64,000 bases of DNA, taken from positions 1,550,001-1,614,000 of the forward strand of contig NZ_CP045417.1 in assembly GCF_009363755.1 (NCBI RefSeq), read 5' to 3'. The notes under the pieces were generated by a model. That model ran no database searches and was not told the origin of the DNA. It worked only from the letters and a program-made list of their open reading frames with translations. This document shows, one piece after another, positions 1-64,000 of the stretch; positions within the stretch are counted from its first letter, which is position 1; each line of letters starts with the position of its first letter. This DNA comes from Halomonas sp. THAF5a. GTDB taxonomy: Bacteria; Pseudomonadota; Gammaproteobacteria; Pseudomonadales; Halomonadaceae. Made by a program: the position numbers and the translations under genes.

Positions 1-1
1 C

Positions 2-1192
2 TCGGCCTGGTCGCTGCTCGGCTGGATGGCCATGCTGTGCGGTTTCCTGATCCTGTCGTTCTACGTGGTGGTGGCCGGCTGGTCCTTCGCCTATCTCTGG
101 AAGATGCTGACCGGTGGCCTCGCGGGCTCGAGCGTCCACGAGATGGCGGCGATCTTCGCCGCCAACAACGCCAGTCCCCTGAACCTCGGCTTCTGGAGCA
201 CCCTGGTCACGGTCGCCACCATGGTGATCGTCGGCAAGGGTGTTCAGGCCGGCATCGAGAAGAGCGTCAGCTGGATGATGCCCGGCATGGTGCTGATGCT
301 GCTGCTGCTGATCGGCTACGGGGTGTTCTCCGGCGGGTTCCCGGCGGCGGTCGACTTCCTGTTCTCCTTCGATGCCGGCCGTCTCTCCAGCGAAGGCATG
401 CTGGCCGCGCTCGGCCACGCCTTCTTCACCCTGTCGCTGGCCTCCGGCGCGATTCTCACCTACGGCAGCTACCTGCCCGCGACCACCTCCATCGCCCGCA
501 CGACGCTCTCCGTGGCGCTGGCCGATACCGTGGTGGCGCTGATGGCCGGGCTGGCGATCTTCCCGGTGATCTTCGCCAACGGCATGAGCCCAAGCAGCGG
601 TCCCGGCCTGATCTTCATGAGCCTGCCGCTGGCCTTCCAGGCCATTCCCCTGGGCAACCTGTTCGGCGCCCTCTTCTTCGTGATGCTCTCCATGGCCGCG
701 CTGACCTCGTCGATCTCCATGGTCGAGGCTACTGTCTCCTGGCTGACCGACAACAAGGGCATCTCGCGGCGCGCCGCCTCCTGGGGCACCGGCATCGTGC
801 TGTGGCTGATCAGCACCCTGGCGATGCTCTCCTTCAACGTCGGCGCCGACTGGACCCTGGCCGGCAAGCACTTCTTCGACTGGCTCGACTACCTGACCTC
901 GCGCTGGATGATGCCGCTGGGCGGGCTCGGCATGGTGGTGCTGGCCGGGTTCGTGCTGAGAAGCGAGACCTTCCGCGAGGAGCTCGGCCTGTCGCCCGTC
1001 TGGCAGGCCCTATGGCTGTTCATGGTGCGCTACGTCAGCCCGCTGGGGATCCTGATGATCTTCGTCGACGCCCTGGGCATCACCCGGGTCGAGTTCGGCC
1101 TGCACTGGCCCTGGCTGCTGGCGCTCCTGGTGGCCGTGACCCTGGTCGGCGAGCTGGCCAGCCCCCGCCTCAGGCGCACGCTCTGCCCCTGA
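2..1192 (+). CDS. Sodium-dependent transporter, NSS/SNF family (C-terminal part)
   Basis: This is the 3' part of a neurotransmitter:sodium symporter family protein, which imports an amino acid or similar solute with Na+. The reading frame is open from the first bases of the window, so the N-terminus lies outside; about 396 residues are visible. They form many hydrophobic segments typical of the LeuT fold (for example the stretches around LMLLLLIGYGVF and FFVMLSMAALTSSISMVE). The serine-rich SSISMVE segment matches the TM8 region that helps bind Na+ in this family. The substrate cannot be predicted. A hairpin about 23 nt after the stop probably ends transcription. Confidence 0.85.
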   Translation, partial: SAWSLLGWMAMLCGFLILSFYVVVAGWSFAYLWKMLTGGLAGSSVHEMAAIFAANNASPLNLGFWSTLVTVATMVIVGKGVQAGIEKSVSWMMPGMVLMLLLLIGYGVFSGGFPAAVDFLFSFDAGRLSSEGMLAALGHAFFTLSLASGAILTYGSYLPATTSIARTTLSVALADTVVALMAGLAIFPVIFANGMSPSSGPGLIFMSLPLAFQAIPLGNLFGALFFVMLSMAALTSSISMVEATVSWLTDNKGISRRAASWGTGIVLWLISTLAMLSFNVGADWTLAGKHFFDWLDYLTSRWMMPLGGLGMVVLAGFVLRSETFREELGLSPVWQALWLFMVRYVSPLGILMIFVDALGITRVEFGLHWPWLLALLVAVTLVGELASPRLRRTLCP

Positions 1193-1214
1193 GCCCGCCG
1201 CGCCTTGGTGTGTC

Positions 1215-1241
1215 CATCGCCCCCGTCCTGCGGGGGCGATG
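1215..1241 (+). terminator. Hairpin terminator after the sodium symporter gene
   Basis: A perfect 10-bp stem, CATCGCCCCC and GGGGGCGATG, encloses a 7-nt loop. It is followed by TCGTTTC, so the T-tract is weak. It lies 23 nt after the stop codon and before cobA, as expected for an intrinsic terminator. Confidence 0.6.
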
Positions 1242-1381
1242 TCGTTTCGGGCCGCCGCCGCGCCCCGTGCCGGCCATGAAACCAGCAGTTATAGCCTTGT
1301 GCCGAGGGAGTCGTGGTATACGTGGCGACTATTAATTACCATAATGAATAACTCGCCAATCAAGACTGAGGTTTTTGGAAT

Positions 1382-2263
1382 ATGAGAACCGGTTCCGAGC
1401 ACGCGGTGGGGCGTGACGAGGCGCCATGGGGGCCGCTCGAAGGCTCGGCCTTTCCCCAGGGCTGCGTCAGCCTGGTTGGGGCCGGCCCGGGCGATCCGGA
1501 GCTCCTGACCGTGAAGGCCCTGCGACGCCTCCAGGCCGCCGAGGTGATCCTCCATGACCGGCTGGTGAGCGACGAGATCCTGTCGCTGGCGGCGCCGGAG
1601 GCCTTTCGCCTCTACGTCGGCAAGGAGCGCTCGCTGCACAGCGTGCCTCAGGATGGCATCAACCAGGCCCTGGTCGACTGGGCCCGGGCAGGCAAGCGAG
1701 TGGTGCGCCTCAAGGGGGGCGATCCCTTCATCTTCGGCCGCGGGGGCGAGGAGCTCGAGACGCTGGTCGAGGCGGGCATCATGGTGGAGGTGGTGCCCGG
1801 CATCACCGCGGCGTCCGGCTGCGCGGCCTATGCCGGCATTCCGCTGACCCATCGCGATCATGCCCAGTCGGTGCGCTTCGTCACCGGCCACCTGCGCAAC
1901 GGCAGCAGCGACCTGGACTGGCCGACCCTGGCGAGGCCCGGCCAGACCCTGGTGTTCTACATGGGGCTCGGGAGCCTGTCGCTGATCGGCGAGCAGCTGC
2001 GGCGCCATGGCCTGGCGCCCGAGACCCCGGTGGCGCTGATCGAGCAGGGCACCACGTCACGCCAGCGGGTGCACGTCGGGACCCTCGAGGCGTTGCCGCC
2101 GGCAGGCGAAGTGGTTACTATCCGACCGCCGACATTGATCGTCGTCGGCGGCGTGGTGTCACTCCACGACCGGCTGGCCTGGTTCGACCAGGCGCAGGCC
2201 AACAGCGCGGGTTGGCTGCAGGGCAAGCATCCGTCTGCATCGACCCTCGACAAAGGCGCCTGA
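1382..2263 (+). CDS. cobA: Uroporphyrinogen-III C-methyltransferase (SUMT)
   Basis: This enzyme methylates uroporphyrinogen III twice with SAM to give precorrin-2, the branch point to siroheme and cobalamin. The 293-residue protein carries the family signatures [12 protein letters not shown] (residues 32-43), [16 protein letters not shown] (about 109-124) and [21 protein letters not shown] nearby, which form the SAM and tetrapyrrole sites. It is a stand-alone methyltransferase and lacks the N-terminal dehydrogenase/ferrochelatase half of CysG. The ATG is preceded by a GAGG about 10 nt upstream. The roughly 25 residues before the core are non-conserved, so a start slightly further in is possible. 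A siroheme role for nitrite or sulfite reductase is likely but not shown by the neighbours. Confidence 0.93.
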
Positions 2264-2313
2264 TCGTCCCGCGGCGAGCCCGGGCGCACGTTGTTTCGTC
2301 ACAAGGTGACCGC

Positions 2314-2700
2314 ATGGGGATTCGTACTCGACTGCTGCTGACCGTCGGCCTGGCCGGCTGGCTGATGACCGGCTGTGCCGGTACCGGCCAGGCCCACGAG
2401 CCCGAGGTCAGGACCCAGGAGGGCATCGCCTCCTACTACAGCGACCGCTTTCAGGGCCGCACCACGGCCAGCGGTGAGCCCTTCGACCAGCAGGCCCTCA
2501 CGGCCGCCCATCCGACCCTGCCGTTCGGTACCCGCGTCACGGTGACCCGGGAGGACAACGGCCGCGAGGTCGAGGTGCTGATCAACGATCGTGGCCCCTA
2601 CGCCAAGGGGCGCATCATCGATCTCTCCAAGCGCGCCGCCAGGGCGCTCGGCATGCTCAAGCGCGGCACCGCGCCGGTGGAAATCTCCTACGTACGATAA
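2314..2700 (+). CDS. RlpA-like septal ring/lytic transglycosylase-family lipoprotein
   Basis: This is a small lipoprotein of 128 residues with a double-psi beta-barrel RlpA domain. Family members bind or cleave glycan strands stripped of peptides at the septum. A hydrophobic signal (TRLLLTVGLAGWLMTGC) ends in a cysteine compatible with a lipobox. The core EGIASYYSDRFQGRTTASGE, the PFGTRVTV segment and the VLINDRGPYAKGRIIDLSKRAA block are characteristic of RlpA. The C-terminal SPOR domain of E. coli RlpA is absent, so this is the short single-domain type. The chosen ATG has an AAGGTGA ribosome site; the frame stays open upstream, but that part overlaps the end of cobA and looks non-coding. Confidence 0.88.
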   Translation: MGIRTRLLLTVGLAGWLMTGCAGTGQAHEPEVRTQEGIASYYSDRFQGRTTASGEPFDQQALTAAHPTLPFGTRVTVTREDNGREVEVLINDRGPYAKGRIIDLSKRAARALGMLKRGTAPVEISYVR

Positions 2701-2801
2701 GCTTGACGTCATGGGGATCAGAGCCTGAAAGCGACCCGGGTAAATGGCTGCTAAATCTTTAGGTTGCATATACCTGGCCGATGCTCGAAAGCTCGGCGTA
2801 G

Positions 2802-2888
2802 CCTTTGGGGTCTGACCCCCAGGTTGTTGATTGCTCAGTAATATCAGAGTGTGACGCAGCATGCAGCGGCGGGGTCAGACCCCAAGGG
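2802..2888. repeat. REPIN-like inverted pair of GGGGTCTGACCCC repeats
   Basis: Two 18-nt copies face each other: CCTTTGGGGTCTGACCCC (2802-2819) and its inverted counterpart at 2871-2888, matching at 17 of 18 positions and separated by 51 nt. Each copy holds its own palindrome, GGGGTC-t-GACCCC. Palindromic units in inverted pairs are the hallmark of REP/REPIN elements, which are mobilised by RAYT (Y1) transposases. None is encoded here. It fills most of the gap between the rlpA-like gene and the convergent solute-binding protein gene and could also act as a terminator. Confidence 0.65.
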
Positions 2889-2958
2889 CGCGGCACCGTG
2901 CCCGCATCAGGCACCAACACCTTCCAGCATGTCGATATCGGAGAGGCCTCCCTCTCCG

Positions 2959-4062
2959 TCAGCGTCTTTCGCGTCGGGCGAATTCCCGTCGCCAGCGCGA
3001 CAACAGTGCCTCACGCTTGAGGTCGTCCAGGGTCGCCAGCAGCCCCGGTCCCAAGGCAATGGGGCGCAGCGCCTCGCCCAGTCGCCGACGCAGCGCGGCC
3101 GCCGTGCCCGGCCCCTCGAGCGCGGGGTGAAGGGCGCCCAGCGGCGTCTCCCGTGCCAGCACCTGCTGTCCCCGCTCACCGAGCATGAAGTCGACGAACC
3201 GTTGGGCCGCCGCCGGATGGGGAGCCCGACGGGGTATCAGCGCCAGGCGCTGGGTGACCAGGGTGTAGTCCTCGGGCACCACGATCCGGAGGTGCGGGTG
3301 GTCGGCCAGGCGCTCCCGGGCGTAGCTGCCCAGCAGGTTATAGCCCACCAGATAGCGCCCCTCGATCAATCCCTCCAGCATCTCCCCGGTGGTCCCCGCC
3401 AGGGCGGCCTCGGACGCGCCCAGCGCGGCCACCAGTTCCCAGTAGCGGGGCGAGAGCCGCGACTCCTCGATGGCATAGGTGTAGCCCGCGCCGCTGAGCG
3501 TCGGGTCGTAGGTCACCACCCGGCCGCGCAGCGTCTCCTCCCGGCGTTCGAGCAGCGTCAGCAGGTCGGCGTGGCTTCGCACCTCGCCGAAGCGCGCGAT
3601 GACCGCCTCGTTCACCACCATCACGATGGGCTCGAAGGTGACGGCGAAGAGCTCGCTGCGCCAGCGGGCCCAGGCCGGCCAGCGCCTGGCCGCCGGGGTC
3701 TCGAGGGGCTGGGCGTGGCCGTCGTTGGCCAGGCGGTACTGCCAGGGCATGGCCGAGGAGATCAGCACGTCGGCCTCCCCGGGTGAGCCGAGGAAGCGCT
3801 CGTGCAGGGCCAGGGTGGAGAGGTTGCGGTAGTGGATCGCGAACCAGGGGTGGTCGCGGTGGAAGGCGTCCAGCAGCGGTCGCACCTGGGGCAGGTCCAG
3901 GGCGCCGTGGATCACCAGCGGCAGGGTGACGTCGCTCTCGGGCGCGGCGGGGTAGCGCAGGCTCGGGGCGGCATGCGACGGCGGCCCGATGAGCAGCAGG
4001 GCGAGCAGCCCGCATCCGATCAGGCGGGCGAGGGGAGGCATGGTGGAGGCTCGGCGGGTCAT
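2959..4062 (-). CDS. Periplasmic solute-binding protein co-encoded with TctDE
   Basis: This is a type II periplasmic binding protein of the iron/phosphoglycerate-regulator-like group (AfuA/PgtC-like), 367 residues. The N-terminal GCGLLALLLIGPPSHAA is a cleavable signal peptide. A DVLISSAMPWQYRLANDG segment and the AIPFxxE-like hinge region suit a ligand-binding fold. Its ATG overlaps the stop of the upstream histidine kinase gene by 4 nt (ATGA), which decides the start against an in-frame ATG 33 nt earlier. No permease or ATPase accompanies it. An accessory role in ligand sensing for the adjacent sensor kinase, rather than uptake, is therefore the likeliest job (inference). Confidence 0.8.
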   Translation of the reverse strand: MTRRASTMPPLARLIGCGLLALLLIGPPSHAAPSLRYPAAPESDVTLPLVIHGALDLPQVRPLLDAFHRDHPWFAIHYRNLSTLALHERFLGSPGEADVLISSAMPWQYRLANDGHAQPLETPAARRWPAWARWRSELFAVTFEPIVMVVNEAVIARFGEVRSHADLLTLLERREETLRGRVVTYDPTLSGAGYTYAIEESRLSPRYWELVAALGASEAALAGTTGEMLEGLIEGRYLVGYNLLGSYARERLADHPHLRIVVPEDYTLVTQRLALIPRRAPHPAAAQRFVDFMLGERGQQVLARETPLGALHPALEGPGTAAALRRRLGEALRPIALGPGLLATLDDLKREALLSRWRREFARRERR

Positions 4063-5432
4063 GGGGTCTCTCCGGGAAAGCGCAGCGTCACGCACAGCCC
4101 GACGCCGCCCGCGCCCTCGGTCAGCGCCAGGCGTGCATCGTGGGCGCGGGCGATACCGTCGACGATGGCGAGCCCCAGTCCCGAGCCTTCCCGATCGTCG
4201 CGGTCGCGATGGAAGGGACGCAGCATCAACAGGCGCCGCGCCACGGGAATGCCCGGGCCATCGTCCTCGACGGCCAGACTCGGGGGGGCCTCGCCGACCC
4301 GGACCGTGACGTGGCGCGCCCCGTAGCGACAGGCGTTATCGATCAGGTTGCCGAGCGCCTCGGAAAGCTGCCAGTCGATCCCCGGGACCTCAACGTCGCG
4401 CTCGGCGGTCGCCATGCCGAGATCGACCCCCGCCCGATGGCAGCTCGCCCAGTGCTCGCGCACCGCCTCCCGGGCGAGGGCATTGAGCGACAGGGGCACG
4501 CGCTCGGGGCGGTATTCGGGGTTGGCCAGGCGGGTCAGGGACAAGAGCTGCATCGCCAGTCGTGCGGTCCGGGTGCTGGTCGCCTGCATGGCGACCAGCG
4601 CTTCCCGCCAGCGGGCCGGATCCTCCTGACGCAGGGCGAGCTCGGCGCGGGCCGAGAGTCCCGCCAGCGGCGTGCGCAGCTGGTGGGAGGCGTCGCCGAT
4701 GAAGCGCTCCTGGTTGGCGCGTACCCGGCGCATCCGGGCCAGCAGGTCGTTGACCGTATCGCGCAGCTCGGCGAGCTCGCGGGGCAGGCGCAGGTCCAGC
4801 GGGGCGAGGGTGCGGGGATCGCGGCTGCGGATCGCGCGGCGCAGGCGGGTCAGCGGGGCCAGGGCGGTGCGGATCGACAGCAGCAGCGCCACGATGGCCA
4901 GCGCCGCCATGGCCAGGATCATCGCCAGGTTGGCCCGCCACAGCTCGGCGGCCAGGGCGTCGCGCCCCTCGCGGCTGTGGGCGACGCGCACCTCGAAGGG
5001 CTCGCGCTGCTGCCACTCCTCCAGGCGCGTGCGCCGGACGCCTTGGCGCAGCGCGAGGCCCTGCCAGGTGATGTCGCGATAGCGCAGGGTGTCGTCGTCC
5101 GATGGCGCCTCGCGCTCGTCCCCCGGCAGCTCGGCGTTGCCGGTGATCAGGCGGCCGCGGTGGTCGACCAGGCTGTAGAACACCCGCTCCTCGGCATCGG
5201 TGGCCAGCATCTCCAGCGCCGCCGGCGGCAGGTCGAGCCACAGGCGGTCATCCTGCCACTGCACCTGCTCGGCGATGGCCAGGGAGGCGGCCTCGAGCAG
5301 GCGGTCGAAGGCGCGGTCGGCGGTGCGCCGGGCCTCGAACCAGGCCTGCAGCAGCATCAGGCTGCCCAGTACCAGCAGCGGCACCAGCAGCCAGGCCAGC
5401 AGGCGACGGGAGAGGCTGTCGCCGCGCCTCAC
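4059..5432 (-). CDS. tctE: TctE-type sensor histidine kinase
   Basis: This is a membrane sensor kinase of 457 residues that would phosphorylate the TctD-like regulator encoded just upstream. TM1 lies at about 12-30 and TM2 at about 168-187, bounding a periplasmic sensor domain of about 135 residues resembling the 2CSK_N domain of TctE. A HAMP-like linker follows. The H-box FIGDASHQLRTPL puts the phosphorylated histidine at 250. N-box NLIDNACRYG (N366), G1 DDGPGIP (390-396) and G2 GSGLGLAI (417-424) are intact. Translation starts at GTG, overlapping the regulator stop by 4 nt (GTGA). The divergent tctCBA genes make tricarboxylate-type sensing the natural assignment. Confidence 0.9.
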   Translation of the reverse strand: MRRGDSLSRRLLAWLLVPLLVLGSLMLLQAWFEARRTADRAFDRLLEAASLAIAEQVQWQDDRLWLDLPPAALEMLATDAEERVFYSLVDHRGRLITGNAELPGDEREAPSDDDTLRYRDITWQGLALRQGVRRTRLEEWQQREPFEVRVAHSREGRDALAAELWRANLAMILAMAALAIVALLLSIRTALAPLTRLRRAIRSRDPRTLAPLDLRLPRELAELRDTVNDLLARMRRVRANQERFIGDASHQLRTPLAGLSARAELALRQEDPARWREALVAMQATSTRTARLAMQLLSLTRLANPEYRPERVPLSLNALAREAVREHWASCHRAGVDLGMATAERDVEVPGIDWQLSEALGNLIDNACRYGARHVTVRVGEAPPSLAVEDDGPGIPVARRLLMLRPFHRDRDDREGSGLGLAIVDGIARAHDARLALTEGAGGVGLCVTLRFPGETP

Positions 5433-6091
5433 TCGGCCTCCAGCAGGTAACCCAGGCCGCGCACCGTGCGCAGGGCCACGGCGCCGTCGGCCAGGCGCTT
5501 GCGCAGGCGGTGCACGTAGACCTCGATGGCGTTGTCGCCCATGGCATCGCCCTGGAAGGCCTCCTCGGCGAGCCGGGCCTTGTCCACAGGGGTGCCGGCA
5601 TGGCGCATCAGGCAGGCCAGCAGGCGCTGTTCCCGGGGCGGCAGGGCGAGCGGTGTTCCCTGAAGCGTGAAACGCTGCTGTCGGGTGTCGAGGGTGAGGG
5701 GGCCCACGCTCAGTTCCGCCGCGGGACTGCGGCGGCGAAGCAGGGCACGCACCCGAGCCTCGAGTTCGTCCAGGGCGAAGGGCTTGGCCAGGTAGTCGTC
5801 GGCGCCCAGGTCGAGGCCGCGTACCCGGTCCTCCACGGCACCACGCGCGGTCAGGATCAGGACCGGCGTGGCGCGGTCATGGGCACGCAGGGCCTCGAGC
5901 ACCTCGAGGCCGCCGCAGCCCGGCAGATTGAGGTCGAGCAGCACCAGCGCGACGCCGTGACCGGGCGCCGCCAGACACTCGCGTGCCTCGCCACCGTCGG
6001 CGAGGTGACGGACCTCGTGCCCCCCCAGGCGCAGGGTCTCGGCCAGGGTCTCGGCGAGCAGGGCATCGTCCTCGATCAGCAGCAGGCTCAT
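5429..6091 (-). CDS. tctD: TctD-type OmpR-family response regulator
   Basis: This is a DNA-binding response regulator of 220 residues. The receiver domain has the acidic pair D8/D9, the phosphoacceptor D53 (LLDLNLPG) and the conserved K103 (LAKPF). A winged-helix OmpR/PhoB output domain covers about 125-220 and ends in the VRGLGYLLE motif typical of the family. The gene overlaps both neighbours by 4 nt, so it is translationally coupled to the IclR-type gene and to tctE. It probably activates tctCBA in response to the substrate sensed by TctE and its accessory binding protein. Confidence 0.92.
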   Translation of the reverse strand: MSLLLIEDDALLAETLAETLRLGGHEVRHLADGGEARECLAAPGHGVALVLLDLNLPGCGGLEVLEALRAHDRATPVLILTARGAVEDRVRGLDLGADDYLAKPFALDELEARVRALLRRRSPAAELSVGPLTLDTRQQRFTLQGTPLALPPREQRLLACLMRHAGTPVDKARLAEEAFQGDAMGDNAIEVYVHRLRKRLADGAVALRTVRGLGYLLEAE

Positions 6092-6702
6092 GGCGCCACC
6101 TCTCGGCCGTCCTGTCCCGGACCGGCGGCCAGTGCCGCCACGGCGGCCTCCAGGGCGGCCCTGGCTTGCCCTGCCTCCAGGCGACCGGCCGGGCCCGAGA
6201 GCGCCAGCCAGCGCGACGGCTCGAGGGCGTCGCCGGGCAGCGCCTGGCAGACCATGGTGCCGCCGGGCAGGCGCGGTCGCGGGTCATCGTCATCCTCCAC
6301 CGCCCACCGGTCGCCCGGGTGCAGGTCGTGGCGCAGGGCGCTCTCGGGCAGCGTGACCAGCCGACACTCCACCATGCCGTCCTCCACCTCGAGCAGGGCC
6401 GCGGTCTCGCCGGTCTCGGCCGCCAGGCGGGCGAGCAGGGGCTGGATGCGCCTGGCCAGGTGCCGGCCGGGCAGGTGGCGGCGCGCCAGGCGCACCGGAG
6501 CGTGGCCGAGATGCCAGCGGCCGTGGGCGTTGCGCTGCACGTAATCGAAGCGGGCGAGCGAGCCCAGCAGGCGCAACAGGGTGCTCTTGTAGAAGCCGGT
6601 GGCCTGGGCGAGCTCCGCCAGGCTGAAGACCTCCTGGGGGGAGTCGAAGGCCTCGAGCACCGTCAGCGCGCGCTCCACCGCCTCGACGCGGTCCTGTGCC
6701 AT
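6088..6702 (-). CDS. IclR-family transcriptional regulator, short form
   Basis: This is a 204-residue regulator with an N-terminal winged helix (residues 5-65, with FSLAELAQATGFYKSTLLRL as recognition region) and a C-terminal IclR-like effector domain. IclR proteins are usually 250-280 residues, and the effector domain here looks shortened. The start is the ATG of MAQDRVEAVERAL, with an AGAGAGG about 11 nt upstream; the open frame further upstream runs into the divergent promoter region. It is the first gene of an operon with tctD, tctE and the binding protein (4-nt overlaps throughout). Coupling an IclR regulator to a two-component system suggests dual control of the divergent tct transporter (inference). 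Confidence 0.85.
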   Translation of the reverse strand: MAQDRVEAVERALTVLEAFDSPQEVFSLAELAQATGFYKSTLLRLLGSLARFDYVQRNAHGRWHLGHAPVRLARRHLPGRHLARRIQPLLARLAAETGETAALLEVEDGMVECRLVTLPESALRHDLHPGDRWAVEDDDDPRPRLPGGTMVCQALPGDALEPSRWLALSGPAGRLEAGQARAALEAAVAALAAGPGQDGREVAP

Positions 6703-6879
6703 GGGGGATCGAGCCTCTCTGGGTTGAATGAGTCGTCTGAAGGCACCTGGCCTCGAGCGTCGCTGACGCCCCTGTGAGGCAACGACTGCGCTCCTTGAAC
6801 TTTGGTCGCAATCGGGCGGCGCGGCGTTGACGCCCCCTGCGGGCGCGCCTAACTTTCCGTCCTGAGGAACGATGTTCTG

Positions 6880-6897
6880 CCTTACAGAATTGTAAGG
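6880..6897. promoter_or_regulatory. Palindrome in the iclR-tctC divergent region, candidate operator
   Basis: CCTTACAGAATTGTAAGG is a dyad with 7-bp arms (CCTTACA/TGTAAGG) and a 4-nt centre, 74 nt before the tctC start. A further half-site, CCTTACA, follows at about 6937-6943. It could bind TctD or the IclR regulator; the sequence alone cannot tell which. The 268-nt divergent region holds no other obvious motif. Confidence 0.5.
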
Positions 6898-6970
6898 AAG
6901 GCCGACAGGTTCCGCAAGCCGACCATCACATAACGACCTTACAAGCCCGATGTCAGGAGGCACGCCCGCC

Positions 6971-7957
6971 ATGAACCTCAAGCGCCCCGTTCAGCTGGTC
7001 GCGATCAGCATGCTCGCCACCACCGCCGTCACCGCCTTCGCCTTCGAGCCCGAGGGCAAGGTGGAGTGCCTGGCCCCCGCCGACCCGGGCGGCGGCTGGG
7101 ACTTCACCTGCCGCAGCGTCGGTCAGGTCCTGCAGGACCTCGAGCTGGTGCCCGGCAACGTCCAGACCATCAACATGGCCGGCGCCGGCGGCGGCGTCGC
7201 CTACGCCCACACCGTCAGCAAGCGAGGCGGCGACGATCAGCTGCTGGTGGCGGCCTCCACGGCGACCACCACTCGCCTGGCCCAGGGCCAGTTCCCCGGC
7301 ATGAGCGCCGACATGGTCAACTGGATCGGCGCGCTGGGGGCGGATTACGGCGTGATCGCCGTGGCCGACGACTCCGAGTACGACGACCTGCCCGCGCTCA
7401 TGGAAGCCCTCTCCGAGGATCCGCGCAGCGTCAAGTTCGCCGGTGGCAGCGCCAAGGGGGGCTGGGACCACCTCAAGGTGCTGATCGCCGCCCAGGCGGC
7501 GGGCGTCGAGAACCTGCCGCGCATCGCCTACCTCTCCTACAACAACGGCGGCGAGGCCATGACCCAGGTGGTCGGCGGCCATGTCGACGCCTTCACCGGC
7601 GACATCTCCGAGGCCCAGGGCTTCATGGAGTCCGGTGACCTGCGCGTGCTGGCCGTGCTCTCTGAAGAGCGCCTGCCCGGCGAGTTCGGTGACATTCCCA
7701 CCGCCCGTGAGCAGGGCATCGACGCCCTCGGCCCCAACTGGCGCGGCTTCTACATGCCCGCCGACATCTCCGAGGACGCCAAGCAGTACTGGGTGGACGC
7801 CATGGACACCATCTACGAAAGCCAGGAGTGGAAGGACGTCATGACCAACAACGGCCTGATGCCCTTCCACATGAGCGCCGGCGAGTTCGAGACCTTCGTC
7901 ACAGACCAGATCGATGACATCGAGAAGCTCTCCCAGGACATCGGGCTGATTCAGTAA
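6971..7957 (+). CDS. tctC: Tricarboxylate transporter substrate-binding protein TctC
   Basis: This is the periplasmic receptor of a tripartite tricarboxylate transporter (TTT), 328 residues. A signal peptide (VAISMLATTAVTAFA) is followed by the Bug/TctC fold. The VECLAPADPGGGWD loop and the INMAGAGGGVAYAH segment contact the carboxylate ligand in this family. The ATG has a strong AGGAGG ribosome site 10 nt upstream, which rejects an in-frame ATG 21 nt earlier. The stop overlaps tctB by one base. Expression is probably set by the divergently encoded TctD/TctE and IclR proteins. The ligand could be citrate or another carboxylate. Confidence 0.93.
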   Translation: MNLKRPVQLVAISMLATTAVTAFAFEPEGKVECLAPADPGGGWDFTCRSVGQVLQDLELVPGNVQTINMAGAGGGVAYAHTVSKRGGDDQLLVAASTATTTRLAQGQFPGMSADMVNWIGALGADYGVIAVADDSEYDDLPALMEALSEDPRSVKFAGGSAKGGWDHLKVLIAAQAAGVENLPRIAYLSYNNGGEAMTQVVGGHVDAFTGDISEAQGFMESGDLRVLAVLSEERLPGEFGDIPTAREQGIDALGPNWRGFYMPADISEDAKQYWVDAMDTIYESQEWKDVMTNNGLMPFHMSAGEFETFVTDQIDDIEKLSQDIGLIQ

Positions 7958-8409
7958 TGACGTTCAATGACCGCATCTTCGGAGTGCTGATGATCGTCCT
8001 GGCCGTCGCGTACGGCTGGGGCGCCACGCAACTCCCCGAACCCTTCGGCGGCAGCGAGGCCGTCGGCCCCGAGACCTTCCCGCTGCTGCTCTCCGTGGTG
8101 CTGGCGCTCTCGAGCCTCTACCTGATCGTGCGTCCCGATCCGGATAACGCCTGGCCCTGGAGCCGCACCGGCGTCGAACTGATCATCGCGGTGGTGGTGC
8201 TGGTGCTCTACGCCATGCTGCTGCAGCCGCTCGGCTTCATCGTCAGCACGACGCTGGCCGTCGGCACCCTGTGCTGGCGCATGGGGTCCCGGGCGCCGCG
8301 CGCCTACCTCGTCGGGGCGATCTCCGGCCTGGTGGTCTACCTGGTGTTCAACTTCGCCCTGGACCTCGCGCTGCCGCTGGGCCTGCTCTCGTTTCTGGAG
8401 GTGAGCTGA
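7957..8409 (+). CDS. tctB: Tricarboxylate transporter small membrane subunit TctB
   Basis: This is a 150-residue membrane protein with four predicted transmembrane segments, the small subunit of a TTT transporter that works with TctA. The hydrophobic blocks GVLMIVLAVAYGWGAT, LLLSVVLALSSLYLIV, LIIAVVVLVLYAML and a C-terminal pair match the DUF1468/TctB pattern in length and spacing. Its ATG overlaps the tctC stop (TAATG) and its stop overlaps the tctA start (TGATG), so the three subunits are translationally coupled. Confidence 0.92.
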   Translation: MTFNDRIFGVLMIVLAVAYGWGATQLPEPFGGSEAVGPETFPLLLSVVLALSSLYLIVRPDPDNAWPWSRTGVELIIAVVVLVLYAMLLQPLGFIVSTTLAVGTLCWRMGSRAPRAYLVGAISGLVVYLVFNFALDLALPLGLLSFLEVS

Positions 8410-9935
8410 TGGAGACCCTCGGCTATCTGATTGACGGCTTCGGCGTCGCCCTGGCGCCCCACAACCTGATGTTCGCCCTGATGGGCGCCTTCCTGGGCAC
8501 CCTGATCGGCGCGCTGCCGGGGCTCGGGCCGGCCAACGGGGTGGCGATCCTGATCCCGCTGGCCTTCACCCTGGGGCTCGCCCCGGAGACCGCGCTGATC
8601 ATGCTCACCGCGGTCTACGCCGGCGCCATGTATGGCGGGCGCATCTCGTCGATCCTGCTCAATATCCCCGGCGACGAGCCGGCCATGATGACCTGCCTGG
8701 ACGGCTATCCCATGGCCCAGCAGGGCAAGGCGGCCGAGGCGCTGGCGATCTCGGCGGTGGCCTCGTTCATCGGCAGCCTGGTGGCCACCATCGGCCTGAT
8801 CCTGCTGGCGCCGATCCTGGCCGACTTCGCCCTGACCTTCGGCCCCGCGGAGTATTTCGCGCTCTTCCTGCTGGCCTTCGCCACCCTCGGTGGCATCACC
8901 GGCAAGAATCCGATGAAGACGGTGGTGGCCGCGGCCATCGGCCTGATGATCGCCACCGTGGGCATCGACAACACCGGCGTTCAGCGTTTCACCTTCGGCA
9001 CGCTGGAGCTCTACGAAGGGGTCGACTTCATCATCGCCATCGTCGGGCTGTTCGCCATCTCGGAGCTGCTGTTCTTCATCGAGGAGCGCGCCGGCGGCTG
9101 CAAGCAGAAGATGGTCGTCAACAAGCTCAAACTCTCCTGGGCCGACATCCGCAACATCCTGCCCTCGAGCCTGCGTGGCGGGGTGCTGGGCTTCATCGCC
9201 GGCGTCCTGCCGGGGGCAGGGGCGTCGCTCGGCAGCTTCATCGGCTACACCCTCGAGAAGAAGGTGGTGGGCGCCAAGGGCCACTTCGGCCAGGGCGACC
9301 CGCGTGGCGTGGCCGGCCCCGAGGCGGGCAACAACGGCGCCTCCTCAGGCGCGCTGGTGCCGATGCTGACGCTCGGCGTGCCGGGCAGCGGCACCACCGC
9401 CGTGCTGCTGGCGCTGTTGATCTCGCTGAACATCACGCCGGGACCGCTGATGTTCACCCAGAATGCGGACATCGTCTGGGGGGTGATCGCGGCGCTGCTG
9501 ATCGGCAACTTCCTGCTGCTGGTGCTCAATATCCCGCTGGTCGGCATCTTCGTCCGGCTGCTCTCGGTGCCGCCGATGTACCTGCTGCCGGTCGTCACCA
9601 TGATCGCCTTCGTCGGGATCTACTCGATCAGCAACACCACCTTCGATCTCTACTTCATGGTGGCCTTCGGGGTGGCGGGCTATGTGCTGCGCAAGCTGGA
9701 GATCCCGCTGGTGCCGGTCATCCTCGGCCTGCTGCTGGGGCCGGAGATGGAGAAGAACCTGCGCCATGCCATGGACATCTCCGATGGCGACTGGACCATC
9801 CTCTGGGACAGCGGCCTGGCCATCGGCCTGTGGGTGTTCGCCGGCCTGGGGCTGATCCTTCCCTACATCGTCGGGCCCCTGCTGCGCCGGCGCATGAAGG
9901 TGACCACCGGCACGGGCGGTCCGGAAGGCGACTGA
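8409..9935 (+). CDS. tctA: Tricarboxylate transporter large membrane subunit TctA
   Basis: This is the 508-residue transport subunit with about 12 membrane spans. The conserved GALPGLGPANGVAILIPL segment near the N-terminus and the internal GVLPGAGASLGSFIGY and TLGVPGSGTTAVLLALL segments are the family's repeated glycine/proline motifs, which line the substrate path. Uptake is driven by an ion gradient, with TctC delivering the ligand. The start is fixed by the 1-nt overlap with tctB. The length is normal for the family. A strong GC hairpin follows the stop. Confidence 0.95.
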   Translation: METLGYLIDGFGVALAPHNLMFALMGAFLGTLIGALPGLGPANGVAILIPLAFTLGLAPETALIMLTAVYAGAMYGGRISSILLNIPGDEPAMMTCLDGYPMAQQGKAAEALAISAVASFIGSLVATIGLILLAPILADFALTFGPAEYFALFLLAFATLGGITGKNPMKTVVAAAIGLMIATVGIDNTGVQRFTFGTLELYEGVDFIIAIVGLFAISELLFFIEERAGGCKQKMVVNKLKLSWADIRNILPSSLRGGVLGFIAGVLPGAGASLGSFIGYTLEKKVVGAKGHFGQGDPRGVAGPEAGNNGASSGALVPMLTLGVPGSGTTAVLLALLISLNITPGPLMFTQNADIVWGVIAALLIGNFLLLVLNIPLVGIFVRLLSVPPMYLLPVVTMIAFVGIYSISNTTFDLYFMVAFGVAGYVLRKLEIPLVPVILGLLLGPEMEKNLRHAMDISDGDWTILWDSGLAIGLWVFAGLGLILPYIVGPLLRRRMKVTTGTGGPEGD

Positions 9936-9967
9936 GCCACGGACACCCCTGTCGCACCTGCACGTCC

Positions 9968-10002
9968 CACGGGGGGCGCCGGCCTGGCCGGCGCCCCCCG
10001 TG
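9968..10002 (+). terminator. Strong hairpin after tctA
   Basis: A 17-nt arm is repeated in inverted form around a single T, so the usable stem is about 15 bp of almost pure GC. It begins 33 nt after the tctA stop. Only scattered T residues follow, so it may work with Rho or simply as an mRNA 3' end. Confidence 0.65.
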
Positions 10003-10028
10003 TCGTGCGTGGCCGGCATGCGCTGCGA

Positions 10029-10043
10029 TGGTGCGTTGCACCA
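10029..10043. promoter_or_regulatory. TGGTGC/TGCACCA dyad upstream of urtA, candidate NtrC site
   Basis: TGGTGCGTTGCACCA is an inverted repeat centred about 140 nt upstream of the sigma-54 -24 element of urtA. Its half-sites TGGTGC and TGCACCA are those of NtrC enhancers and recur upstream of ureD. The arms face the opposite way to the textbook TGCACC-N-GGTGCA order, so the assignment is tentative. Confidence 0.45.
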
Positions 10044-10174
10044 TGGGGACGGACGACGGTGGGGCGCCGCGGCGGGCGCATGCCCCGCGAGGCCCTGCGG
10101 CGATGCCCGTCACGTCTCGCTGAACTTTTTCCAAGCGTCTGATTTCTCGAGCGAAAACCGATGCTCCGGCGAAC

Positions 10175-10189
10175 TGGCACACCCCTTGC
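10175..10189 (+). promoter_or_regulatory. Sigma-54 promoter of urtA
   Basis: TGGCACACCCCTTGC matches the -24/-12 consensus TGGCAC-N5-TTGC exactly, with 10 nt between the GG and the GC. It lies 81 nt upstream of the urtA ATG, in the 334-nt gap after tctA. Sigma-54 promoters need an enhancer-binding activator; for urea uptake NtrC is the expected one. Confidence 0.85.
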
Positions 10190-10269
10190 GATGACAGGCC
10201 AGAGGCGTCGTACGCGATGTCCTCCTGCGCTGGACAGACCGACAACAACATCGCCCGCAAGGAGTTCCC

Positions 10270-11586
10270 ATGATCCCGTCATCCGCTTCCCGTTCGCCCC
10301 GCTGGCTGGCCGCGTCCCTCCTGAGCCTGGGGGTGGCCGTCCCCGCCCTGGCCCAGGAGGAGCCGATCAAGGTCGGCATCCTGCACTCGCTCTCCGGCAC
10401 CATGGCCATCAGCGAGACGGTGCTCAAGGACACCGTCGAGATGCTCATCGCGCAGCAGAACGCCGACGGCGGCCTGCTGGGGCGCGAGCTGGAGGCCGTG
10501 GTGGTGGACCCGGCCTCCGACTGGCCCCTGTTCGCCGAGAAGGCCCGCGAGCTGCTCGCCCAGCAGGAGGTCGACGTGATCTTCGGCAACTGGACCTCGG
10601 TGTCGCGCAAGTCGGTGCTGCCGGTGGTCGAGGAGCTCAACGGCCTGCTCTTCTACCCGGTGCAGTACGAGGGGGAGGAGTCCTCCGAGAACGTCTTCTA
10701 CACCGGGGCGGCGCCCAACCAGCAGGCGATCCCCGCCGTGGACTACCTGATGAACGAGGTGGGGGTCGAGCGCTGGGTGCTGGCCGGCACCGACTACGTC
10801 TACCCGCGGACCACCAACAAGATCCTCGAGGCCTACCTCGAGGGGCACGGCGTGGGGGAGGCGGACATCATGGTCAACTACACCCCCTTCGGTCACTCCG
10901 ACTGGCAGAACATCGTCTCCGAGATCAAGGCGTTCGGCAGCGAGGGCAAGAAGACCGCGGTGGTCTCGACCATCAATGGCGACGCCAACGTGCCCTTCTA
11001 TCGGGAACTGGGCAATCAGGGCATCGATGCCGCCGACATCCCGGTGGTGGCCTTCTCGGTGGGCGAGCAGGAACTCACCGGCATCGACACCGCGCCGCTG
11101 GTCGGCCACCTGGCCGCCTGGAACTACTTCATGAGCGTCGACACCGACGCCAACTACGACTTCATCGACGCCTGGATCGACTACACCGGCGACGAGATGG
11201 CGGTGACCAACGATCCCATGGAGGCGCACTACATCGGCTTCAACATGTGGGCCGAGGCGGTGCGCAAGGCCGGCACCACCGAGGTCGATGCGGTCAAGGA
11301 GGCCATCATCGGCGTCAGCGTGCCCAACCTCACCGGCGGCTATGCGGCGATGATGCCCAACCACCACATCACCAAGCCGGTACTGATCGGCGAGATCCAG
11401 GACAACGGCCAGTTCTCCATCGTCTGGGAGACTCCCTCCACCGTGGCCGGGGACGCCTGGTCGGACTACCTGGAAGGCTCCAAGGACCTGATCAGCGACT
11501 GGCGCGTCCCGATGTCCTGCGGCAACTACAACGTCGTGGCGGGGAGTTGCGGCGGAGGTGAGGCCGAGGTGGCCTCGGCCGAGTAA
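10270..11586 (+). CDS. urtA: Urea ABC transporter substrate-binding protein UrtA
   Basis: This is the periplasmic urea receptor of an UrtABCDE (HAAT-family) transporter, 438 residues. It has a signal peptide (LAASLLSLGVAVPALA) and a type I periplasmic-binding fold. IKVGILHSLSGTMAISE, GNWTSVSRKSVLPVVE and the FYPVQYEGEESS segment are characteristic of UrtA and its FmdD relatives. An AAGGAG lies 7 nt before the ATG. The gene is first after a sigma-54 promoter, and a stable hairpin separates it from urtB, a common way to give the receptor more mRNA than the membrane parts. Downstream urease points to urea rather than short amides. Confidence 0.96.
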   Translation: MIPSSASRSPRWLAASLLSLGVAVPALAQEEPIKVGILHSLSGTMAISETVLKDTVEMLIAQQNADGGLLGRELEAVVVDPASDWPLFAEKARELLAQQEVDVIFGNWTSVSRKSVLPVVEELNGLLFYPVQYEGEESSENVFYTGAAPNQQAIPAVDYLMNEVGVERWVLAGTDYVYPRTTNKILEAYLEGHGVGEADIMVNYTPFGHSDWQNIVSEIKAFGSEGKKTAVVSTINGDANVPFYRELGNQGIDAADIPVVAFSVGEQELTGIDTAPLVGHLAAWNYFMSVDTDANYDFIDAWIDYTGDEMAVTNDPMEAHYIGFNMWAEAVRKAGTTEVDAVKEAIIGVSVPNLTGGYAAMMPNHHITKPVLIGEIQDNGQFSIVWETPSTVAGDAWSDYLEGSKDLISDWRVPMSCGNYNVVAGSCGGGEAEVASAE

Positions 11587-11593
11587 GCCGCTC

Positions 11594-11617
11594 CCCGGGC
11601 CGCGTCCGCGGCCCGGG
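11594..11617 (+). terminator. Hairpin between urtA and urtB, probable attenuator or mRNA stabiliser
   Basis: CCCGGGCCGCG and its inverse form an 11-bp GC stem with a 2-nt gap, followed by CTCTTTCCCCTT. It starts 8 nt after the urtA stop inside what is otherwise one operon. Partial termination or 3'-end protection would raise UrtA relative to UrtB-E. Confidence 0.6.
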
Positions 11618-11646
11618 CTCTTTCCCCTTACCGACAGGACATGGTC

Positions 11647-13251
11647 ATGAGGAAGATCCGCTCCCTCGTGCGAGGTCTGCTCTGCCTGGTCGCCGTCGCG
11701 CTCGCCGCGCCGGCGGCCATGGCTGCACCCGGCGATGACGGCCGGGCGCTGCTCGAGGCCCTCGATACCCGGGCCTATGCCGACAAGGGCGAGGCCATCG
11801 AGGCCCTCGCCGCCAGCGGCGACCCGCGCACCCGGCGTTGGCTCGAGGCGCTGATGGACGGCAAGCTGCAGCGCCACAAGGACACCGGGCGCTTCGTCGT
11901 GGTGCTCGAGAACCGCGGCCGGCACTGGCCGGTCGCGGACGCCCTGAGCCTCGAACCCGCCGGCGAGATGTCGCGCCGCGAGCTCGACCGCATCGGCATC
12001 AACAACGCCCTGCGCGGCCGGCTGCAGGGCACCCTGGCGGTGCTCGACCTGCGGGTGGAGGATGCCGGGGCTCGTCGCGAGGCGGCCCGGGACCTGCTGG
12101 GGCGGGTCGACGCCGCCATGGTCGTGCCCCTCGAGGGCGCGCTCGAGGACGAAGGCGACGCCGAGGTCCGCCGCCTGCTGGCCCAGGGGCTGGCGATTCA
12201 CCGGCTCGAGCAGGGCGAGGCCGCGGCCATCGAGGCCCTGGCCGGCAGCCTCAACCCCGAGGCCCGGGCGGCCCTGAACGTGGCGGCACGCAGCGACGAT
12301 CCGGCGCTGGCCGAGGCCGCCAGCGGGGCGCTCGCCGACATCGAGCAGAATCTCAGGCTCAACCGCGGCCTGGAGACCCTCTACTTCGGCCTGTCGCTCG
12401 GCTCGGTGCTGGTGCTGGCGGCGATCGGCCTGGCCATCACCTTCGGCGTGATGGGCGTGATCAACATGGCTCACGGCGAGCTGATCATGCTCGGCGCCTA
12501 CACCACCTGGGGCATGCAGCAGCTGCTGCCGGGCCAGCCGGGGCTGGCGCTGCTGCTGTCGATTCCCGTGGGCTTCCTGGTCGCGGCGCTGGCCGGGATC
12601 GTCATCGAGCGCAGCGTCATCCAGTTCCTCAAGGGCCGCCCGCTGGAGACCCTGCTGGCCACCTTCGGCGTCAGCCTGATCCTCCAGCAGCTGGTGCGCA
12701 CCCTGATCTCGCCGCTCAACCGCACGGTGGTCTCGCCGGAGTGGATGAGCGGCTCGCTGATGATCAACGAGGGCCTGTCGCTGACCCTCAATCGCCTCTA
12801 CGTGCTGGGCTTCGCGCTGCTGGTGTTCGCCGGCCTGATGCTGGTGATGCGGCGCACCCGGCTGGGCCTGGAGGTGCGTGCCGTGACCCAGAACCGTGCC
12901 ATGGCGCGCTCGATGGGCATCCGCGCGACCCGGGTCGACATCCTGACCTTCGCCCTGGGCTCCGGCGTGGCCGGCCTCGCCGGCGTGGCGCTCTCGCAGC
13001 TGACCAACGTGGGCCCCAACCTCGGCCAGAACTACATCATCGATTCGTTCATGGTGGTGGTGTTCGGCGGCGTGGGGAACCTGTGGGGCACCCTGGTGGC
13101 CGGGCTGTCGCTGGGCGTCATCAACCAGGTGCTCGAGCCCTGGGCCGGCGCCGTGCTGGCCAAGATCCTGGTGCTCGTCTTCATCATCCTGTTCATCCAG
13201 AAGCGCCCCCGCGGACTCTTTCCGCAGAAGGGCCGGGCGGCGGAGGGCTGA
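11647..13251 (+). CDS. urtB: Urea ABC transporter permease UrtB
   Basis: This is one of the two LivH-type inner-membrane permeases for urea, about 534 residues. It has a signal-like N-terminus, then a soluble alpha-helical region of about 200 residues (to about residue 235) that is normal for proteobacterial UrtB. A branched-chain-amino-acid-type permease domain follows, with FGVMGVINMAHGELIMLGAY near its start. An AGGA at 11636-11639 sits 7 nt before the ATG at 11647 and only 1 nt before an earlier ATG at 11641, so the second ATG is preferred. urtC follows after 3 nt. Confidence 0.95.
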   Translation: MRKIRSLVRGLLCLVAVALAAPAAMAAPGDDGRALLEALDTRAYADKGEAIEALAASGDPRTRRWLEALMDGKLQRHKDTGRFVVVLENRGRHWPVADALSLEPAGEMSRRELDRIGINNALRGRLQGTLAVLDLRVEDAGARREAARDLLGRVDAAMVVPLEGALEDEGDAEVRRLLAQGLAIHRLEQGEAAAIEALAGSLNPEARAALNVAARSDDPALAEAASGALADIEQNLRLNRGLETLYFGLSLGSVLVLAAIGLAITFGVMGVINMAHGELIMLGAYTTWGMQQLLPGQPGLALLLSIPVGFLVAALAGIVIERSVIQFLKGRPLETLLATFGVSLILQQLVRTLISPLNRTVVSPEWMSGSLMINEGLSLTLNRLYVLGFALLVFAGLMLVMRRTRLGLEVRAVTQNRAMARSMGIRATRVDILTFALGSGVAGLAGVALSQLTNVGPNLGQNYIIDSFMVVVFGGVGNLWGTLVAGLSLGVINQVLEPWAGAVLAKILVLVFIILFIQKRPRGLFPQKGRAAEG

Positions 13252-13254
13252 TCC

Positions 13255-14399
13255 ATGCATGCTTCCAGTTCGTGGCTCGGCCGGCCGTTCCGAGAACGCG
13301 CGACCCGGCGCTTCCTGGGCCTCCTGTTCGCCGCCCTGGCCGTCGTGACGCTGCTCCACCTGGCCCTGCCGGCGGGGCATCCGCTTCACGTCTCCACCTA
13401 CACCATAACGCTGCTCGGCAAGTACCTGAGCTATGCGCTGCTGGCGGTGGCCGTGGACCTGGTATGGGGGTATCTGGGCATCCTGAGCCTCGGCCACGGT
13501 GCCTTCTTCGCCCTGGGCGGCTACGCCATGGGCATGTACCTGATGCGCCAGATCGGCGATCGCGGCGTCTATGGCGATCCGGTATTACCGGACTTCATGG
13601 TCTTCCTCGACTGGGAGGCGCTGCCCTGGTACTGGCTGGGCTTCGACATGGCCGGCTTCGCCTTCTTGATGGTGCTGCTGGCGCCGGGACTGCTGGCGCT
13701 GGTGTTCGGCTTCCTGGCCTTTCGCTCGCGGGTCACCGGGGTCTATCTCTCGATCATCACCCAGGCCCTGACCTTCGCCCTGATGCTCGCCTTCTTCCGC
13801 AACGAGATGGGCTTCGGCGGCAACAACGGCCTGACCGACTTCAAGGAGCTGCTGGGCTTCGACCTGAGAAGCGACGCCACCCGCCTGGGGCTCTTCCTGG
13901 CCACCGGCCTGGCGCTCGCCGCGGGCTATGTGCTGTGTCGGGCGATCGTCGCCAGCAAGCTCGGCCGGGTCTGCGTGGCGACCCGCGACGCCGAGGCGCG
14001 CACGCGCTTTCTCGGCTACCGGGTGGAGCGCTTCCAGCTCTTCGTCTTCGTCGTCTCGGCGATGCTGGCCGGGGTCGCGGGGGCCCTCTACGTGCCCCAG
14101 GTGGGCATCATCAATCCCGGCGAGTTCTCGCCGATCTTCTCCATCGAGATCGTGCTCTGGGTGGCGCTGGGCGGGCGAGGCACCCTCTACGGCGCGGTGA
14201 TCGGGGCGCTGCTGGTCAACTACGCCAAGACGGTGTTCACCGGGGTGATGCCGGATGCCTGGCTTTTCGCCCTGGGCGGTCTGTTCGTGCTGGTCACGGT
14301 GCTGCTGCCCAAGGGCATCGCCGGGCTGCTGGCCTATCGCCGCCGCGCGTCGACACCCCCGCCATTCCCCGAACCCGCCCCGCCCAGGGAGGCCTCGGC

Positions 14400-14403
<4 letters not shown>
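13255..14403 (+). CDS. urtC: Urea ABC transporter permease UrtC
   Basis: This is the second, LivM-type permease of the urea transporter, 382 residues with about ten membrane spans. Recognisable family stretches are DLVWGYLGILSLGHGAFFA near residue 70 and the FFRNEMGFGGNNGLTDF segment. The C-terminal domain has the conserved loop ATRDAEARTRFLGY that contacts the ATPases. The gene starts 3 nt after urtB and its stop overlaps the urtD ATG by 4 nt (ATGA). Confidence 0.95.
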
Positions 14404-15244
<841 letters not shown>

Positions 15245-15245
<1 letters not shown>

Positions 15246-15943
15246 TGCTCACGATCGCATCGCTTGACCAGTACTACGGCGAGAGCCACACCCTCTGGGA
15301 CCTGGACCTCGAGGTGCCCGCCGGGCAGTGCACCTGCGTGATGGGCCGCAACGGAGTGGGCAAGACCACCCTGATGAAGGCGATCATGGGCGAGGTGGCG
15401 GTGGCCTCGGGCCGCATCCGCTTCGCCGACGACGTCGAGCTGACTCGGCGCCGGGTCGAGGACCGCTCGCGGCTGGGCATCGGCTACGTGCCCCAGGGGC
15501 GCCAGATCTTCCCGCTGCTTACCGTCGAGGAGAACCTGCGCACCGGTCTCGCGGCGCGCGGCGACGGGGCGAGGCGCATACCCGGGCGCGTCTATGAGCT
15601 CTTCCCGGTGCTCGAGGAGATGAAGCACCGCCGCGGGGGGGATCTCTCCGGCGGCCAGCAGCAGCAGCTGGCCATCGGCCGGGCGCTGGTGCTGGAGCCA
15701 CGGCTGTTGATCCTCGACGAGCCGGGGGAGGGCATCCAGCCCAATATCGTCACCCAGATCGGCGAGGTGATCCGCCGGCTGATCCGCGAGGACGGCCTGA
15801 CGGTGCTGCTGGTGGAGCAGAAGCTGCCCTTCGCCCACAAGTACGCCGACCGCTTCGCGATCATGGATCGCGGCCGGCCCGTGGCCCACGGCGAGATCGG
15901 CGACCTCTCCGAGGCGCTGATCCGGGAGCATCTGACGGTCTAG
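15245..15943 (+). CDS. urtE: Urea ABC transporter ATPase UrtE
   Basis: This is the LivF-type partner ATPase, 232 residues. It contains Walker A GRNGVGKTT, signature LSGGQQQQLAIGRAL, Walker B LLILDEPGEG and the IQPNIV D-loop stretch typical of UrtE, with LLVEQKLPFAHKYADR around the switch region, where Q replaces the usual H after VE, as in LivF-type proteins. The TGATG junction couples its translation to urtD. It is the last gene of the urt operon; 189 nt of control region for urease follow. Confidence 0.95.
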
Positions 15944-15952
15944 TCCTGGCCC

Positions 15953-16054
15953 TGCACCAGACCTGCACCAGATCCTGCACCAGGAGGGCGCGGCCGCCCT
16001 CGGCCCAATGCCGCTTCTGGTGCAGCCCCGCGTCTGGCTGCCCCTTTCTGGTGC
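15953..16054. promoter_or_regulatory. Array of TGCACCA half-sites upstream of ureD
   Basis: Three direct copies of CCTGCACCAG begin at 15951, 15962 and 15974 (TGCACCA cores at 15953, 15964 and 15976), about one helical turn apart. Inverted copies TGGTGCA (16018-16024) and TGGTGC (16049-16054) follow. The array ends 79 nt before the sigma-54 promoter of ureD, a normal distance for an enhancer. The half-site matches NtrC, but head-to-tail spacing of 11-12 nt is not the usual NtrC dyad. Confidence 0.55.
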
Positions 16055-16132
16055 GCCGCCGATGGCCCACTGCTCTCGCGTATACAATTTAACTGATTGA
16101 AATAAATGAACTAACCGCGTGTCTTGCCGTTC

Positions 16133-16147
16133 TGGTACAGCCTTTGC
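16133..16147 (+). promoter_or_regulatory. Sigma-54 promoter of the urease operon
   Basis: TGGTACAGCCTTTGC fits the -24/-12 consensus, with GG and GC exactly 10 nt apart. The predicted transcription start (about 16159) lies downstream of an in-frame ATG at 16119 and upstream of the ATG at 16191. It therefore also helps decide the ureD start. Confidence 0.82.
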
Positions 16148-16190
16148 GAGAGACAAGGAAATCGCCACTTTCTCGACAGGGCGCATCGCC

Positions 16191-17084
16191 ATGACGGCCA
16201 TACCGACACTCACGCCGGCTTCGTCGGCACCGACCTCCGGGCATCGCTTCGATGCCGGTCGACACTGGGCGGCCTCGCTGGACCTGGCCTTCGCGCCTCG
16301 GGATGGCGTAACTCGCCTGACGCGCTGTCGCCATGTCGGGCCGTTGAGGGTGCAGCGCCCCTTCCACCCCGAGGGTCGACACGGTGCCTGCCACGCCTAC
16401 CTGCTGCACCCGCCCGGGGGCCTGGTCAGCGGCGATGCCCTGTCCATTACCGCCCGGGTCGCCTCGGGCGCCCACGCGCTGCTGACGACCCCCGCCGCCA
16501 ACAAGCTCTATCGCTCCGACAGCCACGGCGTCGCGTGGCGGCAGCATACCCGGCTGGAGGTCGCCGAGCGGGGCGTGCTCGAGTGGCTGCCCCAGGAGAC
16601 CCTGGCCTTCGACGGCTCCCGGGGCGAGCAGGGCACCACCATCGCGCTGGGCGAGACGTCGCGCTGTCTCGGGTGGGAGGTGATGGCCCTGGGGCGCCCG
16701 GCGAGTCGGCTTCCCTTCCAGAGCGGCGTCATCGAGCAGCGCTTCCGCCTCACCCGCAACGGTCGCCCGCTGTGGATCGAGCGCCAACCCCTGGATCCCC
16801 GCCACCCGCGCTTCGTCGGTCGGTGGGGGCAGGGCGGGGCCAGCGTGCAGGCGACGCTCTGGGCGGTGGGACTCGAGGACGAGGCGGGCGCCGTGGAGGC
16901 GCTGCGCGAGGCCCTGCCGAGCGCCCCGTTCTGGGCGGTGACGGTGCGCCACGGCGTGCTGCTGCTGCGCTACCTGGGCGCGGAGCGCAACGCGGCCTGG
17001 GAGCTGTGTGGCCAGGCCTGGGCGATCCTGCGTCCCCGGCTGCTCGGCCTGCCGGCCCATACCCCCCGAATCTGGTTGACCTGA
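16191..17084 (+). CDS. ureD: Urease accessory protein UreD
   Basis: UreD (UreH) is the scaffold that holds urease apoprotein with UreF and UreG while nickel is inserted. The 297-residue protein shows the family stretches [32 protein letters not shown] and [12 protein letters not shown]. An ATG 72 nt upstream is in frame but lies before the predicted sigma-54 transcription start, so the ATG at 16191 is chosen; its ribosome site is weak (AGGG). ureA follows after 25 nt. The gene opens the order ureD-A-B-C-E-F-G. Confidence 0.94.
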
Positions 17085-17109
17085 TCGCCCCATACGATGG
17101 AGATGCCCC

Positions 17110-17412
17110 GTGGAACTGACCCCCAGAGACAAGGACAAGCTGCTGCTCTTCACCGCCGGCCTGCTGGCCGAACGGCGGCGTGCCCGCGGCCTCAAGCTCA
17201 ACTATCCCGAGGCGATCGCGCTGATCAGCTGCGAGATCCTCGAGGGCGCCCGGGACGGGCGCAGCGTCGCGGAGCTGATGAGCCATGGCCGCGAGATCCT
17301 GACCCGCGACGACGTCATGGAGGGCGTCGCGGAGATGGTCGACGAGGTACAGGTCGAGGCCACCTTCCCGGACGGGACCAAGCTGGTCACCGTGCATACG
17401 CCCATCGTCTGA
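17110..17412 (+). CDS. ureA: Urease gamma subunit UreA
   Basis: This is the 100-residue gamma subunit, one of three structural chains of cytosolic nickel urease, which hydrolyses urea to ammonia and carbamate. The sequence starts [20 protein letters not shown] and ends in the VTVHTPI stretch, both typical of the family, and the length is standard. Translation begins at GTG with a GGAG 7 nt upstream; an overlapping frame starting at an ATG 13 nt earlier encodes nothing recognisable. Confidence 0.97.
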
Positions 17413-17460
17413 AGACGGGCTGCGCCCGTGCCGTTTTCGATATTACAGGAGGGAGTGCGG

Positions 17461-17793
17461 ATGATTCCCGGTGAGTACCAGCTGCAGGACGGCGAGATCG
17501 AGCTCTGCCCGGGGCGCGAGCGGGTCACCGTCGAGGTCGCCAATACCGGCGACCGGCCGATCCAGGTCGGCTCTCACTATCACTTCGCCGAGGCCAATCC
17601 GGCCCTTGTCTTCGATCGCGAGCGCACCCGGGGCCTGCGGCTCGACGTGGCGGCCGGCACGGCGATCCGCTTCGAGCCCGGCCAGTCGCGAGAGGTGACG
17701 CTGATTCCCTTCGTCGGGGAGCGGCGTATCGTCGGTTTCCGGGGCGAGGTCATGGGCAGCCTCGATGCACCGGATCAGGGAGAACTGTCATGA
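17461..17793 (+). CDS. ureB: Urease beta subunit UreB
   Basis: This is the 110-residue beta subunit of urease. It begins [20 protein letters not shown] and contains [19 protein letters not shown] and [25 protein letters not shown] stretches that are near-invariant in this chain. The ATG at 17461 has a strong AGGAGGG ribosome site and is preferred to an in-frame ATG 33 nt earlier. The stop overlaps the ureC start by 4 nt (ATGA), coupling synthesis of the two subunits. Confidence 0.97.
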
Positions 17794-19505
17794 CCTCTCC
17801 CAACAAGATCGGCCGTCAGGCCTATGCCGACATGTACGGCCCCACGGTGGGTGACCGGGTGCGCCTCGGTGACACCGAGCTGTGGATCGAGGTCGAGCGC
17901 GACGCGACCTCCTACGGTGAGGAGGTCAAGTTCGGCGGCGGCAAGGTGATCCGCGATGGCATGGGCCAGAGCCAGCGCGCCGATGACGCGGTGATGGACA
18001 CCGTGATCACCAATGCCCTGATCCTCGACTGGTGGGGCATCGTCAAGGCGGATGTGGGGCTCCAGGCCGGTCGCATCGCGGCCATCGGCAAGGCCGGCAA
18101 CCCCGATACCCAGCCGGGGGTCGAGATCGTGATCGGCCCGGGCACCGAGGTGATCGCCGGCGAGGGCAAGATCCTCACCGCCGGTCATATCGACGCCCAT
18201 ATCCACTTCATCTGCCCCCAGCAGGTGGAGGAGGCGCTGGCCAGCGGCGTGACCACCATGCTCGGCGGCGGCACCGGCCCTGCCACCGGCTCCAACGCCA
18301 CCACCTGCACGCCGGGTGCCTGGCACATCGCCAGGATGCTCCAGGCGATCGACACCCTGCCGATGAACATCGGCCTGCTGGGCAAGGGCAACGCCAGCCT
18401 GCCCGAGGCGCTTGAGGCCCAGCTCGAGGCCGGTGCCATGGGCCTCAAGCTGCATGAGGACTGGGGGACCACCCCGGCCTCCATCGATGCCTGCCTCGCC
18501 GTGGCCGAGCGCTACGACGTCCAGGTGGCGATCCATACCGACACCCTCAACGAGTCGGGCTTCGTCGAGGACACCCTAGCCGCCTTCAAGGAGCGCGGCA
18601 TCCACACCTATCACACCGAGGGGGCCGGCGGCGGCCATGCGCCGGACATCCTCACCGCCTGTGCCAAGGCGTATGTTCTGCCGTCGTCGACCAACCCGAC
18701 CCGGCCTTATACCGTTAACACCATCGACGAGCACCTCGACATGTTGATGGTGTGCCACCACCTCGACCCCAACATCCCCGAGGACGTGGCCTTCGCCGAC
18801 TCACGCATCCGCCGCGAGACCATCGCGGCCGAGGACATCCTGCACGACCTGGGCGTGATCTCGATGATCGCCTCCGACTCCCAGGCCATGGGCCGGGTCG
18901 GCGAGGTGATCTGCCGCACCTGGCAGACCGCCCACAAGATGAAGGTGCAGCGTGGCCTGCTTCCCGAGGACGAGGCGCGGGGCGCCGATAACTTCCGCGC
19001 CAAGCGCTATATCGCGAAGACCACCATCAACCCGGCCATCACCCACGGCATCGGTCACGAGGTGGGCTCGGTGGAGGTCGGCAAGCTCGCCGACCTGGTG
19101 CTCTGGGACCCGGCCTTCTTCGGCGTCAAGCCGGCGCTGATCCTCAAGGGCGGCATGATCGCCATGGCGCCCATGGGAGATCCCAACGCCTCGATTCCCA
19201 CCCCCCAGCCGGTGCACTACCGACCGATGTTCGGCGCCTTCGGTGGCGCGGTGAGCCAGACCCGCCTGACGTTCGTCAGCCAGGCCTCGCTGGACGCAGG
19301 CATCCAGGAGCGGCTCGGCCTGAAGAGCCCGCTCAGCGCCTGCCGGGACGTGCGCGGCGTGCGCAAGGCCGACATGAAGCTCAACGACGCCTGCCCCGAG
19401 CTCAGCGTCGACCCGCAGACCTACGAGGTGCGCTGCGACGGCGAGCTCCTGACCTGCGAGCCCGCCACCGAGCTGCCGCTCGCCCAGCGCTATCACTTGT
19501 TCTGA
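17790..19505 (+). CDS. ureC: Urease alpha (catalytic) subunit UreC
   Basis: This is the catalytic subunit with the bi-nickel centre, 571 residues. All key residues are present, offset by +3 from the Klebsiella numbering: nickel ligands H137 and H139 (GHIDAHIHF), carbamylated lysine K220 (GLKLHEDWG), H249, H275 and D363, plus the flap cysteine C322 and H323 (VCHHLD). It should therefore be active once UreDEFG load nickel. It overlaps ureB by 4 nt. A structured repeat, not a terminator with a T-run, separates it from ureE. Confidence 0.98.
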
Positions 19506-19536
19506 GCCGTAGCTGATGACCAACACTCAAGCGGCG

Positions 19537-19645
19537 CCGGGGGCAGGTCGGCGCGAGGGTCTTTTGCCAAGGATGGCAAAAGTAGCTTACAGGGAGGTAT
19601 TCACAGCGCCCTCGCCATGGTCCGACACGTTGGGCCTGCCGCCGG
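19537..19645 (+). repeat. Structured repeat copy A with two ANGGAN hairpins, between ureC and ureE
   Basis: The outer arms are CCGGGGGCAGG (19537-19547) and CCTGCCGCCGG (19635-19645), 10 of 11 paired, with a second enclosing stem CGAGGG/CCCTCG at 19554-19559 and 19609-19614. Inside are hairpin 1 (19561-19582, 8-bp stem, loop AAGGAT) and hairpin 2 (19588-19599, 3-bp stem, loop AGGGAG within TTACAGGGAGGT). It then carries TTCACAGCGCC, a stretch shared with the copies at 28.8 and 47.0 kb. It ends 24 nt before ureE and is in sense orientation. Confidence 0.75.
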
Positions 19646-19669
19646 AACAGCCGCGAATACCTTCCAGAG

Positions 19670-20215
19670 ATGATGCCAATGCTGAGATTGATCGAACGCC
19701 TGGGGCCCATCGAGGCGAGCCGGGCGAGTGACACCCTGACGCTGCCCTTCGAGCAGCGCGTGCTGGGCCGGCTCAAGGCCGACAGCGATGCCGGGCGCGC
19801 CCTGGGCCTGTTCCTCGACCGCGGCCCGGTGCTGCGCGACGGCGAGGGGCTGCGCGCCGAGGGGGGCGAGGTGGTGCGCATCCGCGCCGCCGTGGAGCCG
19901 GTGGTGACCGCCCGGGTCGAGGCGGGTCTGCCCCTGGCGCGGCTCGCCTATCACCTGGGCAACCGCCACGTGCAGCTGGCGCTGGGCGAGGATGAAGAGG
20001 GCGGCTACGTCCGCTTCCCGCCGGATCACGTCCTCGAGGCCCTGGCCGAGCGCCTGGGCGCGCGGCTCGAGCACCACGACGCCCCCTTCGATCCCGAGCC
20101 GGGGGCCTATTCCCACACGGCGTCCCACATCCATGGCGAGTCCGCGGATGGCGAGGGCCATGAACATCATCATCACGGCCATGCCCATGACAATGCCCAT
20201 GACCCTGCCCACTGA
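19670..20215 (+). CDS. ureE: Urease accessory nickel metallochaperone UreE
   Basis: UreE delivers nickel to the UreDFG-urease complex. The protein (up to 181 residues) has the N-terminal peptide-binding-like domain, the metal-binding domain with the LAYHLGNRHVQLAL stretch carrying the conserved histidine, and a long histidine-rich tail (from about residue 147, including EHHHHGHAHD) that can store extra nickel. Three in-frame ATGs lie close together (19670, 19673, 19679); the third begins MLRLIERLG and may be the real start, as the ribosome site is weak. Repeat copy A ends 24 nt upstream, so translation of ureE may be subject to RNA structure. Confidence 0.93.
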   Translation: MMPMLRLIERLGPIEASRASDTLTLPFEQRVLGRLKADSDAGRALGLFLDRGPVLRDGEGLRAEGGEVVRIRAAVEPVVTARVEAGLPLARLAYHLGNRHVQLALGEDEEGGYVRFPPDHVLEALAERLGARLEHHDAPFDPEPGAYSHTASHIHGESADGEGHEHHHHGHAHDNAHDPAH

Positions 20216-20927
20216 GGAGCCGACGACGGCGGGCCGGGACGATCTCGCGCTGCTGGGGCTGCTGCAGCTGGTCAGTCCCGCGCTGCCCATCGGCGCCTTC
20301 GCCTTCTCCCAGGGGCTCGAGAGCGCCTTCGAGCTGGGCTGGGTGACCGACGAGGCGAGCCTCGGCGACTGGCTCGAGGGCGTGCTCGAGGACGGCCTGA
20401 CCCGCTGTGAGCTGCCGGCGCTGGTGCGCCTGGCCCGGGCCTGGCAGGCCGCGGACAGCGAGGCCGTCGCCGAGTGGGACGCCTGGCTCGCCGCTACCCG
20501 AGAGACCGCCGAGCTCGCCGCCGAGGATCGCCGTCTGGGCGCCGCCCTGGTGCGCCTGCTGGGAAGCCTTGCGCTGCTGCCCGGTGGCGCCACCAGTACC
20601 ACCGGCGAGGCCCCGGCGCTGCCCGGCGAGCCCGGCTACGTGACCGTCTTCGCCTGGGCGGCCCACGTGCGCGGCGTGCCGGTGCGTCAGGCGATGCTGG
20701 GCTTCGCCTGGGCCTGGCTGGAAAACCAGCTGGCGGTGGCCTGCAAGGCCCTGCCGCTTGGCCATACCGCGGCCCAGCGGCTGGTGGAGCGGCTGCGCCC
20801 GGCGCTGGTGGCGGCGGTGGACGAGGCCCTGACGCTCGAGGACGACGCCCTCGGGCCGGTGCTGCCGGGCCTGGCGCTGGCCAGCGCCCTGCACGAGACC
20901 CAATATTCACGACTGTTCAGAAGTTAG
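20199..20927 (+). CDS. ureF: Urease accessory protein UreF
   Basis: UreF binds UreD on urease and acts as the activator of the UreG GTPase during nickel insertion. The core LLQLVSPALPIGAFAFSQGLE at about residue 18 is the family hallmark, and the C-terminal CKALPLGHTAAQRL is also conserved. Several in-frame ATGs (20181, 20187, 20193, 20199) overlap the His-rich 3' end of ureE; 20199 gives 242 residues and is taken here, but the exact start is uncertain. The overlap of about 17 nt suggests translational coupling to ureE. A 242-nt gap with a large structured repeat follows. Confidence 0.92.
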   Translation: MTLPTEEPTTAGRDDLALLGLLQLVSPALPIGAFAFSQGLESAFELGWVTDEASLGDWLEGVLEDGLTRCELPALVRLARAWQAADSEAVAEWDAWLAATRETAELAAEDRRLGAALVRLLGSLALLPGGATSTTGEAPALPGEPGYVTVFAWAAHVRGVPVRQAMLGFAWAWLENQLAVACKALPLGHTAAQRLVERLRPALVAAVDEALTLEDDALGPVLPGLALASALHETQYSRLFRS

Positions 20928-20975
20928 CGCCAAATAAGGCCGGGCGATCACTGGCGAATCCATCTCGCGCGGCCG

Positions 20976-21085
20976 CTGGCATCCCGGCCGAAGCGACGCG
21001 GTCGATCTTCAGGGAAGAAGATCGAGGAAAGCCGGCACAGGGAGGTGCTGTCTTTCCGACCGCGGGAGTCCGGCCGGGATGCCAG
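20976..21085 (+). repeat. Structured repeat copy B with two ANGGAN hairpins, between ureF and ureG
   Basis: The arms CTGGCATCCCGGCCG (20976-20990) and its perfect inverse (21071-21085) give a 15-bp outer stem, with a second stem CGCGGTCG/CGACCGCG inside. Hairpin 1 (21002-21025) has a 9-bp stem and loop AGGGAA. Hairpin 2 (21033-21050) has a 6-bp stem with one G-U pair and loop AGGGAG. This is the most divergent copy in sequence but keeps the same architecture and GCACAGGGAGGT. It is in sense orientation and ends 84 nt before ureG. Confidence 0.75.
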
Positions 21086-21169
21086 GGTTTCGGGCGTGTG
21101 GCGTGGTGAGTCCAGTGAGCCGCCCGTGCCGACAAGATAACGACTAAAGAGTGCAAGAGGAAAAACGAC

Positions 21170-21826
21170 ATGACCCATTGCCTGCGTATTGGCGTCGGCG
21201 GCCCGGTAGGCTCCGGCAAGACGGCCCTGCTCAAGCAGCTCTGCCGCGCGCTGCGCGACCACTACGACATCGCCGTGGTGACCAACGACATCTACACCCG
21301 CGAGGATGCCGATTTCCTGCTCAAGCACGAGGCGCTGCCGGCGGACCGGATCCTGGGCGTGGAGACCGGCGGCTGCCCGCACACGGCGATCCGCGAGGAC
21401 GCCTCCATGAACCTCGCGGCCATCGACGAGCTGCAGGCGCGCCATCCGGGCCTCGAGCTGGTGCTGGTGGAGTCAGGGGGCGACAACCTGTCGGCCACCT
21501 TCAGCCCGGAGCTTTCCGATCTGACCCTCTACGTCATCGACGTCTCCGCCGGCGACAAGATCCCGCGCAAGGGCGGGCCCGGTATCACCAAGTCGGATCT
21601 GTTGATCATCAACAAGATCGATATCGCCGAACAGGTTCACGCCTCCCTGGCGGTCATGGAGCGCGACTCGCGCACGATGCGCGGTGAGCGCCCCTTCGTC
21701 TTCGCCAACCTCTACGACGGCATCGGCCTGGAGGAGATCATCGCCTTCATCCTCGACCGCGGCATGCTGCCCGAGCGGCGCTCCAGCGTCGCGGCACCGA
21801 GCGGGCAGGACGCTGCCCGCGCCTGA
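21170..21826 (+). CDS. ureG: Urease accessory GTPase UreG
   Basis: UreG is the SIMIBI-class GTPase whose hydrolysis drives nickel transfer into urease. The 218-residue protein has the P-loop GGPVGSGKT (10-18), the [12 protein letters not shown] stretch, the [15 protein letters not shown] block with the nickel-binding Cys-Pro-His motif, and the NKIDIAEQV guanine-specificity region. An AAGAGG lies about 9 nt before the ATG. It is separated from ureF by repeat copy B, unlike the tight junctions in the rest of the cluster. Confidence 0.97.
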
Positions 21827-21872
21827 CCCCCATTCACTTGCCACTGACCCGCCACTCCCTGGAGACCCGTCC

Positions 21873-22091
21873 ATGATCTTGCGCATTTCCCGCCCCCTTG
21901 TCGCCCTTTCCGCGAGCCTGCTCGCGTCCCCGCTGGCCCTGGCCCACTCGGGCCATGGCGCCCCCGACGTCCATGCCCACACCGGCAGCCCGGCGATGCT
22001 GGCGGTACTGGCGATCAGTGCCCTGGGGCTCGCCGCCCTGGTGCCCCTGGCGCGCCTGGTGCGACGTCGCCGGCGATACCGCCAGGGCTGA
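21873..22091 (+). CDS. Small His-containing membrane protein, HupE/UreJ-like N-terminus
   Basis: This 72-residue protein follows ureG by 46 nt and is preceded by CTGGAGACCC. It has a signal peptide (PLVALSASLLASPLALA), then HSGHGAPDVHAHTGS, one membrane span (AMLAVLAISALGLAALVPLA) and an Arg-rich tail. HupE/UreJ nickel permeases also begin their mature part with a His-x-x-His-type motif after the signal, but they are about 190 residues with six spans. The role is unknown; a nickel-binding accessory of urease is a guess from position and histidines. It could also be a remnant of a longer gene. Confidence 0.6.
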   Translation: MILRISRPLVALSASLLASPLALAHSGHGAPDVHAHTGSPAMLAVLAISALGLAALVPLARLVRRRRRYRQG

Positions 22092-22114
22092 ACAGCGCCT
22101 CTCGCCCTCTGCTG

Positions 22115-22134
22115 CGCCCGGCCCTGGCCGGGCG
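22115..22134 (+). terminator. Possible hairpin terminator ending the urease cluster
   Basis: CGCCCGGCC and GGCCGGGCG form a 9-bp stem around CT, 23 nt after the small membrane protein gene. It has only TCGTGCGTTA downstream, so the T-tract is poor. Confidence 0.45.
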
Positions 22135-22281
22135 TCGTGCGTTATCGGCGGCCGCTCGCTATGCTGGCGGACCGTCCTCCCGTTGTCGGCAGGGCGGGTG
22201 AGGGTGCCAGGCGGGAGGACGGCGCCCGGGAAACCGCGAGGGGGAGACGCAGTGACAGACCTAGGGAGAGGGAGGCGCCGC

Positions 22282-23712
22282 ATGTGGCCCTGGCTCGTGA
22301 CGGCGCTGCTGGTGGCCTGGCTGGTCATGGGTGCCTGGCAGCGCTACAAGCCGCTGCCGGAGGGGCTGGGTCAGGCCTTTCCGGCGCGCTCCGCGGAGGG
22401 GGTGCGTTTTCTCGCCGACGAGACCTGGTATTCCCCGTCCGGCGAGCGACATGCCCGACGCCGGATCTTCGACGAGGTCATGGCGCTGATCGGTCAGGCC
22501 GAGCGCCTGGTGGTGCTGGACATGTTCCTGTTCAACGACTTCGCCGGCGCCGCCGATGGCCAGGACTTCCGGCCGCTGTCGGCGGAGCTCACCCAGGCCC
22601 TGATCGAGCGCAAGGCCGAGCGTCCGAGGCTCGAGGCCGTGGTCATCACCGACCCGCTCAATACCCTCTACGGCGGCCTCGAGCCGGCACACCTCGAGCG
22701 GTTGCGCGCGGCCGGCATCCGGGTGGTGGTGACGGATCTGACGCGACTGCGCGCCTCCAACCCGCTCTGGTCGGGGGCCTGGCACCTGGGGCCGCGCTGG
22801 CTCGGGAATCATCACCAGGCTGGCTGGCTGCCCAATCCCCTGGGCCCGGGGCAGGTGTCGCTGCGCAGCTACCTGACCCTGCTCAACTTCAACGCCAACC
22901 ATCGCAAGACCCTGGTCGTCGATCGGGGCGATGACTGGGCGGGGCTGGTCACCTCGGCCAATCCCCACGATGCCAGCAGTCGGCACGGCAACGTGGCGCT
23001 GCGCTTCGAGGGGGCGGCCGCGCTGGACCTGCTGGCCTCGGAGCGTCCCGTGGCGAGCTGGTCGGGGGTGCGCCTGCCGGGGCCCGTGGCACTGGCCGCC
23101 CCGCCGGCCCCGGTCGAGGGGGCGAGGCTGCAGGTGCTCACCGAGGGCGGTATCCGCGCGGCGTTGCTGGCGGCCATCGAGGCCAGTGAGCCGGGCGACC
23201 GGCTGGATATCGCCGTCTTCTACCTGTCGCACCGGGCGCTGATCGAGGCCCTGGTGGCGGCCCAGCGGCGCGGCGTGGCGCTGCGGGTCCTGCTCGACCC
23301 CAATCGCGATGCCTTCGGGATCGAGAAGGGCGGCATCCCCAATCGCCCGGTGGCGCGGGAGCTACATGCCGCCGGGGTGCCGGTGCGCTGGTGCGCCACC
23401 GAGGGCGAGCAGTGCCACAGCAAGCTGCTGCTGCGTCGACCCGCCGCGGCGGAGGGCGAGGCCGAGCTGATCCTGGGCTCGGCCAACTTCACGCGGCGCA
23501 ACCTCGATGACCTGAACCTGGAGACCAGCGTGCGTCTGGTGGGGCCCGCCGAGACCCCGGCCCTGCACGACGCGGCGGCCTTCTTTTCGCGTCGCTGGCA
23601 TTCGACCCCGCAGCGGATCACCAGCGAGCCCTTCGCGGCCCATGATGACGCCTCGGCCTGGCAGCGGTGGCGCTATCGGATCATGGAGGCCACCGGGCTC
23701 TCCACCTTCTGA
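22282..23712 (+). CDS. Phospholipase D / cardiolipin synthase-like protein
   Basis: This is a membrane-anchored PLD-superfamily protein of 476 residues. One N-terminal span (WLVTALLVAWLVMGAW) precedes two PLD domains. The first HKD-like motif is NHRKTLVVD (H207, K209), the second CHSKLLL (H379, K381) followed by GSANFTRRNL. Both are needed to form one active site that exchanges or hydrolyses phosphodiesters, usually phospholipids. Cardiolipin synthesis is one possibility, but the spacing is not that of ClsA and the substrate is open. An in-frame GTG at 22252 with its own purine-rich ribosome site is an alternative start. Confidence 0.82.
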   Translation: MWPWLVTALLVAWLVMGAWQRYKPLPEGLGQAFPARSAEGVRFLADETWYSPSGERHARRRIFDEVMALIGQAERLVVLDMFLFNDFAGAADGQDFRPLSAELTQALIERKAERPRLEAVVITDPLNTLYGGLEPAHLERLRAAGIRVVVTDLTRLRASNPLWSGAWHLGPRWLGNHHQAGWLPNPLGPGQVSLRSYLTLLNFNANHRKTLVVDRGDDWAGLVTSANPHDASSRHGNVALRFEGAAALDLLASERPVASWSGVRLPGPVALAAPPAPVEGARLQVLTEGGIRAALLAAIEASEPGDRLDIAVFYLSHRALIEALVAAQRRGVALRVLLDPNRDAFGIEKGGIPNRPVARELHAAGVPVRWCATEGEQCHSKLLLRRPAAAEGEAELILGSANFTRRNLDDLNLETSVRLVGPAETPALHDAAAFFSRRWHSTPQRITSEPFAAHDDASAWQRWRYRIMEATGLSTF

Positions 23713-23762
23713 GCCGGGTGCTCGTCGAGTCGTCTCGGTTGCTGCCCACGCCGGCGAGGGCG

Positions 23763-24692
23763 TCAGTCGACGTGGGTCACCGCCTGGCGGCGCGGATCGA
23801 TGTACCAGGCGAGGCCGAGGCGGGCGTTGCGCTCCAGTTCGGCGATCACCTGGGCCCCGAGCAGCAGGATGATGGCCCCCACCTCCAGGCTCAGCAGCAC
23901 CACGACCAGGGTCGCCAGGGAGCCGTAGACCGCGTTGACCAGCGAGAGGTTGGCGAAGTAGAAGACCAGCAGAAAGCGCACGCCCTCCCACAGCAGGGCG
24001 GCGACGAAGCCGCCCACCACCGCCCGGCGAAGAGCGATCCTCACCACCGGCAGCACCTTGTAGATGGCGCTGAACAGCAGGAAGACGCCAAGGAAGCTGG
24101 TCAGGTTGAGCATCGGCTCGGAGAGCCCGGCCAGCGGCAGGTCACGTTCGAACAGCGTCAGCCAGAGCGCATTCATCGAGCTGGCGAGGCTGACCAGCAG
24201 GGTCAGGGCGAGCAGGCCCGCCCCGAGCACCAGCATGAAGGCGTAGGGCAGTGCCACCGAGACCAGGACGTGGCGATGGGGGTGGTGGGTGTCGGGGGCG
24301 TGGAAGATGATCGCCAGGGCATCCTCGAGCATGCGAAAGGCGAAGGAGCTGAACAGCAGCAGCACCGGGAAGCCCAGGATGCCGATCACGTCGCGGGAGT
24401 CGAGCAGGGTGCGCACGGCGTCGAGCAGCACCTCCGCGTGGGCGGGGGCCAAGTGGCGCGCCTGGATCGAGAGGACCTCGAGCAGGTGCTGCTGGTCCAC
24501 CACGCCGGCCAGCAGCACGACCATCAGCGCGAACAGCGGCACGATCGAGAGCAGGATGTTATAGCCGACCCCGCCGGCCAGCAGGATGCCGCGGTTGCGC
24601 AGGAAGGCGCACAGCACCCGCCACAGGAACGCCAGCGTCAGCGGCAGCAGGGCGAGGAACGACTGTCGAGGGGCTTCGCGGGGAGACGTCAT
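23763..24692 (-). CDS. YihY/UPF0761-family inner-membrane protein
   Basis: This is a polytopic membrane protein of 309 residues with about six spans in the pattern of the YihY/BrkB family. The near-N-terminal GGVGYNILLSIVPLFALMVVL corresponds to the conserved A-(L/Y)-x-x-x-L-S-x-x-P-L motif, and the C-terminal LVNAVYGSLATLVVVLLSLEVG is also typical. Its biochemical function is not established. It is convergent with the PLD-like gene upstream (51-nt gap) and divergent from the yqhA-like gene. It stands alone. Confidence 0.85.
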   Translation of the reverse strand: MTSPREAPRQSFLALLPLTLAFLWRVLCAFLRNRGILLAGGVGYNILLSIVPLFALMVVLLAGVVDQQHLLEVLSIQARHLAPAHAEVLLDAVRTLLDSRDVIGILGFPVLLLFSSFAFRMLEDALAIIFHAPDTHHPHRHVLVSVALPYAFMLVLGAGLLALTLLVSLASSMNALWLTLFERDLPLAGLSEPMLNLTSFLGVFLLFSAIYKVLPVVRIALRRAVVGGFVAALLWEGVRFLLVFYFANLSLVNAVYGSLATLVVVLLSLEVGAIILLLGAQVIAELERNARLGLAWYIDPRRQAVTHVD

Positions 24693-24804
24693 CGGGGCTG
24701 CCGTGCCAGTATGCCTGGGTCATCATAGGCGTATCCTGCTCGCCCGGGTCAACTGTTCGGCGGCGGTCGCCTCGGCCGCCCCCGTCATCGAGGAGACACA
24801 CGTC

Positions 24805-25359
24805 ATGGAATCGTCACACCGCCCCGATCCCCGTCCCGCGAGGCGTCGCGGCCAGCTCGAGCGACGCTTCGAGGCCTTCCTGTGGCACTCGCGCCTGATG
24901 GTGCTGATGGCCGTGATCCCCGCGCTGCTGGGGGCGCTGGCGCTGTTCGTCATCGCCAGCCTGGACGTGCTCTCGGTCCTCGTCGATACCTGGCGGCACT
25001 ACCTCGGCGGCGGCGACGACATTCACAAGACCGTGGTCACCGACATCATCGTGGCCGTGGACATCTATCTGATCGCCCTGGTGCTGATGATCTTCGCGCT
25101 GGGGGTCTACAAGCTCTTCGTCTCGCGCATCGAGCCCGCCGAGCAACGCGGCACCCATCATCCCTTCGACGTCGGCTCCCTCGACCAGCTCAAGGACAAG
25201 ATCGCCCGGGTGGTGATCCTCGCCGTGATCATCGAGTTCTTCCGCGCCGTGGTCGGCATCAGCTTCGACACCCCGCTGGATGCCATCTATCTCGCGCTCT
25301 CGGTGCTGGCGCTGGCGCTGGCGCTCTACCTGATGGCGCTGGCGCACAAGCAGGAGTGA
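24805..25359 (+). CDS. YqhA/UPF0114-family membrane protein
   Basis: This 184-residue inner-membrane protein belongs to the UPF0114 (YqhA) family, whose function is unknown. Three to four spans are visible: LMVLMAVIPALLGALALFVIA, DIIVAVDIYLIALVLMIFALG and a C-terminal hydrophobic stretch. The segment YKLFVSRIEPAEQRG is conserved in the family. A GAGGAGA ribosome site precedes the ATG. The frame remains open upstream, but that stretch covers the divergent promoter region. Confidence 0.83.
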   Translation: MESSHRPDPRPARRRGQLERRFEAFLWHSRLMVLMAVIPALLGALALFVIASLDVLSVLVDTWRHYLGGGDDIHKTVVTDIIVAVDIYLIALVLMIFALGVYKLFVSRIEPAEQRGTHHPFDVGSLDQLKDKIARVVILAVIIEFFRAVVGISFDTPLDAIYLALSVLALALALYLMALAHKQE

Positions 25360-25474
25360 CGCCGGCGCGGAGCGCCCCGGGCCGACGGCGTGGCAAGTCG
25401 TCGGCGGCCCGCGCATAATGCGCGCTTTCGGCGCCGTTCCGGCGGCCGAGCCATTCCCGTGACAGCGAGACAGC

Positions 25475-26149
25475 ATGGCCAAATTCGAAGAGATCGGCAT
25501 CGCCAGCATTCCCGGCCAGGGCACCCAGCTGCGCCTGCTCCAGCGCCACGACGAGTTCTCCATCCGCATCGTCGGCGCGCCCGGCGACCTGATGAACACG
25601 CGTCTGCACGGCTCAGAGGACGCCCTGGGGGAGCTCGCCTGCCGGGGTATCGCCGATCGCCCTGGGGCGCGCGTGCTGGTCGGCGGTCTCGGCATGGGGT
25701 TTACCCTGGCCGCCGCCCTGGCGGCGCTCGGTGAGGATGCCGAGGTCGTCGTCGCCGAGCTCGTGCCCGGCGTCGTGGAGTGGAATCGCGGCCCGCTCGG
25801 GGCGGCCGCCGGTCGCCCCCTCGACGATCCCCGGGCCCGGGTCAGCCTGGGCGACGTGGGCGAGCTGCTGCGCGCCGAGCCCGGCGGCTTCGACGCCATC
25901 ATGCTCGACGTGGACAACGGGCCCGAGGGGCTGACGCGCCGTGAGAACGACTGGCTCTACTCCCCCCAGGGGCTCGCCGCGGCCCGGCGGGCGCTTCGCC
26001 CCGACGGGGTGCTGGCGATCTGGTCGGCGGGGCCGGATCCGGCCTTCACCGAGCGGCTGCGCCGGCTCGGCCTGCGGGTCGAGGAGGTCACCGTGCGTGC
26101 CCACCGCCCCGGCAAGGGCGCGAAGCACCGGATCTGGCTGGCCAGGTGA
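25475..26149 (+). CDS. Spermidine-synthase-like methyltransferase-fold protein
   Basis: This 224-residue protein has a Rossmann-type core related to spermidine synthases. The glycine-rich loop VLVGGLGMGFTLAAAL (about 67-82) would bind the nucleoside cofactor, the acidic residue follows in VVVAELVPGVVEWN, and MLDVDNGPEG occupies the place of the catalytic-aspartate loop. The N-terminal beta-hairpin domain of true SpeE is missing, so polyamine synthesis is not assured; many such proteins are annotated only by fold. It stands between yqhA-like and arfB with 115 nt and 78 nt gaps. Confidence 0.72.
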   Translation: MAKFEEIGIASIPGQGTQLRLLQRHDEFSIRIVGAPGDLMNTRLHGSEDALGELACRGIADRPGARVLVGGLGMGFTLAAALAALGEDAEVVVAELVPGVVEWNRGPLGAAAGRPLDDPRARVSLGDVGELLRAEPGGFDAIMLDVDNGPEGLTRRENDWLYSPQGLAAARRALRPDGVLAIWSAGPDPAFTERLRRLGLRVEEVTVRAHRPGKGAKHRIWLAR

Positions 26150-26227
26150 TCGCCCCTCACGTCCGGCGTCGATGGCGCCGCCGCCCAGTTCCCCGACCTC
26201 CCATTCACCCAGGCACAGGCAGACAGC

Positions 26228-26641
26228 ATGCTGGAACTCTCTCGACAGGTGACCCTTCCCGACCACGAGATCGAGATGCAGGCGGTGCGCGCCCAGGGCG
26301 CCGGTGGCCAGAACGTCAACAAGGTCGCCACGGCGATCCACCTGCGCTTCGATATCCGCGCCTCCAGCCTGCCCGAGGGCTTCAAGGAGAAGCTGCTGGC
26401 GCTGGGCGACCAGCGCATCACCCGCGACGGTGTGGTGATCATCAAGGCACAGAACCACCGCACCCAGGAGCGCAATCGCAGCGAGGCCCTGGCGCGGCTC
26501 AAGGCGCTGATCAAGAGCGTGATGTACGCCCCGAAGAAGCGCGTCGCCACCCGCCCCAGCAAGGTCGCCAAGCAGCGCCGCCTGGACAGCAAGAAGAAGC
26601 GCGGCCGGCACAAGGCCCTGCGTGGCAAGGTCGAGCCCTGA
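26228..26641 (+). CDS. arfB: Alternative ribosome-rescue factor ArfB (peptidyl-tRNA hydrolase)
   Basis: ArfB (YaeJ) frees ribosomes stalled at mRNA 3' ends by hydrolysing peptidyl-tRNA. The 137-residue protein has the catalytic GGQ at 26-28 (RAQGAGGQNVNKV) and the basic C-terminal tail (KVAKQRRLDSKKKRGRHK) that plugs the empty mRNA channel. Both features separate it from true release factors, which are much longer. The length matches E. coli ArfB. Confidence 0.94.
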   Translation: MLELSRQVTLPDHEIEMQAVRAQGAGGQNVNKVATAIHLRFDIRASSLPEGFKEKLLALGDQRITRDGVVIIKAQNHRTQERNRSEALARLKALIKSVMYAPKKRVATRPSKVAKQRRLDSKKKRGRHKALRGKVEP

Positions 26642-26756
26642 GGGGGAGGGGACGGGTGGCGACCCCTCGCCGGACGTGTATGCTGGAAGACGAGACCACG
26701 ATGGCCGGCCAATCCCGGCCGGTGACCGACACCCAACCATGCAGGGGGACTCGCCG

Positions 26757-27785
26757 ATGGCGGACACGTCGATGAGTGAGCTGTTCAAGGACAATCGCGT
26801 CAAGGGCCTCACGGCCGTGGCGGTGGTGGCGTTGATCTGGGCGCTGATCGCCCAGTCGAGCGCCAGCTCCAGCAACGAGGCCCTGGAGTCGACGCGCGAG
26901 CAACTCGATACCGTGCAGGCCGAGAACTCGTCGCTGACCGAGCGCGTCGAGACGCTGCAGAGCGAGGCCGGTAATATCGATGAGCTCGAGGCACGCCGTG
27001 CCGAGCTGGATCAGGAGCGCCAGGCCGCCGAGGCCGAGCTGGAGGGCGTGCGCACCGAGATCGAGGAGGCCCAGACCGACCTCGAGGTGGCGCAGGCCTC
27101 CGTGACATCCGCCGAGGCCGACCTGGAGGAGCGTCAGGCGGCGCTGGCCACCGCCAAGGAGGAGCTGGCGTCCACCGAAGCGGCGCGTCGCGAGGCCGTC
27201 GAGGCCCGCGACGAGGCCCAGGCCTCTCGCCAGGAGGCCGAGGAGGCGCGTCAGGCCGCCGAGCAGGCCCGCCAGGAAGCCGAAGAGGCCCGCCAGCAGG
27301 CCGAGCAGGAGCGCAGCGAGGCGGTCACCGCCCGTGACGAGGCCCTGGCGCGACTCGATGAGCTCCAGCAGCAGATCGCCGCGTCCGAGCAGCGCCAGGC
27401 GGAGGTCGACGAGGCGCTGTCGAGCCTCGAGCAGGAGCGCGACGCCCTCGAGCAGGAGATCGCCGAGCTCGAGACGAGCCGCAGCGAGGCCGCCGAGGCC
27501 CTCGAGGCGACCCGGGGCGAGCTGGACGAGGCCCGCTCGAGCGTCGAGCAGGCCCGCGAGACCTTCAAGGATCTCGAGGTCGGGATCAAGGTCGGCCGCG
27601 AGGAAGTGGCCGAGCTCGACGCCCAGGTGGCCGAGCGTCAATCCAAGCTCGAGCGCCTGGACGGACAGCTCGAGACCTGGCGCAGCGAGCTGGAGGAGCT
27701 GGAGCAGGGCGTTCAGCCGGCGGGTGCCGAGGCCGACGAGGCGTCCGCGGCGGCGCCGACGGCCGAGGAGGCCAGCAGCGACTGA
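26757..27785 (+). CDS. Membrane-anchored long coiled-coil protein of unknown function
   Basis: This is a 342-residue protein with one N-terminal span (about 17-36, GLTAVAVVALIWALIAQ) and then about 270 residues of almost uninterrupted coiled coil rich in Glu, Ala, Arg and Gln. The middle contains short tandem repeats of the type EARQEAEEARQQAE (around residues 155-185). A Pro/Ala-rich tail closes it. I recognise no enzymatic domain. The architecture resembles envelope-spanning spacers or scaffold proteins. The ATG has GCAGGGGGA upstream and is preferred over the long non-conserved upstream extension. A clear terminator follows, so it is probably a single-gene unit. Confidence 0.75.
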   Translation: MADTSMSELFKDNRVKGLTAVAVVALIWALIAQSSASSSNEALESTREQLDTVQAENSSLTERVETLQSEAGNIDELEARRAELDQERQAAEAELEGVRTEIEEAQTDLEVAQASVTSAEADLEERQAALATAKEELASTEAARREAVEARDEAQASRQEAEEARQAAEQARQEAEEARQQAEQERSEAVTARDEALARLDELQQQIAASEQRQAEVDEALSSLEQERDALEQEIAELETSRSEAAEALEATRGELDEARSSVEQARETFKDLEVGIKVGREEVAELDAQVAERQSKLERLDGQLETWRSELEELEQGVQPAGAEADEASAAAPTAEEASSD

Positions 27786-27814
27786 CCGTCGGGACGCCAT
27801 GTCCTGTCCCGTCC

Positions 27815-27839
27815 AACGGCGAGCCTTTGGCTCGCCGTT
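27815..27839 (+). terminator. Intrinsic terminator after the coiled-coil gene
   Basis: AACGGCGAGCC and GGCTCGCCGTT form an 11-bp stem with a TTT loop, followed by TTCGTT. It lies 30 nt after the stop codon. Confidence 0.8.
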
Positions 27840-27984
27840 TTCGTTGTGGGGGCTGATGGGCAGCGGCGAGGGGCGAGGACGCCCATCATCGGCGGCCGGG
27901 CATTGCATGGCGGGGCGACCCGGCGGGTATACTGGCCGCTCATGCCGCTTGCGTGGCAACCCCCAACTGCAGAAGGAGCGATCC

Positions 27985-28788
27985 GTGATCGAAGGGGTCA
28001 AGCATATCGTCGCCGTGGCATCCGGCAAGGGAGGCGTGGGCAAGTCCACCGTCACCGTCAACCTGGCGCTGGCCATGGCCGCCGAGGGCTATCGAGTCGG
28101 CGTCCTGGATGCCGATATCTACGGGCCCAGCCAGGCCCAGATGCTCGGGGTGGGCGAGGGCGTGCGTCCCCAGTCCGCGGGCGAGAACCGCTTCCGGCCG
28201 CTCGAGGCCCACGGCATCCAGGCCATGTCCATGGCCTTCCTGGCCGATGTCCGCGAGCCCATGGTGTGGCGTGGGCCGATGGTGGCCGGGGCCTTCCAGC
28301 AGATGCTCACCCAGACGGCCTGGGACGACCTGGACTACCTGTTCATCGACATGCCGCCGGGCACCGGCGACATCCAGCTGACCCTGGCCCAGAAGGTGCC
28401 GGTGGACGGCGCGGTGATCGTGACCACGCCCCAGGACATCGCCCTGCTCGACGCGCGCAAGGGCATCGAGATGTTCCGCAAGGTCAACGTGCCGGTGCTC
28501 GGCGTGGTGGAGAACATGAGCCTGCACACCTGCTCCCAATGCGGCCACAGCGAGCCGATCTTCGGCGCGGGCGGCGGGGAGCGCATCGCCGATGAGTACG
28601 AGACGCGCGTGCTCGGCCGGCTGCCGCTGAGCCTGGCGATCCGTGAGCAGGTCGATGGCGGCCGCCCCACCGTGGTGGCCGAGCCGGAGAGCGAGGTGAC
28701 CGCCACCTTCCGCGGCATGTCCCGCCAGGTGGCCGAACAGGTCGAGGGTCAGGCGCCCGACGGACCGGAGATCTCCTTCGGCGAGTGA
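27985..28788 (+). CDS. Mrp/ApbC-family iron-sulfur cluster carrier ATPase
   Basis: This is a cytosolic P-loop ATPase of the Mrp/NBP35 family that carries Fe-S clusters to target proteins. It starts at GTG with an AAGGAG 6 nt upstream. Walker A is the deviant SGKGGVGKST near residue 14, followed by VLDADIYGPSQ and IDMPPGTGDIQLTL. The cluster-binding pair is CSQC at about residue 175. At 267 residues it lacks the N-terminal MIP18-like (DUF59) domain of E. coli Mrp; there is no room for it upstream. Otherwise the family core is intact. Repeat copy C follows in the gap before dcd. Confidence 0.9.
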   Translation: MIEGVKHIVAVASGKGGVGKSTVTVNLALAMAAEGYRVGVLDADIYGPSQAQMLGVGEGVRPQSAGENRFRPLEAHGIQAMSMAFLADVREPMVWRGPMVAGAFQQMLTQTAWDDLDYLFIDMPPGTGDIQLTLAQKVPVDGAVIVTTPQDIALLDARKGIEMFRKVNVPVLGVVENMSLHTCSQCGHSEPIFGAGGGERIADEYETRVLGRLPLSLAIREQVDGGRPTVVAEPESEVTATFRGMSRQVAEQVEGQAPDGPEISFGE

Positions 28789-28824
28789 CATGCGGGGCTA
28801 CTCAGGTTATGGATAGCGCAGGAC

Positions 28825-28921
28825 GCCGGGGACAAGCCAAAAAGGAGGTCCTACGCCATGGATGGCGTCGGAAGCGCCCAGGGACGGGTTCACAGCGCCT
28901 CCTTGACGGCTTGTCGCCGGC
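28825..28921 (+). repeat. Structured repeat copy C with two ANGGAN hairpins, between mrp and dcd
   Basis: The outer arms GCCGGGGACAAGCC (28825-28838) and GGCTTGTCGCCGGC (28908-28921) pair at 13 of 14 positions, then AGGAGG pairs with CCTCC. Hairpin 1 has stem ACGCC/GGCGT (28853-28868) and loop ATGGAT. Hairpin 2 has stem GCCC/GGGT and loop AGGGAC (28880-28885). The 60-nt core 28843-28902 is about 90% identical to the copy at 47.0 kb. It is in sense orientation, with dcd starting 155 nt further on. Confidence 0.78.
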
Positions 28922-29075
28922 TGGTCTTGAAGCTTGGAGGTATCGGGAAACGCCATGGGAGAGAGGGCTACTCCCGTGACCTTCCCGCCCGGGGCCGCTA
29001 TGATGTGGCCCCGGTTTTTCTGGCGCCGTGGTTTCCCACGGCGCTTTTTCCACCAGACAGCTTCAGGACGTGTCG

Positions 29076-29642
29076 ATGAGCATCAAATCCGACAAGTGGA
29101 TCCGCCGCATGGCCGAGCAGGAAGGCATGATCGAGCCCTTCGAGGCCGACCAGGTGCGCTACGTGAACGAGCGGCGAGTGATCTCCTACGGGACGTCCAG
29201 CTATGGCTACGATGTGCGCTGTGCCGACGAGTTCAAGGTCTTCACCAACATCCACTCGGCGGTGGTGGACCCCAAGGGCTTCGACGAGAAGAGCTTCGTC
29301 GACATCAAGGGCGACGTCTGCGTGATCCCCCCCAACTCCTTCGCTCTGGCGCGCACCGTGGAGTACTTCCGCATCCCGCGCAGCGTGCTGACCATCTGCC
29401 TGGGCAAGTCCACCTACGCGCGCTGCGGCATCATCGTCAACGTGACGCCGCTGGAGCCGGAGTGGGAGGGGCACGTGACCCTGGAGTTCTCCAACACCAC
29501 CAACCTGCCGGCGCGCATCTATGCCAACGAGGGCGTGGCGCAGATGCTGTTCCTGGAGTCCGACGAGGTCTGCGAGACCTCCTACAAGGACCGCGGCGGC
29601 AAGTACATGGGGCAGAGGGGCGTGACCCTGCCGCGCACCTGA
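29076..29642 (+). CDS. dcd: dCTP deaminase
   Basis: Dcd deaminates dCTP to dUTP, the main route to thymidylate in enteric-type bacteria. The 188-residue protein is near the usual 193. The trimeric dUTPase-like fold is shown by [20 protein letters not shown], the catalytic stretch with R and E in [33 protein letters not shown], and the C-terminal [14 protein letters not shown]. The ATG of MSIKSDKW is chosen over an upstream ATG because all family members begin here; CAGGACGTGTCG precedes it. Confidence 0.96.
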
Positions 29643-29782
29643 GAAAGCGCCGATTTGCTGCTGCGCTTGCCATCCTGGACGCCGGCGGTGCTCGGAATCC
29701 TCATGTAGCAGGCTACACTCCGGTTCCTGCGCTCCGGCGGCGCCCAGCCTGCCATCGCTCGCTGCGCAAATCGCCGGCTTTC
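29643..29782. repeat. Large imperfect palindromic intergenic repeat after dcd
   Basis: About 140 nt read as one long imperfect inverted repeat. The outer arms are GAAAGCGCCGATTTGC (29643-29658) and GCAAATCGCCGGCTTTC (29766-29782), and the centre is the perfect TGTAGC-AG-GCTACA (29704-29717). The segments in between also pair with interruptions. It does not share the ANGGAN hairpins of copies A-D and looks like a different dispersed element (palindromic or MITE-like). No open frame of note is present. It begins at the first base after the dcd stop. Confidence 0.6.
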
Positions 29783-29810
29783 TTGAGTTTGCGATAAACC
29801 CTCGTAAACA

Positions 29811-29843
29811 AGACAGCCCCGCCGGATGCCGGCGGGGCTGTCT
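29811..29843. terminator. Bidirectional terminator between dcd and purN
   Basis: AGACAGCCCCGCCGG and its exact inverse form a 15-bp stem around ATG. A T-containing stretch (CTCGTGTCT) follows on the plus strand and TTGTTTACGAGG on the minus strand. Both genes converge on it. Confidence 0.8.
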
Positions 29844-29869
29844 CGTGTCTAGCAGACTCGAGGAAGAAT

Positions 29870-30610
29870 CTACTTCTCGACGTCCTCGTCGAGCTCCTCG
29901 GCGGCGTCGGCGTGGGAGAGGCGCATGCCGGTGGGCGGCAGCGCGACGCCGTCCATGGCCGCCGCCTCGCTCTTGAGCTGCAGGCGCCCCTCGAGGAACC
30001 AGCGCACCGCGATCGGGTAGATCAGGTGCTCCCTGGCCTGGACCTTGGCCTGCAGACTCTCCTCGGTCTCGTCCGGGGCTACGGACACGACGGCCTGCAG
30101 GGCCACCGGGCCGCCGTCGAGCTCCTCGGTGACGAAGTGGATGCTGCATCCGTGCTCGGTGACGCCGTCGGCCAGGGCCCGGGCATGGGTGTGCAGCCCG
30201 GTGTAGGCGGGCAGCAGCGAGGGGTGGATATTGAGCATCCGGCCCAGGAAGCGGTTGACGAAGCGCGGCGTGAGGATGCGCATGAAGCCGGCCAGCACGA
30301 TCAGGTCGGGCTCGTGGCGCTCGATCACCTTGATCAGCGCGCCGTCGTAGGCCTCACGGCTGTCGTACTCGCGATGGGGCAGGGCGACGGCATCGATGCC
30401 GGCGTCCCGGGCGCGCTTCAGGCCGTAGGCGTCCGGCTGGTTGGAGATCACCGCGACGATCTCGCCGCCCAGCTCGTCGTGCGCCTGGGCGTCGATCAGC
30501 GCCTGGAGGTTGCTGCCGCTGCCGGAGATCAGCACCACCACCCGCCGCGCCTCGCTGGGCTCGGGGGTGAAGGCGTTCAGGGTGTCGCTGGGGTAGTCGG
30601 TCCCGCTCAT
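29870..30610 (-). CDS. purN: Phosphoribosylglycinamide formyltransferase (GART)
   Basis: PurN transfers a formyl group from 10-formyl-THF to GAR, the third step of purine synthesis. Landmarks are [17 protein letters not shown] near residue 25, [13 protein letters not shown], and the catalytic block [22 protein letters not shown] with N, H and the later D (TEELDGGP) of the active site. At 246 residues it is longer than E. coli PurN (212), with about 20 extra residues at the start and a Glu/Asp-rich tail. Its ATG overlaps the purM stop by 4 nt, so purMN form one operon. Confidence 0.95.
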
Positions 30611-31680
30611 GCCTCGAGGTTCTCCAGCTGGACCGGCTCGTCACCCTCGCCCCGGGCGGTGATCACCCCGATGCGGTGGACGGTCTCGCCCTGGGCCTGC
30701 AGGTGGGCGCGAGCCTGGTCGGCCTTCTCCGCCGGCACCACGATCACCATGCCGATGCCGCAGTTGAGCACCCGGTGCATCTCGTGCTCGTCGACGTTGC
30801 CCTGCTCCTTGAGCCAGTCGAAGATCGCCGGGCGGGTCCAGCTCGCCACATCGATGCGCGCGCCCAGGCTCTCGGGCAGCACGCGGGGGATGTTCTCGGT
30901 CAGGCCGCCACCGGTGATGTGCGACAGCGCGTGCACCGGGACGTCGGTCTCCTTGAGCAGCGACAGCAGCGGCTTGACGTAGATCTTGGTGGGCGCGAGC
31001 AGCGCCTCGCCCAGGGGCTTGCCGTCGACGGCGGTGTCCAGGGCCGCGCCGGAGACCTCGAGGATCTTGCGGATCAGCGAGTAGCCGTTGGAGTGGGGGC
31101 CGGAGGAGGCCAGGCCCAGCAGCACGTCGCCTTCGCCGACCTGGCTGCCGTCGAGGATCTCGGACTTCTCCACCACGCCCACGCAGAAGCCGGCGAGGTC
31201 GTAGTCGCTGCCCTCGTACATGCCGGGCATCTCGGCGGTCTCGCCGCCCACCAGAGCGCAGCCCGCCTGCTCGCAGCCCTCGCCGATGCCGGTCACCACG
31301 TCGGCGGCGATATCCACGTCGAGCTTGCCCGTGGCATAGTAGTCGAGGAAGAGCAGCGGCTCCGCGCCGGCCACGACCAGGTCGTTGACGCACATCGCCA
31401 CCAGGTCGATGCCGATGGTGTCATGGCGGCCGATGTCCATGGCCAGGCGCAGCTTGGTGCCGACGCCGTCGGTGCCGGAGACCAGCACCGGCTCCTGGTA
31501 GCCCTTGGGCAGCTCGCACAGGGCGCCGAAACCGCCCAGCCCGCCCATGACCTCGGGGCGGGTGGTGCGTTTGGCGACGCCCTTGATGCGGTCGACCAGG
31601 GCATTGCCGGCATCGATGTCGACGCCGGCGTCCTTGTAGCTGAGCGAGGTCCCGGTCGGGCGGTTGGTGGAATCGGTCAT
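30607..31680 (-). CDS. purM: Phosphoribosylformylglycinamidine cyclo-ligase (AIR synthetase)
   Basis: PurM closes the imidazole ring of AIR using ATP, the fifth step of purine synthesis. The 357-residue protein begins [18 protein letters not shown] and has the [36 protein letters not shown] and [15 protein letters not shown] segments diagnostic of the family. It is first in the purMN operon, divergent from the PerM-like gene across 136 nt. A TACAAT on the minus strand near 31760 may be its -10 box, without a clear -35. Confidence 0.96.
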
Positions 31681-31816
31681 GACGCTTCCTGTATGAGAAT
31701 GGCGGTCGCGGGGCCTGTCGCAGGGCGAGGCGCGACGGTCGGGTTCGGGGAAGGGATTGTAGCATCACGGCGCGCGGCTGGCAGCCTGACGGCCGCGCCG
31801 AGACAGGGAGGAGGCG

Positions 31817-32896
31817 ATGCGCAGACAGTGGTGGGTAGTGGCGGCGTGCACGGCGCTGGCGCTGTGGTTCCTGATCAGCATCGAGCCGGTGCTGATGCCG
31901 TTCTTCGTCAGCATGATCCTGGCCTACCTGGGCGATCCGCTGACCGATCGACTGGAAGACAGGGGGCTCTCCCGGCGCCTGGCGGTGTCGCTGGTGTTCC
32001 TGCTGCTGAGCCTGATCATCGTGCTCGTGCTGCTGGTGGTGGTGCCGATCTTCGGTCGGCAGCTCGGCCAGGTCATCGATTCGCTGCCCGCGGTCCTCAA
32101 CTGGGTGCAGCAGAGCGTGGTGCCGCGGGTGCAGGCGCTGACCGGCCTGGACCTCTCCACCGACATCGACCAGATGCGCACGGCCTTCGTCGACAACTGG
32201 AAGGAGACCGGCACCTTCGCCGCCAGCCTGCTGGCTCAGGTCTCTCGCTCGGGGCTGGCGGTGGCGGCCTGGATCGCCAACCTGGCGCTGATCCCGGTGG
32301 TGACCTTCTACCTGCTGCTCGACTGGGACATCCTGGTCGGCAAGGTACGGGCCTCGCTGCCGCGCCGCTGGGAGCCCGCGGCGGTCCGCCTGGCCGGCGA
32401 GTGCGACGAGGTGCTCTCCGCCTTCCTGCGCGGCCAGCTGATCGTCATGCTCTGCCTGGGGGTGATCTATGCCGTGGGGCTGACACTGCTCGGCGTGCGT
32501 TTCGGCCTGCTGATCGGGCTGCTCGCGGGGCTGGCCAGCATCGTGCCCTATCTCGGCGTGATCGTCGGCATCTCGGTGGCCGGGGTGGTGGCCTTCTTCC
32601 AGTTCGGCGATTTCCTGATCCTGCTCGGCGTTGGCGCGGTGTTCGGCTTCGGCCAGCTGGTCGAGAGCGTGGTGCTGCAGCCCAAGCTACTCGGCGACAA
32701 GATCGGCCTGCACCCGGTGGCGGTGATCTTCGCCGTGCTGGCGGGGGGGCAGCTGTTCGGTTTCACCGGGGTGCTGCTGGCGCTGCCGGTGGCCGCGATG
32801 CTGATGGTGGTGTTGCGTTATCTCCACGATCACTATAAAAACAGTACCTTGTATGATGCCGGTCGTTCACGCACCCACGACGAGGAGTCGCCATGA
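31817..32896 (+). CDS. AI-2E family transporter (PerM-like permease)
   Basis: This is an inner-membrane protein of 359 residues with about eight spans, of the AI-2 exporter/PerM superfamily. Family features are the N-terminal hairpin (EPVLMPFFVSMILAYLGDPL), the long amphipathic loop (QLGQVIDSLPAVLNWVQQ) and the C-terminal GLASIVPYLGVIVGISVAGVVA. The substrate is unknown; members have been linked to autoinducer-2 export or Na+/H+ exchange. AGGGAGGAGGCG gives a good ribosome site. Its stop overlaps the hda start (ATGA), an arrangement I regard as common next to hda in related genomes. Confidence 0.88.
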   Translation: MRRQWWVVAACTALALWFLISIEPVLMPFFVSMILAYLGDPLTDRLEDRGLSRRLAVSLVFLLLSLIIVLVLLVVVPIFGRQLGQVIDSLPAVLNWVQQSVVPRVQALTGLDLSTDIDQMRTAFVDNWKETGTFAASLLAQVSRSGLAVAAWIANLALIPVVTFYLLLDWDILVGKVRASLPRRWEPAAVRLAGECDEVLSAFLRGQLIVMLCLGVIYAVGLTLLGVRFGLLIGLLAGLASIVPYLGVIVGISVAGVVAFFQFGDFLILLGVGAVFGFGQLVESVVLQPKLLGDKIGLHPVAVIFAVLAGGQLFGFTGVLLALPVAAMLMVVLRYLHDHYKNSTLYDAGRSRTHDEESP

Positions 32897-33594
32897 GTCG
32901 AGCACCCGCGCAGTTGCCACTGGGCGTGGGGCTTCGCGACGACGCCACCTTCGCCAACTTTCACCCCGGGCCCAACGCGACCCTGGTCGACCGGCTGGTG
33001 CACCAGCTCGACGATGACGGCGAGCCCTTCCTTTATGTGTGGGGCGCCGCGGGCACCGGCCGCAGCCATCTGCTGCAGGCCGCCTGCCATGCCGCCTCCG
33101 ACCGCGACGGCCGGGCGCTCTATCTGCCGCTGGCGGAGCTCGGCCACTTCCCGCCGCTGATGCTCGAGGAGATCGAGCGGCTGGACCTGGTGGCCATCGA
33201 CGACCTCGAGCGGGTCGTCGGGCGCAAGCGCTGGGAGGAGGCGCTCTTCCACGCCTTCAACCGCCTGCGCGACGCCGGCAAGCGGCTGGTGATCGCCGCC
33301 GAGGCGCCGCCGCGGCAGCTGCCGGTGGAGCTGCCCGACCTGGCCTCGCGCCTCACCTGGGGCATGACCTTCCACCTGCAGGGGCTCGACGACCCCGGCC
33401 GCCTGGCGGCGCTGCAGCTGCGCGCCAAGGGGCGCGGCATGCAGCTGCCCGACGAGGTGGCGCGTTACATCCTGCACCGCGGGCCGCGTCGCCTGGACGC
33501 GTTCTTCGCGACCCTGGAGACCCTGGATCGCGCCTCGCTCTCCGCCCAGCGCAAGCTGACCATTCCCTTCGTCAAGCAGGCGCTGGGCTGGTAG
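32893..33594 (+). CDS. hda: DnaA inactivator Hda
   Basis: Hda is an AAA+ protein that, bound to the sliding clamp, makes DnaA hydrolyse ATP and so prevents over-initiation. The 233-residue protein starts with the clamp-binding motif QLPLGV (residues 7-12), then GAAGTGRSHLLQAA (Walker A, with Arg in place of Lys as is usual in Hda), LVAIDDLERVVG (Walker B) and the sensor/arginine-finger region near FHLQGLDDPGRLAALQLRAKGRGM. It overlaps the upstream permease gene by 4 nt. Confidence 0.94.
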   Translation: MSRAPAQLPLGVGLRDDATFANFHPGPNATLVDRLVHQLDDDGEPFLYVWGAAGTGRSHLLQAACHAASDRDGRALYLPLAELGHFPPLMLEEIERLDLVAIDDLERVVGRKRWEEALFHAFNRLRDAGKRLVIAAEAPPRQLPVELPDLASRLTWGMTFHLQGLDDPGRLAALQLRAKGRGMQLPDEVARYILHRGPRRLDAFFATLETLDRASLSAQRKLTIPFVKQALGW

Positions 33595-33604
33595 GCCGCC
33601 GCGA

Positions 33605-34159
33605 CTAGCGGCTCAGCTCGAGCCGTCGCGTCTGCCCGTTGCCCAGGCTGACCTGCTGGATGATCACCCGGGGCTCGCCGCTGGCGGGATCCCGGGCGCT
33701 GCTCGACACGTAGAACTCCCCGGCCGGCAGGCCATCGAGCCGGAAGCGGCCGTCGGCGTCGGTGCGGGCGGTGTGGGTGTAGGCCCTCGCCCGGGGATCG
33801 GCGGGCTCCACGGCGCGTCCGGCCAGGGCCTGTTCCGCGGCCTCGGCGGAGTAGGTGGTCACCGGCGCCACCGCCACCGGGCGGTCGGCGATCGGCCGTC
33901 CGCCTATCGTCAGGCGACCGACGATCGCGGCGCTGCCGCGCTTGTCGAGCGCGGCGTACTCGTCGGCGGGGAAGGGCACCCGGCGGGCGACGCGTCCGTC
34001 GCTGGCGGGACGCTCGGCACGCTCGGTCTCGCCGGGCGCCTGCCCGCCGCGCTCGATCACCTCGACGCGCTCGCTCTGCCCGCCGGGAAAGCGCGGCTCG
34101 ATGATCTGGCACCCGGCCAGGGTCAGCCCCAGCAGGGCGAGGGGGATGGCGCGTTTCAT
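33605..34159 (-). CDS. Lipoprotein with carboxypeptidase-regulatory-like domain
   Basis: This is a 184-residue predicted lipoprotein. The signal (PLALLGLTLAGC) ends in a canonical LAGC lipobox. The C-terminal half has the beta-sandwich pattern of carboxypeptidase-regulatory-like domains: IVGRLTIGGRPIADRPVAVAP and TARTDADGRFRLDGLPAGEFYV. Such domains mediate binding or stabilise larger proteins and have no enzymatic role. The ATG of MKRAIPLA is preferred to an ATG 54 nt upstream. It is convergent with hda (10 nt apart). Confidence 0.8.
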   Translation of the reverse strand: MKRAIPLALLGLTLAGCQIIEPRFPGGQSERVEVIERGGQAPGETERAERPASDGRVARRVPFPADEYAALDKRGSAAIVGRLTIGGRPIADRPVAVAPVTTYSAEAAEQALAGRAVEPADPRARAYTHTARTDADGRFRLDGLPAGEFYVSSSARDPASGEPRVIIQQVSLGNGQTRRLELSR

Positions 34160-34213
34160 GGTCGCTCTCCGGCAGTGGTGAAGGGGATGGCCTAAGCGGA
34201 GAGCATAACGCAA

Positions 34214-34244
34214 ACGGGCCGCCGATCATCGATCGGCGGCCCGT
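34214..34244 (-). terminator. Terminator after the phasin gene
   Basis: ACGGGCCGCCGATC and its exact inverse form a 14-bp stem around ATC. A second smaller stem (TGACCCGC/GCGGGTCA, 34251-34269) precedes it when read from the phasin gene. The tail on the minus strand is TTGCGTTATG, moderately T-rich. Confidence 0.65.
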
Positions 34245-34301
34245 GTCGGTTGACCCGCTGGGCGGGTCAGGCCGGTGTCGGCAGGTTGGCTGCCATCAGG
34301 C

Positions 34302-34670
34302 TCACTTGGCGGCCTTGGTGGCCGTGTCGGTGGCCTGCTTGACGCTCTCTTCGGTCAGCTTCTGGCTCTGCTGGACGAAGTCCTGCTGCAGGGAGACGAC
34401 CTTCTCGGCGTCGCCCTTGAAGCGCTCGGTCAGGTCCTTGGCGACCTTCTGCTGGCCTTCCATGTAGGACTTCAGGCCCTCGGCGTCCTTGACGTTCATC
34501 AGGCTGCGCAGCTGGGCCAGGCCGGTGTCGGTGTAGGCCTTGCCGGCGTCGAGCTGGGCGTTGACCAGCTTCTCGGTGTAGTCCACGGAGAGCGCGGCGT
34601 AGGCGCGGGCCGGGCCGAAGAACAGGGATTCGAACTGCTCGGTGATCTGCTTGGTGTCGAAGTTTTGCAT
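34302..34670 (-). CDS. phaP: Phasin family protein
   Basis: Phasins coat polyhydroxyalkanoate granules and limit their size. This 122-residue protein has the Phasin_2 pattern: an amphipathic, lysine-rich helix bundle beginning MQNFDTKQITEQFESLFFGPARAYAAL (quoted in part) and ending in TEESVKQATDTATKAAK. The start is fixed by GGGAGGGAATCACG upstream. PHA synthase genes are not in the window, so granule association is from family only. A 306-nt region shared with fumC holds a candidate PhaR-type operator. Confidence 0.85.
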   Translation of the reverse strand: MQNFDTKQITEQFESLFFGPARAYAALSVDYTEKLVNAQLDAGKAYTDTGLAQLRSLMNVKDAEGLKSYMEGQQKVAKDLTERFKGDAEKVVSLQQDFVQQSQKLTEESVKQATDTATKAAK

Positions 34671-34767
34671 CGTGATTCCCTCCCAGGGATTTCGGATCGT
34701 TTCGAAGGCCGTGGCGGGGTGCCGATGCCTTCTCGCTGGGTCAGTACTGCGGGTGAGTACCACCTCT

Positions 34768-34807
34768 GTTGCAATGCACAATAGCAGAGAGCTTTGTGCA
34801 CTGCAAC
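34768..34807. promoter_or_regulatory. Inverted TGCA-rich repeat upstream of the phasin gene, candidate PhaR operator
   Basis: GTTGCAATGCACAA (34768-34781) and TTGTGCACTGCAAC (34794-34807) are inverted copies matching at 13 of 14 positions, 12 nt apart. Each also contains TGCA-N-TGCA-like symmetry. PHA regulators such as PhaR bind TGC-rich dyads at phasin promoters, so this is a plausible operator in the 306-nt phasin-fumC divergent region. The rest of that region shows nothing further. Confidence 0.5.
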
Positions 34808-34976
34808 ATGCGGAACATCGGTTTGTGCGCACGGCGAGGGGGGGGCGGCCGCGTCCCGCCGGTCAAGCCTGCGGGGAGGCGGGGCCTTGCACCCCGCCGA
34901 GGCCGCCACCATGGTGGTAGAGAGACACGATGACGGACCGCACCGGCCCGCACCCACGACAGAGCAGGAGGGAAGC

Positions 34977-36356
34977 ATGAGCGACCATCGTATCGAGCGG
35001 GACAGCATGGGCGAGCTGGCGGTGCCCAAAGAGGCCCTCTACGGGGCCCAGACCCAGCGGGCGGTCGATAACTTTCCCGTTTCCGGCCAGCCCATGCCGA
35101 CGGCCTTCATCCATGCCATCGCCCGCATCAAGCTGGCGGCGGCGCGGGTCAACCGGGAGCTTGGGCTGCTGGACGACGCCCGCGCCCGGGAGATCGTCGC
35201 CGCCGCCGAGGCGGTGCTCGCCGGGCATCTCGACGACCAGTTTCCGGTGGACGTCTTCCAGACCGGCTCGGGGACCTCGAGCAACATGAACGTCAACGAG
35301 GTGATCGCCCGGCGCGCCAGCCGCGACGGGGTGAACGTCGGCGCCAATGATCACGTCAACATGGGGCAGTCGAGCAACGACGTGATCCCGACCGCGATCC
35401 ACCTCTCGGCGGCGCTGGCCGTGACCACGGAGCTGCGTCCGGCCCTCGAGCACCTGCGCGCGACCCTCGATACCCGGGCCGCCGAGCTCGACGACGTCGT
35501 CAAGACCGGGCGCACGCACCTGATGGATGCCATGCCGCTGCGCATGAGCCAGGAGCTGGGGGGCTGGTCGAGCCAGGTGGGCCAGGCCATCGAGCGGCTC
35601 GACAGCGCCCTGGTCCGGCTCTGTCGCCTCGCCCAGGGGGGCACGGCGGTGGGCACCGGCATCAACGCCCACCCGGAGTTCGCCGAGCGCATGGCCCGGG
35701 ACCTCAGCGAGCAGACGGGGCTCTCGTTCTCGCCCAACGACAGCTTCTTCGCGAGCCTCGCCTCCCAGGACGCCGCGGTGGAGCTTTCCGGGCAGCTCAA
35801 GGGGCTGGCCTGCGTGATCATGAAGATCGCCAACGACCTGCGCTGGATGAACTCCGGCCCCCTGGCCGGGCTCGGCGAGATCGAGCTCGAGGCCCTTCAG
35901 CCCGGCAGCTCGATCATGCCGGGCAAGGTCAACCCGGTGATTCCCGAGTCCGCCGCCCAGGCGGCCGCCCAGGTGATCGGTCTCGACACGGCGATCACGG
36001 TGGCGGGCCAGAGCGGCAACTTCCAGCTCAACGTCATGCTGCCGCTGGTGGCCAGCAACCTGCTGACCTCCATCACCCTGATGACCAACACCAGCCGGCT
36101 GCTGGCCGACCGGGCCATCGCCACCTTCAAGGTGCGCCACGATCATCTCGAGGGGCCGCTGTCGCGCAATCCCATCCTGGTCACGGCGCTCAATTCGGTG
36201 ATCGGCTACGACGCCGCGGCGGCGATCGCCAAGCAGGCCTACCAGGCGGGTCGGCCGATCATCGAGGTGGCCGAGGAGCAGACCGAGCTGTCGCGCGGCG
36301 AGCTCGAGAGGCTGCTCGACCCCGCCGCCCTGACCCGGGGCGGGGTGCCGGAATAA
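34977..36356 (+). CDS. fumC: Class II fumarate hydratase
   Basis: FumC is the iron-independent fumarase of the TCA cycle, 459 residues. It shows the superfamily blocks QTGSGTSSNMNVNEVIA, the GRTHLMDAMP segment with the catalytic histidine, and the signature GSSIMPGKVNPV carrying the catalytic serine loop. The Asn after GKV is fumarase-like, and the length fits FumC rather than aspartase. AGGAGGG precedes the ATG. It is convergent with the next gene with only 3 nt between stops. Confidence 0.95.
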   Translation: MSDHRIERDSMGELAVPKEALYGAQTQRAVDNFPVSGQPMPTAFIHAIARIKLAAARVNRELGLLDDARAREIVAAAEAVLAGHLDDQFPVDVFQTGSGTSSNMNVNEVIARRASRDGVNVGANDHVNMGQSSNDVIPTAIHLSAALAVTTELRPALEHLRATLDTRAAELDDVVKTGRTHLMDAMPLRMSQELGGWSSQVGQAIERLDSALVRLCRLAQGGTAVGTGINAHPEFAERMARDLSEQTGLSFSPNDSFFASLASQDAAVELSGQLKGLACVIMKIANDLRWMNSGPLAGLGEIELEALQPGSSIMPGKVNPVIPESAAQAAAQVIGLDTAITVAGQSGNFQLNVMLPLVASNLLTSITLMTNTSRLLADRAIATFKVRHDHLEGPLSRNPILVTALNSVIGYDAAAAIAKQAYQAGRPIIEVAEEQTELSRGELERLLDPAALTRGGVPE

Positions 36357-36359
36357 CGC

Positions 36360-37424
36360 TCACTCCTGCTGATCGCGTGCCCGGCCCTCCTCGATGGTGG
36401 TCCGGGCATCGCGGTGCTCCTCCCCGTCGGCCTCGGGCGTCTCGTGTTCGTCGGCGCGTGTGGGGCGATAGCAGAGGGTCGCCAGCATCGGGAAGTGGTC
36501 GGAGCCGATGTGGGGCAGGCGGCGCATGGCCTTGAGGGTGAAATGCTCGGTCGTGAAGACATGGTCCAGCGGCCAGCGCAGCAGCGGATAGTCGGCATGG
36601 AAGGTGCTGAACATGCCGCGTCCCCGGCGCGGGTCCAGCATGCCGCTGACCCGGCAGAAGAGCCGCGTGGTGCGTGACCAGGCCACATCGTTGAGGTCGC
36701 CGGCCACCAGGGTGGGCTCGGGATGCGCGTGAATCGCCTTGCCCACCAACAAGAGCTCCGCATCGCGCCACAGCGACTCCTCGCCCTCGCCGGGGGCCGG
36801 CGGGCGCGGATGCAGGGCGCGCAGGCGGATCACATCGCCGCTGGGCAGCTTGACGCCGGTATGGATCGAGGGAATGTCATCCTGGATCAACCACTTGACC
36901 TCGGGGTCGATCAGCGGCAGGCGCGAATAGAGGTGCATGCCGTAGAGGTTGTCCAGCGGCACCCGTACCGCATGGGGCCACGCGCTGGCCAGGGCGGCAT
37001 CGAGCTGCGCCTGCCACCAGCCATCGGATTCCAGGGTCAGCACCAGGTCGGGGCGGTGCGTGTGGATCAGGTCGACCAGCGTCTCGGCGTGGCGGTTGGG
37101 CGTCAGCACGTTGGCGATCAGCAGCGTCAGGCAGCGCGCTTCCTGACCGGGCTCGGCACGCTTGACCTGGCGGGGCCAGAACGGCGTCCAGGGCAGGATG
37201 CGAGTCGCCTGCAGGCCGAGCGCGGCGAGGCCCAGGGCGAGGCTGACCCACGACCAGGGTGGGGCGGTCAGCGGCGCCAGGCCCGCGACCAGGGCCGCCA
37301 GCGCGGCGAGCTGCAGTCGCGGGAACTCGCAGCTGCGTACGGGCCACCAGGTCAGCGGCAGTCGGGGCAGCAGGGTGGTCGCCAGCAGCAGGGCGGCGAT
37401 AACCGTCAGCAGGATGGAGAGCAC
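36360..37424 (-). CDS. Membrane-bound endonuclease/exonuclease/phosphatase-family protein
   Basis: This 354-residue protein has two to three N-terminal spans (about residues 1-80) and then an EEP (DNase I-like) domain. Active-site landmarks are the glutamate in LTLESDGWWQ, VAGDLNDVAW and the terminal GSDHFPMLATL. Many such membrane EEP proteins are annotated as hydrolases of unknown substrate. An acidic tail closes it. It lies downstream of the phn transporter genes on the same strand with a 122-nt gap, so a link to that operon is possible but unproven. Confidence 0.85.
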   Translation of the reverse strand: MLSILLTVIAALLLATTLLPRLPLTWWPVRSCEFPRLQLAALAALVAGLAPLTAPPWSWVSLALGLAALGLQATRILPWTPFWPRQVKRAEPGQEARCLTLLIANVLTPNRHAETLVDLIHTHRPDLVLTLESDGWWQAQLDAALASAWPHAVRVPLDNLYGMHLYSRLPLIDPEVKWLIQDDIPSIHTGVKLPSGDVIRLRALHPRPPAPGEGEESLWRDAELLLVGKAIHAHPEPTLVAGDLNDVAWSRTTRLFCRVSGMLDPRRGRGMFSTFHADYPLLRWPLDHVFTTEHFTLKAMRRLPHIGSDHFPMLATLCYRPTRADEHETPEADGEEHRDARTTIEEGRARDQQE

Positions 37425-37546
37425 GAACTGTTCTCCCTATGTGGGCTCCCTGTGAGCGCTCGAAGCAGCGCCTATGAGTTCCCTATCGAAGGGGCGGGCG
37501 CCGAGAGACGCCCATCCCCACGATAACGGCCGTGCCTCCCCCGCGG

Positions 37547-38356
37547 CTAGAGCACCTTGCGGCGCAAGAGGCCGGTCACCGCCTCGCCGACCAGCACCAG
37601 GGCGATGATGGCGATCAGGATGGTCGCCACGGTGGGCCAGGCGAAGGTGTCGATTGAGCCCTGCAGGATCACCCCGATGCCGCCGGCGCCCACCAGCCCC
37701 AGCACCGTCGACTCGCGGATATTGATGTCCCAGCGCAGGATGACGATGGCGAAGAACGCCGGCATCACCTGGGGCACCACCGCGTAGGCGATCACCTTGG
37801 CCTTGGAGGCGCCGGTGGCCTCCATGGCCTCCACCGGCCGCCGGTCGATCTCCTCGATCGCCTCGCCCATCAGCTTGCCGATGAAGCCCACCGAGCGGAA
37901 CATGATGGCGAGTATCCCCGCCAGCACCCCGGGGCCGAAGATCGCCACGAACAGCAGCGCCCAGATGATGGTGTTCACCGAGCGGCTGGAGACCAGGATG
38001 AAGCGCCCCAGCCACAGGCAGGCGCGGTTCGGCGTGGTGTTCTGGGCGGCGATGTAGGAGACCGGCAGGGCGATGAAGATCGTCAGCATCGTCGCCAGGG
38101 TGGCGATGTGCACCGTCTCGATCATCGCATCGACGATCTCGCCGAGCCGCGTCGGGTCCGGCGGCCACATGCGCGCTCCGAGGCTCGAGATCTGGTTGGG
38201 CGCGTCCCACACCCAGGGCCAGAAGATGTCGATGTCGCTGACGGCCCAGACCACCACCATCAGGGTCACCAGCATCACGCCGAAGCGGATCAGCTGCTCC
38301 TTGGGGTTGTGCCGTCGCCAGACGCGATCGGCCAAGAGGTCGGCGTCGTCTACCAT
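37547..38356 (-). CDS. phnE: Phosphonate-type ABC transporter permease (second PhnE)
   Basis: This is an inner-membrane permease of 269 residues with five to six spans and the PhnE pattern: TMLTIFIALPVSYIAAQNTTP, SVGFIGKLMGEAIEEIDRRP and the EAMEATGASKAKVIAYAVVPQ coupling loop (EAA motif). It overlaps the first phnE by 7 nt. Two separate PhnE-type chains usually pair as a heterodimer with one PhnC ATPase. No C-P lyase gene is in the window, so phosphonate, phosphite or a related anion could be the substrate. Confidence 0.9.
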   Translation of the reverse strand: MVDDADLLADRVWRRHNPKEQLIRFGVMLVTLMVVVWAVSDIDIFWPWVWDAPNQISSLGARMWPPDPTRLGEIVDAMIETVHIATLATMLTIFIALPVSYIAAQNTTPNRACLWLGRFILVSSRSVNTIIWALLFVAIFGPGVLAGILAIMFRSVGFIGKLMGEAIEEIDRRPVEAMEATGASKAKVIAYAVVPQVMPAFFAIVILRWDINIRESTVLGLVGAGGIGVILQGSIDTFAWPTVATILIAIIALVLVGEAVTGLLRRKVL

Positions 38357-39165
38357 ATCTTCTTCCTTACCCAGCCGCTGACGCCTTCGCTGGCCAGGAT
38401 CACCGCGATGATCACCAGCAGGATGGCGAAGGCGAAGTCATAGTCGTAGCGCCCGAAGGCGTTCATCAGGGTGCTGCCGATGCCCCCGGCGCCGACGATG
38501 CCGACCACCGCGGAGGCTCGCAGGTTGCTGTCGAGCTGATACATGGAGAGGCCCACCTGGCGGGGCAGGATCTGCGGGAAGACGGCGTAGAAGAGCGTTG
38601 CCAGGTAGCCGGCCCCGGTGGAGCGCATCGCCTCCACCTGCCCCCAGTCGATCTCCTCGATCTCCTCGGCGAGCAGCTTGCCCACGAAGCCGATGGAGTA
38701 GAGGGTCAGCGTCAGGATCCCGGCCAGCGGGCCGAAGCCCACCGCCGCGACGAACAGGATGGCGACGATCACCGGGTGGAAGCTGCGCGAGACGATGATC
38801 ACCGCGCGGCCCAGCAGGTAGACCGGCAGCGGGGCGACGTTGCGGGCCGCCATCACCGCGAAGGGCACCGAGAGCAGCACGCCGAGCAGGGTCGCCAGGA
38901 TGGCGATCTGCAGGCTCTCGGTGAAGCCGGTCAGCAGCAGGTCGACGCGCGACAGGCTAGGCGGGAAGCCGCCGCCGAAGATGCGCGCCGCCCGGGGTAG
39001 CCCCTCGCTGATGCGCTCCCAGTTGAAGGGCAGGCTGCCGAAGGCCCATACCAGGTAGGCGGCCAGCACCACCAGCAGGCCGTAGCGCACCAGCGGGTTG
39101 GCGATGAAGGGCGGCTTTTTCCAGGTACGCGGGTTGGTGAATGCCTCGCGGTCAGGACTGGCCAT
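38350..39165 (-). CDS. phnE: Phosphonate-type ABC transporter permease (first PhnE)
   Basis: This 271-residue permease is related to its downstream neighbour. It has an extra N-terminal span (LVRYGLLVVLAAYLVWAFG) and shares the family stretches IGFVGKLLAEEIEEIDWGQ and VEAMRSTGAGYLATLFYAVFPQ. The ATG at 39165 has an excellent AGGAGGTG ribosome site and overlaps the end of phnC by 14 nt; an in-frame ATG 69 nt upstream is rejected for that reason. Confidence 0.9.
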   Translation of the reverse strand: MASPDREAFTNPRTWKKPPFIANPLVRYGLLVVLAAYLVWAFGSLPFNWERISEGLPRAARIFGGGFPPSLSRVDLLLTGFTESLQIAILATLLGVLLSVPFAVMAARNVAPLPVYLLGRAVIIVSRSFHPVIVAILFVAAVGFGPLAGILTLTLYSIGFVGKLLAEEIEEIDWGQVEAMRSTGAGYLATLFYAVFPQILPRQVGLSMYQLDSNLRASAVVGIVGAGGIGSTLMNAFGRYDYDFAFAILLVIIAVILASEGVSGWVRKKIW

Positions 39166-39949
39166 CGCGCACCTCCTGTGCAGGGGGCGGGGCGAGTTCG
39201 TCCTCCGGTGCCTCGATGCCGCCGTAGATGGCATCCAGGGCCGCCTTGTCGAAGTTCGCGGGAGCGCCGTCGAAGATCATGGTGCCGTGGCGCAGCCCGA
39301 CGATGCGGTCGGTGTAGGTCCGGGCCTGGGCCACGTTGTGGATGTTGATCAGCACCGGTAGCGAGAGCTCGCTCGCCAGGCTCTGCAGCAGCACCATGAT
39401 CTGCTCGGAGGTGCGCGGGTCGAGCGAGGCCGTGGGCTCGTCGGCGAGCAGCACCTCGGGCTCCTGCATCAGCGCCCGCACCACGCCCACGCGCTGGCGC
39501 TCGCCGCCGGAGAGCTCGTCGGCGCGCTTGTTGGCGTAGTGGGCGATGCCCACGCGTTCCATCAGCACGAAGGCGCGCTCGATGTCCGCGGCCGGGTAGC
39601 GGCGGGTGATGGCCTGGAACAGGTTGACGTAGCCGAGCCGCCCGGCCAGCACGTTCTCCATCACGGTGAGCCGGTCGATCAGGTTGAAGCCCTGGAAGAC
39701 CATGCCGATCTTGCGCCTGGCGCGGCGCAGCTCGCCGTGGCGCAGCGTGACGAGCTCGGTGCCGTTGAGCTTGATCGAGCCCGAGGTCGGCTCCACCAGG
39801 CGGTTGATACAGCGCAGCATGGTGCTCTTGCCGGCGCCGGAGGCGCCCACGATGGAGACCACACTGTTGCCTTCCACGGTCAGGTCGAGCCCCTTGAGGA
39901 CCGGCTCGTCGCGGCCGTAGCGCTTGATCAGGTTCGATATCTCTAGCAT
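39152..39949 (-). CDS. phnC: Phosphonate-type ABC transporter ATPase PhnC
   Basis: This is the ATPase of the phn transporter, 265 residues. It has Walker A GASGAGKST, the Q-loop MVFQGFNLIDRLTVMENVL (typical of PhnC), signature LSGGERQRVGVVRAL, Walker B VLLADEPTASLD and the switch region INIHNVAQA, where H is present. It follows phnD after a 78-nt gap that holds a stable hairpin. The operon order is phnD-C-E-E. Confidence 0.94.
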   Translation of the reverse strand: MLEISNLIKRYGRDEPVLKGLDLTVEGNSVVSIVGASGAGKSTMLRCINRLVEPTSGSIKLNGTELVTLRHGELRRARRKIGMVFQGFNLIDRLTVMENVLAGRLGYVNLFQAITRRYPAADIERAFVLMERVGIAHYANKRADELSGGERQRVGVVRALMQEPEVLLADEPTASLDPRTSEQIMVLLQSLASELSLPVLINIHNVAQARTYTDRIVGLRHGTMIFDGAPANFDKAALDAIYGGIEAPEDELAPPPAQEVRDGQS

Positions 39950-39982
39950 GAGGGGTCCGTCGAGAAAGGATCATCAAGACGA

Positions 39983-40013
39983 CGGCGCCGGCCCTCCGGG
40001 AAGGCCGGCGCCG
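39983..40013 (-). terminator. Hairpin between phnD and phnC, probable attenuator
   Basis: CGGCGCCGGCC and its inverse make an 11-bp GC stem with a 9-nt loop, 14 nt after the phnD stop. As between urtA and urtB, it probably leaves more receptor mRNA than transporter mRNA. Confidence 0.6.
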
Positions 40014-40027
40014 CTGACTCGCGAGGG

Positions 40028-41029
40028 TTACTGGAGGTTGTCGGGGGTATACTCGACGCCGTTGGCACTCTGGATGGTGCGGATCACCTTCCAGTTGTCC
40101 TGGTAGTTGATGGGGACGAACTTCTCGACGCCCTCGAACTCCTCGCCGAGCTCTGTGCCCGCGAACTCGAAGCTGAAGAAGGCCTCCTCGATCTTCTCGA
40201 CCAGGTCGGGGTGCAGGTTGTGGGCGTAGTTGTAGGAGGTGGTCGGGAAGCTGTCCGACTCGTAGATGATCTTGACGTCCGCCGGGTCGTAGAGGCCGCG
40301 GGCGGCCATGCGATCGACCACCTCGGAGGCCACCGGGGCGGCGTCGTAGTCCTGGGCCACCACGCCGAGCATGGACTGGTCATGGCTGCCGGAGTAGACC
40401 ACCTCGTAGTCCTCGTCGGGCACGATCCCCATCTCGGGGAACAGCGCTCGCGGCGCCTGGTTGCCGGAGTTGGAAGTCGGCGAGGTGTGGGCGACGCGCT
40501 TGCCCTTGAGGTCCTCCATCTCGTCGATGCCCGAATCGACGTGGGTGTAGAGCTGCAGGGTGTAGCCGAAGCGCCCGTCGTCGGAGCCCATCAGCGCGAA
40601 GGGCACCGCGCCCGCCAGGTTGACGGCGAAGGGCGTCGGGCCGGTGGAGAAGCCGGCGATATGCAGGCGACCGCTGCGCATGGCCTCGACCTGGGCCGAG
40701 TTGGACTGCACGGCGAAGAAGCGCACGTCGCGGTCGGTCACCTCCTCGAGGTGCGCGATGAACGGCTGCCAGATGTCGGAGTAGATGGCCGGATCCTCGA
40801 CCGGCGTGTAGGCGAAGATCAGGGTGTCGGGGTTGGCCCACTCGGACTCGTCCGACGGCCGGTCGGCGACCATGTCGCCGTTCTCGTCGCAGTAGATCTC
40901 GGCCAGGGCGCCGCGCTCGCATTCCTCCTGCGCCTGGGCCTGGCTCGCCAGCAGGGCCAGCGGCAACAGCGTGGAGAGGGCGAGGGGGACGAGCGAGCGG
41001 GTTCCGGGTCGAGCGGAAGGGTAGATCAT
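40028..41029 (-). CDS. phnD: Phosphonate-type ABC transporter substrate-binding protein PhnD
   Basis: This is the periplasmic receptor of the transporter, 333 residues. It has a signal peptide (VPLALSTLLPLALLASQAQA) and a PhnD-type fold, shown by FAYTPVEDPAIYSDIWQPF, HTSPTSNSGNQAPRALFPE (the anion-binding Ser/Thr loop) and YSGSHDQSMLGVVAQDYDAAPVAS. An N-terminal insertion of about 30 mostly acidic residues after the signal includes two cysteines (ECERGALAEIYCDE) that may form a disulfide. No pho box was found in the 134-nt divergent region upstream. Confidence 0.92.
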   Translation of the reverse strand: MIYPSARPGTRSLVPLALSTLLPLALLASQAQAQEECERGALAEIYCDENGDMVADRPSDESEWANPDTLIFAYTPVEDPAIYSDIWQPFIAHLEEVTDRDVRFFAVQSNSAQVEAMRSGRLHIAGFSTGPTPFAVNLAGAVPFALMGSDDGRFGYTLQLYTHVDSGIDEMEDLKGKRVAHTSPTSNSGNQAPRALFPEMGIVPDEDYEVVYSGSHDQSMLGVVAQDYDAAPVASEVVDRMAARGLYDPADVKIIYESDSFPTTSYNYAHNLHPDLVEKIEEAFFSFEFAGTELGEEFEGVEKFVPINYQDNWKVIRTIQSANGVEYTPDNLQ

Positions 41030-41163
41030 GGCGTGCCTCACGATTATTGTTTTGAGGATTGTTCTCGGGCATATGGTGTGTTGCATGTTCGGATATCGAC
41101 ATGGCGTGCCGCCGATGATTGATTCCGAATAACCTCCCTCAATCTAGGGTTTGTTACGAAATC

Positions 41164-41751
41164 ATGTCAAACACTTTCCCCTCCGCCGAGGGCGCCCGGC
41201 ACAACCGCTACCTGCTGATGCGCCACGGGCACAGCCAGGCCAACCAGGAGGGGCGGATCATCAGCTCGCCGTCGCTCGGCCTGACGGGGTTCGGCCTCTC
41301 TCCCCGGGGGCGTGCGCAGCTCGACACCCTGCTCGCCGACTGGCGCTGGGCCAGGCCCCAGCGCATCCTTCACTCGGACTTCCTGCGCACCGCCGAGACC
41401 GCCGGGCGCGTCGCGGAGCATTTCGGCCTGTCGCTTGCCGCCGAGCCGCGCCTGCGGGAGCGCCATTTCGGCGCACTCGAGGGGCAGAGCGACGCGCGCT
41501 ATGCCGAGGTCTGGGCCCTCGACGCCCAGGACTCGACCCACCGCCAGGGCGGCGTCGAGGCCGTGGCCGAGGTGGCGGCGCGCATGCGTGCGGTGATCGA
41601 CGCGCTGGAGGCGCGCCACGAGGGCGAGACGATCCTGCTGGTCAGCCACGGCGATCCGTTGCAGATCCTGCTGACCGCCCTCGAGGGACGCGCACTGAGC
41701 CTGCACCGGGAGCGAGAGCCCCTGGCGCCGGCCAGCATCACGGCGCTATAG
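41164..41751 (+). CDS. Histidine phosphatase superfamily protein
   Basis: This is a 195-residue phosphoglycerate-mutase-like phosphatase. The phosphohistidine motif LLMRHGHSQAN is near residue 17 and the second catalytic histidine is in LLVSHGDPLQ; RERHFGALEGQ is the conserved acid-containing loop. The substrate is not predictable (CobC-, GpmB- and SixA-type proteins share this core). It is divergent from phnD and convergent with glpD. The ATG of MSNTFPS is chosen; an earlier in-frame ATG adds 15 poorly conserved residues, and neither has a strong ribosome site. Confidence 0.85.
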   Translation: MSNTFPSAEGARHNRYLLMRHGHSQANQEGRIISSPSLGLTGFGLSPRGRAQLDTLLADWRWARPQRILHSDFLRTAETAGRVAEHFGLSLAAEPRLRERHFGALEGQSDARYAEVWALDAQDSTHRQGGVEAVAEVAARMRAVIDALEARHEGETILLVSHGDPLQILLTALEGRALSLHREREPLAPASITAL

Positions 41752-41784
41752 GCCCCGCGTCGAGCGTGTGCCGCGCGTCGCGGC

Positions 41785-43335
41785 TCAGGCGGAGTGGCGA
41801 GCGTGTGCCGCCGGCGCCGCGGGGTCGGGCGTGGCGCGCGGGGAGGGCGAGGCGCTGGCCTCGAGGTAGTCGCTCAGCCGCTGCCGCTCGGAGTCGGTGA
41901 GGCGCAGGGCCAGCTTGGTGCGCCGCCACAGGATGTCGTCGGCGCTGCGCGCCCACTCCCGCTCGACCAGGTAGTCGACCTCGGCCGCGGTCAGGCCGGC
42001 CCCGAAGGTCTCCCCCAGGTCCGCCCGGGTGGCTCGGCCCTCGAGGAAGTGTCGGCACAGGGTGCCGTAGGTGCGGGCGAAGCGCCGTGCCTGGTGGGCC
42101 TCCAGGAAGGGGTAGTCCTCGCGCAGGCGAGCCGCGAAGGCGGCCTGATCGCCGATCTCGCCGCCCGGCAGGGGCGCCTCGGCGGTCCAGGGTGCGCGCA
42201 TCTCGGGCAGGTGCGGCGTGAGTGCCTCGAGGGCCGCCTCGGCCAGCTTGCGGTAGGTGGTGATCTTGCCCCCGAAGACCGACAGCAGCGGGGCGCCGGT
42301 GGTATCGAGATCGAGCGTGTAGTCGCGGGTCATGGCAGAGGGCTCCGCCGACTCGTCGTCGCACAGCGGTCGCACGCCCGAGAAGGTGCGGATCACCGCC
42401 TCGCGGGAGAGTTGGGTGCGAAAGTGCGCGTTGACCACCGAGAGCAGGTAGTCGATCTCCTCCTCGGTGGCCTCGATCCGGGCCGGATCGCCCTCGTAGC
42501 GGCGGTCGGTGGTGCCGATCAGGCTGAAGTCCTCCTCGTAGGGCAGCACGAAGACGATGCGTCGGTCGCTGTTCTGGAGGATAAAGGCCCGATCGTCGTG
42601 GTTGAGTCGCGGCACGATCAGGTGGCTGCCCTGGATCAGGCGCACGCCATACCGGGAATCGTGACCGACCTGGCGGCGCACCACGCTCTCCACCCAGGGG
42701 CCGGCGGCGTTGACCAGGGTGCGACAGCGCCGGGTGAAGCGCGTGCCGCCATCGACCTCCTCCAGCGTCAGCTCCCAGACCCCGTCGCGCTCCTGGGCCG
42801 CGACGCAGCGGGTGCGCACCAGGATCTCGGCGCCATGATCCCGGGCCTGCACCGCGTTGAGGGCGACCAGGCGGGCATCATCGACCCAGCAGTCCGAGTA
42901 TTCGAAGCCGCGGGTGATGCCGGAAGCGAGTCCCTGGCCAGGGTCCAGCCGAAGGCTCCGGGAGGCGGGCAGCGTCTTGCGCTTGCCCAGGTGGTCGTAG
43001 AGGAACAGTCCCGCGCGCAGCATCCAGGCCGGCCGCAGGTGGGGGCGATGGGGCAGGATGAAGCGCAGGGGCCAGATGATGTGCGGGGCCTTGGTCATCA
43101 GCACTTCGCGCTCGCGAAGGGCCTCGCGCACCAGGCGGTACTCATGGTGTTCGAGGTAGCGCAGTCCGCCGTGGATCAGCTTGCTGCTGGCCGACGAGGT
43201 GGCGCCGGCCAGGTCTCCCTGCTCGCAGAGCCCGACGGTGAGTCCGCGTCCAGCGGCATCGTTGGCGATGCCGACGCCGTTGATGCCGCCGCCGATCACG
43301 TAGAGGTCGAGGACCTCGTCTGGCCTGTCGCTCAT
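41785..43335 (-). CDS. glpD: Aerobic glycerol-3-phosphate dehydrogenase GlpD
   Basis: This membrane-associated FAD enzyme oxidises glycerol 3-phosphate to DHAP and passes electrons to quinone. The 516-residue protein has the FAD-binding LYVIGGGINGVGIANDAAGRG at the N-terminus, SSKLIHGGLRYLEHHEYRLV, VNAAGPWVESV and the FGGKITTYRKLAE block, all as in E. coli GlpD. A Pro/Ala/Ser-rich tail is added. The ATG of MSDRPDEV is chosen. A GlpR-like operator lies 46 nt upstream. A second, different GlpD homologue is encoded at 61.4-63.1 kb. Confidence 0.95.
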   Translation of the reverse strand: MSDRPDEVLDLYVIGGGINGVGIANDAAGRGLTVGLCEQGDLAGATSSASSKLIHGGLRYLEHHEYRLVREALREREVLMTKAPHIIWPLRFILPHRPHLRPAWMLRAGLFLYDHLGKRKTLPASRSLRLDPGQGLASGITRGFEYSDCWVDDARLVALNAVQARDHGAEILVRTRCVAAQERDGVWELTLEEVDGGTRFTRRCRTLVNAAGPWVESVVRRQVGHDSRYGVRLIQGSHLIVPRLNHDDRAFILQNSDRRIVFVLPYEEDFSLIGTTDRRYEGDPARIEATEEEIDYLLSVVNAHFRTQLSREAVIRTFSGVRPLCDDESAEPSAMTRDYTLDLDTTGAPLLSVFGGKITTYRKLAEAALEALTPHLPEMRAPWTAEAPLPGGEIGDQAAFAARLREDYPFLEAHQARRFARTYGTLCRHFLEGRATRADLGETFGAGLTAAEVDYLVEREWARSADDILWRRTKLALRLTDSERQRLSDYLEASASPSPRATPDPAAPAAHARHSA

Positions 43336-43380
43336 GGGGTCTCCCGTCCGCTGCCGGACCGCTGTTGGTGATACACGTCG

Positions 43381-43398
43381 ATGTTCGAAAACGAAAAT
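43381..43398. promoter_or_regulatory. GlpR-like operator upstream of glpD
   Basis: ATGTTCGAAAACGAAAAT matches the E. coli GlpR operator core ATGTTCGWTAWCGAACAT at all but two positions. A further half-site, GCGAACAT, is at 43412-43419. Position and sequence fit repression of glpD by the adjacent GlpR. Confidence 0.75.
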
Positions 43399-43536
43399 AG
43401 ATGAAATCAATGCGAACATCAAGGCGCGCCACATGCTCGCACGCCAACATGGGGTGGCGTAGGCGGTGCGGTCGGTCGGTGGGAAGGCGTGCGAGGCGTG
43501 AGGGCGAGAGGGCCGGGCGGCGCCGATGCGATGCCC

Positions 43537-44295
43537 TCAGGCCAGGTGCAGGGCGACGTCGTGCTGCTTCAGCAGGCGCACGATCGCCTCGGGCGGCTCG
43601 CGATCGGTGAACAGGGCGTCGAGCTGGGCCAGGTTGCCCTGGCGCACCACGGGATTGCGGCGGAACTTGGAGTGGTCGGTGGCCAGGAACACCTGGCGGG
43701 AGTTGCGCAGGATGGCCTGGGCCACCCGTACCTCCTGGTAGTCGAACTCCAGCAGCGAGCCGTCCTCGTCGATGCCGCTGATGCCGATGATGCCGTAGTC
43801 CACCTTGAACTGGTTGATGAAGTCGATGGTGGCCTCGCCGATGATGCCGCCGTCACGCGAGCGCACCTGCCCGCCGGCGATGATCACGTTGAAGTCCTCC
43901 TTGTGCTGGAGGATCGCTGCCACGTTGAGGTTGTTGGTGATCACCTCCAGCCCCTGGTGCTCGAGGAGCGCCTCGGCGATCACCTCGTTGCTGGTGCCGA
44001 TGTTGATGAACAGCGAGGCATGGTCGGGCACGTGGCGGGCAAGCAGCGAGGCGATGCGCTGCTTGGCCTCCAGGTTGAGGGTCTTGCGGGTCGAGTAGGC
44101 GGTGTTGACGGTGCTCGACTCCAGGCCGGCGCCGCCGTGCACGCGTCGGATGCGCCCCTCGTTGGCGAGGGTGTTGAGGTCGCGCCGGATGGTCTGGGGG
44201 GTGACCAAGAAGTGCTCGGTGAGCTGCTCGATGCTGGCATAGCCCTGGCGGCGGACCAGATCGATGATGGCGTCCTGGCGTTGCTGCTGGTTCAT
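43537..44295 (-). CDS. glpR: Glycerol-3-phosphate regulon repressor GlpR (DeoR family)
   Basis: This 252-residue DeoR-family repressor has an N-terminal HTH ([16 protein letters not shown], then [20 protein letters not shown]) and a C-terminal sugar-phosphate-binding domain ([36 protein letters not shown]). The sequence is close to GlpR of E. coli and Pseudomonas. Lying between glpD and the divergent glpK, with matching operators at both, it should repress both until glycerol 3-phosphate appears. Confidence 0.94.
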
Positions 44296-44450
44296 GGTCT
44301 CTCCTTGGCTGGCCCGATTCTATGCCATCGCGGTCCGGGATGCAGGCATGCCCCCCGCGAGCGACGGGCGTCGCATCGGCGCCTGCGGGTGTTCCTTTCC
44401 GGTCTTGGCGCGGCGTCATTTGAGCGCGGTCGCGGGCTGGAGTAGGCTTG

Positions 44451-44468
44451 ATGATCATAATCGAACAT
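44451..44468. promoter_or_regulatory. GlpR-like operator upstream of glpK
   Basis: ATGATCATAATCGAACAT matches the GlpR operator core, with two or three mismatches in the left half and a perfect right half-site (ATCGAACAT). A looser copy, TCGAAAAGCGAAAT, follows at 44474-44487. It lies 55 nt before glpK. Confidence 0.65.
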
Positions 44469-44522
44469 TAGCGTCGAAAAGCGAAATTGGCACGCCGCCA
44501 CCACCACGACAGGATGCTTGCT

Positions 44523-46007
<1,485 letters not shown>

Positions 46008-46067
46008 CCGGTCGTGCCGGGGCAGGCCAACTTGCTGATTCGTCTGAAAAGAAAACGCACGACGGGC

Positions 46068-46095
46068 TTGCATTCCGGATTCGTTTGCGTAGAAT
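46068..46095 (+). promoter_or_regulatory. Sigma-70 promoter of the tRNA-Val pair
   Basis: TTGCAT (46068-46073) and TAGAAT (46090-46095) are separated by 16 nt, 43 nt before the first tRNA. Both boxes are close to consensus, which is unusual among the promoters of this window and fits a stable-RNA operon. Confidence 0.75.
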
Positions 46096-46138
46096 ACGCA
46101 TCCGTTGCCACGGCGAACATACGCCGGTAACGGGGTGA

Positions 46139-46215
46139 AGGACCATAGCTCAGTTGGTTAGAGCGCCACGTTGACATCGTGGAGGTCGGCGGTTCAAATC
46201 CGCCTGGTCCTACCA
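46139..46215 (+). tRNA. tRNA-Val (anticodon GAC), first copy
   Basis: This is a 77-nt tRNA with the CCA end encoded. The acceptor AGGACCA pairs with TGGTCCT; the D-loop contains AGTTGGTTAGA, the anticodon loop TTGACAT (GAC at 46173-46175, reading valine GUC/GUU codons) and the T-loop GGTTCAAATCC. Confidence 0.97.
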
Positions 46216-46234
46216 TCATCGCCCACATCAGTGC

Positions 46235-46311
46235 AGGACCATAGCTCAGTTGGTTAGAGCGCCACGTTGACATCGTGGAGGTCGGCGGTTCAAATCCGCC
46301 TGGTCCTACCA
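46235..46311 (+). tRNA. tRNA-Val (anticodon GAC), second identical copy
   Basis: This 77-nt tRNA is identical to the first copy, which ends 19 nt upstream; the anticodon GAC is at 46269-46271. The two are evidently co-transcribed, with one promoter upstream and one terminator right after. Confidence 0.97.
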
Positions 46312-46320
46312 GATTCGAGA

Positions 46321-46354
46321 ACGCCCCGCAGCCATCCGGCTGCGGGGCGTTTTT
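46321..46354 (+). terminator. Intrinsic terminator of the tRNA-Val operon
   Basis: ACGCCCCGCAGCC and its exact inverse form a 13-bp stem with loop ATCC, directly followed by TTTTC. It begins 10 nt after the second tRNA. Confidence 0.9.
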
Positions 46355-46451
46355 CATGCTGCGCGCTTTTTCGCCGGCGCGTCGTCTCGACGGTCTCGCC
46401 GCGGGGCGGCGCACCCCGCCCGGCGAGGCCGATCGCCTCGCCGGGCAGGCG

Positions 46452-46925
46452 TCACGCCAGGTCGCTCCGTGCAACGAAGACCTCGACCAGCGCCTCGATG
46501 CCCGCACGGTCGGCATCGCTGAAGCGGCTCGGGGTCGGGCTATCGAGGTCCAGCACGCCCCACAGGCGATCCTCGATGACGATCGGCGCCACCAGCTCGG
46601 CGCGGGAGTCCGCGTCGCAGGCGATGTGGTCGGCGACGGCGTGGACGTCGTCGACGCGCTGGGTCTCGCGGCTGCGCGCCGCCGCGCCGCAGACGCCCTT
46701 GGAAAAGGGAATGGGGTGGCAGGCCGGCTTGCCCTGGAAGGGGCCGAGGCAGAGCAGCTCGGGCTCGCGCTGCAGGTAGAAGCCGGCCCAGTTGAGCCCG
46801 GGGATCTCCTGCATGATGAAGGCACAGGTCTGGGCGCTGTTGGTCAGCCAGTCGCGGGTATCGAGCAGCGCGCCGAGCTGGCGGGCGAGCAGGGGGTAGT
46901 CGGGCTGCGGGTGATCCGTTGTCAT
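46452..46925 (-). CDS. Free methionine-(R)-sulfoxide reductase (GAF domain, MsrC/YebR type)
   Basis: This enzyme reduces free Met-(R)-sulfoxide with a cysteine-based mechanism inside a GAF domain. The 157-residue protein has the three functional cysteines in GKPACHPIPFSKGVCGAAA and HIACDADS, equivalent to C84, C94 and C118 of E. coli MsrC, plus the substrate-pocket stretch LNWAGFYLQRE. The ATG of MTTDHP is chosen; the open frame upstream runs into repeat copy D. It lies downstream of metNIQ on the same strand, so methionine uptake and methionine repair are adjacent. Confidence 0.9.
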   Translation of the reverse strand: MTTDHPQPDYPLLARQLGALLDTRDWLTNSAQTCAFIMQEIPGLNWAGFYLQREPELLCLGPFQGKPACHPIPFSKGVCGAAARSRETQRVDDVHAVADHIACDADSRAELVAPIVIEDRLWGVLDLDSPTPSRFSDADRAGIEALVEVFVARSDLA

Positions 46926-47004
46926 GTGGGCTCCTTGAACAGGAAAGGCCGGCGTACCGGCCGGCCTTGTCACGATCTCGATCGGGCTGTGGCTCGAGGC
47001 TGAT

Positions 47005-47099
47005 CCGTCAGCCAGCCTTCGCGGAGGCGCTGTGAACCCGTCCATGGGCGCTACCGGCGCCGTCCCTGGCGCAGGACCTCCTCTTCGGCTAGCTGCCGG
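47005..47099 (-). repeat. Structured repeat copy D with two ANGGAN hairpins, between metQ and the fRMsr gene
   Basis: Read on the minus strand, the outer arms (47099-47077 and 47027-47005) pair at 17 of 23 positions and end in AGGAGG/CCTCC. Hairpin 1 has stem GCGCC/GGCGC and loop AGGGAC. Hairpin 2 has stem GCCC/GGGT and loop ATGGAC, followed by TTCACAGCGCCTCC. The 60-nt core (47082-47023) aligns without gaps to copy C at 28.8 kb. It is in sense orientation for both flanking genes. Confidence 0.78.
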
Positions 47100-47129
47100 C
47101 GCCTCTCGCGGTTCGGCAGTCTTGCCGCG

Positions 47130-47924
47130 TTACTTCCAGCCGGGAACTGCCTGCGGCCCGAACAGCTCGCTCGCCTTGGCCTCGACCTCGTCGGTCTGGT
47201 AGGCCTCGACCAGCTGCTGGATGGCCTCGCGATCCTCGTCGCCGCCGCGCACCGCGATCAGGTTGACGTAGGGCGACTCGGCGCCCTCCTTGATCAGGGC
47301 GTCGTCCAGGGTCAGGCCGGCCGGCTGGGCGAAGGTGTTGTTGATGAAGGCCATGTCCACGTCCGGCAGCACGCGGGGCAGCTGGGCGGCCTCGATCTCG
47401 CGGAAGTCGAAGTCGTGCGGGTTCTCGGCGATATCCAGCGGGGTGGCTTCCAGGAAGGTCGGGTCCTGGAGCGTGATCAGCCCCTCGTTGTGCATCAGGA
47501 TCAGGGCGCGACCCTCGTTGGAGGGGTCGTTGGGCAGGGCGATGGTGGCGCCCTCCGGCAGTTCCTCGATGCTGTCGTACTTCTCGGAGTAGGCGCCGAT
47601 CGGGTAGACGAAGGTGTAGCCGGCGATGGCGAAATCATAGCCGCGATCCTCGACCATGGAGCGCATGTAGGGCTCGTGCTGGTAGGCGTTGGCGTCGAGG
47701 CTGCCGTCGGCCAGGGCGGCGTTGGGCGTCACGTAGTCGGTGAACTCGATGATTTCGACCTCGAGGCCGTACTCGCGCTCGGCGATCTCGGCGGCGACCT
47801 TCATGACGTCGGTCTCGGGGCCGGCCACGGTGCCGACCTTGATGGCGTGCTCGTCGGCCAGGGCAGCGCCGGCGGCGAGGGTCAGGGCGGAGGCGGTCAG
47901 GGTACCGATCAGGGTCTTGCGCAT
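47130..47924 (-). CDS. metQ: Methionine ABC transporter substrate-binding protein MetQ
   Basis: This is the methionine receptor of the MetNIQ importer, 264 residues in the NlpA fold. HAIKVGTVAGPETDVMKVA, EFTDYVTPNAALADGSLDANAYQHEPYM (quoted in part) and VDMAFINNTFAQPAGL are characteristic. The N-terminal signal ends in GAALADEH with no cysteine, so the protein should be a soluble periplasmic protein and not a lipoprotein as in E. coli. It is the third gene of metN-I-Q, 93 nt after metI, under the SAM-II leader upstream of metN. Confidence 0.93.
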   Translation of the reverse strand: MRKTLIGTLTASALTLAAGAALADEHAIKVGTVAGPETDVMKVAAEIAEREYGLEVEIIEFTDYVTPNAALADGSLDANAYQHEPYMRSMVEDRGYDFAIAGYTFVYPIGAYSEKYDSIEELPEGATIALPNDPSNEGRALILMHNEGLITLQDPTFLEATPLDIAENPHDFDFREIEAAQLPRVLPDVDMAFINNTFAQPAGLTLDDALIKEGAESPYVNLIAVRGGDEDREAIQQLVEAYQTDEVEAKASELFGPQAVPGWK

Positions 47925-48017
47925 GTCGCGATGCTCCTTGTGAAAGACGAGTCGAGCTCGATACTAACGGAATAAGCAGAAAAAATGTAATGCATTCTGG
48001 TTATTTCAGAGGGCGCA

Positions 48018-48671
48018 TCACTTATGGTCGCTCTTGCGCACCAGATAATCGCCCAGGCTCTGGAAGCCCTGCACCATCACCACCAGGATCACCACGGTGA
48101 TCAGCATGATGGTGGGGTTGAAGCGGTTGTAGCCATAGCGGATGCCCAGGTCGCCGAGCCCGCCGCCACCCACGGCGCCGGCCATGGCCGAGTAGCTGAC
48201 CAGGGTGACGGCGGTCACCGTCAGGGCGGTGAAGATGCCGCCGCGCGCCTCGGGCACCAGCACCTTGGTGATGATCTGCCAGGGCGTGGCGCCCATGGAC
48301 TGGGCGGCCTCGACGAGCCCCGGCGGGATCTCGTTGAGCGCCCCCTCGACCAGGCGTGCCACGAAGGGTATCGCGGCGATGGTCAGCGGCACGGCGGCGG
48401 CGTTGGTCCCGATCGAGGTGCCCACCAGCGTCCGCGTCAGCGGAATGATGGCGACCATCAGGATGATGAAGGGGATGGAGCGGCCGATGTTGGTGATGGC
48501 GCCCAGCACCCGGTTGAGGGTGGGCTCGGCGAGTATCTGCCGCGGCCGGGTGACGTAGAGCAGCACGCCTAGAGGGATGCCGACGAGGGCCGAGATCACC
48601 CCCGAGACCGCCACCATGTAGAGGGTGTCGAGGGTGGCCTCGAGAATCAGTTCAATCATCGCGCTGGACAT
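48018..48671 (-). CDS. metI: Methionine ABC transporter permease MetI
   Basis: This is the membrane subunit of the methionine importer, 217 residues with five spans. The EAA-type coupling loop is GLVEAAQSMGATPWQIITKVLVPEA, and the SIPFIILMVAIIPLTR and VSYSAMAGAVGGGGLGDLGIRYGY segments are hallmarks of MetI. The ATG at 48671 has GAGGTG 7-8 nt upstream and overlaps the end of metN by 20 nt; an ATG 12 nt later is also possible. Confidence 0.95.
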   Translation of the reverse strand: MSSAMIELILEATLDTLYMVAVSGVISALVGIPLGVLLYVTRPRQILAEPTLNRVLGAITNIGRSIPFIILMVAIIPLTRTLVGTSIGTNAAAVPLTIAAIPFVARLVEGALNEIPPGLVEAAQSMGATPWQIITKVLVPEARGGIFTALTVTAVTLVSYSAMAGAVGGGGLGDLGIRYGYNRFNPTIMLITVVILVVMVQGFQSLGDYLVRKSDHK

Positions 48672-49710
48672 GGCCGAGCACCTCCACCTGCAGGTCGTGG
48701 GATTCGAGATAGTCCAGGGCTTCGCGGGTCTTCTCCGCCGGCCCCATCAGTTCGGCGATCATCAGGCCCAGGGTGCGATCCTGGATCGACTCCACCTTGG
48801 CCTGGAGGATGCTGACGTCGACGCCGCACTCGCGGGCCAGTCGCGAGATCAACGGGGTCGAGACGGCGTCGCCCGAGAAGGCGAGGCGCACCACCGGGTG
48901 GCTGGTGGGGCCGGGCGTCTCCTCGAGGCGCTCGATCAGCGCCTGGGGCGGCTCGAGCTCGAGGAAGTCGTTGAGGAAGTCGCGGCCGAGCCGGGTGCGG
49001 GGCGCGGTGAAGAAGTCGCCCACCTCGGCTTCCTCGACGAGCTCGCCGTCGGAGATCAGGCTGACCCGGTGGCAGATCGACTTCACCACCTCCATCTCGT
49101 GGGTGATCAGCAGGATGGTCAGGCCGAGCTTGCGGTTGATGTCGCGCAGCAGCTCGAGGATTGAGCCGGTGGTGTGGGGGTCCAGCGCCGAGGTGGCCTC
49201 GTCGCAGAGCAGCACCTTGGGGCGGCTGGCCAGCGCTCGGGCGATCGCCACGCGCTGCTTCTGGCCACCGGAGAGCTGGGCGGGGTACTGGCGCGCCTTG
49301 TCGGCCAGGCCCACCAGCTCGAGCAGCGGCAGCACCCGCTCCTTGATCTCGGCGCGCTTCATGCCCATCAGTTCAAGCGGCAGGGCGACGTTGTCGAAGA
49401 CGGTGCGCGAGGTCAGCAGGTTGAAATGCTGGAAGATCATGCCGATGCGGTGGCGTGCCTGGTTGAGCGCCGCACCGGAGAGGGCAGTCAGCTCCTGGCC
49501 GTCCACGGTCACGGTGCCCGTGGTGGGGCGTTCGAGCAGGTTGACGCAGCGAATCAGCGTGGACTTGCCGGCACCGGAGAGGCCGATCACGCCGTGGATC
49601 TCGCCCTTGGGCACGTGCAGGTTGGCGTGTTTGAGCGCCGTCACCGCGTTGGGGCCGCCACTGCGCCCCTTGGGGTAATAGGTCTTGGAAACGTCGTGTA
49701 GTCGAATCAT
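48652..49710 (-). CDS. metN: Methionine ABC transporter ATPase MetN
   Basis: This is the ATPase of the importer, 352 residues. Walker A is GLSGAGKST, the Q-loop is in MIFQHFNLLTSRTVF, the signature is LSGGQKQRVAIARAL, Walker B is VLLCDEATSALDP and the switch histidine is in LLITHEMEVV. The C-terminal NIL/C2-type domain (about residues 270-345) binds methionine and trans-inhibits transport in E. coli MetN. The ATG at 49710 is 51 nt beyond the terminator of the leader and begins the conserved MIRLHDVSKTY. Confidence 0.96.
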   Translation of the reverse strand: MIRLHDVSKTYYPKGRSGGPNAVTALKHANLHVPKGEIHGVIGLSGAGKSTLIRCVNLLERPTTGTVTVDGQELTALSGAALNQARHRIGMIFQHFNLLTSRTVFDNVALPLELMGMKRAEIKERVLPLLELVGLADKARQYPAQLSGGQKQRVAIARALASRPKVLLCDEATSALDPHTTGSILELLRDINRKLGLTILLITHEMEVVKSICHRVSLISDGELVEEAEVGDFFTAPRTRLGRDFLNDFLELEPPQALIERLEETPGPTSHPVVRLAFSGDAVSTPLISRLARECGVDVSILQAKVESIQDRTLGLMIAELMGPAEKTREALDYLESHDLQVEVLGHVQRDD

Positions 49711-49760
49711 CGCAGCCGCCGGTGGGGCGCCGGCCGGGCGGGCGTGGCAGCGTCGGGCAT

Positions 49761-49787
49761 AAGAAAAGGCCACCCTGACGGGTGGCC
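49761..49787 (-). terminator. Intrinsic terminator in the metN leader
   Basis: On the minus strand GGCCACCC and GGGTGGCC form an 8-bp stem with loop GTCA, directly followed by TTTTCTT. It sits 16 nt after the riboswitch aptamer and 51 nt before the metN ATG, so it must be read through for metN expression. Confidence 0.88.
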
Positions 49788-49803
49788 ATCAACGCTGGAC
49801 ACA

Positions 49804-49889
49804 CCCTTTTAGCTGCACTTCACGCCGCGGGTTGCCTCGAGAGGCGCTCCACGACGTCGGCGCCCGCAATCCGGGTTCAAATCGGCGCC
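49804..49889 (-). promoter_or_regulatory. SAM-II riboswitch aptamer upstream of metNIQ
   Basis: On the minus strand P1 is GGCGCC/GGCGCC (49889-49884 with 49864-49859), enclosing GATTTGAACCCGGATTGCGG, which matches the SAM-II loop GAUUUAACC-N-AUUGC. The 3' pseudoknot strand GTGAAGTGCAGCTAAAAGGG (49823-49804) matches the conserved GUAGCUAAAAAGGG end. Between them is a 35-nt insertion with a small hairpin (GCCTC/GAGGC) not found in the minimal aptamer. The GGGTG at the aptamer end can pair with CACCC of the terminator, giving a simple switch. Confidence 0.8.
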
Positions 49890-49907
49890 TTCAAAATGTA
49901 GCGCGAA

Positions 49908-49936
49908 AGTCTATGTTTCAAACGCCCGATCGTCAA
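49908..49936 (-). promoter_or_regulatory. Sigma-70 promoter of metNIQ
   Basis: On the minus strand TTGACG (49936-49931) and TAGACT (49913-49908) are separated by 17 nt. Transcription would start near 49901, about 12 nt before the riboswitch. The remaining stretch to the ribE start (49937-50130) shows no motif I recognise. Confidence 0.7.
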
Positions 49937-50130
49937 GGGTGCCAGGCCATGCCGCCATTAAGGGCGCTTCGATATGGTGATATTTTCTGCGCCGTCGCCC
50001 ATGCGTGGTGATCATGGCGGGTCGAAAGGGCGTCGGGAGGGCACGATGCCGTGGATGGACGCGCAGGGCCGGGTTTCCTAGACTGGCCGCTTTGGCGGGC
50101 CGCCAGGACCGCCCCGCACGAGGAGCATCC

Positions 50131-50760
50131 ATGTTCACAGGCATCGTACAGGGCACCGCTGAGGTGGTGGCCATCCAGGAGGCCGAGGCCTTCCGCACCC
50201 ACGTGCTGGCGCTGCCGGCACCGCTCAACGAGGGCTTGGCGCTGGGCGCCTCGGTGGCCCATAACGGCGTCTGCCTCACGGTGACCGCCATCGAGGGGGA
50301 GCGGATCAGCTTCGATCTGATGCGCGAGACCCTGCGCGTGACCAATCTCGGTGCGCTGAAGGAGGGCGATCGCGTCAATATCGAGCGCGCGGCCCGCTTC
50401 GGTGACGAGATCGGTGGCCACGCCATGTCCGGCCACGTCATGGGCATGGCCGAGCTCGTCGAGCTCGACGAGGCGCCCAACAACCGCCGCCTGTGGTTCG
50501 AGGTGCCGGCGTCGCTGGGTCGCTACCTGTTCGACAAGGGCTACATCGGCGTCGACGGCATCAGCCTGACCATCGGCGCCACGCGCCCCGCCACGGCCGA
50601 GCACGGCCCGCGGTTCTGCGTCGACCTGATTCCCGAGACGCTGGCCAGGACCATCCTGGTCGACCGCGTGCCCGGTGACCGGGTCAACATCGAGATCGAC
50701 CCCCAGACCCAGGCCATCGTCGAGACGGTGGAGCGGGTGCTCGAGGCGCGCGGAGTCTGA
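50131..50760 (+). CDS. ribE: Riboflavin synthase alpha chain
   Basis: This enzyme dismutates two molecules of 6,7-dimethyl-8-ribityllumazine to riboflavin. The 209-residue protein has the two lumazine-binding repeats: MFTGIVQGTAEVVAI with NGVCLTVT in the first, and GHVMGMAELVELDE with GYIGVDGISLTI in the second. MFTGIVQ is the invariant N-terminus and fixes the start; AGGAGC precedes it. The gene stands alone, and I found no FMN riboswitch upstream. It is often called ribC in other nomenclatures. Confidence 0.96.
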   Translation: MFTGIVQGTAEVVAIQEAEAFRTHVLALPAPLNEGLALGASVAHNGVCLTVTAIEGERISFDLMRETLRVTNLGALKEGDRVNIERAARFGDEIGGHAMSGHVMGMAELVELDEAPNNRRLWFEVPASLGRYLFDKGYIGVDGISLTIGATRPATAEHGPRFCVDLIPETLARTILVDRVPGDRVNIEIDPQTQAIVETVERVLEARGV

Positions 50761-50986
50761 TCACAAGGGGCCGATCGGGCGGAGTGCATCGCTGCGTTGG
50801 CAGGCCGGGTGGCGAATGGCCCGGCGATTGCTTAACTATGGGGAGCGTGCCGCCCGGACGCCTCGCAACGCGCAGAGGCTTTGGGTACCATAGGCTGCTT
50901 TTCTCGCCACCCTCCGGTGTGTCGGGCCGGGAAACGGCTCACGACATCCGGACGCCCAGACGTCACTGCGCGCAGGAAGGACACCC

Positions 50987-52291
50987 ATGCTGAAACGCCT
51001 CATCGACCACCATTTCAAGCTCACCGAGCACCAGACCAGCGTGAAGACCGAGGTCATCGCCGGGATCACCACCTTCCTGACCATGGCCTACATCATCTTC
51101 GTCAACCCGAGCATCCTCTCCCAGACCGGGATGGACTACGGGGCGGTGTTCGTCGCCACCTGCGTGGCCGCGGCCGTGGGCTGTCTGATCATGGGGTTGT
51201 GGGCCAACTATCCCATCGCCCAGGCCCCGGGCATGGGCCTGAACGCCTTCTTCACCTATGGCGTGGTGCTAGGCATGGGCTACACCTGGGAGGCGGCGCT
51301 CGGCGCGGTCTTCTTCTCGGGCTTCATCTTCTTCCTGCTCAGCGTCTTCCGGATCCGCGAGTGGATCATCAACTCGATCCCGCTCTCCCTGCGCCTGGGG
51401 ATCGCCGCGGGCATCGGCCTGTTCCTGGCGATGATCGCGCTCAAGAACGCCGGCATCGTGGTGGCCAACGAGGCAACCTATGTGTCGCTTGGCGATCTCA
51501 CCGAGCCGTCGGCGCTGTACGCGCTGCTGGGCTTCTTCGCGATCACCGCCATGGCCTATCTCCGAGTCACCGGGGCGGTGATGATCGGCATCCTCGGCGT
51601 GACCGCCCTGGCCATGGTGCTCGGCCACAACGAGTTCGGGGGCCTGGTCTCGATGCCGCCCTCCATCGCGCCGACCTTCATGGCCCTCGATCTCGCCGGG
51701 GCGTTCGACGTGGCGATGCTGAGCGTGATCTTCGCCTTCCTGTTCGTCGACCTCTTCGACACCTCCGGCACCCTGGTGGGCGTGGCCCACAAGGGCGGCC
51801 TGCTCGACAAGGACGGCAAGCTGCCGCGCATCGGTCGCGCCATGATGGCCGACAGCGGCGCCTCCATGGCCGGCGCGGTGCTCGGTACCTCCACCACCAC
51901 CAGCTACGTCGAGTCCACCGCGGGCATCGTCTCCGGCGGGCGCACCGGCCTCACCGCCGTGGTGGTGGCCGCGCTCTTCCTGATCAGCCTGTTCTTCGCG
52001 CCGCTGGCCGGCTCCATCCCGTCCTACGCCACCGCCGGGGCGCTGCTCTACGTGGCGGTGCTGATGGCCGGCAGCCTCTCCCACGCCGACTGGGACGATC
52101 CCACCGAGGCGGCCCCCGTGCTGATCGCCGCCCTGGCGATGCCGTTGACCTTTTCCATCGCCGAGGGCATCGCGCTGGGCTTCATCAGCTTCGCCGCCAT
52201 CAAGGCGCTTTCCGGGCGGTTCAAGGACCTCAACCCGGCGGTGATCGTCCTGGCGCTGCTGTTCGCCGCCAAGTTCCTGTTTCTCAGCTGA
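50987..52291 (+). CDS. NCS2/AzgA-family purine permease
   Basis: This is a 434-residue permease with about 13-14 spans that imports hypoxanthine, guanine or adenine by proton symport. It has the AzgA-type motifs KTEVIAGITTFLTMAYIIFVNP at the start, APGMGLNAFFTYGVVLGMGY, the LFDTSGTLVGVA segment with the conserved aspartate, and GTSTTTSYVESTAGIVSGGRTG with the conserved glutamate. Its place directly before apt and gpt argues for adenine, guanine or xanthine uptake. No purine riboswitch was recognised in the 226-nt leader. Confidence 0.92.
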   Translation: MLKRLIDHHFKLTEHQTSVKTEVIAGITTFLTMAYIIFVNPSILSQTGMDYGAVFVATCVAAAVGCLIMGLWANYPIAQAPGMGLNAFFTYGVVLGMGYTWEAALGAVFFSGFIFFLLSVFRIREWIINSIPLSLRLGIAAGIGLFLAMIALKNAGIVVANEATYVSLGDLTEPSALYALLGFFAITAMAYLRVTGAVMIGILGVTALAMVLGHNEFGGLVSMPPSIAPTFMALDLAGAFDVAMLSVIFAFLFVDLFDTSGTLVGVAHKGGLLDKDGKLPRIGRAMMADSGASMAGAVLGTSTTTSYVESTAGIVSGGRTGLTAVVVAALFLISLFFAPLAGSIPSYATAGALLYVAVLMAGSLSHADWDDPTEAAPVLIAALAMPLTFSIAEGIALGFISFAAIKALSGRFKDLNPAVIVLALLFAAKFLFLS

Positions 52292-52329
52292 TCCCAGCTA
52301 ACTGCATTCACTGATCGAGACTGCATCCG

Positions 52330-52875
52330 ATGAGCATCTACGGCGACTACATCAAGTCCGTGATCCGTACCGTCCCCGACTGGCCGCAGCCGGGGGTCAA
52401 CTTCCGCGACATCACCCCGCTGCTGCAGAACAGCGCGGCCTTCCGCAAGCTGATCGACAGCTTCGTGCATCGCTACCAGGAGATGGAGATCGACGCCATC
52501 GCCGCCATCGACGCGCGCGGCTTCATCGTCGGCGCGCCGCTGGCCTACGAGCTCGGCTGCAGCTTCGTGCCGGTACGCAAGAAGGGAAAGCTGCCGTTTC
52601 GCACCATCAGCGAGACCTACACCCTGGAGTACGGCGAGGCCGAGGTGGAGCTGCACTCCGACGCCTTCCGTGAGGGCGATCGCATCCTGGTGGTCGACGA
52701 CCTGATCGCCACCGGCGGCACCATGCTGGCCGCCGCCAAGCTGATCACCCGCAGCGGTGGCCAGGTGGTGGAGACCGCCACCATCGTCGACCTGCCGGAC
52801 CTCGGCGGGGCCCAGCGCATCCGTGACGCGGGCTTCAGCGTGTTCGCGGTCTGCTCCTTCACCGAGGACGAATGA
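52330..52875 (+). CDS. apt: Adenine phosphoribosyltransferase
   Basis: Apt makes AMP from adenine and PRPP. The 181-residue protein has the PRPP loop [20 protein letters not shown], the flexible catalytic loop with [20 protein letters not shown], and the start [29 protein letters not shown] typical of the family (quoted for recognition of [21 protein letters not shown]). It follows the permease after 38 nt and precedes gpt by 4 nt, so uptake and salvage are probably co-transcribed. Confidence 0.96.
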
Positions 52876-52879
52876 CGCC

Positions 52880-53359
52880 ATGAGCAGCTCTCGCTACCAC
52901 AAGCGTCTGATCATCTCCTGGGACCGGCTGCACGCCGACGTGCGCGAGCTCTGCCGGGGACTGATCGGCCGCGACCTCAAGGGCATCGTCGCGATCACCC
53001 GCGGCGGGCTGATCCCCGCCGCGCTGATCGCCCGGGAGCTCGACGTGCGGCTGATCGACACCGTCTGCATCAAGAGCTACGAGCGCATGGAGCAGGGCGG
53101 CCTGGAGGTGATGAAGGGCGTCGACCACGACGGCGAGGGGTGGCTGCTGGTCGACGACCTGGTCGACACCGGGCGCACCGCGAAGGCGGTGCGCGAGATG
53201 CTGCCCAAGGCGCACTTCGTGACCGTCTACGCCAAGCCCGATGGCCGGCCGCTGGTGGATCAGTACCTCACCGAGGTCGCCCAGGACTGCTGGATCCAGT
53301 TCCCCTGGGACATGGGCGTGGCCTACGTCGAGCCGCTGGTCGATCAGGAGAAGCGCTGA
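52880..53359 (+). CDS. gpt: Xanthine-guanine phosphoribosyltransferase
   Basis: Gpt converts guanine and xanthine, and less well hypoxanthine, to nucleotides using PRPP. The 159-residue protein is close to E. coli Gpt (152) with a short N-terminal extension. Landmarks are [34 protein letters not shown] and the PRPP loop [17 protein letters not shown], ending in [14 protein letters not shown]. The ATG is 4 nt after the apt stop. Confidence 0.94.
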
Positions 53360-53362
53360 ACC

Positions 53363-54046
53363 ATGACGTGCCCCCTTCCCGATAGCTGGCAGCGGTGGCT
53401 CGGTCAGGAGTTCGATGCGCCTTACATGCAGGCGCTGCGCGATTTCCTGGCCGCCGAGAAGGCGGCCAGGAAGGTGATCTACCCGCACTCTGCCGACTGG
53501 TTTCGTGCCTTCGAGCTGACCCCGCTGGACGAGGTCAAGGTGGTGATCCTGGGTCAGGATCCCTACCACGGGCCGGACCAGGCCCACGGCCTTTGCTTCT
53601 CGGTGCGCCCGGGAGTGCGGGTGCCGCCCTCGCTTTCCAACGTCTACAAGGAGCTGGCCGCGGATGTCGGCACCCGGCCGGTGGCCCACGGCCACCTCGA
53701 GGCCTGGGCGCGCCAGGGCGTGCTGCTGCTCAACACCTCGCTGACGGTGGAGCAGGGCCATGCCGGCTCGCACCGCGGCAAGGGGTGGGAGACCTTCACC
53801 GACCGCGCCATCGCCACGGTCAGCGACCATGCCGGGCCCACGGTCTTCCTGCTGTGGGGTGGCCATGCCCGCCAGAAGAAGTCGCTGATCGACACCTCGC
53901 GCCATCTGGTGCTGGAGTCTCCGCACCCGTCGCCGCTCTCGGCCCATCGCGGCTTCTTCGGCAACCATCACTTCTCGCGGGCCAACGCCTTCCTGGTCGA
54001 GCACGGCCGCGCGCCCATCGACTGGCAGTTGCCCGAGCAGCCTTAA
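53363..54046 (+). CDS. ung: Uracil-DNA glycosylase, family 1
   Basis: Ung removes uracil from DNA. All motifs are present in the 227-residue protein: the water-activating loop [41 protein letters not shown] and the Leu-intercalation loop [16 protein letters not shown] with the catalytic histidine. It begins 3 nt after gpt and is probably in the same transcript as the salvage genes. Confidence 0.97.
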
Positions 54047-54143
54047 CCTCGACGCCGGATGCGTTTAGAATGGCGCGCAATTTGCCATCGTCGTCCATCC
54101 GACGATGGTCGCCGTTCCCGCCGCCGTCGAAGAGGTCATCCCC

Positions 54144-54773
54144 ATGAGTGTCCACGCCATCCAGCATCCCCTGGTCCAGCACAAGCTTGGCTTGATGCGC
54201 GAAGCCGGCATCAGCACCAAGAGCTTCCGCGAACTGGCCGGCGAGTTGGCCAAGCTGCTCACCTATGAGGCGACCAGCGACCTCGAGCTCGAGACCCAGA
54301 ACATCGATGGCTGGAGCGGCAAGCCGATCCCGGTCGAGCTGCTCAAGGGCAAGAAGGTCACCATCGTGCCGATCCTGCGCGCCGGCCTGGGCATGCTCGA
54401 CGGCGTCACCGACCTGATCCCCAGCGCGCGGATCAGCGTGGTCGGCCTCTACCGCGACGAGGATACCCTCGAGCCGGTGCCCTATTTCGCCAAGTTCGCC
54501 AATGACATGGACGAACGCATGGCGATCGTCATCGACCCGATGCTGGCCACCGGCGGCACCATGGTGGCGACCCTGGACATGCTGCGTGAGCGCGGCTGCA
54601 AGCACATGAAGGTGATCGTGCTGGTGGCCGCTCCCGAGGGCATCAAGCGCGTCCAGGAGAGCTATCCGGACATCGAGATCTACACCGCCTCGGTGGACGA
54701 CCGCCTCGACGAGAACGGCTACATCGTGCCGGGTCTGGGCGACGCCGGCGACAAGATCTTCGGCACTCGCTGA
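54144..54773 (+). CDS. upp: Uracil phosphoribosyltransferase
   Basis: Upp makes UMP from uracil and PRPP. The 209-residue protein has the typical start [18 protein letters not shown], the [19 protein letters not shown] segment, the PRPP loop [20 protein letters not shown] and the uracil-binding C-terminus [17 protein letters not shown]. The ATG of MSVHAIQ is chosen over one 39 nt upstream. A uraA-like permease at the window end (63.2 kb) could supply its substrate. Confidence 0.97.
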
Positions 54774-54786
54774 GTGTACCTACGCG

Positions 54787-54811
54787 CCCCCGCGGGCCCT
54801 GCCTGCGGGGG
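54787..54811 (+). terminator. Possible terminator hairpin after upp
   Basis: CCCCCGC and GCGGGGG pair around an 11-nt loop, 13 nt after the upp stop. No T-run follows, so the call is weak. Confidence 0.4.
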
Positions 54812-55204
54812 TGACATTCGCCCGCCAGGGGCGACGCCTTGCCCTCCTTCCGCCCCGTCGCCGCTCCCTCCGCCACTCCTCGGTCCCGATCGTTCATCGC
54901 AGGCCGTGACCGCCATGTCATTGTTCCCGCTCGCGCTCGGGTTCGCGATGGGGCTCGATATGTTCGTTTCCGCGCATGCCGTGTCGGTGATGCCCCGGAG
55001 CCTCGCTTCCGTTCTTGATTAGACAAAAGTTCAATGTCTAACAAAGTTTATAGTTATCAATGGTTTGATAGGGGAGGTCCGCCGCCTGGGCGGCGGGAGT
55101 CGAAGCTTTCGCTTGGCGACATTTGTGATTGAAAGTGAATCTCGGCTACGTTGTCTGAACGAGTCACCAGGCTCGCCCAAGAACAACGACACGTCGAGAG
55201 CCGT
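54812..55204. promoter_or_regulatory. AT-rich control region upstream of the glycerol ABC transporter operon
   Basis: This gene-free stretch of nearly 400 nt contains an AT-rich patch (55011-55072) that is unusual for the window. It includes the inverted repeat TTAGACA-N9-TGTCTAA (55019-55041), a TATAGT (55049-55054) that may be a -10 box, and a GC hairpin CCGCCGC/GCGGCGG (55079-55096). I see no good match to the GlpR operator found at glpD and glpK, so a different regulator may act here. Confidence 0.45.
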
Positions 55205-56293
55205 ATGTCCCTGATTCTAGACAACATCGATCATGTGGTCGGTGGTTCCCCCCACATCACGGGCGTGAACCTGGAGCTCGAGCCCGGCTCCTTCAACGTC
55301 CTCCTCGGACGAACCCTGTCGGGCAAGACCACCCTGATGCGGCTGATGGCCGGGCTGGACGTGCCCACCCGGGGGCGCATCCTGATGAACGGCGAGGACG
55401 TCACCGGTCGTTCGGTGCGCAAGCGCAACGTCTCCATGGTCTATCAGCAGTTCATCAACTACCCGGCCCTAACGGTCTTCGACAACATCGCCTCGCCCCT
55501 GAAGCTCGCCCGGGTCTCCCGGGCCGAGATCGACCGGCGGGTGAGGGAGGTGGCCGAGATGCTGCACATCGAGCACCTGCTCGACCGCCTGCCGCTGGAG
55601 CTCTCCGGCGGCCAGCAGCAGCGCACCGCCATGGGGCGGGCGTTGGTCAAGGAGGCCGACGTGGTGCTCTTCGACGAGCCGCTGGTCAACCTCGACTACA
55701 AACTGCGCGAGGAGTTTCGGGACGAGCTGCGCAGTGTCTTCAGCGAGCGCCGCTGCATCGCCGTCTACGCGACCACCGAGCCCACCGAGGCGCTGGCCCT
55801 CGGCGGCAACACCGCCGTGCTGCACGAGGGGTGCCTGCTGCAATACGGCCGAACCGAGGACGTCTACCACCGCCCGCGGGACATCCTCGCCGCGGAGATG
55901 TTCTCCGAACCGCCGATCAACATCGTCCACGGCATCGTCTCCGGCAGCGAGGTGACCTTCGACGAGCGCACCCACTTCCCCCTCAACGACGACCTGCGCT
56001 CGCTGCCGCCCGGGGAGTACCGCTTCGGCGTGCGCGCCTCGCACATCTCGCTCGCGCCCCGGGCCCCAGACGACATCGAGGTGCCGATGATCGTCGACCT
56101 GGCCGAGATCAGCGGCTCCGAGACCTTCCTGCACGTGCACAACGATCGCTTCCACATGACCGTCCACCTGGAGGGCGTCCACGCCTTCGACGTCGACGCC
56201 CCCGTGACCCTCTACTTCCCGACCCACAAGGTCTATGCCTTCGACCGCGCGGGCGCCGTGGTGCATATCCCGAACCACCTGGGGGGCGTGTGA
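55205..56293 (+). CDS. glpS: Glycerol ABC transporter ATPase GlpS
   Basis: This is one of two MalK-like ATPases of a rhizobial-type glycerol importer, 362 residues. Walker A is GRTLSGKT (35-42), the signature LSGGQQQR is perfect (133-140) and Walker B is VVLFDEP. The switch histidine is missing: the usual Y-V-T-H-D is YATTE, with Thr191 in the His position. A C-terminal MalK-type regulatory domain covers about 230-362. The ATG of MSLILDN is chosen, with GAGAG upstream. The gene is first in an operon glpS-T-P-Q-U-V; glpT follows after 1 nt. Confidence 0.9.
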   Translation: MSLILDNIDHVVGGSPHITGVNLELEPGSFNVLLGRTLSGKTTLMRLMAGLDVPTRGRILMNGEDVTGRSVRKRNVSMVYQQFINYPALTVFDNIASPLKLARVSRAEIDRRVREVAEMLHIEHLLDRLPLELSGGQQQRTAMGRALVKEADVVLFDEPLVNLDYKLREEFRDELRSVFSERRCIAVYATTEPTEALALGGNTAVLHEGCLLQYGRTEDVYHRPRDILAAEMFSEPPINIVHGIVSGSEVTFDERTHFPLNDDLRSLPPGEYRFGVRASHISLAPRAPDDIEVPMIVDLAEISGSETFLHVHNDRFHMTVHLEGVHAFDVDAPVTLYFPTHKVYAFDRAGAVVHIPNHLGGV

Positions 56294-56294
56294 C

Positions 56295-57387
<1,093 letters not shown>

Positions 57388-57395
<8 letters not shown>

Positions 57396-58278
57396 GGTCT
57401 ACAACAACCGGGCCTGGTGGCTCATCCTGCCGATGCTGGCGCTGGTCGCCTTCTCCGCGGTCATCCCGCTGATGACGGTGGTCAACTACTCGGTGCAGGA
57501 CGTCTTCGACGCCAACACGCGCTTCTTCACGGGCACCGAGTGGTTCAAGGAGATGCTCAACGATCCGGCCCTGCAGGCGGCCGTGCTGCGCCAGTTCGCC
57601 TTCTCGTTCACCGTGCTGGCCATCGAGGTGCCGCTCGGCATCGGCATCGCCCTGATCATGCCCAAGCGGGGCTGGCAGGCCTCCGCGGTGCTGATACTCG
57701 TGACCATGCCGCTGCTGATCCCCTGGAACGTGGTGGGCAGCATCTGGCAGATCTTCACCCGCGGCGACATCGGCCTGATGGGCTGGAGCCTGCGCGAGCT
57801 GGGCTACGCCTACAACATCACGGCGAGCCCCGTGGACGCCTGGGCGACCATCGTGCTGATGGACGTCTGGCACTGGACGCCGCTGATCGCGCTGCTCTGC
57901 TACAGCGGCCTGCGCGCGATTCCCGACGCCTACTACCAGGCGGCGCGGATCGATCGCGCCTCGAGGTGGGCGGTGTTCCGCTTCATCCAGCTGCCCAAGC
58001 TCACCAACGTGCTGGTGATCGGCATCCTGCTGCGCTTCATGCACTCCTTCATGATCTACGCCGAGCCCTTCGTGCTCACCGGCGGCGGGCCCGGCAGCTC
58101 CACCACCTTCCTCAGCCAGTCGCTGACCACCATGGCGATCGGCCAGCAGGACCTCGGGCCCTCGGCCGCCTTCTCGCTGATCTACTTCCTGATCATCCTG
58201 CTGGTCACCTGGGTCTTCTACACGGCGATCATGAACATGCAGAAAGACACCCCGCACAAGGAGGCCCCGGATGAGTGA
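57388..58278 (+). CDS. Glycerol ABC transporter permease GlpP (rhizobial nomenclature)
   Basis: This is a MalF/UgpA-type permease, 296 residues with six spans. The coupling loop AIPDAYYQAARIDRASRWAVFRFIQLPKL (EAA motif, quoted for recognition of A-A-R-I-D-x-A) and the LIPWNVVGSIWQIFTRGDIGL segment identify the class. The start is MNKVYNNRAWWLILPML. It overlaps both the upstream ATPase gene (8 nt) and the downstream permease gene (8 nt), a tightly coupled arrangement. Confidence 0.88.
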
Positions 58279-59164
58279 TTCCCTGCCCACGACCCCCGGT
58301 GCCGTGCGCAAGCGTGCCGCCGCCGCCGACCAGAAGCGGCGTCGCCAGGCGCGTCCGGTCGCCCGCCAGTGGCGCCGCCGGGGCCTGATGGCGGCCTACA
58401 TCGTCTTCGTGCTGCTGCCGATCTACTGGCTGCTCAACATGTCCTTCCAGTCCAACACCGAGATCCTCGGCGGGCTGACCCTGTGGCCCGAGTACTTCAC
58501 CCTGGAGCACTACGCCAAGATCTTCACCGAGCCCAGCTGGTACATGGGCTACGTGAACTCGATCACCTACGTGCTGATGAACATGGTGATCAGCATCGTC
58601 GTGGCGCTGCCCGCGGCCTACGCATTCAGCCGCTACCAGTTCATCGGCGACAAGCACCTCTTCTTCTGGCTGCTGACCAACCTGATGGCGCCGCCCGCGG
58701 TCTTCCTGCTGCCCTATTTCCAGCTCTATTACACGGTGGGCCTCTTCGACACCCATGTTGCCGTGGCGCTGGCGCACTGCCTGTTCAATATCCCGCTGGC
58801 GGTGTGGATCCTCGAGGGCTTCATGAGCGGCGTGCCCAAGGAGATCGACGAGACCGCCTTCATCGACGGCTACAGCTTCCCGCGCTTCTTCGTGAAGATC
58901 TTCATCCCGATGATCAGCTCGGGGATCGGCGTGACGCTGTTTTTCCTGTTCATGTTCTCCTGGGTCGAGCTGCTGCTGGCCAGCACCCTGACCTCCACCG
59001 GCGCCCAGCCCATCGCCTCGGTGATGACCCAGACCAAGGGGGCCTCGGGCATCGATTGGGGCACCCTGGCGGCCGCCGGCACCCTGACCATCCTGCCCGG
59101 CATCGTGGTGGTCTACTTCGTGCGCAACCATATCGCCAAGGGCTTCGCCCTGGGCCGGACCTGA
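58271..59164 (+). CDS. Glycerol ABC transporter permease GlpQ (rhizobial nomenclature)
   Basis: This is the MalG/UgpE-type second permease, 297 residues. A basic N-terminal tail of about 35 residues is followed by six spans. The coupling loop is GVPKEIDETAFIDGYSFPRFF, and MVISIVVALPAAYAFSRYQF is typical of the class. It pairs with the preceding permease to form the channel. A 12-nt gap separates it from the small membrane gene downstream. Confidence 0.88.
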   Translation: MSDSLPTTPGAVRKRAAAADQKRRRQARPVARQWRRRGLMAAYIVFVLLPIYWLLNMSFQSNTEILGGLTLWPEYFTLEHYAKIFTEPSWYMGYVNSITYVLMNMVISIVVALPAAYAFSRYQFIGDKHLFFWLLTNLMAPPAVFLLPYFQLYYTVGLFDTHVAVALAHCLFNIPLAVWILEGFMSGVPKEIDETAFIDGYSFPRFFVKIFIPMISSGIGVTLFFLFMFSWVELLLASTLTSTGAQPIASVMTQTKGASGIDWGTLAAAGTLTILPGIVVVYFVRNHIAKGFALGRT

Positions 59165-59176
59165 GGAGGGCACGAC

Positions 59177-59449
59177 ATGGAATGGATGGTCTGGACCACG
59201 CCCACCACCGTCTTCTTCTCGGTCATCGCCGCCATGCTGGTCGGCATGACCGCCTGGGAGGTGGCCTCGCCGACGGTGGAGCGCAAGGGGTTCCTGCCGA
59301 TCGCCACCACCCGCGGCGATCGTCTCTTCATCGGGCTGCTCTGTGCCGCCTACATCCATCTGCTGGTCGTGGGCTTCACCCCGCTCAGCATCTGGCTGGC
59401 CCTGGGGGCATCGGTGATCTGGCTGATGATCCTGATGCGCTGGGGCTGA
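59177..59449 (+). CDS. Small DUF2160-type membrane protein of the glycerol ABC operon (GlpU-like)
   Basis: This 90-residue protein has three hydrophobic segments (TPTTVFFSVIAAMLVGM, LFIGLLCAAYIHLLVVGF and SIWLALGASVIWLMILMRWG) joined by a conserved TVERKGFLPIATTRGDR loop. Small proteins of this kind lie at the same place in rhizobial glpSTPQUV operons. Their function is unknown; a role in assembling or stabilising the transporter is possible. GAGGAGGGCACG precedes the ATG. Confidence 0.82.
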   Translation: MEWMVWTTPTTVFFSVIAAMLVGMTAWEVASPTVERKGFLPIATTRGDRLFIGLLCAAYIHLLVVGFTPLSIWLALGASVIWLMILMRWG

Positions 59450-59507
59450 CGGCAATCCCATGCCGCCGCGAGCGCATGGACGCATGACCACAACCAACGA
59501 GGTCAAC

Positions 59508-61250
<1,743 letters not shown>

Positions 61251-61315
61251 TCACCGGGCGCCGGCCGAGTCCGGCGCCGCATCAGTCCGTGTGACCGGTT
61301 GCCTGAACGGGATCC

Positions 61316-61349
61316 AGGGCCCCGCTCGGCGCATGCCGAGCGGGGCCCT
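61316..61349 (+). terminator. Strong hairpin between glpV and the second glpD
   Basis: AGGGCCCCGCTCGGC and its inverse form a 15-bp stem with loop GCAT, followed by TCGCTTCC. It lies in the 153-nt gap after glpV. It may end the transporter transcript or attenuate read-through into glpD. Confidence 0.7.
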
Positions 61350-61403
61350 TCGCTTCCATGCGCGGCGCCTCGACACTCGGCGCGGCGGACAAAGGGGCCA
61401 GAC

Positions 61404-63074
61404 ATGCAACTCAGACAGAGCAACCTTCGAACGCTGCCCGAGCGGGTCTTCGATGTCCTGATCGTCGGCGGCGGCATCAACGGCGCCGCGGCCGCCGCCG
61501 CGCTCAGCGGCAAGGGCGCGCGGGTGGCGCTGATCGATCGTGGTGACTTCGCCGGCAGCACCAGCATGCACTCCTCCAACCTGGTGTGGGGTGGCATCAA
61601 GTACATGGAGAGCGGCGACTTCGCCCTGGTGCGCAAGCTCTGCAAGAGCCGCAATCACCTGATCGAGAGCTACCCCTCCACGGTGCAGGAGATCCGCTTC
61701 CTCACCACCATCAACCGGGGCTTTCGCCATCATCCTCTCTACCCCTGGGCCGGCACCTGGCTCTACTGGCTGATGGGCAACGCCTTCACTCGGCGCCCGC
61801 ACTTCCTGAGCCCCACCGCCATCAAGGCCCGGGAGCCGATCATCGATACCGCCATGGCCCAGGGCGGCTTCGAGTACTCCGACGCCTACCTGCACGACAA
61901 CGATGCCCGCTTCGTCTTCAACTTCGTGCGCGCAGCGCTGGACTTCGGCGCCGTGGCGGCCAACTACGTCGAGTCGATGGGGGCGCGTCGCGAGGGTGGG
62001 CTCTGGATCACCCGGGTGCGCGACCGCATGGATGGCCGCACCTTCGAGGTCCGCTCGAAGGTGCTGATCAACGCCGCCGGCCCCTGGGTCGATCAGCACA
62101 ACAGCCTCTCGGGCCAGCAGACCGACCATCGCCACGTCTTCTCCAAGGGCATCCACCTGATCGTGCCGCGGCTCACCGATAGCCGGCGGGTGCTGGCCTT
62201 CTTCGCCGACGACGGTCGGCTCTTCTTCGTCATCCCCATGGGGCCGCGCACCTGCATCGGCACTACCGATACCCGGGTCGAGCGGCCCGAGGTGGGGGCG
62301 ACCGAGGAGGACATCCGCTTCGTGCTCGACAACATCAACACTCGCCTCGCCCTGAAGAGGCCGCTCGGCAAGGAAGACATCATCGCGACCCGCTGCGGGG
62401 TGCGACCGCTGGCGGTGAAGCCGAGCGGCGGCGGCGAGCGGGACTTCCTGAACCTCTCGCGCAAGCATGCCATCGACATCGACGCCGAGATGGCCCACCT
62501 CAGCATCTTCGGCGGCAAGCTCACCGACTGCCTGAACGTCGGCGAGGAGGTCGTCGAGGAGGTGGCGCGGCTGGGCGTCGCGATTCCCTACCCGACGGTG
62601 CGCTGGTACGGCGAGCCGGATGCCTCGGTGCGCGAGGCCTTCCTGCACCAGGCGCGACTGATGGACCTGGACGCCATGACCGCCGAGGGCGCCTCGGAGC
62701 CGCTGAGCACGCGGCTGTGGCGGCGCTACGGCGCCCAGGCGCTGGAGATGCTGGAGGATATTCGCCAGGACCCGCGGCAGGGCGAGGTGCTGATCGAGCA
62801 CACCGAGTACCTGCGCTGCGAGCTCCAGCAGGCCCGGCGCCGGGAGATGGTGACGAGGCTCGAGGACTTCCTCAGGCGCCGATCGAAAATCTCGCTGGTC
62901 GTCCCGGAGCGGACCATCCGAGCCTCCCCGGGGCTGCGCGAGTCCTGCGACATCCTCTTCGGCGACCAGGCCGAGGCGCGGCTCCAGGAATACCTGGCGG
63001 GTGACGCGCCGGAGTCCGCGGGGCTCGAGGCCGGAGGGGAGGGCGGCCAGGGGCCCAAGCCGCCTGGTGGCTAG
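61404..63074 (+). CDS. Second FAD-dependent glycerol-3-phosphate dehydrogenase (GlpD/GlpA family)
   Basis: This 556-residue FAD enzyme of the GlpD/GlpA family is clearly different from the GlpD at 41.8 kb. The FAD loop is [17 protein letters not shown], with [35 protein letters not shown] and [16 protein letters not shown] further on. Its place after the glycerol ABC operon matches rhizobial clusters in which GlpD oxidises glycerol 3-phosphate made from imported glycerol. A Gly/Pro-rich tail is added. The ATG of MQLRQSNL is chosen, with AAAGGGG upstream. Confidence 0.9.
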
Positions 63075-63152
63075 GGTCCCAAGCCGCCACGAGGCTGGTA
63101 GAATGCCGCGCAGCTCGACTGCCCCTCCCCGGATCCAACGGAGTCCACGACC

Positions 63153-64000
63153 ATGACCGACCAGACGGCGGCCACGCCCCTGCCGACCGACAGCCCCCTT
63201 CGCACCCTGCTCACCGGGGCGCAGATGCTCTTCGTCGCCTTCGGCGCCCTGGTGCTGGTGCCCCTGCTCACCGGCCTCGATCCCAACGTGGCGCTGTTCA
63301 CCGCGGGCATCGGCACCCTGATCTTCCACGGCGTCACCCGGGTCAGCGTGCCGGTCTTCCTGGCCTCGTCGTTCGCCTTCATCGCCCCCATCCAGAGCTC
63401 GGTGGCCAACTACGGCATTCCCGCCACCCTCGGCGGGCTGATGGTCGCGGGCCTGGTCTACGTGGTGATCTCCCAGGTTGTGCGCCTCAAGGGCACCGCC
63501 TGGCTGCATCGCCTGTTGCCGCCGGTCGTCGTGGGGCCGGTGATCATGGTGATCGGCCTGGCGCTGGCGCCGGTGGCGGTGAACATGGCCACCGGCGAGA
63601 CCAGCGAGGGCATCGGCTACGGCACCGCCATCTTCCTCTCCATGGCGAGCCTGCTGGTCACCCTGGTGCTGGCGGTGTTCGGGCGTGGCCTGATCCGCCT
63701 GGTGCCGATCATGGGCGGCATCCTCACCGGCTACGCGCTGGCGACCCTGATGGGGGTGGTGGACTTCACGCCGGTGCGCGAGGCGGCCTGGCTGGCGGTG
63801 CCGTCCTTCACCGCGCCGAGCTTCCACTGGGCGGCGATCCTGTTCATGATCCCGGTGGCCATCGCCCCGGCGGTGGAGCATATCGGCGACATGGTCGCCA
63901 TCGGCTCGGTGACCCGCAGGAACTACCTGGAGAAGCCCGGCCTGCACCGCACCCTGCTGGGCGACGGCCTGGCCACCGCCGGCGCGGCGGTCTTCGGCGG
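63153..64000 (+). CDS. uraA: Uracil permease-like NCS2 transporter (5' part, truncated by window end)
   Basis: The first 282 residues of an NCS2/UraA-type nucleobase:cation symporter are visible; the frame is open to the last base. Landmarks are [19 protein letters not shown] at the first span, [14 protein letters not shown], and [18 protein letters not shown] with the conserved glutamate and histidine of the substrate site in UraA. With upp at 54.1 kb, uracil is the most likely substrate. A GGAG lies about 11 nt before the ATG. Confidence 0.88.

Follow-up and report, generated by a model that had tools for sequence, protein, structure and literature searches.

Four intergenic stretches in the window (the whole stretch of DNA that was analysed, 64,000 nucleotides of Halomonas sp. 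THAF5a) each carry two small hairpins with ANGGAN hexaloops, and the question they raise is whether they are copies of one dispersed element whose RNA is suited to bind CsrA/RsmA. The sequence-only reading proposed a four-copy repeat of this kind. Four elements were indeed found at the places it gave, with exactly the eight loops that it listed, all fitting ANGGAN. However, they are of two kinds: three are copies of one element, termed type A (c1, c3 and c4), and the fourth, noted at 20976–21085, represents another of similar build, termed type B (c2). The features are as follows.

19530–19655, + strand: c1, type A, in the ureC–ureE gap; outer ends judged by eye
19569–19574, + strand: c1 loop 1, AAGGAT
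19591–19596, + strand: c1 loop 2, AGGGAG
20951–21110, + strand: c2, type B, a big palindrome in the ureF–ureG gap; extent set by matches in relatives
21011–21016, + strand: c2 loop 1, AGGGAA
21039–21044, + strand: c2 loop 2, AGGGAG
28822–28923, + strand: c3, type A, 115.2 bits, 34 nt past the stop of a ParA/NUBPL-family NTPase gene
28858–28863, + strand: c3 loop 1, ATGGAT
28880–28885, + strand: c3 loop 2, AGGGAC
28989–29014, + strand: terminator-like hairpin 3' of c3, a consensus match only (1 found, shuffle mean 0.3)
47002–47103, − strand: c4, type A, 103.5 bits, 27 nt past the stop of an NlpA-lipoprotein gene
47062–47067, − strand: c4 loop 1, AGGGAC
47040–47045, − strand: c4 loop 2, ATGGAC
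46947–46962, − strand: terminator-like hairpin 3' of c4, a consensus match only (1 found, shuffle mean 0.1)

The neighbour genes of these copies were named by Pfam; other gene calls are those of the present analysis. The c1 core matched by model R1 spans 19533–19634 and starts 28 nt past the ureC stop codon, and the 3' arm of c1 carries an additional hairpin. The c3 copy lies between the NTPase gene (27985–28788) and a dCTP-deaminase-like gene, and c4 between the NlpA-lipoprotein gene (47130–47924) and a GAF-domain gene. The starts of the two loops are 22 nt apart in c1, c3 and c4, and 28 nt apart in c2. The window contains 11 ANGGAN hexaloops with a stem of at least 3 bp on the + strand and 8 on the − strand. 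Five pairs lie less than 40 nt apart, corresponding to the four copies and one pair that re-uses a c4 hairpin.

Folding of the single copies yielded z scores, relative to 200 shuffles, of −8.5 for c2, −5.7 for c3, −2.3 for c4 and −1.8 for c1. Both hexaloops formed in c2. Hairpin 1 was present in c1 and c3 with an extra A-U pair within the loop, hairpin 2 formed in c3 and not in c1, and neither hairpin formed in c4. For c1 and c4, structural support therefore comes from the alignment of copies. The THAF5a genome alignment comprises 41 copies (all 40 BLAST hits and c1, with c2 excluded), in which 94.5% of 1269 cells are paired, double changes occur at 21 of 31 pairs, and double-change cells number 127 versus 30.9 upon shuffling. 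The order-wide covariation score is 0.678; shuffling lowers it to 0.197 and sliding to 0.195 or less. Structure at the RNA level is expected to favour G-U over A-C; the respective counts are 77 to 16 in alignment A2, about half contributed by one pair, 9 to 3 in alignment A8, and 15 to 16 in alignment A6, where the asymmetry is absent. The CsrA/RsmA-type paired-hairpin structure of the repeat is supported.

The loops are conserved to different degrees in the different sets. In the 41 aligned THAF5a copies, 81 of 82 loops fit ANGGAN, with mostly G at loop position 2. The 29 best-scoring class-wide copies yield 57 fitting loops out of 58, the remaining one being cut by an alignment gap. In these 29 copies A, G, G and A are invariant in both loops, whereas variation is seen in the stems and at loop positions 2 and 6. 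A C-G pair closes all 29 first loops and 28 of the second loops, the remaining one being closed by T-A. This pattern is the CsrA/RsmE signature. The loop conservation seen in the window thus holds for the genome and the best class-wide copies but not fully among 79 copies from named genera, where ANGGAN is seen at hairpin 1 in 61 and, as aligned, GGA in 74, several of its loops having five letters. The pattern used to find these relatives fixes loop 2, which therefore carries no weight at those loci. In the 32 copies of alignment A5, loop 1 departs in five, one of which (L087) is without GGA. Alignment A6 and model R2 leave out nine of the 32 rows, in which 8-bp stems are mis-registered; among these nine are two copies of L089 that have loops of five letters and one of L076 with a seven-letter reading of loop 1, and R2 is therefore biased towards hexaloops. 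Paired ANGGA hairpin loops closed by a base pair, as in CsrA/RsmA ligands, are accordingly found in the window, the genome and the class, with departures elsewhere.

The claim that the element is dispersed was borne out by covariance-model searches. The THAF5a genome holds about 60 copies; among the best 150 of 4493 candidates, at least 57 match R1 at E ≤ 4.4e-13 and at least 58 at E ≤ 6.2e-8. A single type B copy was identified in this genome with blastn. Relatives of type A occur in at least 80 of 121 family genomes, at least 90 of 244 order genomes and at least 77 of 369 class genomes. These counts are lower bounds that favour the best-scoring copies, with the 33, 16, 10 or 13 best candidates taken per genome depending on the survey, and the best 40 of 75 matches scored in one further survey. 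A phage or plasmid origin was rejected: no phage match was found, and in the plasmid collection one 1.83-Mb Halomonas replicon carries the repeat, at 3 places.

The copies adjoin gene ends. A gene end borders 58 of the 59 intergenic copies of the THAF5a genome and one copy lies in a divergent gap, compared with 37 divergent gaps among the 178 of at least 80 nt in the same DNA. The 42 copies in line with their upstream gene start a median of 30.5 nt past its stop. Divergent placements occur at 7 of 45 order and class loci. In our own scan, a terminator followed the element in only 2 of 36 copies in sense and 1 of 16 in antisense; a position upstream of a terminator is therefore claimed for c3 and c4 only, where the terminators are consensus matches.

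All four window copies are in sense orientation, but this does not extend to the element at large. The 53 THAF5a copies in co-directional gaps divide into 37 sense and 16 antisense (binomial p 0.0055). In other genera the ratio of sense to antisense is 16 to 14 in one set, which drew on 71 of the 79 named-genera matches (20 without a flank), and 14 to 19 in another, which took one best copy each from 33 family and 47 order or class loci (45 usable). Random orientation, which the sequence-only reading had named as evidence against itself, is thus what is seen outside this genome's own group. Antisense copies are no less intact than sense copies (medians of 108.6 and 103.45 bits; p 0.20) although their mRNA would lack GGA loops, so that conservation cannot stem from the function of each copy in its mRNA. 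Across 30 loci, counting that of THAF5a, the urease gaps contain a type A copy, a type B copy pointing one way or the other, remnants or no element; the same gaps are occupied, inverted or empty among sister species. No signal of target-site duplication was detected around 59 THAF5a copies (mean longest repeat of 5.64 versus 5.49 with shuffled partners); the one Yersinia proxima copy looked at is flanked by an 11-bp direct repeat.

The explanation that we favour, and consider reasonably probable, is that the repeat disperses as a non-autonomous element and yields an RNA that is a putative two-site ligand of CsrA. The repeats would be MITE-like DNA of the YPAL/RU-2 and TwoAYGGAY kind that inserts, pointing either way, mainly a short distance past the 3' ends of genes. 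Where transcription runs in the sense direction of a copy, in most cases within a 3' UTR or between cistrons, the RNA would form two GGA-loop hairpins, mostly C-G-closed ANGGAN and ~22 nt apart, joined through a junction to an outer stem, and one CsrA/RsmA dimer may clamp the two hairpins. Dozens of copies in the THAF5a genome could then dress many mRNA tails with CsrA and jointly buffer free CsrA by titration, possibly with an effect on the upstream mRNAs. The CsrA homologue that this calls for is present: the genome has one csrA, whose residues 1–58 are nearly identical to solved CsrA-family chains. Among class genomes, csrA is found in 72 of 77 that bear the element and in 241 of 292 without it (Fisher p 0.019). 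One carrier, 98% complete and with at least 8 element matches (G601), has no PF02599 hit; the four other csrA-less carriers are 67–88% complete.

A more far-reaching reading, which we put forward tentatively, casts the repeat as a mobile gammaproteobacterial element with CsrA as its host partner. Binding of CsrA to the RNA would be needed for spread or would render it harmless, and the GGA loops would therefore be kept whichever the orientation. The by-product, formed by the transcribed copies, would be a scattered CsrA sponge that varies from one sister species to another and whose insertions rewire the Csr network.

Rather unlikely, in our estimate, is that the repeat is purely selfish DNA in which a transposase reads the fixed-loop hairpins in single-stranded DNA, in the way that Y1 (RAYT) reads those of REP, and CsrA is uninvolved. 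The two orientations, the intact antisense copies and the insertion polymorphism at the ure gaps all agree with selfish DNA, as does the opposite orientation of 18 of the 19 close pairs among the 79 copies of other genera. Nonetheless, it does not account for the match between the invariant letters and a CsrA site. Moreover, Y1_Tnp has no match at E ≤ 1e-3 in the THAF5a genome (G000) despite its ~60 copies, nor in seven copy-rich genus members with at least 26 matches each (G063, G074, G084, G099, G111, G115 and G119). RAYT/REP mobilisation was thus rejected for the genus, an argument that speaks to Y1_Tnp only; the domain is present in 42 of 121 family genomes overall.

We regard it as improbable that the repeat is a 3' structure of the REP/ERIC type, which blocks RNases and so stabilises or destabilises the mRNA before it, with loops used by another protein or in a tertiary contact. 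The close placement past stop codons and the terminator-like hairpins (consensus matches) after c3 and c4 fit such a role, and the UUYAC bulge is conserved, with exceptions, almost as strongly as the loops, while the stems vary freely. YPAL is also reported to be transcribed with its upstream gene and possibly to affect the stability of that gene's RNA (PMC2229807). However, a generic stem does not need GGA in both loops, and the antisense copies are kept equally well. A cis-acting site evolved for CsrA control of particular operons such as urease, to which the sense orientation of c1 and c2 within the ure operon and the genome's 37 of 53 sense bias might point, is very improbable given the varied occupancy of the 30 ure-gap loci, which weakened gene-specific urease regulation, and the lack of orientation bias in other genera.

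The output of Csr/Rsm is set by the number of competing CsrA sites. Models that count sRNAs of the CsrB/RsmZ type only would be incomplete if each genome had dozens of transcribed repeats acting as two-site ligands of CsrA, and sister species that differ in copy number would then offer natural experiments. The favoured explanation, if true, would also bring together three entries now kept apart, namely a mobile repeat, a structured RNA with no assigned function and an opposite-strand sRNA annotation, and would provide a testable reason for near-fixed loops beside freely changing stems.

The sequence-only reading left undecided whether the element is already described; in kind it is, as YPAL/RU-2 and TwoAYGGAY, and no description of such repeats in Halomonas was found among the open-access papers searched. 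The window copies were rejected as members of a described Rfam family, since none has a match at the gathering threshold, the level to which the scan of c3 and c4 was confined; c1 and c2 also match nothing at E ≤ 1. The CsrB/RsmX-Y-Z sponge RNAs titrate CsrA with repeated GGA hairpins (PMC4383904), whereas the repeat has two such sites per copy, scattered between genes with no dedicated sRNA gene. REP/BIME/REPIN elements share with the repeat high copy number, extragenic location, palindromic form and frequent inverted pairs (for the repeat, in other genera). However, their hairpins are 20–40 nt long (PMC3733652), whereas the repeat is a ~100-nt branched RNA in a genome without a Y1 transposase.

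TwoAYGGAY RNA (Rfam RF01731, clan CL00106) resembles type A in having two GGA-loop hairpins on a shared stem, and its binding by CsrA was proposed in 2014 (PMC4333381), the available text of which does not present it as a dispersed repeat. Among the best 150 of 190 candidates in the THAF5a genome, its model gives two matches at E ≤ 10, both element copies, at 23.6 and 19.2 bits, far below its cut-off of 43, whereas one of 20 order-level loci scanned (L077) reaches 43.5 bits. Loop position 2 is Y in TwoAYGGAY and mostly G in THAF5a. Ysr224 (Rfam RF02770) scores 94 bits, with a cut-off of 70, over a Yersinia proxima copy and has sub-threshold matches over several copies, but is modelled on the opposite strand, its loops being the complement of GGA.

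The closest likeness is to YPAL/RU-2 (~168 bp, Yersinia). The RU-2 sequence printed in Table 1b of PMC2759123 reads GCGCC-AAGGAT-GGCGC, then GAGCC-TAC-ATGGAT-GTA-TTTAC-GGC, and its core shares with type A the order, the loops and the bulge. R2 matches a Yersinia proxima locus (L176) at 53.8 bits, and this locus fits the printed RU-2 ends by eye. YPAL is intergenic and multicopy, with 101 matches in Y. pestis (PMC2267715, Table 3), and its sites occur empty and filled (PMC2229807); the GGA-loop hairpin core with the UUYAC bulge, the multicopy intergenic distribution and the polymorphic occupancy are all found in the repeat. YPAL/RU-2 is longer, with other outer sequence, whereas type A measures ~102–126 nt with GRGGC/GCCYC arms (by eye) and lacks the YPAL terminal sequences. 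The target duplications of YPAL/RU-2 vary from 3 to 26 bp in the literature seen, compared with none detectable in THAF5a. No open-access paper found joins YPAL with CsrA. Type A thus works like YPAL/RU-2 but is no YPAL proper, and the link of such a mobile repeat to CsrA looks new.

The sequence-only reading had placed four copies of the repeat in the window, and all four were confirmed there, flanked by genes assigned with Pfam:

c1, 19537-19645, between ureC and ureE
c2, 20976-21085, between ureF and ureG (cobW/UreG family)
c3, 28825-28921, between a ParA/NUBPL-family NTPase gene and a dCTP-deaminase-like gene
c4, 47005-47099, minus strand, between an NlpA lipoprotein gene and a GAF-domain gene

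The four copies exist, but they are not one element, as had been proposed: c2 belongs to a second family (type B), in which a larger palindrome encloses two ANGGAN hairpins and the UUYAC bulge is lacking, and blastn found one type B copy in the genome. The window contains 11 ANGGAN hexaloops with stems of at least 3 bp on the plus strand and 8 on the minus strand; the hexaloop pairs less than 40 nt apart were the four copies and one further pair sharing a hairpin with c4. Separately, Rfam 5_ureB_sRNA (RF02514) matches 17950-18232 on the minus strand, antisense to ureC, with 102.1 bits (cut-off 40).

The genome, one contig of 3,806,748 bases, gave at least 40 BLAST matches to c3 (40 of 75 candidates scored). 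A covariance model (R1) built from these 40 places and c1, with c2 left out, identified at least 57 places at E ≤ 4.4e-13, at least 58 at E ≤ 6.2e-8 and at least 68 at E ≤ 1 (150 of 4493 first-look candidates scored). One weak match of 30.2 bits, L107, reached 56.9 bits over a longer span in the fetched stretch. The working set of 60 copies comprises 59 R1 places and c2, weaker matches (23–42 bits) being left uncounted. Three c3-like places were also seen on NZ_CP040452.1 (a 1.83 Mb replicon of Halomonas sp. PA16-9), the sole matching record in the plasmid collection.

In the 41 type A copies of the model, 94.5% of 1269 cells are standard pairs, 21 of 31 pairs show double changes, and the double-change cells number 127 versus 30.9 in shuffles; versions of the structure slid along the alignment reach at most 49.5% pairing. 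Inspection by eye of the flanks of the 102-nt core revealed a further outer helix (AGCGAGRGGC / GCCYCGAGCG) with a tandem G-A step, and the 3' arm of some copies bears an additional small hairpin. The predicted conservation of the loops held in this genome, with 81 of 82 fitting ANGGAN; the sole misfit, AGAGAT, is in L026, a copy antisense to both neighbours. Class-wide, 57 of 58 loops fit (29 copies from 28 loci, best match per genome), the 58th being cut by an alignment gap, and in both loops letters 1, 3, 4 and 5 never change, the variation being confined to letters 2 and 6. Among 79 copies from 50 loci of named genomes, hairpin 2 fits ANGGAN in 76, although the search pattern favoured such loops, and hairpin 1, as aligned, keeps ANGGAN in 61 and GGA in 74. 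Most of its departures are shorter loops retaining GGA; the others are two with long inserts, two that are poorly aligned or replaced, and one truncated loop. In A5, an alignment of 32 order-level copies, loop 1 departs in five. The inserts and the A5 departures are:

L233, 5472-5625, long insert at the tip of hairpin 1
L213, 7687-7837, long insert at the tip of hairpin 1
L087, loop 1 reads ATGGGT
L089 (two copies) and L091, loop 1 of five letters
L076, second copy, loop 1 of seven letters

R1 matched at least 80 of 121 genomes of the family (15 of 24 genera) and at least 90 of 244 of the order (48 of 112 genera). A second model, R2, built from 23 sequences across the order, matched at least 77 of 369 genomes of the class (69 of 272 genera) and at least 22 of 299 of the phylum, one of them a genome outside the class that has just one match (E 7.5e-5). 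The order-level alignment A6, from which nine mis-registered rows had been dropped, has a covariation score of 0.678 versus 0.197 for shuffled and no more than 0.195 for slid versions. Scanning named genomes with a DNA pattern returned at least 119 stretches, including Halomonas, Stenotrophomonas, Xanthomonas, Shewanella, Marinobacter, Microbulbifer, Methylomicrobium, Rheinheimera and Yersinia proxima; judged by name, the 80 titles listed are presumably all gammaproteobacterial.

The same urease gaps were compared in the best 30 of the 60 genomes that matched, out of 61 including our own, and tallied by hand. Between ureC and ureE, 8 of the 30 loci have type A and a further one an interrupted copy of it; type B is in sense in 6 and antisense in 2, besides one fragment; and 12 loci have neither type, one of these keeping the outer arms alone. 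Between ureF and ureG, type B is sense in 8, antisense in 3, an internal-deletion remnant in 2 and absent in 17. The elements therefore come, go and flip at one place. In the ureC-ureE gap of L126 a type A copy is broken in hairpin 1 by another insert, and in that of L113 only type A outer arms are left, as though the central part had been deleted. No target duplication was detected around the 59 own copies. A flanking repeat of at least 9 bp occurs in 2 of these 59, and that of c3 (9 bp, direct, 28795-28803 / 28965-28973), which would frame an insert of ~160 nt, may be chance. An 11-bp direct repeat flanks the Yersinia proxima copy. Contig C1 of genome G162 carries a tandem array (94419-95659) of six same-strand R2 matches spaced ~227 nt apart.

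According to our own gene finder, 59 of the 60 own copies are clear of called genes. They lie in co-directional gaps in sense (37) or antisense (16), in convergent gaps (5) and in a divergent gap (1). For comparison, this DNA has 119 co-directional gaps of at least 80 nt, 22 convergent and 37 divergent ones. The sense orientation seen in all four window copies thus does not hold genome-wide. Copies in line with the upstream gene start a median of 30.5 nt past its stop codon (n = 42), and those facing the end of the downstream gene lie a median of 50 nt from its stop (n = 21). Sense, antisense, convergent and divergent placements number 16, 14, 19 and 2 in named loci of other genera (51 usable of 71 copies), 14, 19, 5 and 7 in order and class loci (one copy each, 45 usable of 47), and 18, 12, 2 and 1 in 33 other genomes of the family. 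Close pairs among the 79 copies are oppositely oriented in 18 of 19 cases, 15 of these 18 being divergent.

The paired ANGGAN hexaloops closed by C-G are of the kind that CsrA/RsmE dimers are known to hold. PMC4383904 describes CsrA sites as short, generally paired GGA hairpins. The genome encodes one csrA, as the proposed link to CsrA called for, and residues 1-58 of its product are nearly identical to solved CsrA-family proteins. The gene is present in 72 of 77 carrier genomes versus 241 of 292 non-carriers, a modest difference to which genome completeness may contribute; G601 (98% complete) is the single clear carrier without it. Service as a simple mRNA tail is disfavoured because the loops are retained in antisense copies, whose scores are as good as those of the sense copies. 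These intact loops lead us to prefer a dispersing element that relies on the loops for its own life, most likely by way of predicted CsrA binding, and effects on host mRNA would be a consequence of that dependence.

Among known RNA families, TwoAYGGAY, proposed to bind CsrA in PMC4333381, has only two matches in the genome at E ≤ 10; each is a copy of the element and scores below the cut-off. The cut-off is passed by L077, one of 20 order-level loci. Rfam's Ysr224 matches the strand opposite the Yersinia copy with 94 bits (L176, 375-481, minus strand) and appears to be modelled on that strand; PMC9029176 lists it as one of the most frequently annotated bacterial sRNAs. An open-literature search found no paper that names both CsrA and YPAL (RU-2), the Yersinia mobile repeat included among stem-loop repeat families in PMC2267715. 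PMC2229807 reports empty and filled YPAL sites, at or beside dyad symmetry, and states that YPAL might affect the stability of upstream RNA. The 168-nt YPAL/RU-2 sequence given in PMC2759123 holds the same core as the Halomonas element.
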